Assembly (NCBI GenBank): GCA_948471095.1
Contig: CAOKRG010000025.1
Location: 1-35,858, forward strand
Direction of reading: 5' to 3'
Length of the DNA: 35,858 nucleotides
Origin: an uncultured Oscillospiraceae bacterium
Lineage (GTDB): Bacteria; Bacillota; Clostridia; Oscillospirales; Acutalibacteraceae
The notes beneath the pieces were generated by a model, which was not told the DNA's origin, ran no database searches, and was given only the letters and a program-made list of their open reading frames with translations. Positions 1-35,858 of this stretch are shown here, in pieces. The position numbers were made by a program, and so were the translations under genes. Numbering within the stretch: position 1 is the first letter of the stretch; every line of letters starts with the position of its first letter.

Positions 1-1382
1 CCAAGACCAAAGCCCTGCAGATGGCCCCCATCGACTCCCAGCGTCCCCAGCAGGCCGTGTTCAACTACGGCATCGACCTGCCCGCCAAGGAGGCTGTGGC
101 TGAGAAGTTCAAGGAGACCAGCGTTAAGGGCAGCCAGTTCAAGCAGCCCCTGTTGGAGTTCTCCGGCGCCTGCGGCGGCTGCGGCGAGACTCCTTACGCC
201 AAGCTTGCCACCCAGCTGTTCGGCGACAAGATGTTCATTGCCAACGCCACGGGCTGCTCCTCCATCTGGGGCGGTTCCGCGCCTGCCACTCCCTACACGG
301 TCAACAAGAAGGGCCACGGCCCCGCTTGGGAAAACTCCCTTTTCGAGGACAACGCCGAGTTCGGCCTGGGCATGTGCCTGGCCCAGAACGCGGTGCGCGG
401 CCGCTTGGCTGAGCTCACTGAGAAGCTCATCGCCATTGAGTACACCGTGCCCGAGATCAAGGAAGCCGGCAAGGCCTGGCTGGACACCATGACCGACAGC
501 AAGACTAACGATTCTGCCGCCACCGCTTATATCGAGGCTCTGGAAAACGGCGTGATGACCGTGGACGAGAACCTGGCGTTCATGAATTCTGAGAAGGCCA
601 AGGAAGTCTTTGGCGACAAGCTGGATGAGATGAAGGCCCACGCCGAGGCCCGCAAGGCCGCTGGCGAGAAGTACTGCGACTGCGAAGCCTGCACGCTGGC
701 TTTGGAGATCTTGAAGGATAAGGACTACCTGGCCAAGAAGTCCGTGTGGATTCTGGGCGGCGACGGCTGGGCTTATGACATTGGCTTCGGCGGTTTGGAC
801 CATGCCCTGGCCTCTGGCGAGAACATCAATGTGCTGGTGTTTGACACCGAGGTGTACTCCAACACCGGCGGGCAGGCTTCCAAGTCCACCCCCTGCGGCT
901 CCGTGGCGCAGTTCGCCGCCACCGGCAAGGCCCAGAAGAAGAAGGACCTGGCCGCGATCGCCATGAGCTACGGCTATGTGTACGTGGCCCAAGTGGCCAT
1001 GGGCGCCGACATGAACCAGTGCATCAAGGCCTTCTCCGAGGCTGAGAGCTACAACGGCCCCTCCATCATTCTGGCCTACGCTCCCTGCATCAACCACGGC
1101 ATCAAGGGCGGCATGGGCGTGTCTCAGACAGAGGAGAAGAAGGCGGTTGCCGCCGGCTATTGGCATAACTTCCGCTTCGATCCCCGCCGGGCTGACGCTG
1201 GCGAGAACCCCTTCCAGCTGGACAGCAAGGAGCCCTCTGCTTCTTACCGCGACTTCATCATGGGCGAAGTGCGCTACAACAGCCTGACCCGTTCCTTCCC
1301 GGAGCGCGCCGAGAAGCTGTTCGCCAATGCTGAGAAGTACGCCGAGGAGAAGTATCAGAAGCTGAAGAAGATGGCCGAGTAA
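1..1382 (+). CDS. nifJ: Pyruvate:ferredoxin (flavodoxin) oxidoreductase, C-terminal part (5' end outside window)
   Basis: Catalyses CoA-dependent oxidative decarboxylation of pyruvate to acetyl-CoA, CO2 and reduced ferredoxin in the cytoplasm of anaerobes. The frame is open from base 3 with no stop, so the Met codon at 21 is internal and the gene starts upstream. About 459 residues remain of the roughly 1170-1180 usual for the single-chain enzyme. Visible are the TPP-domain cysteines that bind the proximal 4Fe-4S cluster in the family (SGACGGCGETPY, then ATGCSSIWGG, and a late APCINHG) and the Mg-TPP motif GDGWAYDIGFGGLDHAL followed by TEVYSNTGGQASKSTP. A CDCEAC stretch lies between these blocks. 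The gene ends with TAA and is followed by a strong bidirectional terminator. Identification is near certain; only the N-terminal domains are unseen. Confidence 0.97.
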   Translation, partial: KTKALQMAPIDSQRPQQAVFNYGIDLPAKEAVAEKFKETSVKGSQFKQPLLEFSGACGGCGETPYAKLATQLFGDKMFIANATGCSSIWGGSAPATPYTVNKKGHGPAWENSLFEDNAEFGLGMCLAQNAVRGRLAELTEKLIAIEYTVPEIKEAGKAWLDTMTDSKTNDSAATAYIEALENGVMTVDENLAFMNSEKAKEVFGDKLDEMKAHAEARKAAGEKYCDCEACTLALEILKDKDYLAKKSVWILGGDGWAYDIGFGGLDHALASGENINVLVFDTEVYSNTGGQASKSTPCGSVAQFAATGKAQKKKDLAAIAMSYGYVYVAQVAMGADMNQCIKAFSEAESYNGPSIILAYAPCINHGIKGGMGVSQTEEKKAVAAGYWHNFRFDPRRADAGENPFQLDSKEPSASYRDFIMGEVRYNSLTRSFPERAEKLFANAEKYAEEKYQKLKKMAE

Positions 1383-1450
1383 TCTCCCCCTATCCGAAGC
1401 TTCTGCCCATAGAATTTACGCCTAGGCGCAGGTTCTGGGTTTAAACACGA

Positions 1451-1484
1451 AAAAGTCCGTCCAGTTTGCGCTGGACGGACTTTT
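1451..1484. terminator. Bidirectional rho-independent terminator
   Basis: A perfect 14-bp inverted repeat (1451-1464 with 1471-1484) around a 6-base loop. The stem has an A4 start and a T4 end, so it reads as a terminator in both directions. It sits between the convergent oxidoreductase gene (+) and the small unknown gene (-). Confidence 0.93.
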
Positions 1485-1503
1485 GTTTTATATGCAGAAA
1501 ACT

Positions 1504-1953
1504 TTACTCCACCGGTTCGCTGAGCAATTCGGTCTCTGCCAGGGCGCTCCCCTCTCCCCTAAAAGACGGCTCCCCCACCAGCCGCAGGAAACGGATGAGG
1601 GTGATCAGTATGCTGGTAGCGCCCAGCTTCACGTCCATACAATCCGAAGCCTGCCCCTGCTCCGCCAGCGCCTCCGCCTGCCTCTGGAAGCCAAACAGCG
1701 CGCACAAAGTGAGCAGCGAAGCCCCTATCTGCATATTCTGCGGGTCCGGGGCGCAGGCTTCCGGCTCCAGGAGATTCTGTCTCTGCACATCCAAGGATGC
1801 ATATTGCAAGGCCAGCCCAGCCAGAATCAGGCGCAGGAAAGCCTGGGATTCCTCCAAAAGCCGCAGGCCCTCCTGAAGCTCCTGCCCCGATGCTGGGGCC
1901 AAAGGCAGCAAACCGTTCTCCCCTCTCATGGCCTTGTCCCTCCCATTTTCCAT
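1504..1953 (-). CDS. Hypothetical protein, about 141-149 aa
   Basis: Not recognised. The open frame encodes a small soluble-looking protein with Leu/Ala/Glu-rich, probably helical segments (for example LQEGLRLLEESQAFLRLILA) and no signal peptide or clear membrane span. Two starts are possible: ATG at 1953 behind AGGATGG, or ATG at 1929 behind a better GGGAGGG site about 8 bases upstream, giving 141 residues. The stop lies 20 bases from the shared terminator at 1451-1484, which supports a real convergent transcript. The opposite strand has ORFs of similar length, but their translations show low-complexity Pro/Ser/Arg composition typical of antisense frames. Confidence 0.6.
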   Translation of the reverse strand: MENGRDKAMRGENGLLPLAPASGQELQEGLRLLEESQAFLRLILAGLALQYASLDVQRQNLLEPEACAPDPQNMQIGASLLTLCALFGFQRQAEALAEQGQASDCMDVKLGATSILITLIRFLRLVGEPSFRGEGSALAETELLSEPVE

Positions 1954-2022
1954 TTATGCCATCCTATGCGGGAAGCCTTGAACGTGATACTGCTCGCTAA
2001 GCGCTCTCATCCGTTTCTAAGG

Positions 2023-2126
2023 CTGTTCCCATAAGCTGAGTATGCGGATGTTTATGTGCAGATTTTTACCGTAGAAGACGCCGGAAATCTGCCAAAAAGG
2101 AGCGTGCGAACCCTTATGGAACACGT
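2023..2126. repeat. Short inverted-repeat-ended element, copy 1 (shorter)
   Basis: Shares its ends with the longer copy at 21857-22011: a left end reading GTTCCCATAAGCTGAGTATG and a right end with AAATCTGCCAAAAAGG then TTATGGAACACG. The centre is shorter than in copy 2. The two ends are imperfect inverted repeats (GTTCCCATAAG versus CTTATGGAACAC). There is no coding capacity. It looks like a MITE or other small mobilised palindromic element in the murC upstream region. Confidence 0.75.
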
Positions 2127-2171
2127 CCTAAGGATATTTCCCCAGCTCCTGCCATATTTTTTCCAAAACCC

Positions 2172-2200
2172 TTTATTTTGCAGGCATTTTGCACTATAAT
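2172..2200 (+). promoter_or_regulatory. Probable murC promoter
   Basis: A perfect -10 TATAAT (2195-2200) sits 17 bases after a poor -35 TTTATT (2172-2177). It lies about 105 bases upstream of the murC start. The -10 match and the A/T-rich setting carry the call; the -35 is weak. Confidence 0.5.
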
Positions 2201-2261
2201 ATATAAGCGGTATCGCATAGGGCGCCTGAGAGCCTTGAATGCGATGCGTGTGTTAAGGATA

Positions 2262-2282
2262 GGGCGGCGCTTTGGACCGCCC
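2262..2282 (+). other. GC-rich stem-loop in the murC leader
   Basis: GGGCGG (2262-2267) can pair with CCGCCC (2277-2282) across a 9-base loop just before the murC ribosome binding site. No U-tract follows, so it is not an ordinary terminator. A role is not established. Confidence 0.4.
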
Positions 2283-2305
2283 GGCTTAGGAAAGGATGAA
2301 CATCT

Positions 2306-3691
2306 ATGGAGAGACATGAGAATATTTTGAAGAGCCTGCGGCGCATTCACTTTTTGGGCGTCGGCGGCTCCGGCATGTGCCCAATGGCTCAGATTCTGTT
2401 TGAAAAAGGCTATGAAATCACCGGCTCGGATCAAAATGAATCCGATACCTTGGAGCGCGTCCGGGCCAGTGGGATCCCGGTCCAGCTGGGCAACCGCCCG
2501 GAAAACATCGGCAGCGCCCAGGCCCTGGTCTACACTGCCGCCTGCAAGCCGGATAACCCGGAACTGGCCGCCGCCCGGGAAAAGGGCATTCCCACTTTGG
2601 AGCGGTCGGTCATGCTGGGCATGCTCACCTCCCTCTACCCAGAGCTGGTGGCTGTTTCCGGCACCCACGGCAAAACCACCACCACCGCCATGCTCACCCA
2701 AATTCTGGTGGAGGCCGGACGGGACCCCAGCGCCATCATCGGAGGAAAGCTCCCCCTGATCGGCGGCAACAGCCGGGTGGGAGCCAGTGATACTATGGTC
2801 TGCGAGGCCTGCGAGTATGTGGATTCCTTCTTGCAGCTGGACCCGGTGGTGTCCCTCATCCTCAACATTGAGGCGGATCATCTGGATTATTTTAAAACCT
2901 TGGAGAATATTGTCAAGTCTTTCCGTCAGTTTGCCGGACAGACCAGCCGGGCGTTGATTGTAAACGGGGAGGACAAAAACGTCATGGCGGCTGTTTCCGG
3001 CCAAGAGGGCAAGGAGACCGTTACCTTTGGCCTGACCAGCGCCTGCGACTATTACCCGGCGGACTTGAACGAGGAGCCTACCGCCTGCGAGGATTTTACC
3101 TTAATGTGCCGGGGCCAGGCCCTGGGCCGCGTCGAGCTTTCTGTGCCGGGCAAGCACAACATGCTCAACGCCCTGGCCGCTGCCGCCGCCGCCCATGATC
3201 TGGGCGTTGCCCCGGAAGCCATCTGCCGGTCCCTCAGCCGGTTTTCCGGGGTGCACCGCCGGTTTGAGGTGCTGGGCAAGTTCCAGGGCGTCACCGTGGC
3301 GGACGACTTTGCCCACCACCCCACGGAGCTTACCTCGGTGCTGTCCTCCGCCATGAAGATGGGCTACCGGCAGGTCTGGGCGGTATTCCAGCCCCACACC
3401 TATTCTCGTACCTACGCTTTTTTGGACGGCTTTGCCAAGGCCCTCGCCATTCCCGACCATCTGGTTATGACGGAGATTCTGGCGGTGCGGGAAGAAAATA
3501 TATACGGCATTCAGACCAGCGACCTGGCCGCGAAGGTGCCGGGAAGCCAGTGGTTTGGCAGCTTTGAGGAAATCGCCGGTTACGTGATGGAGCGGGCCCA
3601 GCCCGGGGACCTGATTTTGACCCTAGGCGGCGGAGACATCTATAAATGCGCCAATCTGATCGTGGAAAAGTACCGGGCGAAAGCCCAATGA
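2306..3691 (+). CDS. murC: UDP-N-acetylmuramate--L-alanine ligase
   Basis: ATP-dependent addition of L-alanine to UDP-N-acetylmuramate, the first amino-acid step of peptidoglycan precursor synthesis in the cytoplasm. The 461-residue length is normal for MurC. In order: the N-terminal nucleotide-sugar binding motif HFLGVGGSGM (about residue 14), the ATP loop VSGTHGKTTTTAM (about 118-131), the central-domain block EACEYVDSFL and NIEADHLDYF, then the C-terminal domain motifs VHRRFEVLG, DDFAHHPTE and FQPHTYSR. The ATG at 2306 has an AGGAAAGGA site about 10 bases upstream. It is followed after 27 bases by a HAD phosphatase in the same direction, probably co-transcribed. Confidence 0.97.
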   Translation: MERHENILKSLRRIHFLGVGGSGMCPMAQILFEKGYEITGSDQNESDTLERVRASGIPVQLGNRPENIGSAQALVYTAACKPDNPELAAAREKGIPTLERSVMLGMLTSLYPELVAVSGTHGKTTTTAMLTQILVEAGRDPSAIIGGKLPLIGGNSRVGASDTMVCEACEYVDSFLQLDPVVSLILNIEADHLDYFKTLENIVKSFRQFAGQTSRALIVNGEDKNVMAAVSGQEGKETVTFGLTSACDYYPADLNEEPTACEDFTLMCRGQALGRVELSVPGKHNMLNALAAAAAAHDLGVAPEAICRSLSRFSGVHRRFEVLGKFQGVTVADDFAHHPTELTSVLSSAMKMGYRQVWAVFQPHTYSRTYAFLDGFAKALAIPDHLVMTEILAVREENIYGIQTSDLAAKVPGSQWFGSFEEIAGYVMERAQPGDLILTLGGGDIYKCANLIVEKYRAKAQ

Positions 3692-3718
3692 AACGCTTTG
3701 GAAAGGAGAAAAGACAGG

Positions 3719-4495
3719 ATGGTAAAAGCGGTTTTTTTCGACATTGACGGCACCCTGCTGGACCACGGCCATGGGGGCGTGATGCCGGACTCCACCAAGC
3801 GGAGCCTGCAGGCCCTGCGTGAAAAGGGGATCAAAGTCTTTGTGGCCACGGGCCGCTTCCCCGCCATGGTGACGTTCATGGAGGCCATGTTTCCCTTTGA
3901 CGGCTATGTAACCATGAACGGCCAGCTGGCGGTCCTGCGGGACGGCTCCGTCGTCCACCGGATGGGGCATGACCCGGAGGACATCCGCAAGCTCGTCGCG
4001 GCCTCCCGGCAGAAGGGCTTCCCCAGCCTGATCATTGAGGAGGACGCCTGGTTTTACACCGTCCCTTCCCCGGAAATCGACCGGCACTTCCATTTTGGCG
4101 GCATTCCCGCGCCGGAGCGTTCTTACGATCCCGCGCGCTTAGAGGCGCATCCCGTCCTGCAGTTTCTCATCTACAGCCCGGAGGACCTATCCAATCTGGA
4201 CGCCCTGGAACACATCGGCATTACCAGCGCCGGAGGAACTATTTTCGATATCATTCCCGAAAAAGGCGGCAAGGAGGTGGGCATTGAGGCGGCGGCGAAG
4301 CACTTTCACATCCAGCGGGAGGAAATCATGGTTTTTGGCGATGGGGACAACGATGCGCGGATGCTCCGCTGGGCCGGGACCGGCGTGGCCATGGGCAACG
4401 GCACAGAGAGCGCCAAATCCGCCGCCCGCTACATAACCAGCCCCGTGGACCAAGACGGAATCGAAAAGGCGCTGCGTCACTTTCGCGTGCTATAA
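3719..4495 (+). CDS. HAD-superfamily hydrolase, Cof type (sugar-phosphate phosphatase-like)
   Basis: Probable Mg-dependent phosphatase of small phosphorylated metabolites. With the ATG at 3719 (AAAGGAG site about 10 bases upstream) the protein is 258 residues, typical of Cof-type IIB HADs; an in-frame TTG at 3698 is less well placed. HAD motif I is FFDIDGT near the N-terminus (nucleophile Asp and acid/base Asp), motif II is the Thr of VATGRFP, motif III the Lys in GGKEVGIE, and motif IV is FGDGDNDARML. The cap domain lies between motifs II and III. The substrate cannot be told from sequence. It follows murC closely, but there is no obvious functional link. Confidence 0.9.
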   Translation: MVKAVFFDIDGTLLDHGHGGVMPDSTKRSLQALREKGIKVFVATGRFPAMVTFMEAMFPFDGYVTMNGQLAVLRDGSVVHRMGHDPEDIRKLVAASRQKGFPSLIIEEDAWFYTVPSPEIDRHFHFGGIPAPERSYDPARLEAHPVLQFLIYSPEDLSNLDALEHIGITSAGGTIFDIIPEKGGKEVGIEAAAKHFHIQREEIMVFGDGDNDARMLRWAGTGVAMGNGTESAKSAARYITSPVDQDGIEKALRHFRVL

Positions 4496-4498
4496 TTC

Positions 4499-4568
4499 GG
4501 GGCCTCCGGCGGGGAGGGGCTTCGCCCCCTCCACCCCCACCACTTTTGAAAAGTGGACAAAACCTTTA
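4499..4568 (-). repeat. Partial copy of an interspersed palindromic element
   Basis: Contains CCACTTTTGAAAAGTGG followed by ACAAAAC (4540-4563), a perfect 24-base match to the reverse complement of 6036-6059. The GC-rich hairpin before it (GGGGCTTCGCCCC-like) also has a counterpart in the other copy. The two copies point towards each other around the lipoprotein and TolB-like genes. Confidence 0.7.
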
Positions 4569-4586
4569 ATGTAAAGGGAGATTTTT

Positions 4587-5048
4587 ATGAAAAAGCTTTT
4601 TGCTGTTCTGTTGATTGTCTGCCTACTGGGAGCCTGCGCCGGGTCCGCGCCGGAGCCTGGGCCCTCCCCCACTCCCGTTCCCACCGCCGCGCCCGCGCCT
4701 ACGGCCTCCCCCACTCCCACGCCGGAGCCCCGGGAGGAATATGTGCTGGTCTCCCTCTCCTATTCGGAAGACGGGCAGACGCTGGGCGGAATGCTCTATA
4801 GCCGCGCCGGTCTGGCCTCGTTTTCCGTGGAGGCGGACATGGTCCATCTGGCAGAGGGCCTGGACCAGCTGGAAGTAGGGCAGGTTCTGGACGTGCGCGC
4901 GGAAGGCGTCCTGATGAGCTCGCCGGGCCAGTTGACTGGCGTGTCCGAGGTTTTCGTGTTGGGCGTGGCAGAGGAGGAGCGCTTGGAACAGGCGCTGCGG
5001 GCCTACCATGACTGGCACGGCGATGCGGATTCCTCTGACGCGGAATAA
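4587..5048 (+). CDS. Small lipoprotein with Pro-rich linker
   Basis: A 153-residue predicted lipoprotein: a basic start, a hydrophobic core and lipobox LLGAC with Cys17, then a Pro/Thr/Ala/Ser-rich linker (about residues 22-48) that would span the cell wall. A compact domain of about 100 residues follows. The ATG has AAGGGAG 8 bases upstream. The C-terminal domain (from EEYVLVSLSYSEDG) is not recognised; its beta-rich look with an acidic tail gives no function. The next gene, a TolB-like protein, follows after 37 bases and may share the transcript. Confidence 0.8.
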   Translation: MKKLFAVLLIVCLLGACAGSAPEPGPSPTPVPTAAPAPTASPTPTPEPREEYVLVSLSYSEDGQTLGGMLYSRAGLASFSVEADMVHLAEGLDQLEVGQVLDVRAEGVLMSSPGQLTGVSEVFVLGVAEEERLEQALRAYHDWHGDADSSDAE

Positions 5049-5071
5049 CTTTTTTATCCTATTTTATCGCG

Positions 5072-5115
5072 AAGGAGCTGCATGTATGGAAGCGTCTCAA
5101 AAAAAGAACCCCTAG
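5072..5115 (+). other. Original start of the TolB-like gene, interrupted by an in-frame TAG
   Basis: A strong AAGGAG site (5072-5077) is followed by ATG at 5086 and ten codons in the same frame as the propeller gene, of which the tenth is TAG (5113-5115). The frame then continues LREESSILEVYH into the Met at 5152 without another stop. This looks like the native start with one nonsense change. Confidence 0.7.
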
Positions 5116-5151
5116 CTCAGGGAGGAATCCTCCATTCTGGAAGTCTACCAC

Positions 5152-5964
5152 ATGGAGACCGGCCAGCGGGAAGCGCTGGCCCGGTTTGACGGTGTGATCG
5201 AGGCCCCCAACTGGTCCAAAGACGGGAGCTTTTTGATCTATAACAGCGGCGGGAGGCTCTACCGCTTTGACCTGGGCAGCAGGACCAGCAGCGGCATCCC
5301 CACCGGTTTTGCGGCCGCCTGCAACAACGACCATGTGCTCTCCCCGGACGGGACGGGCATAGCCATCAGCCATATGACCCGGGAGGACCTCCAATCCCGG
5401 GTCTATACCCTGCCCATTGCCGGAGGCGCACCCCAGCTGGTCACGCCCCTGGGCCCCAGCTACCTGCACGGCTGGTCCCCGGACGGAAAGACCCTGGCCT
5501 ATTGCGCCCAACGGGGTGGAGAATTCGACGTCTACACGGTTCCGGCCGGGGGCGGCGAGGAGGTCCGGCTGACCAGCGCTCCCGGCCTGAACGATGGACC
5601 GGAATACAGTCCCGATGGGAAATATATCTGGTTCAACTCCGTGCGCACAGGGCTGATGCAGGCCTGGCGCATGAGGGCGGACGGCTCGGAGCAAACCCAG
5701 ATGACCTTCGACCTGGACCGGAACACCTGGTTCCCCCATATCTCGCCGGATGGGAAACAGGTGGTGATGCTGGCCTACCGGAAAGGGGATCTGGAGCCCG
5801 GAGAGCATCTGCCCGGCAAGCAGGTGGAGCTGCGGCTGATGGAGGCTTCCGGCGGTTCCGTCCGCACCATCGCGGAGCTCTATGGCGGTCAGGGGACCAT
5901 CAATGTAAACTCCTGGTCGCCAGACAGCAAACACTTTGCCTTTGTCAGCTACCAGCCAAAATAA
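5152..5964 (+). CDS. TolB-like WD40/PD40 beta-propeller protein, start region broken by an amber codon
   Basis: Encodes repeated PD40 blades: APNWSKDGSFLIYNSGG, VLSPDGTGIAISH, GWSPDGKTLAYC, EYSPDGKYIWFNS, HISPDGKQVVMLAY and SWSPDSKHFAFVSY. There is no signal peptide, so a cytoplasmic propeller is expected; the ligand is unknown. The 270 residues from Met5152 keep all visible blades. The better ribosome site and ATG lie upstream at 5072/5086, but a TAG at 5113 interrupts that frame. If 5152 is used, only GGAAG about 8 bases upstream supports it. Read through the TAG, the protein would have 292 residues. It could be a young pseudogene, a gene rescued by internal initiation, or a sequencing error. 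Confidence 0.75.
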   Translation: METGQREALARFDGVIEAPNWSKDGSFLIYNSGGRLYRFDLGSRTSSGIPTGFAAACNNDHVLSPDGTGIAISHMTREDLQSRVYTLPIAGGAPQLVTPLGPSYLHGWSPDGKTLAYCAQRGGEFDVYTVPAGGGEEVRLTSAPGLNDGPEYSPDGKYIWFNSVRTGLMQAWRMRADGSEQTQMTFDLDRNTWFPHISPDGKQVVMLAYRKGDLEPGEHLPGKQVELRLMEASGGSVRTIAELYGGQGTINVNSWSPDSKHFAFVSYQPK

Positions 5965-5978
5965 AGAGCCGCAAAACG

Positions 5979-6160
5979 GGAGTGTCCAAACGCGTGTTTT
6001 GTTAAGAGAAAAGCCCGCCAAGCACAACAGTAAAAGTTTTGTCCACTTTTCAAAAGTGGCAGGGTGTGGGACGGAGTCCCACGGCCTTGCCGCAGCCGCG
6101 ACCTTTGCGGCGGAGGCCACTCCGTATGACTCTTTAAAAACTGCGCCCTTTAGACACTCC
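5979..6160. repeat. Inverted-repeat-ended element, about 182 bp (MITE-like)
   Basis: Ends are GGAGTGTCCAAA (5979-5990) and TTTAGACACTCC (6149-6160), a 12-bp terminal inverted repeat with one mismatch. Inside are AACGCGTGTTTTGTTAAGAG, the palindrome CCACTTTTCAAAAGTGG (6043-6059) and GC-rich hairpins. A diverged relative occurs at 8184-8314 and a partial inverted copy at 4499-4568. There is no coding capacity. It begins 15 bases after the TolB-like stop codon. Confidence 0.72.
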
Positions 6161-6170
6161 ACGCAAAACA

Positions 6171-6218
6171 AAAACCAGCCCCCGGCAAAACGTCCTCCGC
6201 TTTCCGAGGGCTGGTTTT
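6171..6218. terminator. Terminator, probably bidirectional
   Basis: AAAACCAGCCC (6171-6181) pairs with GGGCTGGTTTT (6208-6218). It lies 7 bases beyond the ABC transporter stop on the - strand, with a T-run on both strands. It also closes the + strand unit ending at 5964. Confidence 0.85.
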
Positions 6219-6224
6219 ATGTTG

Positions 6225-7958
6225 TTAGAGCTCCAAAGCGGCCTGGTAGAGCCCGGTGTACGCGCCGCCGAGAGCCAACAGCTCTTGGTGGGTTCCCTGC
6301 TCGCACACGCCGTTCTCGTCCAGTACAATAATGCGCCCGGCCTTGCGCACAGTGGAAAGCCTGTGGGCGATGACCAAGGTGGTGCGGCTCTGGGCCAACC
6401 GCTCCAAGGAGTCCTGGACCACCCGCTCGCTGTGGGCGTCCAGGGCGCTGGTGGCCTCGTCAAAAATCAGAATGGGCGGATCTTTGAGGAACACCCGGGC
6501 TATGGAAATTCGCTGCTGCTGTCCGCCGGAAAGGCGTACCCCGTGAGGCCCTACATCCGTGTCATATCCCTGGGGCAGCTTTTGGATGAACTCGTGCGCT
6601 CCCGCTTTCTGGGCCGCGGCGATAATCTCTTCCTGGGTGCAGCCAGGCCTGCCGTAGGCGATGTTCTCCCCGATGGTGCCCGCGAACAGGTACACGTCCT
6701 GCTGTACCATACCGATGTTCTGCCGCAGGGAGCGCAGGGCGGCCTTTTCCACAGGCAGGCCGTCCAACAGAACCTGACCCTTCTGCACCTGGTAGAACCG
6801 GGGGATGAGGGAGCACAGGGTGGTTTTCCCCACGCCGGAAGCGCCCACCAGGGCCACATACTCCCCGGCCTTAATGGACAGATTCAGCCCGTGGAATACG
6901 GAAGCGCCGCCGTTATAGGAGAAGGAGACGCCCCGCAGCTCCAAATCGCCCTTGACTTTGGGAAGCTCCCGTGCCTCCGGGCTGTCCTGGATTTCCGGGG
7001 GCGTTTCCATCATCTCCCAATACCGGGCAAAACTGGTAACGCCCTCCTGCAAAAGGCGGCTGGTGTTTGCAAGGCTGCGCACCGGACCGGCAAAATAATT
7101 CACGTACAGCATAAAAAGGATAAGATCGGGCAGCGCCATGGCCCCCGCCCACACAGCCAGCCCCCCGAACACCGCCACCGCGATGGGCAGCAGGTTCGCA
7201 AAGGCGTCCATGCCGCAGTAAAGCCTGGCCTCGCCCTGGTAGCCCCGGCGGCGGCTCTCCAGGAAACGCTGGTTCTGCCGGTCAAACTTTTCCTCCTCGA
7301 CCCCCTCGTTTGTGAAGGACTGTACCACCCGCACGCCGGAAAGGGAATCCTCCACCTGGGCGTTGATATCCCCCGCGCGCCTGCGGCCCTGGGCCAGGGC
7401 CTCCCGCATTTTCCGGCTGTAGTACAGGGTGTATACCGCCATAAAGGGCAGAAGCGCCAGAATTGCCAGGGTGACCTTCCAGTTGATGGCAAACAGAATC
7501 GCCGTGGCTCCCGCAAGCTTGAGGGCGTTCACCGCCACGTCCTCGGGGAAGTGGTGGAAAAATTCTGCCAGGGATAGGGAGTCTGCCGTGATGCGGGACA
7601 TCAACTCCCCTACCTTGTGGGTATCGTAAAAGGAAAAAGACATCCCCTGGCAGTGCCGGAAAAGCTGGGCGCGCATATCCCGCTCCATCTTTGCGCCCAT
7701 GTGATGGCCCTGATAATCTAAAAAATACTGACACAGGGCCTGTATAAGCACCAGCAGAAACAAAATCAGCCCCAGCCGCAGGATGCGGCCCTGAGGGGCA
7801 AAGTCCCCGGCGGCCAGCACGTCCTCCGTGATGGCGCGCACGCCCAGGGGTACCGCCAGCGCGATGGCCGACATCAGCAAGGCGCAGGCCATGTCCGCGA
7901 AAAACCAGCCCGCATAGGGTTTGTAAAAGGATACCAGTTGTTTAAAGCGTTTTAACAA
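6225..7958 (-). CDS. ABC exporter, fused membrane and ATPase domains
   Basis: A full-length half-transporter (577 residues) of the MsbA/LmrA-like class, working as a homodimer or with a partner encoded elsewhere. The N-terminal part has about six membrane segments (from VSFYKPYAGWFF to about residue 300). The ATPase domain then shows Walker A GASGVGKTT, the signature LSGGQQQR, Walker B ILIFDEATSALD and the H-loop IAHRLST. The start is set at TTG 7958, which has GGAGGG 7 bases upstream. The longer frame from ATG 7997 adds 13 residues that cover this ribosome site and is less likely. The exported substrate (drug, lipid or peptide) is unknown. The gene is monocistronic with its own promoter, long leader and terminator. 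Confidence 0.93.
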   Translation of the reverse strand: MLKRFKQLVSFYKPYAGWFFADMACALLMSAIALAVPLGVRAITEDVLAAGDFAPQGRILRLGLILFLLVLIQALCQYFLDYQGHHMGAKMERDMRAQLFRHCQGMSFSFYDTHKVGELMSRITADSLSLAEFFHHFPEDVAVNALKLAGATAILFAINWKVTLAILALLPFMAVYTLYYSRKMREALAQGRRRAGDINAQVEDSLSGVRVVQSFTNEGVEEEKFDRQNQRFLESRRRGYQGEARLYCGMDAFANLLPIAVAVFGGLAVWAGAMALPDLILFMLYVNYFAGPVRSLANTSRLLQEGVTSFARYWEMMETPPEIQDSPEARELPKVKGDLELRGVSFSYNGGASVFHGLNLSIKAGEYVALVGASGVGKTTLCSLIPRFYQVQKGQVLLDGLPVEKAALRSLRQNIGMVQQDVYLFAGTIGENIAYGRPGCTQEEIIAAAQKAGAHEFIQKLPQGYDTDVGPHGVRLSGGQQQRISIARVFLKDPPILIFDEATSALDAHSERVVQDSLERLAQSRTTLVIAHRLSTVRKAGRIIVLDENGVCEQGTHQELLALGGAYTGLYQAALEL

Positions 7959-8017
7959 AATATTTCCCTCCGTTTGAATGCGGGAGGGCCGTGCCAAAAC
8001 AGCCTATCCGGCCATTT

Positions 8018-8071
8018 TCAGCAAAATATCCCTCCCTTGTTGTCTGTGTTTACCGTTTTGTTGGCTTTCAT
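8018..8071 (-). CDS. Possible 17-aa leader peptide upstream of the ABC exporter
   Basis: A short open frame in the exporter leader reads MKANKTVNTDNKGGIFC and stops 59 bases before the exporter start codon. Its ribosome site is poor (GAGGACGG roughly 14 bases upstream). A second SD-plus-TTG (GGGAGGGATATT then TTG) overlaps its end and encodes only six codons. Translation is unproven; it is listed because leader peptides often control transporter genes. Confidence 0.25.
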   Translation of the reverse strand: MKANKTVNTDNKGGIFC

Positions 8072-8093
8072 GATATAGACACCGTCCTCTCTT

Positions 8094-8129
8094 GCCAGGG
8101 GCTTTTGGCGAGCGGGCTGCGCCCCTGGC
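8094..8129 (-). other. Stem-loop at the start of the exporter mRNA leader
   Basis: GCCAGGGGC (8094-8102) pairs perfectly with GCCCCTGGC (8121-8129) around an 18-base loop. It lies just downstream of the predicted transcription start. No U-tract follows. It could protect the 5' end or regulate; this is inference. Confidence 0.5.
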
Positions 8130-8140
8130 TAAACCATAAT

Positions 8141-8169
8141 AGTATATCATAGATTCCCCGAAAAGGCAA
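8141..8169 (-). promoter_or_regulatory. Predicted promoter of the ABC exporter
   Basis: Read on the - strand: -35 TTGCCT (8164-8169), 17-base spacer, -10 TATACT (8141-8146). Transcription would start near 8133, leaving a leader of about 175 bases before the TTG start. Confidence 0.55.
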
Positions 8170-8183
8170 GCGTTAAGCCGCAG

Positions 8184-8314
8184 GGGGGCAGCCAAACGCG
8201 TGTTTTGTTGAGAATCAGGCTTCCTCAGCGCGACAGGAAAAGTTTCGTCATTCTCGACCAAGCCGGCAGGCAAGACACTGCCTAATACTTCTATAACAAC
8301 GCCTTTTGGACATT
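8184..8314. repeat. Diverged relative of the 5979-6160 element
   Basis: The left part (CCAAACGCGTGTTTTGTT, 8192-8209) matches 5986-6003. It is followed at equivalent spacing by AAAAGTTTCGTC, the counterpart of AAAAGTTTTGTC. The right end TTTTGGACATTCCC resembles the inverted left end of the other copy. The central palindrome is not preserved. Confidence 0.55.
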
Positions 8315-8391
8315 CCCAATGGCGCAGACAATGGCCGCTGGATCGTTATGTCGTCCGTATTGCGCCGCCCCGGATTTTTCCTTCCACGGCC

Positions 8392-8420
8392 TTGATTTTT
8401 TTTAGAAGCTGTGATAGAAT
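8392..8420 (+). promoter_or_regulatory. Promoter of tRNA-Leu(UAA)
   Basis: -35 TTGATT (8392-8397), 17-base spacer, -10 TAGAAT (8415-8420), ending 13 bases before the mature tRNA. Confidence 0.8.
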
Positions 8421-8433
8421 TATAAAATAATAT

Positions 8434-8520
8434 GCCGCCGTGGTGGAATTGGCAGACACAAGGGACTTAAAATCCCTCGGTAGCAATACCATACCGGTTC
8501 GAGCCCGGTCGGCGGCACCA
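8434..8520 (+). tRNA. tRNA-Leu (anticodon UAA)
   Basis: An 87-nt cloverleaf with acceptor stem GCCGCCG/CGGCGGC and encoded CCA end. The anticodon arm is AGGGA-CTTAAAA-TCCCT, placing UAA at the anticodon. The long variable arm (CGGTAGCAATACC) is typical of class II Leu tRNAs, and the T arm reads CCGGTTCGAGCCCGG. It decodes UUA (and UUG by wobble). It has its own promoter and a terminator at 8551-8578. Confidence 0.97.
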
Positions 8521-8550
8521 TGTTTACACATCTTAAAAGATGCCACACCG

Positions 8551-8578
8551 AAAAAACCCCGGAATTCCGGGGTTTTTT
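8551..8578 (+). terminator. Terminator after tRNA-Leu(UAA)
   Basis: A perfect 28-base palindrome: A6CCCCGG, loop AATT, CCGGGGT6. It sits 30 bases after the tRNA CCA end. Confidence 0.95.
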
Positions 8579-8602
8579 GGCGTTCAAGAGGCCAAAAAAG
8601 GA

Positions 8603-8617
8603 CCGTCACGGCGTGAC
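8603..8617. other. Short GC-rich dyad
   Basis: CGTCAC-GGC-GTGACG forms a 6-bp dyad between the tRNA terminator and the mobile-element remnants. Function unknown. Apart from this dyad and the hairpin at 8716-8745, nothing is evident in 8579-8778. Confidence 0.3.
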
Positions 8618-8715
8618 GTGTTTTGGGGGATGCCACCCTGATTTTTGGGATCTGAACCTGCGTGGTTGACAAACAGCGAGTCAGGGCAGAAGAAAAACAA
8701 AATATTTTTTGAGAA

Positions 8716-8745
8716 GGGTCATGATGAAAATCATGGCCCTTTTTC
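8716..8745 (+). terminator. Hairpin with T-tract, terminator or attenuator-like
   Basis: GGGTCATGAT (8716-8725) pairs with ATCATGGCCC (8730-8739) around GAAA, followed by a T-rich tract. There is no intact gene immediately before it, so it probably belongs to a truncated mobile-element transcript. Confidence 0.6.
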
Positions 8746-8778
8746 TTTTTCCAGAGAAAGATTTAGGAGGTATGCAGA

Positions 8779-8943
8779 GTGCCAAAGTTTACAGAAAGCA
8801 AGACAGACCGTGCCTACGAGAGTTTTATGCAACAGATTCCCGGCTTCCAGCGGGACCCACCAGAGGCCGGGATTATTCAGAAAGATATGAAACAGAAGAA
8901 ACAACAGAAAGGGGCCGGGAAAAATGATCTTCCGAAACGATAA
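8779..8943 (+). CDS. Small hypothetical protein (54 aa), mobile-element remnant
   Basis: A GTG start at 8779 lies 8 bases after a perfect AGGAGG site and opens a 54-codon frame. It begins MPKFTESKTDRAYESFMQQ and ends in a Lys/Gln/Arg-rich tail (MKQKKQQKGAGKNDLPKR). The family is not recognised. It overlaps the next ORF by 20 bases, the compact spacing seen in conjugative-element cargo. An overlapping frame (8709-8927) lacks such a ribosome site. Confidence 0.5.
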   Translation: MPKFTESKTDRAYESFMQQIPGFQRDPPEAGIIQKDMKQKKQQKGAGKNDLPKR

Positions 8944-9325
8944 GCACGGCGTGCTGTTTGAGAAAGAAATCAGGTATCACAAGGGCTGTAGCAGAAAGTA
9001 TGCTGCAGCCCTTTTTTTGTTGACGGCTGACCCCAGGCTCTGGCACCAGGCCGAGAACCACATCGGCACTAACGAGATCGACATCGAGGCCATGAAGCCC
9101 CGGCGGCTGGACGCTATGTCCTATGTCTGTTTCGCGGTGGCCAAGGACATCATCACCGGCAGCAAAACCGTTGCTCTCACAGAACTGGCCGATGCCAGTA
9201 TGCTGCCGCCCCGGTACTTTTTGGTGATTCAGACCGCCATGCTGATTCGGGGCTACGGACTGAGCGCGGCCAACCGGCTGCTGTTTACGGAAGGGAGGGA
9301 TCAGAATGAACTTCGACAGAAATAA
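8924..9325 (+). CDS. Hypothetical protein, probably integrative-element cargo
   Basis: A 133-residue frame beginning MIFRNDKHGVLFEKEIRYH, with a helical central part (AMSYVCFAVAKDIITGSKTVAL) and no signal peptide. The ATG follows AAAGGGG by about 9 bases. The next ORF (DUF4314, frameshifted) starts inside its 3' end with its own GGGAGGG site, so the three small genes 8779-9583 look like one compact operon of a mobile element. I do not recognise the family; a plasmid or ICE role is inferred only from neighbours. Confidence 0.55.
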   Translation: MIFRNDKHGVLFEKEIRYHKGCSRKYAAALFLLTADPRLWHQAENHIGTNEIDIEAMKPRRLDAMSYVCFAVAKDIITGSKTVALTELADASMLPPRYFLVIQTAMLIRGYGLSAANRLLFTEGRDQNELRQK

Positions 9326-9583
9326 GGTTGAGATGGTCAAAAAGCAGTACCCGGTTGGGACGCGAATCCGGCTGAACAGCCTTTGTAACGACGAGCGGGA
9401 TGACGCCCTCAATATTGCCCTGCGGGCAAATTGGGCTTGTGTGGTACTGTGGTCGGTGTGGACGACCAACCGGCACTGCTCATGAAGTGGGACAACGGGC
9501 GGTCGCTGAGCCTTATGCCCTTCGAGGACAGTTTCACGGTTATCCAAAATGAACAGCAGGCTACGCCGGACGAGCAGTTCTAA
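9306..9583 (+). pseudogene. DUF4314 protein, frameshifted
   Basis: The first half reads VEMVKKQYPVGTRIRLNSL from ATG 9306 (GGGAGGG upstream). The second half reads GTVVGVDDQPALLMKWDNG then RSLSLMPFEDSFTVI in another frame, ending TAA at 9583. Together these match the DUF4314 pattern (KYPxGTRI...GTVxxVDD...WDNGRSL...D.F), a small domain common in Firmicutes conjugative elements. The frame change falls near 9405-9420; the unshifted frame runs into an early TGA. A single indel, real or from sequencing, explains it. Confidence 0.8.
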
Positions 9584-9775
9584 GCATGTTATCAATGAAG
9601 CTGAACAGAACATCGTTCCAGAACGTCAAGGAACAAAGTGCCAAGTCATAATTCCGCACTATCTCACCCAGAAGACGCTCAACCACCTCCCACTTATCAC
9701 GAGCACTGACCACATGCCCCTGCAACACCTGATAATAGCACAAGAAGCCATCAATGCCTTCAGGAATAACGATAC
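9561..9775 (-). pseudogene. Unrecognised gene fragment fused to the CD1108 remnant
   Basis: After the end of CD1108-type similarity the - strand sequence changes character. A separate frame reads IVIPEGIDGFLCYYQVLQGH, then DKWEVVERLLGEIVRNYD, and stops at 9561. It is more A/T-rich than the neighbours and shows no start codon of its own near the junction. It could be the C-terminal tail of another truncated mobile-element gene, or not coding at all. It overlaps the end of the DUF4314 remnant on the opposite strand. Confidence 0.3.
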
Positions 9776-10275
9776 GCCTGCCGGTTGCCGAGGGTCTGCT
9801 GATACACATTGTAGCGGTCCGTCTGCTCACCAGGGGACAGCGTACCGGAAATGATCGTGGACAGCGGTGTTACCGTCAGCGTGGTTTGCAGGACATACCA
9901 ATCGTAGGGGTCGCCGTCGCTGTCATAGCGGGTTTCCACAATAACCTCCCGCGTGAGGGTGTACTGCTCCCCGAACAGCCGCGCAAGCTCCGCCTGGACC
10001 TGTTCAAAGGTGAAGGCGTTGAACATGGTGGAGAGGTAGCCCATCAGCTCATAGGGGTTGTGGCTGATCTCCCCGATGTTGTAGCGGTACTCGTCATAGC
10101 CGGGGTAATTTTCCTCGGTCTGGTCAATGTCCATCTGCAAATCCGTTTCCATTTCCGTGTAGTAGAGGTCCGAATTGCAAATGTCCTGCTCATTCGCCAT
10201 GTAGGAGGCGGAGATGTAGGAGGACTGGAAACCGGAGAGCATGGCGGTAGCCCCGTCAAAAGAATCGGGGTAGGG
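9760..10275 (-). pseudogene. Fragment of a CD1108-family mobile-element protein (conjugation-associated, M23/CHAP type)
   Basis: The segment reads MLSGFQSSYISASYMANEQD, then GEISHNPYELMGYLSTMFNA, FTFEQVQAELARLFGEQYTL and QTDRYNVYQQTLGNRQAY. This matches, from memory of the family, the central part of CD1108-type proteins of Tn916/CTn-like elements, which precede a cell-wall hydrolase domain. The upstream frame extends to about 10275 and hits a stop with no proper start. The downstream end breaks right after RQAY near 9771, where the peptidase domain should begin. Both ends are therefore missing and it cannot be functional. Confidence 0.75.
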
Positions 10276-10368
10276 TGTTAAGAATCAAGCCAGCAAGAAA
10301 GGAAGGCAAGAAATATCGGCCCGCCTTATTATGCCTGGCGGCAATCCTGGGAAAGCATCCGAGGTTAT

Positions 10369-10400
10369 AGAAGGAGCGCCAAACAAATGGCGCTCCTTCT
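10369..10400. terminator. Strong hairpin downstream of the FAD oxidoreductase
   Basis: AGAAGGAGCGCC (10369-10380) pairs perfectly with GGCGCTCCTTCT (10389-10400) around an 8-base loop. It lies 56 bases beyond the oxidoreductase stop on the - strand. The U-tract is poor (TTCTAT), so it may end transcription weakly or protect the mRNA 3' end. Nothing else is evident in 10276-10455. Confidence 0.55.
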
Positions 10401-10455
10401 GCCGCTATGGCGTTTCTATAATTAGTGCGCTCTAGCGGCCCGCAGGGGCTGGTTT

Positions 10456-11796
10456 TCACAAATAAACGCCCTGCTCCCGCAATGCGCTCCGCAGCCTCTT
10501 GACGTCAACCGACCGGGGCTGCACCCCTGTTCTTACCGCCAGCGCTGCCGCCGTGCCCGCCGCCTGACCCAGGGCAATGCAGTGGGGGATCCAGTTGGCC
10601 TCCTGGTTGGCCTCCTCGCTGGAGGAGAAACAGCGTCCCGCTGCCAGCAGGCCGTCCAGCTTCTCCGGCACCAAAATGCCATAGGGCATTTCCATGCGGG
10701 GATAGGCCTCCCGGCCGTTCACCGTGGGCAGCACGGCGACAATATCCTCCCGGCCAGTGCGCGCCCCCAGATAATCCATTGTGAAGCGCTCTACCCCTTT
10801 CAGCCGCCTGCTGCCCCGGACGCCCACCTGCGATGCAAAGTCGTACAGGTACGCGTCCTCCAGGCCGGGGAAGCTCTCCCGCAGATAGGCGATCAGCCGG
10901 TTCACGGTGCGGGTGGTGAGGAACGCCGTGTCCGTCAGCCCGGCAATGGTCATGCAGTCCCGAGGAATCAGGCTGTCCACCCAGACCACGCCGTCCCGGT
11001 TGGAGGAGATCAGCTGCATCGGGTAGCCCGCGATTTCGGCCGCTTTCCTCAGCCTCTTCCCCGCATCGGGCATATCCCTCAGGCCCTGGGCGTAGCGCTC
11101 ATAGCTCACGCCGCCCAGCCGGAACACCAACGAGGTCTTGGCGGTCCGGGCCGTGGACAGACTGGAGCTTTCGAACTCCGCCCCGGCTGTGGCAAAGACG
11201 TCGCCGTCCCCGGTGCAGTCAATGACCACCTGGGCCAGCACCGCCTTGCGCCCCTCCTTGCTCTCAAAAATTACGCCGGCCGCGCGGCCGTCCTCCACAA
11301 TGGCCCGACATCCCAGGCAGTGGCAGTACACCACTACTCCGGCGGCTTCCGTCATGTCGTTCAGCACGACCTTGAGCATTTCCGGGTCGCAGTTCACGCC
11401 GTACATAATCCTCTCGTTCCGGATAAAGAGGGTGTGGCTGCGGTACTTTGCCAGCACTGCCGGGTCGCCGGAACCGGTCTCCTCCTTTTCCGGGCCGAAC
11501 GCCCCGTTGGGGCAGGCCCGCAGGCGGCCGATCCATTCGTCCATCAGCCCTGCCACCAGCTGCTCCCTGCCGCCGTTCAGCGTTGGGTCGCTGAGGAACG
11601 GGATCAGCAGTACCTGCCCCCCCGTGGCCATGCCGCCCAAATGGGCGTAGCGCTCCAGCAGCACTACCCGTCCCGCCCCGGAATTCCGGGCCGCCACCGC
11701 CGCCGTTACCCCGGCGGGACCGCCGCCCACCACCAGCACATCGCACTGGTCATACACCGGGACCTCCCGGGCCGGCTCATAAATAGTCTGCTTCAT
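10456..11796 (-). CDS. FAD-dependent oxidoreductase (FAD_oxidored family)
   Basis: A 446-residue flavoprotein. The N-terminal Rossmann motif is DVLVVGGGPAG (GGGPAG at residues 24-29), followed by VVLLERYAHLGGMATGG, the usual FAD-contact block of this family. A late VIDCTGDGDVFATAGAEFE and C-terminal LLAAGRCFSSSEEANQE, then ALGQAAGTAAALAV, complete the fold. The ATG follows AGGAGGAAGG. Substrate unknown. It is the last gene of the - strand glycan arm, 170 bases after the mutarotase, so a role in oxidising an unusual sugar or cofactor recycling is possible but unproven. No signal peptide. Confidence 0.88.
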   Translation of the reverse strand: MKQTIYEPAREVPVYDQCDVLVVGGGPAGVTAAVAARNSGAGRVVLLERYAHLGGMATGGQVLLIPFLSDPTLNGGREQLVAGLMDEWIGRLRACPNGAFGPEKEETGSGDPAVLAKYRSHTLFIRNERIMYGVNCDPEMLKVVLNDMTEAAGVVVYCHCLGCRAIVEDGRAAGVIFESKEGRKAVLAQVVIDCTGDGDVFATAGAEFESSSLSTARTAKTSLVFRLGGVSYERYAQGLRDMPDAGKRLRKAAEIAGYPMQLISSNRDGVVWVDSLIPRDCMTIAGLTDTAFLTTRTVNRLIAYLRESFPGLEDAYLYDFASQVGVRGSRRLKGVERFTMDYLGARTGREDIVAVLPTVNGREAYPRMEMPYGILVPEKLDGLLAAGRCFSSSEEANQEANWIPHCIALGQAAGTAAALAVRTGVQPRSVDVKRLRSALREQGVYL

Positions 11797-11892
11797 AATC
11801 CTTCCTCCTATCGCAAGATGACGGGAAACGGCCCTGGATGTATGGATTTGGGCCCGCGGCCTCCGCTGGCCAGCAGCCGCGAAAAGTACCGG

Positions 11893-11926
11893 GGCCGAAG
11901 AGCCTCTGCCCCGCGGCGCTTCGGCC
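11893..11926 (-). other. Stem-loop in the mutarotase-oxidoreductase gap
   Basis: GGCCGAAG (11893-11900) pairs with CTTCGGCC (11919-11926), with further GC-rich pairing inside. It sits in the 170-base gap between the two genes. There is no T-run, so a processing or stability role is as likely as termination. Confidence 0.4.
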
Positions 11927-11966
11927 TGGGATAAGACAACACCGTGGGGCTAGATAAGCAGCCTGA

Positions 11967-12818
11967 TTACTCCTTTTCGCCGGAGCCTTTCAGCGTAATC
12001 CTCTGCCAAAGGCGTAGGCTTTCCCCCGGGGAAAGCCTACGGCACCCGGGATCGTTCAGCTGGTTCACCGGGCCGCTCTGCGGTTCCACGCAGATCCAGC
12101 TCTCCCCTTCTCGGGCAAACAGCACCCACTCGGTAAACTCCTCCGATACCTGGTAGCAAAACTCCCCGATCCGCGCCAAGCGTCCCGCGCCGCCTGCTTG
12201 AGCCGTATAGAACCCCGAGACCCGCACCCCGCGAGGGCCGCAGCCCGCCGCAATGTCCCGCTCGCCGCTGTCCAGAGGCAGCAGCCGCCCGGTGGGGAGA
12301 TAGCGTCCGTCCGTCTCCCAGCGCTGGGCGATCGGAGCCAGAAAATCCCCCGGAGCGGCAAAGGCAGTGTGAAACCCCACCTGCACCGGCATGTCCGCCG
12401 CGCCGGTGTTCTTAATCTCCGTCTCCCGCCGGAACCCATTTTCCTCCAAGCGGTCGCGCATAGTCACCCGGCAGGGGAACGGGAAATACTCCCCGGAATT
12501 TTCCAGCACCGCGGTCAAATGGCTGGGGCCGCCCTCCGCCACGGCGAACGCCGCGCCGGTGAACAAACCGTGGATATGGTTGTGCCGGGCGGGCTCCGTC
12601 AGAGGCAGCTCATAGGTCTTCCCATCAAACCGGAAGCGCCCGTCCGCCACCCGGTTGGGCGGGAACAAAAACGGCATGCCGTAAAGCACTGGCTCCGCCA
12701 TGAGGGGGGTCTCCGGCTCCCGCAGAACGGGCCGGCCCCTGTGCCGCAGGCGCAGCACCTGGGCCCCCCGCTCCGGGTCGATGGCGGCGGTCCAGTCCCC
12801 CCGGCCAAGCTCTATCAC
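11967..12818 (-). CDS. Aldose 1-epimerase (mutarotase) family protein
   Basis: Interconverts alpha and beta anomers of an aldose released by the upstream hydrolases. The family's catalytic positions are visible: RHNHIHGLF, VGFHTAF (His) and CVEPQSGPVNQLN (Glu). The true start is the GTG at 12818 with AGGAGG 5 bases upstream. It overlaps the TGA of the preceding DUF6259 gene (GTGA), so the two are translationally coupled. The protein is 283 residues; the longer open frame to 12971 is an artefact with Arg/Gly/Ala-rich composition. Cytoplasmic. The specific sugar is not predictable. Confidence 0.88.
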   Translation of the reverse strand: MIELGRGDWTAAIDPERGAQVLRLRHRGRPVLREPETPLMAEPVLYGMPFLFPPNRVADGRFRFDGKTYELPLTEPARHNHIHGLFTGAAFAVAEGGPSHLTAVLENSGEYFPFPCRVTMRDRLEENGFRRETEIKNTGAADMPVQVGFHTAFAAPGDFLAPIAQRWETDGRYLPTGRLLPLDSGERDIAAGCGPRGVRVSGFYTAQAGGAGRLARIGEFCYQVSEEFTEWVLFAREGESWICVEPQSGPVNQLNDPGCRRLSPGESLRLWQRITLKGSGEKE

Positions 12819-14911
12819 GCGTTCCTCCTGCGGAATACCTGCACCAGCAGCTGCTGAGGCTCCATGGACTCCGGCAGCGCGGGCAGCGGGCCCTCGGTGG
12901 AATCCACGCTCCCGGCCTCCCAGCCTGGAGCCTCCAGCCTCACGTCCTGGGGCCCGCCGGAATCGTTCCACAGAACCACGGCCATCCGGTCCCCGTTTTC
13001 AAAGGCTTTCGCCAGCACCGCTTCGTTTTCCCAGCGCAGCGGCAGGCCGTCCACAAAGCGCCCCAGTCCCAGCAGGTCCCAGTGGCGGCGGCGAAGGTCC
13101 CCGGCCTGTTTCGCGTAGAGGTTTTCCTGTGCGTAGCGGCCCGAGAGCACGTCGTCGCAGTCCCCGTCGTAGCGGACCTCCAGCTCGAAGCGGAAGCCAT
13201 AGGCGCAGGCATAGTTCACCGCCCGTTTTTCCAGGTAGGGCCGGGGGTTGCGGATGGTGATAATCGTCTCCGGGAAGCAGTACCGGAACAGCTCTGGGCA
13301 GTTGTGCACGCCCTTGGCGCCGCTGCCCCAATCTCCCTCGCCGCTTGGATAGGAGGAAATGCCGTGGACGCCGTCCAGATAGGCGGAGTATACGTCTGTG
13401 ATGTGCTCGGAGAAGAAGCCGTATTGGGAGTCCAGCTCCTTGGTTCGGCGCTGAATCCCGTCCATCAGCAGCTTGCGCCCGCCGGGCATGGACAGGGACG
13501 GCTTACCCTTGGGGTGGGGGTGCCGCTCGTCAAAGCAGGGGCGCGGGGGCATGCCGCCAATCTGGTCGTAGAGCACGCCGTCCGGTCCAAAGGACCGCAC
13601 CCACTCCGCCTTTTCCTCCATCAGCTCCCGCCACTCCGGGCAGCAGGGGCAGGAGGTGGCAAAGGATTTGTTGGTGAAGTATTTCAGATAAGTGCTGTTG
13701 TGCGCCTTGTTGTACCACTCCAAATAGGGGATGCCGTCCTTGCTGCGGCAGACGTATTGGTCGCCGCCGTTTTGGTAAAATTCGGTGGTGGTGTCGATGA
13801 GGTGTCCCTGGTAATACAGGGTGACGCTGCCGCCCTCCTCCTGCACCTGCCGGATCCCATCCTTGAGAGCCTGGGCCCCGCCCAGGCTCTCGCTGACCTT
13901 CAGGTCGGGGTACTGGTTGTCGTGGCCGGAATCGTACCAGCCGAACAGCCCCACGGTATCGCAGCCGGTAGCCTTGGCCAGCTCATACAGCTTGGGAATG
14001 GTGTGGTACGGCCACATCTCCGTGCCGAACTGCTGCTTCATAATCACCAGATAATAGCCGTTCATGTTCTTGACCCATTCCGGTTTTTCATGGCTGGGGC
14101 GCCAGGTTTTGGCCCACCCGGCATAGAGGTCCGCCCCCTTGTGCCAGCTCCCGGCATAGAAGCTTAGCACCGCGTCCGGCGCCTGCCAGGTTTCGCCCTC
14201 CCGCACAAAGGCCAGCTTGTCCAGCACCAGGGTAATGTCCCCCTCTGCCGTTGGCGCGCCCAGCACCCGCAGGTCCGTAACATGGTGGTCCGCATCCTGG
14301 CTCTGCAAAAACAGAGTCCTGCCGCTCCCCTCCAGAGCCATCCACTGCATGGAGGCATAGCCTGGGTAGGTGGTGCCGAACGAGCAATTACCGATCTCCC
14401 GGCTGGGGCCGAAGCCAAAGGTGGTGGATCCCACCTCGCTGTCCCCGTGGCCGGAGAGGAAGCGCCCCACGTCCGGCACCCGCATGCCGCTCTGGATGGG
14501 GAACAGCAGGTCCGGGCCGGCGCCGTCCCCTCCCAGGCTCCGCACCACGCCGATATAGGGGTACTCGAAGTCCGTGACCCAGGCGTCCGGCTCCCGGTTG
14601 TCAATTTCCGCGGAGAAGCGCAGATGCTCCCCGTCCAGCCGAACCGTAAGACGCAGGCCGATCTGAGCCGTGCCGCCGGAATATTCCAGGGTTCGGGCGG
14701 TGAACGTCACCGCGCCCGGCTCTTCGCGCACGGTGAAGCTTTGGCCGCCGCTCACCACCGTGTTCTCCCAGTTCTCCCCCTTCTTGAAGACCAGCTTGAA
14801 GCTGGTGGAGGAAGGGGCCGCGATCGCATTGCCGCCCCCCATGGACAGCAGGCTGAGCCGCGCCTGCCCGTCAAAGCCTATTTGAATGTTCTGGTTTTCC
14901 AGTTTCCACAT
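12815..14911 (-). CDS. DUF6259 glycoside-hydrolase-like protein, copy B
   Basis: 698 residues, no signal peptide. The N-terminal half is a beta-sandwich-type domain beginning MWKLENQNIQIGFDGQARLS. The central part looks like a TIM barrel: LVIMKQQFGTEMWPYHTIPK, TVGLFGWYDSGHDNQYPDLK, VTLYYQGHLIDTTTEFY and FGPDGVLYDQIGGMPPRPCF, then SEHITDVYSAYLDG. A short C-terminal beta domain follows (AVVLWNDSGGPQDVRLEAPG). Asp residues in DGVLYDQIGG and the acidic pair in SEHITD are candidates for catalysis; this is inference. It starts directly after the stop of its paralogue (TAAATG) with AGAGGTGGG upstream. An intracellular glycosidase is the likely role, substrate unknown. Confidence 0.85.
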   Translation of the reverse strand: MWKLENQNIQIGFDGQARLSLLSMGGGNAIAAPSSTSFKLVFKKGENWENTVVSGGQSFTVREEPGAVTFTARTLEYSGGTAQIGLRLTVRLDGEHLRFSAEIDNREPDAWVTDFEYPYIGVVRSLGGDGAGPDLLFPIQSGMRVPDVGRFLSGHGDSEVGSTTFGFGPSREIGNCSFGTTYPGYASMQWMALEGSGRTLFLQSQDADHHVTDLRVLGAPTAEGDITLVLDKLAFVREGETWQAPDAVLSFYAGSWHKGADLYAGWAKTWRPSHEKPEWVKNMNGYYLVIMKQQFGTEMWPYHTIPKLYELAKATGCDTVGLFGWYDSGHDNQYPDLKVSESLGGAQALKDGIRQVQEEGGSVTLYYQGHLIDTTTEFYQNGGDQYVCRSKDGIPYLEWYNKAHNSTYLKYFTNKSFATSCPCCPEWRELMEEKAEWVRSFGPDGVLYDQIGGMPPRPCFDERHPHPKGKPSLSMPGGRKLLMDGIQRRTKELDSQYGFFSEHITDVYSAYLDGVHGISSYPSGEGDWGSGAKGVHNCPELFRYCFPETIITIRNPRPYLEKRAVNYACAYGFRFELEVRYDGDCDDVLSGRYAQENLYAKQAGDLRRRHWDLLGLGRFVDGLPLRWENEAVLAKAFENGDRMAVVLWNDSGGPQDVRLEAPGWEAGSVDSTEGPLPALPESMEPQQLLVQVFRRRNA

Positions 14912-16999
14912 TTAGCCCACCTCTTTCTGATTGTACAGGATGACCATGATCGCGCCCGGCGCGATCTCCTCCGGCATGGCCTTGAAGCTCTCTGTGACCG
15001 TGGCGGCTTCCGCGAAGGCCCAGCCCGGAGCGCGGAAGCCCTCAAGAGAAATGGGCGCAGCCGTGTCGTTCCACAGGGCGGCGGCAAGCTGGCCGCCGTT
15101 CACGAAAGCCTTTGCCAGCAGGCCGGGGTTATGGTTGTCCAGCGGGTCCGTGTCCACAAACCTGCCGCGGCCCAGCACCTGCCAGTAGCGGCGGCGCAGG
15201 TCGGAGACCGCCTTGCCGTACCGCCGGTATTCCGGCCACTTGTCCGCCAGAATATCCTCCTTATCCGCCTCGTACCGCAGCTCCATTTCCAGCTTCAGCC
15301 CATAGAGGAAGCAGAAATTCGCCACGCGCTCGGTCATATAGGGCGCGGGGTTGCGCACGGTGACGCAGGTGTCCGGGAAGCAGTACCGGAACAGCTCCGG
15401 GTAGTTGGTCATCATGGGCTCGCGGCCCTCCAGGGCCCGCCCGCGCTCACCCTGGGCAAAGGGGCTGAGGAACATTCCATGCAGGCAGTCCGCGTAAGCC
15501 GAATACAGGTCCGTAACATGCTCTGTCATAAAGGCGAATTCCGGGTCGATGGCCTTGGACTTTTTCTGGATCCGGTCCAGCAGCTTTTTTCTGCCCTGGC
15601 TCATGGAGAGCGAGGGCTTGCCCAGCGCGTGGGGGTGGTCCTTATGAAAGCAGGGATAAGGGTACATGCCGCCAATCTGATCGAACAATACGCCATCGGC
15701 CCCAAAACCAGAGATGAACTCCGTCTTCTCCTCCATCAGCTCCTGCCAGGCCGGGCTGCTGGGGCAGGCGTTGGAGAACACCTTGTTGGTGAAGTGGGAC
15801 AAAAAGCGGCTCTGGTGGGCCTTGTTGTAGGCCTCGTAATAGGGCGTTCCCCAGCGGCTGACGGATTCATTGGCCGAGCCGCCGTTTTTGTAGTAGCTGG
15901 AGGTCACGTCCATCAGGTGGCCCTGGTGGTAGAGGGTGACATGCCCGCCCTCCTTCCGCACCTTTTTGATGTTCTCCATCAGGGCTTCCCGGCCGCCCAT
16001 GCTCTCGCTGGCCTTAAGGTCCGGGTACTGGTTGTCGTGGCCGGAATCGTACCAGCCGAACAGCCCCAGGGCGTCAAAGCCGTGGGCCCGTGCAAGCTCA
16101 TACAGCTTGGGGATCTGGTTGTACGGCCACATCTCCACCCCGAACTGCTGCTTGTTGATCACCAGGAAATAGCCCTGCATGTCCTCAATCCACTCCGGCT
16201 TTTTGTGCGCGGGACGCCAGGTTCCGGCCCAGTCCCGGTACTCCCGGGCGGCACGGCGCCAATCGCCGGAATACAGCGTCAGCACCACCGGCGCGGACTG
16301 CCAAAGCTCCCCTTTTTCCACAAAGGGCAGGCGGCACAGGGTCATATTCGCGGTCTCGTGGGTCTTCTGCCCTCCGATGACCCGCAGCTCCGAGGCGTAG
16401 AACATTTCATCCCGCCCGGAGAACGAGAGGGTGTTCTCCCCATCGGTCAGGGCCATCCACTGCATGCTGCCTCCGGCGGCGTGTCCGCCGGGGTAGGTGA
16501 TGGACAAGCTGTGGGGATGGGCCTCCCAGGTGGGCGGCAGATTGTCCAGATACCTGCCGATGCAGCTCACCATGGCCCCGCAGTGGTTGGGCCACAGCAG
16601 CGCCGGGGCCTTTCCCGCGCCAAGCCCGGCCACCTCGCCGGTGATGGGATAGGTAAAGTCCGTTACCAGCGCATCGGCCTGATTCTCGATCTCCGCCGTA
16701 TAGAGGAGCTGGTCGCCCTCCAGGGCCACGCGCAGGGCCACGGCAATGTCCGCCTCCACCCGCTTGGCGCGCACGCTTTTGCAGCGGAAGCAGAGGGCAT
16801 TGCCGCCCTCCTCCACCTCAAAGCTCTGTTCGCGGCCGAACACGGTGTTTTCCCAATCCGTGCCCATGCGGAACACCATTTGGAAGCTGTCCCCGGCCGG
16901 GGCCGCGATCACGTTTTCGCCGCCGTTTTTTTGAAGGGACGTCAAGCGCCCCTGGCTGTCAAATTCAGCGGTAATATAGGAATTAGTCAGCTTATACAT
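14912..16999 (-). CDS. DUF6259 glycoside-hydrolase-like protein, copy A
   Basis: 695 residues, clearly paralogous to the next gene along the full length. Same blocks: LVINKQQFGVEMWPYNQIPK, ALGLFGWYDSGHDNQYPDLK, VTLYHQGHLMDVTSSYYKNG, FGADGVLFDQIGGMYPYPCF and TEHVTDLYSAYADCLHG. No signal peptide, so cytoplasmic. The ATG at 16999 has GAGGTG about 7 bases upstream and lies 13 bases after the GH16 stop. Keeping two divergent full-length copies side by side suggests distinct linkage or substrate preferences. The known family label is a domain of unknown function; assignment as a hydrolase rests on the barrel-like motifs and context. Confidence 0.85.
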   Translation of the reverse strand: MYKLTNSYITAEFDSQGRLTSLQKNGGENVIAAPAGDSFQMVFRMGTDWENTVFGREQSFEVEEGGNALCFRCKSVRAKRVEADIAVALRVALEGDQLLYTAEIENQADALVTDFTYPITGEVAGLGAGKAPALLWPNHCGAMVSCIGRYLDNLPPTWEAHPHSLSITYPGGHAAGGSMQWMALTDGENTLSFSGRDEMFYASELRVIGGQKTHETANMTLCRLPFVEKGELWQSAPVVLTLYSGDWRRAAREYRDWAGTWRPAHKKPEWIEDMQGYFLVINKQQFGVEMWPYNQIPKLYELARAHGFDALGLFGWYDSGHDNQYPDLKASESMGGREALMENIKKVRKEGGHVTLYHQGHLMDVTSSYYKNGGSANESVSRWGTPYYEAYNKAHQSRFLSHFTNKVFSNACPSSPAWQELMEEKTEFISGFGADGVLFDQIGGMYPYPCFHKDHPHALGKPSLSMSQGRKKLLDRIQKKSKAIDPEFAFMTEHVTDLYSAYADCLHGMFLSPFAQGERGRALEGREPMMTNYPELFRYCFPDTCVTVRNPAPYMTERVANFCFLYGLKLEMELRYEADKEDILADKWPEYRRYGKAVSDLRRRYWQVLGRGRFVDTDPLDNHNPGLLAKAFVNGGQLAAALWNDTAAPISLEGFRAPGWAFAEAATVTESFKAMPEEIAPGAIMVILYNQKEVG

Positions 17000-17012
17000 A
17001 GACCATCACCTC

Positions 17013-17840
17013 TCATATCTCGTCGAATACCCGCACATAATCCACCATGAAGCTGTCCGGCACATGCACTCCCGCCAGGTCCTCCCGGGGGGCGTCGCCA
17101 TCCCGGTAGCCGGAGCACTCCGTGGTCAGCAGGATGAACTGGGGCGTGTGGGAGACCGGACCGTCCACATGCCAGGTCTTTTGGCCGTCCACATAATAGG
17201 TATAGCCATCGGGCCGCCAATGCAGGCCAAAGCGGTGGAAGCCGTCCTCCGTCTCCTGGATTTGGATGTCGCCGGAGCCTACATGCTCGTGCTGGACTCC
17301 GTAGCCGTTCCAGTGGTGGTTGTGGCTGATTTTTCCGTCCCGGGTGAAGTTTTCCATGACGTCCAGCTCCACCCCGGCAATCCCGGGATCCATACAGCAG
17401 CCGATGATGGGCGACTGCAGCCAGAACGCCGACCACCAGCCGGGCTGCTCCTGCAGCTTGCAGCGCGCCTCGTAATAGCCGTACCGGTGCAGGAACCGGG
17501 GCGGCTCCTGCCTGCACAGCGGCCAACTGAACTTGTTGGTGTAGAACCCCTCCCCAGCGCTCTCCACCGGGCGGTCCATATAGTTCTCGCCGGTCTGCAG
17601 CTGGGTCGAATAATACTGTCCGTCCCTTTCGATGAGCGACAACACCAGATTCCCCTTCCCGTCCAGGGCCGCGCCCTCATCGGTAAAGGTGTGGTGGCGC
17701 TTCTGCATTAAGTGCAGGCGGCAGCCCCACTTGGATGCGTCCAGCTCCGTGCCGTCGAACTCGTCCGACCACGCCAGCACCCAGGAGAAGCCCTCCGGCA
17801 GCAGACTGGATTCGTGGCCTTCTACATGAAAGTCTTGCAT
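17013..17840 (-). CDS. Glycoside hydrolase family 16 protein, cytoplasmic
   Basis: A GH16 beta-glucanase/beta-galactanase fold: WSDEFDGTELDASKW near the start, YGYYEARCKLQEQPGWWSAFWL, the catalytic ExDxxE as VELDVMENF (nucleophile and acid/base Glu), then DGFHRFGLHWRPDGYTYYVD and C-terminal DSFMVDYVRVFDE. The start is the ATG at 17840 with GGAGGG 6 bases upstream, giving 275 residues. The longer frame from 17867 covers that ribosome site. There is no signal peptide, unusual for GH16 enzymes, which are mostly secreted. The enzyme therefore should act on imported oligosaccharides. Specificity (laminarin, lichenan, agar, carrageenan or other) cannot be read reliably. Confidence 0.9.
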   Translation of the reverse strand: MQDFHVEGHESSLLPEGFSWVLAWSDEFDGTELDASKWGCRLHLMQKRHHTFTDEGAALDGKGNLVLSLIERDGQYYSTQLQTGENYMDRPVESAGEGFYTNKFSWPLCRQEPPRFLHRYGYYEARCKLQEQPGWWSAFWLQSPIIGCCMDPGIAGVELDVMENFTRDGKISHNHHWNGYGVQHEHVGSGDIQIQETEDGFHRFGLHWRPDGYTYYVDGQKTWHVDGPVSHTPQFILLTTECSGYRDGDAPREDLAGVHVPDSFMVDYVRVFDEI

Positions 17841-17896
17841 GATTTTCCCTCCGTTTTCGATTTGCATTTATTCCGCGCGGCGCATCCGCCGGCCTC

Positions 17897-19978
17897 TCAC
17901 CTGCGCTGGAGCGTCTCCCCCGTGATCTGGGTGGGGGCCTCTTCCCCGGCGCAAAGCGGATACATCCTCTCCGCCGCGTGCCTAAAGTGGGCCGTCAGCT
18001 CCGCGTAAGGCCGGTTGCACACGTCGATGGCCCCGTGGGCCATGTTTTCTCCATCGAAGCGGCCCAAAAGCGGCTGGTCGTTCATCTCAAAATAGTGAAT
18101 GCCCACGCAGTTTTTGTTGGCCATGGCCCCCTGCATGTAGAACTCGCAGGCCCTGCCCCGCTCCTCCTGGCTGCGGGAGAACCATAGCCCGTGGGCCAGC
18201 AGGCTCTTCTCGCCGCCGATGTGCCACTCGCCGATTACCATGGGCACGTCCTTATGCGCTCCGGCGGTTTCCAGGGCCTGGGCCGCAGAGGGCGCATAGT
18301 GGTTGAAGGAGAACACGTCGTAGTGCTCGCAGCCCGCCATCTCCCTGGGCCCCGCGCCCGCATAGCGCATTCCCAGATTCAGATGGTCCGGGTCCACACC
18401 AGTGAGGGCGTCCTTCAGAACCGTGATATATTTTTCCATCAGCAGGGCGTGCATGGCGGCAAAATCCTCTTTTGCCCCCGGCGCGCCCGCGTCCAGGCGT
18501 CCGGCGGGCTGGTACAAATCTTCAAAGCTGCCGAAGCTTTGCCCCCACCGGGCGTTTAACGCGCCAATATCCCGGTATTTTTCCCGCAGCCAATCCACCA
18601 GCGCGGCCTTGGAGCCGAGCCTGTCCGGGTGGGCAAACACCCGCTCCGCCAGATTGATGTAAGGCACCTTCCACTCCGGCTCGTTGTTTACAAAATAGCC
18701 GATGAGGTACGGGTTGCCCACCAGGCCGCGCAGCTGGGTTTCGGCAAATTCCTGGGCCTGGCTGCGGAACGTCTCGGAGTACACGTCCGGGAAGTCCCGG
18801 AAAATGCGCACGTCCGTACGGGGAAACTTCTTCAGCGTCCACACAAAGGGAATCCGCGCCTTTTCCAGATATTTCAGCACGTCCTCGTCCTCGTAGTTAT
18901 TCACGCCCACGCCAATGGTGTTGAAGCCCCAGCTCTTCAGCCGGGCGGTATTGATGGCCTGCCAGGCGTCCCACCAGCCGTCCCTGCCGAACACACGGAT
19001 CATGTTGGCCCTGGCGAAATTGAACATTTTCCGGTCGCGGCCCACGCCGGGGCCGTTGCGCTTGGCAAACTCCGGAATCTGGTCGGCGGTGGTCCAGGCG
19101 TCCCGGTAGGTAGGGTCCTCCGGGTCCGGCAGCCAGGAGAACAGGGTCTCCCGCCGGTCGGTGAAACCATGGACCCCCATGCGGCTGCCATAGCACATGC
19201 CGTTGGAGAAGAACGCGTAGCCGTCCGGGTCCACCAGCCACCAGCGCTTCCCGTCATGATGGGTGTGGAAGAAGCCCGTGGCGTCAAAGCGCTTTTCCAG
19301 CCAGCCTCCCCAGCGGCTCCACCCGGCGGGATATCCCGCGCTCTCCCGGGCGGCTTCACGTTCCGCCTTCAGGTAGCCGGCCAGCTGGGCTTCGCTGTGG
19401 ATTTTGGTATCCCAGTCCTTCCCCATCCACTGGCCGAACTCGTCTACCATGGGCCCGCCCTCCACGGTCATATCCGGCAGATCGTCCGTCAGATACACAT
19501 CGTAAATGGTAAGCGAGGAGAACCGGTCCCCATAGGGCGAGGAGACGGCCATCTCCATGGCGTCCATCTGCTCCACCGAGGCGGGCCGGCCGTTGGCGTG
19601 GCCCTCCAGCATGCCGCCCAGCAGCATGTCCAGATAGTAGCGCTTGGAGGCCAGCTCCTCCAGCCTTACGGCCACCTTGATCCGGCGCATGGGAAGCAGC
19701 CGGTAGGAGAGCATGTGGCGGCTCTCGCCGGACGGAATGACCTCTCCCTTGCGGTAAAACGGAAACTGAACCGAAACCACCGAGTCCATATCCGCCAGCA
19801 TGTCCACGATCAGCCACTTGTCCGCCGACCACCGCACTCCGGCCATGGCCGCGGTTTCTCCCTCGATCCGCAGCCGCACCGAGCCCTCCTGGTCCGGGGC
19901 CAGCCTTAGAACCCCGCCGGATTCCAGCACGCTCCCCCGCAGCACCTTCCATTGGTCTATCGCGATCCTTTCCTGCAC
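17897..19978 (-). CDS. Clan GH-A glycosidase, resembling GH50 beta-agarases
   Basis: 693 residues from GTG 19978. Blocks: WWLVDPDGYAFFSNGMCYGS, KMFNFARANMIRVFGRDGWW, LKSWGFNTIGVGVNNYEDED, then GYFVNNEPEWKV, whose Asn-Glu is the expected acid/base, and PMVIGEWHIGG, whose Glu is the expected nucleophile. The VDPDGY...FNFARANM...LKSWGFNTIG order recalls GH50 exo-beta-agarases, but assignment from memory is tentative. No signal peptide. A TTG at 20107 with AGGGGAG could add 43 residues, but that stretch is basic and has lower third-position GC, so it looks non-coding. It is the first hydrolase gene after the terminator that follows the binding-protein gene. Confidence 0.8.
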   Translation of the reverse strand: MQERIAIDQWKVLRGSVLESGGVLRLAPDQEGSVRLRIEGETAAMAGVRWSADKWLIVDMLADMDSVVSVQFPFYRKGEVIPSGESRHMLSYRLLPMRRIKVAVRLEELASKRYYLDMLLGGMLEGHANGRPASVEQMDAMEMAVSSPYGDRFSSLTIYDVYLTDDLPDMTVEGGPMVDEFGQWMGKDWDTKIHSEAQLAGYLKAEREAARESAGYPAGWSRWGGWLEKRFDATGFFHTHHDGKRWWLVDPDGYAFFSNGMCYGSRMGVHGFTDRRETLFSWLPDPEDPTYRDAWTTADQIPEFAKRNGPGVGRDRKMFNFARANMIRVFGRDGWWDAWQAINTARLKSWGFNTIGVGVNNYEDEDVLKYLEKARIPFVWTLKKFPRTDVRIFRDFPDVYSETFRSQAQEFAETQLRGLVGNPYLIGYFVNNEPEWKVPYINLAERVFAHPDRLGSKAALVDWLREKYRDIGALNARWGQSFGSFEDLYQPAGRLDAGAPGAKEDFAAMHALLMEKYITVLKDALTGVDPDHLNLGMRYAGAGPREMAGCEHYDVFSFNHYAPSAAQALETAGAHKDVPMVIGEWHIGGEKSLLAHGLWFSRSQEERGRACEFYMQGAMANKNCVGIHYFEMNDQPLLGRFDGENMAHGAIDVCNRPYAELTAHFRHAAERMYPLCAGEEAPTQITGETLQRR

Positions 19979-20160
19979 GCCGATGCACTTCCTTTCCTTA
20001 GGCCGCGTCCACGCAAACGCCCGCGCCAGCCTTTTAGGCCATTTCACCCGGCTCCGCGGTACAAAATTGGGAAGTGCGGGAAATACGCCTGCCGTTTTTG
20101 CCTGCAAAATATCTCCCCTACTCCGCTCATACGGACGCTGCCTGATTCATCATAATATAA

Positions 20161-20207
20161 AAAGGCAGATGAGAGTGTAAAATGCTTATTTACCCTCATC
20201 TGCCTTT
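20161..20207 (-). terminator. Terminator after the substrate-binding-protein gene
   Basis: AAAGGCAGATGAG (20161-20173) pairs with CTCATCTGCCTTT (20195-20207), and inner GTAAA/TTTAC extends the stem. On the - strand it is followed by a T-rich run. It lies 31 bases beyond the binding-protein stop, between the importer genes and the hydrolase genes, so hydrolase expression may depend on partial read-through or an unseen promoter. Confidence 0.85.
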
Positions 20208-20237
20208 CCAACCGTTTTATAAAACTACCCCAAAAGA

Positions 20238-21827
20238 TTACTTGTTGTCATTGTACCACTGGGTGATCTCCTCTTCCCACTCAGAGCCGTGGGCCTCGGT
20301 CTCCCAACGATTCATGTACTCGTCGTAGATGCCCTGCAGGTCATCGTCGCTGCCGGCCTGGAGCAGGGCCACGTACATCTCGGAGATGACGGAGTCCATG
20401 TCGCTGCCGTAATCGGAGCGGGTCTGCAGTACGTCCTGGCAGTCCACAACACCCTCGGTGATCATGTTGTTATGCGCCAGGTCCACGCCCTCGCGGGTCT
20501 GGGCGTTGAAGCAGCGCATTTCGCAGCTCACGGCAGGCGGGCACAGCCAGCTGTAGCAGAAGCCGCCCTCGGCCCGCTGCTTAGCGCCGTCGGTGTATTC
20601 GCCCAGATACTCGTACTCGCCATTCTCCTTGTCGGTCCACTGGAACATCTCGCCCTCAACGCCCAGGTACAGCAGGTCGTTGCCGTCGTCGGTGCAGCAG
20701 AAGTCCGCAATGCGCAGGCAGGCGTCAATATTCTCCGTGCGGGCGGCAATGCACCAGCCGCCGGTGATGTTGGCGAACATGGGCGACACGCCCTTTTTGC
20801 CGCCGGGCCCCTCGATGGTGGCAAAGCCGAAAGTGGGGGTCACTTCCTCGGTGTAGCGGCCGGGCATCCAGTTATTGGTGGGCCCCACGCACTGGAACTC
20901 CATGGCGCCAGCCACGCCGTTCCACATTTTACCGAATTTATCCATGGCGGGGATCGTCAGCCAGTCGGGCTCCACCAGGCCGTCATTGATGAGCCTGCGG
21001 ATGTATTTGATGGCCTCCAGGTAGTCCGGGTGCTTGGCATAGATCGAGACCGTTCCGTCCTCCAACAAAATATTATTCTTGTTGGCCGGAATGCCGTAAG
21101 CGCCAAAAATGGAGTCGAAGGACCGGGGATCCGCGTCGGTGGCCAAGCCGAAGGTATCCTTTTGGCCGTTGCCGTCCGGGTCGTTGTTGGTGAACGCGTA
21201 ATACACGTCATACAGCTCGTCCAGGTTCGTGGGCATCTCCATGTTCAGGTTTTTCAGCCAGTCGGTGCGGATGTTCAGGTTATAGGCATAACCAAGCTGG
21301 CCGGTGGGCACATAGTAGATGGCGCCGTCCTTGTTGGCGGGCACCTGGCTGATCAGGTCACCGGCGTTTTTAAACCAGTTGGGAGCCTTGTCCTCCAGGC
21401 CCGCCAGATTGTAGATCAACCCGGCATCGGCATATTCCTGGGCCTCCGTCACCACGTCCAGCACACGGAAGATGTCCGGCAGGGTGTCGGACGCGGCCAT
21501 GGTGCTGCGCTTGGTGGCGGCGTCATCGGTAGGCGTGTAGATCATGTTGATCTTGGTGTTGGTCATTTCGCCCAGCTTGTCCAGCACCATATTGGTGGCG
21601 TTGGGCGTATTGTCGCCGTCCATCATGATGGTGACCTCCACCGCGTCCCCGGTATTCTCCCCGGCGTTGGAGGATTCGGGTCCAGAGCTCTCGGGAGCAC
21701 CGCCGGCCTGGGAGCTTTCCGGAGCCTTTGAGGACGACTCTCCGCCGTCCTTGCCGCCGCAGGCCGCGAAGACCGTTATCAGCATGAGCGCCGCCAACAG
21801 GATGGATAAAAATCGTTTCGCTTTCAT
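20238..21827 (-). CDS. Extracellular solute-binding lipoprotein of a carbohydrate ABC importer (LipO/LplA-like)
   Basis: 529 residues. The N-terminus is a lipoprotein signal with the lipidated Cys at residue 23 (TVFAACGG), followed by a Ser/Gly/Glu-rich linker to about residue 60. The mature domain begins VEVTIMMDGDNTPNATNMV and shows the large-oligosaccharide-binding pattern of LipO/AlgQ-type proteins. The Asp-rich NNDPDGNGQKDTFGLA block is their usual calcium-binding loop. The ATG has GGAGG 7 bases upstream. It is encoded after both permeases, with a palindromic repeat in between. It captures the locus's glycan fragment outside the membrane. Confidence 0.93.
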   Translation of the reverse strand: MKAKRFLSILLAALMLITVFAACGGKDGGESSSKAPESSQAGGAPESSGPESSNAGENTGDAVEVTIMMDGDNTPNATNMVLDKLGEMTNTKINMIYTPTDDAATKRSTMAASDTLPDIFRVLDVVTEAQEYADAGLIYNLAGLEDKAPNWFKNAGDLISQVPANKDGAIYYVPTGQLGYAYNLNIRTDWLKNLNMEMPTNLDELYDVYYAFTNNDPDGNGQKDTFGLATDADPRSFDSIFGAYGIPANKNNILLEDGTVSIYAKHPDYLEAIKYIRRLINDGLVEPDWLTIPAMDKFGKMWNGVAGAMEFQCVGPTNNWMPGRYTEEVTPTFGFATIEGPGGKKGVSPMFANITGGWCIAARTENIDACLRIADFCCTDDGNDLLYLGVEGEMFQWTDKENGEYEYLGEYTDGAKQRAEGGFCYSWLCPPAVSCEMRCFNAQTREGVDLAHNNMITEGVVDCQDVLQTRSDYGSDMDSVISEMYVALLQAGSDDDLQGIYDEYMNRWETEAHGSEWEEEITQWYNDNK

Positions 21828-21856
21828 GTGTTACCTCCATAATAAAAATTTTTGGG

Positions 21857-22011
21857 CGTGTTCCCATAAGCTGAGTATGGCTCTTTTTGAGCGGATTCCG
21901 GCAGCTTCAAGGCAAAAATTCGCAGAGGTACTAGCGTACTTCAAGAATTTTTAACGCAGAAGATGCCGAAAATCTGCCAAAAAGGCGCGTGCGGACGTTT
22001 ATGGGAACACG
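21857..22011. repeat. Inverted-repeat-ended element, copy 2 (155 bp), inside the importer operon
   Basis: A perfect 13-bp terminal inverted repeat: CGTGTTCCCATAA (21857-21869) and TTATGGGAACACG (21999-22011). The interior is itself an imperfect palindrome (CTTTTTGAGCGGATTCCGGCA against TGCCGAAAATCTGCCAAAAAG). It shares both ends with 2023-2126. It occupies nearly the whole gap between the second permease and the binding-protein gene, 7 bases from the permease stop. As RNA it would fold into a long hairpin. Confidence 0.85.
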
Positions 22012-22018
22012 CTCCAGC

Positions 22019-22927
22019 TTATCCCTTAACCGAACCCACCATCACACCCTTGGTGTAATATTTTTGCAGGAACGGATAAACGATCAGGACCGGTATGACG
22101 GAGACGGTGATCACGGTCATCTTCACGGTCTCCTCGGTCAGCCGCGAGGCCGCGCTCACGTCCGCCATCTCGCTGACGGTGCCGCTCTTGGCCCCCGCCG
22201 CCGCAATGAGCTGCCGAAGGAAATTTTGCAGAAGCTGCAGATTGGAGTCGTTCACGTAAAGCACATTGTCCATATAGCCGTTCCACAGGGCCACGCCGTA
22301 GAACATGGCCAGCGCCGCCAGGGCCGGGCCGGAAAGGGGCAGCACAATGTGGAACAGCACCTGGAACGGATTCGCCCCGTCCAGCAGGGCGGATTCCTCC
22401 AGAGAGGGCGGAATGGACTGGAAGAAATTGCGCAGGATGAACATGTTATAGGCGCTCATGGCCCCGGGCAGCACATAGACCCAGAAGGTGTCCAGCAGGT
22501 GAAGGTCGCGGATGAGCAGGTAGGTGGGAATCATGCCGCCGTTAAAGAGCATGGTAAAGAAGATCATCAGGGAGAAGAACCCCCGCCCTTTAAACCTGGG
22601 CAGCGACAGCGGATAGGCCGTGAGGGCCGTGAGCAGCAGGGCCAGCCCCGTGCCAATGAGGGTTTTCAAAATGCTGTTGCGGTAGCATATGTACAGCTGC
22701 CTGGTGCTGAGCAGCTGCTGGTACGAGAGCAGAGAGAACTCCCTGGGCCACAGGAAAATGCCGCCGCTCATGGACGCGTGGGAATCGGACAGGGAGTACA
22801 TGACCACGTGCCAGAAGGGATAGATCGTGATTAGAACCATCAGGCCCAGGAACGCGCTGTTGACGATCTGCCCTGCCAGCTCCCCGCCGGTGGCCTGGCC
22901 AAGCTTGCGGTGTCTTTTGTTTGCCAT
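22019..22927 (-). CDS. Carbohydrate ABC importer permease (LplC/YtcP-like)
   Basis: 302 residues, inner-membrane subunit of the oligosaccharide importer. An early GLMVLITIYPFWHVVMYSLS marks membrane segment 1. Later segments include FFSLMIFFTMLFNGGMIPTY. The cytoplasmic EAA loop that contacts the ATPase reads LEESALLDGANPFQVLFHIV then LPLSGPAL. The ATG follows AAGGAGGG. It starts 13 bases after the first permease stops, so the two are co-transcribed and probably form the heterodimeric channel. Confidence 0.93.
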   Translation of the reverse strand: MANKRHRKLGQATGGELAGQIVNSAFLGLMVLITIYPFWHVVMYSLSDSHASMSGGIFLWPREFSLLSYQQLLSTRQLYICYRNSILKTLIGTGLALLLTALTAYPLSLPRFKGRGFFSLMIFFTMLFNGGMIPTYLLIRDLHLLDTFWVYVLPGAMSAYNMFILRNFFQSIPPSLEESALLDGANPFQVLFHIVLPLSGPALAALAMFYGVALWNGYMDNVLYVNDSNLQLLQNFLRQLIAAAGAKSGTVSEMADVSAASRLTEETVKMTVITVSVIPVLIVYPFLQKYYTKGVMVGSVKG

Positions 22928-22940
22928 TTGCAGCCCTCCT

Positions 22941-23906
22941 TTAAACCAGCCCGCTTTCGGGGTCGACCCGTTTCGCGATCCAGTTGGTGATGATGACCAA
23001 AATCAGCCCGGTAAAGGACTGGAACAGCCCGGCCGCCGTGGATATGCCGTATTTGCGCTCCTGCAGGCCCAGCTTATAGACATAGGTATCGATAATATCG
23101 ATCTTGGAGACAATGGCATCGTTGCTGAAGACGAAAATCTGATCGAACCCGGCATACATCATTTCGCCCACCCGGAAAATCAGCAGGACGATGATGGTGG
23201 TGCGGATACAGGGCAGGGTGATGTGCCACATCTGCTTTAAGCGGCCCGCCCCATCAATGGACGCGGCCTCATACAGCCCCTGGTCTATGCCCGTGATGGC
23301 CGCCAGGTAAACGATGGTCCCCATGCCTGCGCCCTTCCACACATGGGAGATGACGATCATGGTGCGCGCGGCGTTCTGGCTTGCCAGCAGGTTCGGCAGG
23401 GCCCCCTCATAGCCAAACAGCCCCAGCACGTCCTTCAGCGCCCCGGCGTTGGGTGAGAGGATGGCGTAAAACAGGCCGTACACCACAACCCAGGAGACGA
23501 AGTTGGGCAGAATCACCGAGGTCTGCACCAGCTTTTTCATTTTAGATGAGCGGACCTCATTGATCATAAGAGAGAGGATGATTGGAAACGGGAAGCCGAA
23601 CAGCAGCTTGGCAAAGCTGATGATAATGTTGTTTTGCAGCGCCCGGAGAAAGGCCGTGCGCCCAAACAGGTCGGCAAAGTGCTTCCAGCCCACCCAGGGC
23701 GCGTTCATTACGTCCATGCCGATCTTGAAGTCCTTAAAGGCGATGGTAACGCCATACATGGGCGCGTATTTAAATACTAAAATATAGACCAACCCCGGCA
23801 GGAACATGAGATAGAGCATCCAGTCCCTGCGCACGGTAGAGAGGAACCTGGACTTTAGGGAGGGCTTGGGGACAACGCCCGCCGGGGGCTTCGTCAAATT
23901 ACTCAT
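22941..23906 (-). CDS. Carbohydrate ABC importer permease (LplB/YteP-like)
   Basis: 321 residues, the other membrane subunit. A basic N-terminus precedes LYLMFLPGLVYILVFKYAPM, then the family block YGVTIAFKDFKI. The EAA loop reads YEAASIDGAGRLKQMWHITL. The C-terminus has GLFQSFTGLILVIITNWIAK. The ATG has AAAGGTGG upstream. First gene after the consensus promoter at 23950-23978. No ATPase subunit is encoded in the window, which is usual for this importer class that shares an MsmX/UgpC-type ATPase. Confidence 0.93.
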   Translation of the reverse strand: MSNLTKPPAGVVPKPSLKSRFLSTVRRDWMLYLMFLPGLVYILVFKYAPMYGVTIAFKDFKIGMDVMNAPWVGWKHFADLFGRTAFLRALQNNIIISFAKLLFGFPFPIILSLMINEVRSSKMKKLVQTSVILPNFVSWVVVYGLFYAILSPNAGALKDVLGLFGYEGALPNLLASQNAARTMIVISHVWKGAGMGTIVYLAAITGIDQGLYEAASIDGAGRLKQMWHITLPCIRTTIIVLLIFRVGEMMYAGFDQIFVFSNDAIVSKIDIIDTYVYKLGLQERKYGISTAAGLFQSFTGLILVIITNWIAKRVDPESGLV

Positions 23907-23949
23907 TTTCTTCCACCTTTCTAAGATTTCTTTGTCGGCTCATGAGTGT

Positions 23950-23978
23950 ATTATAAAGCCTGCGTCTTCGATTGTCAA
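23950..23978 (-). promoter_or_regulatory. Consensus promoter of the glycan importer arm
   Basis: Read on the - strand: TTGACA (23973-23978), 17-base spacer, TATAAT (23950-23955). Both hexamers match consensus exactly, so tight control by a repressor is to be expected. Start point near 23943, with a leader of about 35 bases. Confidence 0.92.
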
Positions 23979-24005
23979 GACAATTTTTTCAATTTTAAGA
24001 AATAA

Positions 24006-24027
24006 TTTTTGAAACTTATTTTCTTTC
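24006..24027. promoter_or_regulatory. Operator-like motif, importer side
   Basis: TTTTTGAAACTTATTTTCTT is an inverted near-copy of 24134-24154. The core GAAA-N5-TTTC (24011-24023) is itself a dyad. It lies 28 bases upstream of the importer -35. Binding by the local RpiR protein is inferred. Confidence 0.5.
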
Positions 24028-24054
24028 CCAGAAACCACTCCCATGGTTTTCCTA

Positions 24055-24071
24055 AAAATTCCAAGAATTTT
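24055..24071. promoter_or_regulatory. Perfect inverted repeat between the divergent promoters
   Basis: AAAATTC-CAA-GAATTTT, a 7-bp perfect dyad midway between the two promoters. It could be a further regulator site or simply an A/T-rich dyad. Confidence 0.4.
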
Positions 24072-24133
24072 CAGAATATTGCCGCGGTTCCCCCGTCAAA
24101 TCTTGAATGTTGGAAGCGGGGGTTAGATTCTTT

Positions 24134-24154
24134 AAGAGAAAATAATTTCAAAAA
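24134..24154. promoter_or_regulatory. Operator-like motif, isomerase side
   Basis: AAGAGAAAATAATTTCAAAA contains the dyad GAAAATAATTTC (24138-24149). Its reverse complement matches 24006-24027 apart from one inserted base and the outer edge. It lies 24 bases upstream of the isomerase -35, so each divergent promoter has one copy in mirror orientation. Confidence 0.5.
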
Positions 24155-24178
24155 TAAAAAATTTTTTCGAGAAAACTA

Positions 24179-24207
24179 TTGACTCCCCCGGCAATTTCCC
24201 TTATAGT
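24179..24207 (+). promoter_or_regulatory. Promoter of the isomerase gene
   Basis: -35 TTGACT (24179-24184), 17-base spacer, -10 TATAGT (24202-24207), about 50 bases before the start codon at 24258. Confidence 0.82.
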
Positions 24208-24257
24208 ATTTTCAAGCAACCATAACGATGCTTTACTGAAAGGGCGGAGGATTTCCT

Positions 24258-25679
24258 ATGCAAAAAGCAAAAATGGGCGTGCTGCTCATCGCCACGGGCC
24301 GGTTTTACCACCTGGGCGAAGAGACGCCGCAAGGCAGCTATCACCAGCGCAAAAGCAAAGAGGTTCGGGAGTATATGGAAGCCATGGAGGAGTTCTGCAC
24401 CCCCGTGGGCCTGGGCCGTCCGGCCTACACCAGAGAGGACCTGGCCGAAGCGCTGTCCCTGTTCCAGCAAGAAAAGGTAGATTGCGTGTTCGCCGCGTTC
24501 CTCTCCTGGACGGAGGACTTCCTGTGGGCGCGCTTCCTGCGGGACGTCGGCCCCGTGCCGGTGCTGTACGCCATGCGGGTGCAGGAATCCATTGATTTTG
24601 AAAACACGGAGGATGAATCTGATTTTGTAGAGTTCCTCTCCGCCGGCGGGCTGGTGGGCACGTTGGAGGGCTCCGGCAGCGTGGGGCGCTTTCGTCCGGA
24701 GATGTTTGAGACGGCGGTGGGCGCCCTGCCCCAGCTGATGGATAAAGCGAAATCTTTCTGCGCGGCGGCGGCCATGCGGTCCCGGCTGCGGCAGTCGGTG
24801 TTCGGGCTGCTGGCCAGCTACAACGAGGTGATGTGGTCCACCTACGTGGACCCCTACGCCCTGTTCCAAAAGGCTGGGCCGGAGCTGCGCTTCCTCTCGG
24901 TGGCTACCCTGGCCCAAGAGGTGGAAAAGGTCCCCGGGGAGCAGGTGAAGCGGGCCTGCGGCATTTTGCGGGAGCGCTATCCCGTGCTGCCCGATGTGGA
25001 CGAGGCGAAATTCGAGGCCTCCATGCGGGCCTCCATCGCCCTGGAGAATGCAGGGCGCAGCGTGGGCGCGGACATGGTCGTGCTCAACGACGTGGACCCG
25101 GTGCTCCTTACGGAGCTGGGCCTGCGCCCCGGCTTCCTCCCCACCCCGGTGGGCGGCGATGTGCCCGTGGTGCCGGAGGGGGACATCGGGGGCGGTCTGG
25201 CGGTGTATATTCTGCGGGAGCTGACCGGAAAGCCGGTGAGCTTTATTGAGCCGTTCCACATGGACCTGCCCAACAACTGCTTCGCCGGCGGACATGCCGG
25301 CCCCAACGACTACACCGATCCGGCAGGTTCGGTGATGATCGCCCGGGACGTGCGCTTTGCCAAAACCGCCTATAAAAACGCGGGCGCGCCCTTTGCCTGG
25401 TACCTGATCCCGCCCGGGCGCAAAACCATGCTGCATATCTCCCAGAAGGACGGCGGCTTCAAAATGGTCTGCGGCCTGGTGGACGCCCTGCCCGCCAAGC
25501 ACTTCATTACCTCCTATTCCCACGGGCTGTTCCGCCCGGTGGACCAGGACATGCCCTCGTTCTTCCACAAGCTCATCCAAGAGGGCGTCACCCAGCACTA
25601 TGCCGTTGCGGAGGGCGACCGCACCGCCGAGCTGGAATCCCTGGCGGGCCTCTGCGGCTTTTCCTTTGTCCGGCTGTAG
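24258..25679 (+). CDS. L-fucose/L-arabinose isomerase family protein
   Basis: 473 residues, likely a cytoplasmic metal-dependent aldose-ketose isomerase. The N-terminal domain (GVLLIATGRFYHLGEETPQG) and the central VDCVFAAFLSWTEDF segment fit the FucI/AraA fold. The C-terminal half has the family's metal-site region around PVVPEGDIGGGLAVYILREL and the late HMDLPNNCFAGGHAG. The ATG has GGAGG about 8 bases upstream. It stands divergent from the importer arm. Its exact sugar is unknown; fucose, arabinose or a modified sugar are all possible. The gene stops with TAG, used here as a normal stop. Confidence 0.82.
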   Translation: MQKAKMGVLLIATGRFYHLGEETPQGSYHQRKSKEVREYMEAMEEFCTPVGLGRPAYTREDLAEALSLFQQEKVDCVFAAFLSWTEDFLWARFLRDVGPVPVLYAMRVQESIDFENTEDESDFVEFLSAGGLVGTLEGSGSVGRFRPEMFETAVGALPQLMDKAKSFCAAAAMRSRLRQSVFGLLASYNEVMWSTYVDPYALFQKAGPELRFLSVATLAQEVEKVPGEQVKRACGILRERYPVLPDVDEAKFEASMRASIALENAGRSVGADMVVLNDVDPVLLTELGLRPGFLPTPVGGDVPVVPEGDIGGGLAVYILRELTGKPVSFIEPFHMDLPNNCFAGGHAGPNDYTDPAGSVMIARDVRFAKTAYKNAGAPFAWYLIPPGRKTMLHISQKDGGFKMVCGLVDALPAKHFITSYSHGLFRPVDQDMPSFFHKLIQEGVTQHYAVAEGDRTAELESLAGLCGFSFVRL

Positions 25680-25897
25680 AGGAAGCGTCTAAGGCGCGCA
25701 TTCTGTACGCGTCCCCCTTCCAGGCGAGGCTCAAAGCCCCGGAGCGAGTCCTTGCGGCCTGGCGCAGCCAAACCGCTGAAAAGAAGCGCGCCGAAGCCCT
25801 TTCCCCACCAGCCTTGCCCGTTATGACCCGCGGCTTCCCAATCCGCCCTCATCTCCATTTATACGCGATATTTTGCGCCTGCTTCCCTTCCTTTTCC

Positions 25898-25926
25898 TTG
25901 TTTTTTGAACATTTTTCCTATATAAT
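25898..25926 (+). promoter_or_regulatory. Promoter of the kinase-like/PMI fusion gene
   Basis: -35 TTGTTT (25898-25903), 17-base spacer, -10 TATAAT (25921-25926). Start near 25933, leaving a very short leader of about 18 bases that holds the ribosome site. The rest of the gap 25680-25897 shows no gene. Its first bases (GGAAGCGTCTAAGGCGCG) loosely recall the end of the 5979-6160 element, too weakly to call. Confidence 0.7.
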
Positions 25927-25950
25927 ATACTTGAGTTGGAGGTCACATTT

Positions 25951-27798
25951 ATGAGTTTCATGTTCAATCCTTACCCCTATGACGATCCGGACGCCGTTAA
26001 CCACGTAGCCATTTCCGCCGGACTGCGGGAGGCCGTTACCACGGATACCGCCGCTACCGCCCGCCGGGTGCTGGCGGACGCAAAAAAGCTCATTGCGGAT
26101 AAGGGACGCTGCGTGCTGGGCATTGACGGCTATGTCAGCGCCCCCATGGACCGCCTCCGGGGCCTCATTGAGCTGCTGGCCGCCACCGAGGGCGTTACGG
26201 CGCGGAGCCTCTCCACCGCCGGGCTGTATCTGCCCGAGGACGCGCTGCACGACAAGCTCCTCCCCTATCTGCCCGAGGACCGGGAGACCGACCCGCCCCT
26301 GCTCTATGGCCGCCTCTACAAGGAGGGCCTCGAGGGGCTGATGGACCCGGAAAAGATCAAGGCGATGGCGGCGGAGGTGGAGGAATTCCGCCGGTCCGGC
26401 CAGGGCCTGCTGATTCTCTTTGGCAACGGCGCGCTCATCGACGCCCTGCTGCCCTTGTGCGGCCTGCGGCTCTTCATCGACATGACGCAGAAGCGCACCA
26501 TCTTAAACATCCGCAGCGGCTCCGCCGGAAACCTTGGCTTCACGGAGCGCCGCTCCCCCAACGAGATGATCCGCCACAGCTACTATGTGGACTTTGAGGC
26601 CCTGATGGCCCACCGCGGCCGTCTGGCCCGAGAGGAGAAGATCGACTATTACCTCACCGGCGATGACCCGGACAAAATCCAGGCCCTGCCCATCCCCGCC
26701 CTGAAAGAGCTGTTCGGGGCCATGGTGCGGCAGCCCCTGCGGTGCCGCCCGGTCTACATCGAGGGGGTATGGGGCGGCTTCTATGTAAAGCGCCTGCGCC
26801 ACCTGCCCGATGAGATGAAAAACTGCGCCTGGGTGTTCGACCTGATCCCCATGGAGGTTTCCATCGTGGCGGAGGACCGCGGCCTGGAGCTGGAGTTCCC
26901 GTTCTACTTCTTCGTGCAGATCACCGGCGAAAAGCTGATGGGTCGAAAGGCCCACCAAAAATTCGGCGGCTATTTCCCCATCCGCTTCAATTACGACGAC
27001 ACCTACCACTCCAGCGGCAACATGTCCATCCAGTGCCACCCGGACGGAGACTATGTCCGGGAAAACAACGGCGAGCTGGGCCGGCAGGACGAGAGCTACT
27101 ACATGGTGGTCACCGGCCAGGAGGCCAAGACCTACTGCGGCTTCCGCAAGGATGCGGACGTGGAGGAGTTCATCGAGAAGGCCCGCCGGGCCGAGAAATA
27201 CGGCGAGGGCTTCGACCACGACCAATACGTCTACTCCGAGCCCTCCCGCCCGGGCATGCAGTTCCTGATCCCTGCCGGGACCATCCACGCCTCTGGCCGC
27301 AACCAGCTCATTTTGGAAATCGGCAGCCTGACCATCGGCTCCTATACTTATAAGATGTACGACTACATGCGCAAGGATCTGGAGGGCAATCTGCGGCCCA
27401 TCCACACCTACCACGGCGACAAGGTGCTGCGCCGGGACTTCCGGGAGCCCTGGGTCAAGGAGAACCTGATCCAGCAGCCCCGCACCCTCCGGGAGGGCGA
27501 GGGGTTTGTGGAGACCATTGTGGGCGAACACGGCCTGCTGTACTTCAGCCTGCGCAATGTGCGCTTCCCGGATCGCTACACCGATGAAACGACCGACCGC
27601 TTCCACGTGCTGGTGCTGGTAGAGGGCGAGCGGTGCCTGATCCGCTCCCTGACAGACCCCAGCAAGAGCTTTACCCAGAATTACCTGGACATGGTGATCG
27701 TCCCGGCGGGCTTTGGGCCCTATGAGGTCGTCAACCAGGGGGTGGGCGTCGTCACCATGCACAAGACCCAGCTGAAGGACGGCTTCGAAAATGAGTGA
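25951..27798 (+). CDS. Fusion of a degenerate nucleoside/phosphoribulokinase-like domain with a class I mannose-6-phosphate isomerase-like domain
   Basis: 615 residues from ATG 25951 (GGAGGT 7 bases upstream); an in-frame TTG at 25936 would absorb the ribosome site. The N-terminal 200 residues recall uridine kinase/phosphoribulokinase proteins. However, the P-loop position reads CVLGIDGYVSAPMD with no GxxGxGKS/T, so phosphate transfer seems lost. The C-terminal part has the type I PMI cupin ligand blocks: MSIQCHPDGDYVRE, ESYYMVVTGQE and FLIPAGTIHASGRNQLILEI followed by YKMYDYM. These residues bind the catalytic metal in PMI. Probable role: isomerising a phosphorylated sugar made by the ROK kinase. 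Its stop overlaps the ROK start by 8 bases. Confidence 0.82.
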   Translation: MSFMFNPYPYDDPDAVNHVAISAGLREAVTTDTAATARRVLADAKKLIADKGRCVLGIDGYVSAPMDRLRGLIELLAATEGVTARSLSTAGLYLPEDALHDKLLPYLPEDRETDPPLLYGRLYKEGLEGLMDPEKIKAMAAEVEEFRRSGQGLLILFGNGALIDALLPLCGLRLFIDMTQKRTILNIRSGSAGNLGFTERRSPNEMIRHSYYVDFEALMAHRGRLAREEKIDYYLTGDDPDKIQALPIPALKELFGAMVRQPLRCRPVYIEGVWGGFYVKRLRHLPDEMKNCAWVFDLIPMEVSIVAEDRGLELEFPFYFFVQITGEKLMGRKAHQKFGGYFPIRFNYDDTYHSSGNMSIQCHPDGDYVRENNGELGRQDESYYMVVTGQEAKTYCGFRKDADVEEFIEKARRAEKYGEGFDHDQYVYSEPSRPGMQFLIPAGTIHASGRNQLILEIGSLTIGSYTYKMYDYMRKDLEGNLRPIHTYHGDKVLRRDFREPWVKENLIQQPRTLREGEGFVETIVGEHGLLYFSLRNVRFPDRYTDETTDRFHVLVLVEGERCLIRSLTDPSKSFTQNYLDMVIVPAGFGPYEVVNQGVGVVTMHKTQLKDGFENE

Positions 27799-28663
27799 GC
27801 CCTGCATTTTGGCGGTGGACGCGGGCGGCACGTCCCTCAAGGCCATGTTGGTCCGGCCGGAGGGCGGTCCGGTTCCCGGCAGCTTTTTGCAGGTCCCGGT
27901 CGATTCCCAGGGGGCCGCGCGGGAGATCGCCGGAGCGTACCGGGCGCTGGCGCGGGCGGCGCGGGACGCTTCTGGCGAGGCCGGGCTGAGCGTTGCGGAG
28001 GTCAAGGTGTGCATCCCCGGGCCGTTCGACTACGCCGCGGGCATAAGCCGCATGAGGCACAAATACCAGAGCGTCTATGGAGCCCCTATGCGCCCCTGGT
28101 TTCAGGAGGCGCTGGGGCCGGTCCCTGTAAGCTTCCTCCACGACTCCACCGCGTTTCTGCTGGGCGCGGCAACGGAAGAGGACCTGCGCCGCCACCAGCG
28201 GATTTGCGGGGTGATTCTGGGCACGGGGCTGGGCTTCGCTTCCATGTATAACGGCAGAATGAACCTAACCCCCCAGGGCGGCCCGGGAATCAGCGTTTTT
28301 GCCCGGCCCTACCGGGACGGCTCCGCCGAGGATTATGCCTCCCGCCGGGCGGTGGAGAACGCCTATGCCCGCCTGCGCCCCGGCAGGCCCGTTCCCACGG
28401 TGAGGGAAATCGCCGGGCTCGCCGCTGCCGGAGACCCCGGCGCCGCCCGGTGCTTCGAGGAGCTGGGCCGCTGCCTGGGGGAGATTTTGCGGGATATTCT
28501 GGAAGAGGAGGGGTTCACCCTGCTGCTTTTGGGCGGGGCGATCTCCAAATCGGCGGGGCTGTTCCTGCCCGCGCTGTCCGGCTCCTTAAAGGGGCTGGCC
28601 GTGGAGGCGCGCCCGGCGGAGGACATCGACCTGGCGCCGCTGCTGGGCGCGGCACGGGCATAA
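27791..28663 (+). CDS. ROK-family sugar kinase-like protein
   Basis: 290 residues. The N-terminal phosphate loop is ILAVDAGGTSLKAML, followed by KVCIPGPFDYAAG, a sugar-contact SFLHDSTAFLLGAA (Asp as likely catalytic base) and the adenosine loop ICGVILGTGLGFASMYNG; the late LLLLGGAISKSAGLF completes the fold. The zinc-binding CxCGxxGC motif of most ROK proteins is absent. There is no N-terminal HTH, so it is a kinase, not a ROK repressor. It overlaps the fusion gene (ATGAGTGA), implying translational coupling and related substrates. Confidence 0.85.
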   Translation: MSEPCILAVDAGGTSLKAMLVRPEGGPVPGSFLQVPVDSQGAAREIAGAYRALARAARDASGEAGLSVAEVKVCIPGPFDYAAGISRMRHKYQSVYGAPMRPWFQEALGPVPVSFLHDSTAFLLGAATEEDLRRHQRICGVILGTGLGFASMYNGRMNLTPQGGPGISVFARPYRDGSAEDYASRRAVENAYARLRPGRPVPTVREIAGLAAAGDPGAARCFEELGRCLGEILRDILEEEGFTLLLLGGAISKSAGLFLPALSGSLKGLAVEARPAEDIDLAPLLGAARA

Positions 28664-28687
28664 AGACCACACGAAAGGAGCCGTCCT

Positions 28688-29545
28688 ATGGCTGATTGCT
28701 GTTTGAAGCTAAAAGAGAGAATGGGGTCCCTGACCATCAAGGAGCAGCAGGTTGCCACCTTCATTCTGGACTACCCGGAGGAGGTCATCAATATGTCCAT
28801 CAACGACCTGGCCGACTCCTGCGGGGTCAGCGTATCGTCGGTGGTGCGGCTGTGCAAGTCCATTGGGTACTCCGGCTATAAGGAGCTGTGCCGCATGCTC
28901 TCCGCCGACCTGTTGATGAATCAGCAGGAATCGGTAACCTATGAGGACGTCCGGCCGGGAGATTCCATCGAGGCCATTATGCGCAGCGTCTGCCTGGCGG
29001 ACATGAAAGCCATCGAGAGCACCATGTCCCTCATCGACACGGCCGAACTGGAGCGGGCGGTGGACCTGATCTCCAAGGCCCGGCGGGTGGACTTTTACGG
29101 CGTGGGCACCTCGGGCTATGTGGCCATGGACGCGCGCAACAAGTTCCTGCGGATCAACAAGGTATCCATGCCCTCCGCCGACCCCCACGACCAGATTTTG
29201 TGCGCCTCCACCCTAAAGCCGGAGGACGTGGCCGTAGCCATCTCCTACACCGGCGACACCAAGGACATTTTGGAAACGGTGGGCATTATCAAGCGTACCG
29301 GGGCCGCGCTGATCTCCATTACCCGCTATAACAAGAACCCCCTGGCCCAGCAGTCGGATTTGCAGCTTTACACCGCCTCGCCGGAAACGATGGTGCGCAG
29401 CGGGGCCATGGGGTCCCGGATCGCCCTGCTGGCGGTAGTGGACGTGCTCTACACCTGCACCGCCAGCCGCAACTACGAGGATGTGAAAAAGTCCCTGGAC
29501 AAGTCCCGGCTCATTACCGCCCGAAAGCATATGCAGCTCAATTGA
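28688..29545 (+). CDS. MurR/RpiR-family transcriptional regulator
   Basis: 285 residues: an N-terminal HTH domain (LTIKEQQVATFILDYPEEVI, then INDLADSCGVSVSSVVRLCK) and a C-terminal SIS sugar-phosphate-binding domain (VDFYGVGTSGYVAMDARNKF, then AVAISYTGDTKDILETV and LISITRY). It is read after the isomerase, PMI fusion and ROK genes with AAAGGAG upstream, so it probably controls this locus in response to a phosphorylated sugar. The mirror-image GAAA...TTTC motifs at 24006-24027 and 24134-24154 are candidate binding sites. Ends with TGA before a terminator. Confidence 0.93.
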   Translation: MADCCLKLKERMGSLTIKEQQVATFILDYPEEVINMSINDLADSCGVSVSSVVRLCKSIGYSGYKELCRMLSADLLMNQQESVTYEDVRPGDSIEAIMRSVCLADMKAIESTMSLIDTAELERAVDLISKARRVDFYGVGTSGYVAMDARNKFLRINKVSMPSADPHDQILCASTLKPEDVAVAISYTGDTKDILETVGIIKRTGAALISITRYNKNPLAQQSDLQLYTASPETMVRSGAMGSRIALLAVVDVLYTCTASRNYEDVKKSLDKSRLITARKHMQLN

Positions 29546-29560
29546 AGCGCCTCCTTATAG

Positions 29561-29600
29561 AAAAGGATCCCCCAGTGCCGCTGGGAGGATCCTTCTCTTT
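29561..29600 (+). terminator. Terminator at the end of the regulator gene
   Basis: AAGGATCCCCCAG (29563-29575 region) pairs with CTGGGAGGATCCTT (29581-29594) with a small bulge, followed by TCTCTTTCC. It ends the + strand arm. The remaining bases to 29692 show no gene. Confidence 0.75.
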
Positions 29601-29692
29601 CCTATTTGGGCATGCTTGATGGCCAAGCATTCTGGTTTTCAAGCGCGTTTACGAAGGAACCACCGCTCTCCTACCGGTAAACGGGGGCGGAC

Positions 29693-30697
29693 TCACTTCC
29701 GCCAATTTTTGCTAAAGCTGTTCCCCTCTGTCTCCACATGCCCCCTATGCCCATAGACCGTACAGGCGTCTAGCGCCTTTTCCAGTCCGGCAAACTCCGC
29801 GTCCGTCAATTCCACATTCCACCCAACCAAGTTCTCCAGAATCCTCTCCTAGTTCTTGGAGCCGGGAATAGGCACGCAATTTGGATATTTGTGCAGCATC
29901 CACGCAAGGGAAATCTGGGCGCTGGTGGCGTGCTTTTTTGCTGAATATCCCGCCAGCACGTCCAGAATGGGCTGGTTTGCGGCAATGTTCTCCTTTTGCA
30001 GTTGGGGGACGAATCTGCGCACATCGTCCTTTTCTTCAAACTTGGCGTCCGTTGTGATCTTGCCAGAGAGGAAGCCGCTGGCAATGGGCGAAAAAGGCGC
30101 CACGCCGATGTTATTCTCCAGACAGTAGGGAAAGATATCTTCCTCACAGTCCCGCTCCAGCATATTATAGAGGTTCTGCACGGCGGTGACCGGCGTGACG
30201 CTGTGGGCCTTATCCAGCGTCAGCACGTGCACCTGGGACATGCCCCAGCCCCGAACCAGCCCCTCGCCGATGAGCCGGCCCATGGCTCCGGCGATCTCCT
30301 CCACAGGCACGGCCTCGTTGACCCGGTGCAGGTAGTACAGGTCGACGTAATCCGTGCGCAGGTTCTTCATGGAAGCTTCCAGGTGGCGTTTTACGGCGGC
30401 GTACACATCGCCGTTTTCAATGTCTTCCGGGGGCAGGTGCAGCTTGGTCGCCAACACAACGTGCTTACGGAAGGGCTCCAAAGCCTTGCCAACCAGCTGC
30501 TCGTTGTGCCCGGGCCAGAACTGCTCCCGACCGTAGGTTTCCGCCGTGTCGAAAAAGGTGCAGCCGAAATCGTAAGCCTTGCGGATGGCCTCGATGGAGT
30601 AACCTTCCTCCGGTACCTGGCCGTAGCCGTGGGAAAACCCCATGCACCCCATGCCAATAGGCGAAACCTCTAACTTGCCGATGAAACGTGTTTTCAT
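29693..30697 (-). pseudogene. Aldo/keto reductase with an in-frame TAG 51 residues before the natural end
   Basis: An NADPH-type aldo/keto reductase. Visible tetrad residues: FFDTAETYG (Asp, Tyr), VVLATKLHL (Lys), LYYLHRVNE (His). The open frame stops at TAG (29849-29851) right after PIPGSKN. The same frame continues ERILENLVGWNVELTDAEFA then GLEKALDACTVYGHRGHVET, finishing at TGA 29693. That is the normal C-terminus of this family, total 334 codons. One base change explains it. Start ATG 30697 has AGGAGGT 7 bases upstream. Divergent from a LysR gene. It may still make a 282-residue protein lacking the C-terminal loop and helix. Confidence 0.85.
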
Positions 30698-30726
30698 GAT
30701 GGATACCTCCTGTGTTTTCTGGCTCT

Positions 30727-30755
30727 ATTGTAGCGCACATCCTCTTGACTGTGAA
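30727..30755 (-). promoter_or_regulatory. Promoter of the aldo/keto reductase
   Basis: Read on the - strand: -35 TTCACA (30750-30755), 17-base spacer, -10 TACAAT (30727-30732). It overlaps the -35 of the LysR promoter. Confidence 0.6.
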
Positions 30756-30756
30756 G
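30744..30756. promoter_or_regulatory. LysR-type operator candidate
   Basis: CTTGACTGTGAAG is a 13-base near-perfect dyad lying exactly over both divergent -35 boxes. LysR regulators commonly bind such sites between themselves and a divergent target; binding is inferred. Confidence 0.5.
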
Positions 30757-30773
30757 TATGGATATGGTACAAT
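30745..30773 (+). promoter_or_regulatory. Promoter of the LysR gene at 30818
   Basis: -35 TTGACT (30745-30750), 17-base spacer, -10 TACAAT (30768-30773), about 45 bases before the start codon. Confidence 0.72.
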
Positions 30774-30817
30774 ACTGGAAACTACAGGTTTACACTAAAA
30801 AAAGTGGGGATGCAAGC

Positions 30818-31702
30818 ATGTACAACAAAGCCCTGGACACCTTCAAGGCCGTGGCGGACTGCGGCAGCTTCACCAAGGCGGCGGATAGGCTGTTCATCTC
30901 CCACACGGCGGTCATCAAGCAGATAAAAGGCCTGGAGGAGCGCTTCGGCGCGGCGCTCTTTGAGCGCACCCATCGGGGTATCGCCCTTACCGCCGCCGGG
31001 GAGTGCCTGTATAAGGAGCTGCCCAAGTTCGTGCGTCACTCCGACACCCTCATCCGCAAGGTGCGGGAGGCCGAGGCCGCCGCGCCCAAGATCATCCGGG
31101 TGGGAACCTCCGCCATGTACCCCTGCAACGCCTTCATGGAGCTGTGGGGAGAAATAAGCGCCCAGTGCCCCCAGTACCGGCTCCAACTGGCGCCCATCGG
31201 AGACGACCAGCGGCGGCTGGAATTTCTGGGGCAATCATACGATGTGCTGACCGGCCCCTACGACGCCGGGCTGGAGTCTCTGTACCAGTTCATCCCCGTG
31301 GGCGGCTACCGGTTCTGCATCGCCCTGCCGCGAAGCCACCCCCTGGCCCAAAGAGAGCAGCTCAGTCTGTCCGACTTGAAGGGCTGGGAGCTCATGCTCA
31401 TGCGCCCGGGCCGCAGCGCCGTCAACGACCGGATCCGCCGGGACTTGCAGGAAAAGCACCCCTCCGTGGGCATTATCGACATTGCCCCTAACTACAGCCT
31501 GGACACCTTCAACCAATGCATGGAGAGCGGCATCCCCCTGCTGAGCCTGGAGTGCTGGCGGGACGTGCACCCGGGCCTCTGCACGGTTCCGTTGACGGAA
31601 AAGTATGCTTTGCCCTACGGCGTGGTAGCCGCCCGGGACCCGACGGAAAATACGGCGGCTTTCCTGGCTCTGTTGGAAAAGTTGTTAAATAGAAATGCCT
31701 AA
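30818..31702 (+). CDS. LysR-family transcriptional regulator
   Basis: 294 residues from ATG 30818, which has GTGGGGA 8 bases upstream; the upstream ATG 30758 overlaps the promoter and is rejected. The N-terminal winged HTH reads MYNKALDTFKAVADCGSFTK then AADRLFISHTAVIKQIKGLE. The ligand-binding domain begins near IIRVGTSAMYPCNAFMELW. It is divergent from the aldo/keto reductase with overlapping promoters, the classical LysR target arrangement. The inducer is unknown. Ends TAA. Confidence 0.92.
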   Translation: MYNKALDTFKAVADCGSFTKAADRLFISHTAVIKQIKGLEERFGAALFERTHRGIALTAAGECLYKELPKFVRHSDTLIRKVREAEAAAPKIIRVGTSAMYPCNAFMELWGEISAQCPQYRLQLAPIGDDQRRLEFLGQSYDVLTGPYDAGLESLYQFIPVGGYRFCIALPRSHPLAQREQLSLSDLKGWELMLMRPGRSAVNDRIRRDLQEKHPSVGIIDIAPNYSLDTFNQCMESGIPLLSLECWRDVHPGLCTVPLTEKYALPYGVVAARDPTENTAAFLALLEKLLNRNA

Positions 31703-31724
31703 AAGGCATAAACTCATATACAAG

Positions 31725-31762
31725 CCAGGTATTGGACATTTCACTCCCTCCCGTGATAAAAT
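31725..31762 (+). promoter_or_regulatory. Promoter region of the MATE gene with shared 17-base box
   Basis: CCAGGTATTGGACATTT (31725-31741) matches CCAAGTATTGGACTTTT at 34023-34039 in 15 of 17 positions. TTGGAC serves as a -35 and GATAAAAT (31755-31762) as a -10 region. The shared box suggests common regulation of both units. Confidence 0.55.
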
Positions 31763-31792
31763 GAGACCAGAAATCAACGGGAGGCATCGTCC

Positions 31793-33118
31793 ATGTTCAC
31801 AAACAAAGACCTGAAAAACCTCATCGTGCCGCTGTTCCTGGAACAGCTCCTGGTGATGCTGGTGGGCATTGCAGACACCTTCATCGTCAGCTACGCAGGG
31901 GAGGCGGCGGTGTCCGGGGTGTCGCTGGTGAACTCTTTCAGCACGATTTTTATCTACCTCTTCACGGCCCTTGCCTCGGGCGGGGCGGTCATCATCAGCC
32001 AGTACATAGGCCGCGGGGTGAAGGAGGACGCGGGCGAGGCCGCCAGCCAACTGCTGACCTCGTCCACCCTGTTCTCGCTGATCATCTCCATCGTGATTTT
32101 AGCATTGCACCGGCCCATGCTGGGCCTGCTCTTCGGCCAGGTAGAGCCCGCCGTCATGGACGCCTGCGTGGTCTACCTGCAAATTTCCGTGTTCTCCTAC
32201 CCGGCCCTGGCCGTCTACAACGCGGGTGCGGCCCTGTACCGCAGCCTGGGCAGGACCAGCGTCACCATGTACATCTCCATCGCCGCCAACGCCATCAACG
32301 TGGTGGGCAACCTGATAGGCGTGTTCGTGCTGAAAGCCGGGGTGGCTGGCGTGGCCTGGCCTACCCTTATCGCCCGGGTGTTCTCGGCAGTGGTGATCAC
32401 CTTGTTGTGCTTCGGCAAAAAAGTTGACATATGCTACACCTGGCGGCAAATCTGCAAGTGGAACGGGGACTTGATGAAGCGCATCCTGCGAATTGCCGTG
32501 CCCAATGGGGTAGAAAACGGCATATTCCAGCTTGTAAAGGTGGCGCTCTCCAGCGTGGTGGCCCTGTTCGGCACCTACCAGATAGCCGCCAACGGCATCG
32601 CCCAGAGTATCTGGAGTTTGGCGGCGCTGGCCGGGGTGACTATGGGGCCGGTATTCATCACGGTGATAGGCCAGTGCATGGGGGCCGGGGACACGGCCCA
32701 GGCCGAGCAGTACTTCAAGAAGCTGCTGAAAATCACCCTCACCATTTCCCTGGTGTGGAATGCCCTGGTGTTCGCTGTCACGCCAATCATGATGAACTTC
32801 TATCAGATTTCCGATGAAGCTAAGCGGCTAGTCATCATTCTCGTGCTCATTCACAACGTGTTCAACACCGTGGCCTTCCCCATGTCCGGGCCGCTCAGTA
32901 ACGGCCTGCGCGCCGCCGGGGACATCAAGTTCACCATGATCGTCTCGATCGCCTCCACCATCGGCGGGCGGCTGGTGTTCTCCGTGCTCTTGGCCATGAG
33001 CCTGAACTGGGGCGTGATCGGCATCGCAGCGGCCATGTGCCTGGACTGGGTCATCCGGGCGGTGATCTTCGCCCTGCGGCTGCGGTCCGGCAAGTGGAAG
33101 GAATTTAAGGTCATTTAG
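31793..33118 (+). CDS. MATE-family efflux transporter
   Basis: 441 residues with about 12 membrane segments, a cation-coupled multidrug/metabolite exporter of the inner membrane. The first block LIVPLFLEQLLVMLVGIADT and the repeat of the fold in the second half (RILRIAVPNGVENGIFQLVK) fit the DinF/NorM-like two-bundle design. The ATG has GGGAGG 8 bases upstream. It is followed after 15 bases by a LysR gene in the same direction, presumably its regulator. Stop is TAG. Confidence 0.93.
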   Translation: MFTNKDLKNLIVPLFLEQLLVMLVGIADTFIVSYAGEAAVSGVSLVNSFSTIFIYLFTALASGGAVIISQYIGRGVKEDAGEAASQLLTSSTLFSLIISIVILALHRPMLGLLFGQVEPAVMDACVVYLQISVFSYPALAVYNAGAALYRSLGRTSVTMYISIAANAINVVGNLIGVFVLKAGVAGVAWPTLIARVFSAVVITLLCFGKKVDICYTWRQICKWNGDLMKRILRIAVPNGVENGIFQLVKVALSSVVALFGTYQIAANGIAQSIWSLAALAGVTMGPVFITVIGQCMGAGDTAQAEQYFKKLLKITLTISLVWNALVFAVTPIMMNFYQISDEAKRLVIILVLIHNVFNTVAFPMSGPLSNGLRAAGDIKFTMIVSIASTIGGRLVFSVLLAMSLNWGVIGIAAAMCLDWVIRAVIFALRLRSGKWKEFKVI

Positions 33119-33133
33119 AAAAAGGAGAACCCT

Positions 33134-34009
33134 ATGGAACTGCGCGTTCTGCGATATTTTTACACCGTGGCCCGGGAGGAAAACATCACCCGCGCCGCCC
33201 AGCTTTTGCACGTAACCCAGCCCACCCTGTCCCGACAGCTCATGCAGCTTGAGGAGGAATTGGGCACGGTGCTGTTCCACCGCAGCAGCCACCGCATCGT
33301 GCTGACGGAGGACGGCATACTCCTAAAGCGCCGGGCCCAGGAGCTGCTGGAACTGGCCGACAGGACCCGGAAGGGGTTCCAGAGCCGGGAGGAGCTCGCC
33401 GGGGAGGTCGCCATCGGCTGCGGGGAGACCTGCAATATGGCGTACCTCTCCGACCTGATGGCGTCCTTCCGGCAGGAGCACCCGCTGGTGCAGTTCCGTA
33501 TCTACAGCGCCACGGCGGACGAGGCGAAGGACCGCATGGAGAACGGCCTTTTGGACATGGGGCTCTTGATGAGCCCGGTGGACCTCCCCCGGTACCACAC
33601 CATACCCATGCCCCACCGGGAGCGCTGGTGCGCCCTGGTGCGGGAGGACTGCCCCCTGGCGGCGCTCCCCTGCGTCACCCAGGAGGACCTGCTGCCCTAC
33701 CCCCTGCTGCTCTCTTGGCGGGAGCAGGTGCTGGAGATGCTGGGGAGCTGGTTCGGAGAGGAGCACTTCCCCCGGGTACGGGTCGCGGCCCGGTTCAACC
33801 TTATCAACAACGCCGCGGTGATGGTGCACGGCGGCATGGGCGTGGCCCTCACCCTGGACAGGGGCTTCGTGCCCCACCCGGGCCTCAGGCAGGCCCCCCT
33901 CTCCCCGGCTCTTGAGAGCGGCGCGGTGCTGGCCTGGAAAAAAGAGCAGGCACGCTCCCGGGCGGTGGAGGGTTTTCTGGCGCACATCAGAAATGCTCTC
34001 GAAGCATGA
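33134..34009 (+). CDS. LysR-family transcriptional regulator
   Basis: 291 residues: an N-terminal winged HTH (MELRVLRYFYTVAREENITR then AAQLLHVTQPTLSRQLMQLE) and a periplasmic-binding-fold effector domain (GEVAIGCGETCNMAYLSDLM onward). ATG with AAAGGAG about 8 bases upstream. It is co-oriented with the MATE gene and followed by an aldo/keto reductase unit. The near-identical 17-base boxes before both neighbours are its likely targets (inference). Confidence 0.93.
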   Translation: MELRVLRYFYTVAREENITRAAQLLHVTQPTLSRQLMQLEEELGTVLFHRSSHRIVLTEDGILLKRRAQELLELADRTRKGFQSREELAGEVAIGCGETCNMAYLSDLMASFRQEHPLVQFRIYSATADEAKDRMENGLLDMGLLMSPVDLPRYHTIPMPHRERWCALVREDCPLAALPCVTQEDLLPYPLLLSWREQVLEMLGSWFGEEHFPRVRVAARFNLINNAAVMVHGGMGVALTLDRGFVPHPGLRQAPLSPALESGAVLAWKKEQARSRAVEGFLAHIRNALEA

Positions 34010-34022
34010 GCTGAAATAGAAA

Positions 34023-34059
34023 CCAAGTATTGGACTTTTGCCATGACCGGCAGTAAGAT
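34023..34059 (+). promoter_or_regulatory. Promoter region of the second aldo/keto reductase with shared 17-base box
   Basis: CCAAGTATTGGACTTTT (34023-34039) followed by TAAGAT (34054-34059) 18 bases after TTGGAC. It lies about 120 bases before the start codon, so a leader is expected. Confidence 0.55.
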
Positions 34060-34181
34060 GAAAGCGTCCCCAGGAGGAAGGATTTCCCGGCGGGGGCGCT
34101 CATTTTCTGAAAAGAAGTCCGATCGATGGCAAAAAAGGAATACGCCGGATGAAACACAAAAAACAAATGGGAGGAATCATC

Positions 34182-35171
34182 ATGAAGTACACAAAATTAG
34201 GCAATTCGGACCTCACAGTCTCCCGCATCTGCATGGGCTGCATGGGCTTTGGCGACGCATCGAAGGGTATGCACTCCTGGACGCTGGACGAGCAGAGCTC
34301 TAAAGAGATCGTCAAGCGGGGGCTGGAATTGGGCGTGAATTTCTTTGACACGGCTATCGCCTACCAGGGCGGCACCGGCGAGGAATATCTGGGCCGCATC
34401 CTGCACAGCCTTGCCAAGCGGGAGGATGTGGTAGTGGCCACCAAGTTCCCGCCCCGCACCCAGGCCGAGATAGACGCCGGGGTCACCGGGCAGCAGCATG
34501 TGCAGAATATGCTGGACACCAGCCTCCGCCACCTGGGGATGGACTATGTTGACCTATATATCGTCCACTCCTGGGACTATAATACCCCCATTTTTGACAT
34601 CATGGAAGGGCTCAACAACGCCGTGAAAGCGAGCAAGGTGCGGGCCATCGGCATCTCCAACTGCTACGCCTACCAGCTCTGCAAGGCCAACGCCATCGCG
34701 GAGCAGAACGGCTTTGCCAAGTTTGTGTCCATCCAGGGCCACTACAATCTGATTTTCCGGGAGGAGGAGCGGGAGATGGCAAAGTTTTGCGCCGAGGACA
34801 ACATCGCCATGACCCCCTACAGCGCCCTGGCTAGCGGCAGGCTCAGCAAGCGCCCCGGCGAGACCTCCAAGCGCCTGCAGGAGGACACCTACGCCAAAGG
34901 CAAGTATGACGCTATGGCGGAGCAGGATGGGAAGATTATCGCCCGGGTGGCGGAGCTGGCGGAGAAGCATGGGGTGAGCATGACGGAAATCTCTCTCGCC
35001 TGGTTGCTGACGAAAGTCACGTCGCCAGTGGTGGGGGCCACAAAGCTGCACCACATCGAGGGCGCGGCTAGGGCGGTCGACTTGGAATTGACAGCCGAGG
35101 AGATCTCCTATCTGGAGGAGCCCTATGTCCCCCACCAGCTTGTGGGGGTCATGGCCCAGCAGGTGGTATGA
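34182..35171 (+). CDS. Aldo/keto reductase
   Basis: 329 residues from ATG 34182, which has GGGAGG 7 bases upstream; ATG 34149 would cover that site. The tetrad is visible as FFDTAIAYQGGTGEEYLG (Asp, Tyr), VVVATKFPP (Lys) and LYIVHSWDY (His). An NADPH-dependent carbonyl reductase of unknown substrate. Its TGA overlaps the ATG of a damaged DUF4405 gene (ATGA), a pairing common in Firmicutes redox clusters. It is intact, unlike the reductase at 29693-30697, to which it is related. Confidence 0.93.
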   Translation: MKYTKLGNSDLTVSRICMGCMGFGDASKGMHSWTLDEQSSKEIVKRGLELGVNFFDTAIAYQGGTGEEYLGRILHSLAKREDVVVATKFPPRTQAEIDAGVTGQQHVQNMLDTSLRHLGMDYVDLYIVHSWDYNTPIFDIMEGLNNAVKASKVRAIGISNCYAYQLCKANAIAEQNGFAKFVSIQGHYNLIFREEEREMAKFCAEDNIAMTPYSALASGRLSKRPGETSKRLQEDTYAKGKYDAMAEQDGKIIARVAELAEKHGVSMTEISLAWLLTKVTSPVVGATKLHHIEGAARAVDLELTAEEISYLEEPYVPHQLVGVMAQQVV

Positions 35172-35551
35172 TGGGCAGGAAAGTGAAACGGATCGTGGAC
35201 CTGCTTATGACGCTGGCGCTGTTCCTGCTGACGGGCTACCACCTGTGAGTGGGTCGGGGCGGGGACGTTCCTCTTGTTCCTGCTGCACCATGGGCTGAAC
35301 GCCGAGTGGTACGGCTCCCTGCGCCGGGGAAAGTGGACAGGAATCCACGCCACCCAGACAGTGATAGACGGGCTGCTGCTCGTTGATATGCTCGCCTTGA
35401 TGGTCAGCGGCGTTACCATGTCCCGCCACGTCTTTGGCTTTTTGCGCCTGGGGGCATGGATCTGGCACGCCGCAGCAGGTACTTTCCCAAAAAACTGGAG
35501 AATCCCCAGGATGCCTTTGCCGTTTTTGTTCAAGCGATTTGACTTCTTTTA
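35168..35551 (+). pseudogene. DUF4405 membrane protein, internally deleted and truncated
   Basis: From ATG 35168 the frame reads VKRIVDLLMTLALFLLTGYH then stops (TGA 35246-35248). One base later another frame continues EWVGAGTFLLFLLHHGLNAE, WYGSLRRGKWTGIHATQTVI and LVDMLALMVSGVTMSRHVFG. Both parts belong to the DUF4405 membrane domain. In intact relatives a short Trp-containing segment links HL to HEW, so about 14 bases seem missing. After HVFGFL the sequence no longer resembles the family (the second half with its late His is absent) and ends FKRFDFF at TAG. Another frame there reads SRYFPKKLENPQDAFAVFVQ, perhaps the tail of a different gene. Confidence 0.75.
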
Positions 35552-35584
35552 GCTCTGGGCTTGGACACTCATCTTCCTAAGGGC

Positions 35585-35613
35585 TTGACGAATTGATTTG
35601 CATGGAGTATAAT
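35585..35613 (+). promoter_or_regulatory. Promoter of tRNA-Leu(UAG)
   Basis: -35 TTGACG (35585-35590), 17-base spacer, -10 TATAAT (35608-35613), 13 bases before the tRNA. Confidence 0.92.
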
Positions 35614-35626
35614 ACATATATCTCAT

Positions 35627-35709
35627 GCGGGCATGGCGGAATTGGCAGACGCGCCAGATTTAGGTTCTGGTGGGCGACCATGCAGGTTCGAGTCCTGTTG
35701 CCCGCACCA
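35627..35709 (+). tRNA. tRNA-Leu (anticodon UAG)
   Basis: An 83-nt class II tRNA: acceptor GCGGGCA/TGCCCGC with encoded CCA, anticodon arm CCAGA-TTTAGGT-TCTGG giving anticodon UAG, variable arm GGGCGACC and T arm GCAGGTTCGAGTCCTGT. It decodes CUA/CUN leucine codons. It is not an amber suppressor, which would need anticodon CUA. Confidence 0.97.
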
Positions 35710-35738
35710 TCCTGTGGATATAAAAAAGATATTCGCTC

Positions 35739-35766
35739 AAAAAACCGCGCCACAGCGCGGTTTTTT
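35739..35766 (+). terminator. Terminator after tRNA-Leu(UAG)
   Basis: A6CCGCGC (35739-35750) pairs with GCGCGGT6 (35755-35766) around CACA, 29 bases after the tRNA. Nothing recognisable follows in the last 92 bases. Confidence 0.95.
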
Positions 35767-35858
35767 GATGCCCGGAAGCCTGGATTTGAAAAGTCAAAAA
35801 CGTAGATGAAAGTAAGCGTAAAATAGATATGAACCCTCACAGCAAGAAGAAAGCAAGA

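Follow-up and report, generated by a model that had tools for sequence, protein, structure and literature searches.

The window, by which we mean the whole 35,858-nucleotide stretch analysed here, is an entire contig (C25) of the 2.5-Mb draft genome (86.6% complete) of an uncultured Oscillospiraceae bacterium. Its positions 10456-29545 hold a cluster of thirteen genes, named A to M, in two divergent arms. From the centre outward, the left arm (minus strand) encodes the importer permeases I (22941-23906) and H (22019-22927), both BPD_transp_1; the importer solute-binding protein G (20238-21827; SBP_bac_8, 2e-13) with a signal-like N-terminus; a GH50-type enzyme, F (17897-19978); a GH16 enzyme, E (17013-17867); two DUF6259 proteins, D (14912-16999) and C (12815-14911); an aldose 1-epimerase-type mutarotase, B (11967-12818; Aldose_epim, 1.3e-26); and an accessory FAD-dependent oxidoreductase, A (10456-11796; PF12831, FAD_oxidored, 2.5e-74). 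The right arm (plus strand) carries the isomerase J (24258-25679), the phosphomannose isomerase (PMI)-domain protein K (25951-27798), the ROK family kinase L (27791-28663) and the RpiR-type regulator M with its SIS domain (28688-29545). Likely starts of F (19978), B (12818) and K (25951) were chosen from ribosome-binding sites and relatives. Pfam, similarity or fold matches recovered every gene that the first-pass annotation had listed for this interval, including the ROK kinase (Pfam ROK, 4e-12) and the RpiR regulator (RpiR HTH plus SIS). No gene for an importer ATPase was found within the locus. Two tRNA-Leu genes (taa and tag; 8434-8520 and 35627-35709) flank the cluster on both sides.

Promoter-like sites of both arms face each other between I and J: TTGACA-17-TATAAT for the left arm (23950-23978, minus strand, 12/12 consensus positions) and TTGACT-17-TATAGT for the right arm (24179-24207, plus strand, 10/12). 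Such sites are generally not rare (10 versus 4.9 expected). Of the candidates for a shared operator, a 19-mer that lies upstream of the left-arm promoter has a single match in the window and was dropped, and a 13-mer with three matches versus 0.45 expected, a number reached in 2 of 100 shuffles, is suggestive at most. Between G and F lies an inverted repeat (20161-20207) whose 16-nt arms are 94% complementary and which may be a terminator or a processing hairpin. Positions 21856-22012, between G and H, hold a 157-bp element that is bounded by perfect 14-bp terminal inverted repeats and by its sequence resembles a MITE or REP; 9 of 29 genus genomes, the source genome among them, contain similar DNA, in part as short fragments.

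A predicted isomerase in its own clade and a PMI-domain protein probably paired with a ROK kinase

J is predicted to adopt the L-arabinose-isomerase (AraA) fold, as the first-pass label of a FucI/AraA-like isomerase had implied, and forms a clade of its own on that fold. No Pfam family matched J, the AraA_N model (PF02610) included, and PF02610 has no match anywhere in the source draft genome. The metal ligands of AraA are Glu, Glu, His and His; E307, H346 and H447 of J align with them in 10, 11 and 11 of 11 AraA rows, and E331, shifted by one column in the automatic alignment, lies in our reading within a matching F-x-E segment. These alignment counts and the tree, in which a long branch sets J apart as a clade, include L183 (apparently a wrong open frame, which joins J) and the long branches L161 and L156; all three were left out of the F-x-E comparison. 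Thus J shares the whole fold and the metal-ligand positions of the AraA/FucI/SftI superfamily, but differs from it by an identity of 12-17% to AraA structures, by its long-branch clade and by the missing PF02610 match. Against the SftI model NF048012 it scores 23.8 bits versus a cut-off of 700. This weak match means little, since SftI-like matches at E 1e-6 are common in the class (162 of 291 genomes, none above the cut-off), and a sulfoquinovose route was rejected because J lies far below the SftI cut-off and in a different clade.

Residues 262-491 of K match the phosphomannose isomerase 1qwr (E 8.1e-11), the C-terminal half also matches 1zx5 (E 3.8e-7), and the metal-ligand positions of the PMI domain are invariant in 15 sequences. 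K therefore shares domain and metal ligands with class I mannose-6-phosphate isomerases, an activity that is predicted only, yet it carries about 250 additional N-terminal residues and scores 18.9 bits against the class I model, below the cut-off of 116.2. Of the proposed kinase-like/PMI fusion only the PMI part stood: no match was found for the N-terminal half, and the Walker A motif GxxxxGK[ST] is absent from 15 of 15 sequences, which argues against a P-loop kinase there.

K has a match in 10 of 29 genus genomes, and apart from the source genome only G023 (86%) and G004 (81%) exceed 33% identity. K-like proteins of the genus have various other sugar genes nearby: in G005 these encode a ROK-like protein and a GH38-type enzyme, in G016 a GH42-type enzyme, and in G009 a ROK protein and a cupin resembling glucose-6-phosphate isomerase. 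Such surroundings suggest that K and L act as a pair of kinase and 6-phosphate isomerase. Three loci of the genus (L140, L142, L144), where a K-like protein and a ROK-type gene occur alongside a cupin glucose-6-phosphate isomerase-like gene and a cellulase-like protein (PF12876), perhaps represent a related pathway; the Pfam assignments there come from individual members of just L142 and L144.

J, K and L form a core conserved across three phyla

In the named genome collection, a J profile built from four sequences matched 148 relatives, of which the best 80 were used. Phyla, set from record titles, comprise 14 Bacillota, 63 Bacteroidota, 2 Spirochaetota and 1 without assignment; L047 and L139 are probably one contig, as are L056 and L043/L044, judged by their equal lengths. 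Genes were counted per locus by tblastn, as open-frame calls picked antisense frames in GC-rich loci, and J is present in each locus by selection. K was found in 74 of the best 80 loci, L in 71 and all three genes together in 71, spanning Bacillota, Bacteroidota and Spirochaetota, whereas five control genes to the right of the cluster reached 1, 0, 0, 0 and 3. The hydrolases were sparser (DUF6259 in 25, GH50 in 10, GH16 in 4, any of these in 28), as were the regulator (12) and the mutarotase (3). By these counts the core consists of J, K and L, and the hydrolases vary from locus to locus.

Gene order confined to this strain had been named beforehand as grounds against the locus. It proved wider: L048 has C to M arranged as in the window (with C truncated at the edge of the piece), and two genomes of the same genus, G004 and the one-contig genome G023 (A-B-C-G-H-I-J-K-L-M), carry most of the arrangement. 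The divergent layout also recurs in L048, L056 and G023, and ABC importer genes adjoin J, K and L in 10 of the 14 Bacillota loci. In a class sample of 391 genomes, five, the source included, match J at E 1e-15, two of them at 21% only. Gene A is present in G023 (81%) yet in 0 of the 80 J loci by tblastn, so the FAD oxidoreductase, which the first-pass annotation had counted as part of the set, is there as an accessory gene and not as a core member. Its description of one 19-kb divergent unit accordingly holds for the divergent arms and only partly for the single unit, given the distribution of A and the inverted repeat between G and F. A PADLOC assignment of A as LmuA was discarded: the match (E 1.3e-4) covers just residues 17-53, which match nucleotide-binding models as well.

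Loci of other phyla carry other transporters: 60 of the 63 Bacteroidota loci contain an MFS transporter, the members tested resembling galactonate carriers, and L067 places K, L, one TRAP transporter and J in a single gene run, with the TRAP gene between L and J, a gene pattern repeated in L069, whose transporter would be of this type too. Galactonate-type MFS carriers and TRAP transporters usually carry acids. Phosphoesterases also lie near J in Bacteroidota (L060, L062, L086, L095 and others), of the endonuclease/exonuclease/phosphatase type in 9 of 63 loci and of the calcineurin type in 5 of 63, and perhaps hint that the target contains a phosphodiester. In L028 (1380-7632) of G310, the neighbours of a GH50 relative (48-50%) are a galactonate dehydratase (above cut-off), a GH39-like enzyme, an SDR enzyme and a gene resembling metal-dependent hydrolases, perhaps an oxidative route.

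Searches for mobile carriers gave little. The GH50 query had 0 matches in viral_contigs and the J profile matched 1 contig; a J-K-L set (34-42%) stands at 73-4195 of L187, a 39,751-base IMG/VR contig that is perhaps a bacterial fragment sorted as viral. J had no match in 72,556 plasmid records, and GH50 matched 4, all below 60% identity; in one of these, H1 (Paenibacillus), J-K-L is absent from the surroundings. Spread by viruses or plasmids was therefore set aside.

Hydrolases of the left arm and their predicted location

F matches the solved beta-agarase 5z6p over residues 317-717 (E 1.1e-54) and has both catalytic Glu, in NEP and IGEW motifs, and E combines a Pfam GH16 match (9.5e-15) with the ExDxxE catalytic motif (ELDVME at residue 167), in agreement with the GH50/GH-A-like and GH16 enzymes called at first pass. 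F shares its catalytic half and both Glu-bearing motifs with GH50 beta-agarases and beta-1,3-glucanases. According to PMC11079163, the GH50 family reportedly holds two beta-1,3-glucanases and a beta-galactosidase, so membership does not imply agar. Agar as the default substrate is weakened by this breadth and by E, whose top solved matches are beta-1,3-glucanases.

The DUF6259 pair C and D (48% identity; Pfam E-values 3.5e-31 and 7e-28) was approached through a structure model of C (pLDDT 88.7), which has a GH129-like fold. Its two best structural matches are a gut galactosaminidase and the GH129 alpha-N-acetylgalactosaminidase NagBb, it also matches DagB of Zobellia, and the top matches span the full length; on the strength of this model DUF6259 is probably an alpha-glycosidase. 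It has in common with NagBb and the GH129-like DagB the full-length predicted fold and a GWxxxGxDNxxPD segment, but its sequence-profile match to NagBb is not significant (E 0.12) and its activity is predicted only. Among the 63 Bacteroidota J loci, DUF6259 occurs in 15 (16 with the window queries instead of a Bacteroidota query, both by tblastn) and GH127 in 17, never together, and 31 have neither. According to PMC5698469, GH127 and the GH129-like DagB, from unrelated families, share a single activity in the Zobellia carrageenan locus. By analogy, and since they never co-occur, DUF6259 and GH127 are perhaps interchangeable, and either may release the same sugar in Bacteroidota J loci; the exclusion could also stem from common ancestry of rumen loci. 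In G389, a 1068-aa protein with a metallo-beta-lactamase domain and, by eye, a signal-like N-terminus lies between two DUF6259 genes (L041, 3637-6843).

Signal-like N-termini were scored with a 12-residue hydropathy window, a proxy rather than SignalP. By this measure no value above 1.16 was obtained near the N-terminus of C, D, E or F, against 3.0 for the binding protein G, in line with the earlier claim that no hydrolase here has a signal peptide. All nine Bacillota DUF6259, GH50 and GH16 proteins, four from the window and five relatives (three DUF6259, two GH50), are without such N-termini, whereas 8 of 8 Bacteroidota proteins examined have them. Hydrolase location thus tracks cell type, and from these sequences cytoplasmic hydrolysis looks like the ordinary Bacillota arrangement and not a strain oddity: the set appears all-cytoplasmic by the hydropathy proxy, as first described, and is less unusual in this than the first description made it. 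With a single GH16 match (E itself) and a single GH50 match at E 1e-20, no secreted enzyme of either family is visible in the 86.6% complete draft genome. Three sulfatase-family matches lie on other contigs.

A proposed sugar route and its alternatives

We consider it rather probable that the locus as a whole serves oligosaccharide scavenging and catabolism. Starting from what was observed, namely gene content, predicted folds, conserved catalytic positions and a J-K-L set found together in three phyla, we infer every reaction, the order of steps and the role of the regulator. The ABC importer would take up short glycans with an ATPase that must come from elsewhere in the genome, GH16 and GH50 would cut beta-linkages inside the cell, and the DUF6259 pair, of the GH129/DagB structural group, would remove an alpha-linked sugar. 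Mutarotase B would speed anomer exchange, J as a metal-dependent aldose-ketose isomerase would take the released sugar or sugars toward metabolism, the ROK kinase L and K as a PMI-type hexose-6-phosphate isomerase would complete sugar entry, and the RpiR regulator M would control the locus. A narrower proposal, which we hold tentatively and at slightly under even chances, is that J-K-L is an undescribed monosaccharide route present in three phyla, with J as a new AraA-fold isomerase family, partly fed by DUF6259 as a new alpha-glycosidase family.

The main difficulty is that J, L and K acting in line on one aldose would yield the 6-phosphate of its C2 epimer, which gives ordinary hexoses no entry into glycolysis. 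Either a further enzyme encoded elsewhere closes this gap, or K has a different role, or J and K-L serve two sugars of one glycan. The last option, in which L and K would convert a mannose-like hexose to fructose-6-phosphate and J would handle a second sugar that then passes to general enzymes, avoids a line ending outside central metabolism and fits the finding that in this genus K-like proteins adjoin ROK-type genes where J is absent, in one case together with a GH38-type enzyme. We give it roughly one chance in three or a little less, as J, K and L occur together in 71 of 80 loci from three phyla and the uninterrupted K, L, TRAP transporter and J run of L067 suggests a single imported compound.

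Readings that name the glycan fare less well. A red-algal galactan of the agar or carrageenan type, whose beta-galactosidic bonds would be cut by GH16 and GH50 and whose alpha-linked (anhydro)galactose would be removed by DUF6259, is unlikely: the window genes include no match to an anhydrogalactose dehydrogenase or cycloisomerase (Pfam, NCBIfam), most of the 80 loci come by their titles from gut, rumen and other non-marine sources, and the breadth of GH50 and the beta-1,3-glucanase matches of E weigh against it as well. For a host-type glycan (mucin, blood-group or poly-LacNAc), on which GH16 and GH50 would be beta-galactosidases and DUF6259 would remove alpha-GalNAc or alpha-GalN, speak the two best structural matches of DUF6259, but it is the less likely of these two, because J-locus carriers include Ruminiclostridium cellobioparum, Mariniphaga and Arenibacter, which we take to be soil and marine organisms, no amino-sugar deacetylase or deaminase matched among the window genes, and J would be left without a clear role. 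That the arms are merely unrelated sugar genes facing each other by chance would accommodate hydrolases that differ between loci, the unconserved gene A and the inverted repeat between G and F; with importer genes beside J, K and L in most Bacillota loci and the divergent layout repeated in three other places, we regard it as very improbable.

The oligosaccharide scavenging locus that we favour resembles Gram-positive ABC-importer polysaccharide utilisation loci, which likewise have a binding protein, two permeases but no ATPase, cytoplasmic glycosidases and a local regulator; it differs in its J-K-L and DUF6259 processing set, for which the accessible parts of the open-access literature searched describe no counterpart. 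Within the same material no function is described for J or DUF6259 and no pathway with exactly this set, as the first-pass annotation had supposed, although the individual parts fall in known folds. The J-K-L set turns up in bacteria as unlike as Bacillota, Bacteroidota and Spirochaetota and may therefore mark a sugar pathway that is widespread. If the proposal is right, J, K and DUF6259 would be three protein families of a sugar pathway in gut, rumen, soil and marine bacteria, a probable alpha-glycosidase family would join the GH129/DagB group, and identifying the sugar would give many loci an annotation in one step.
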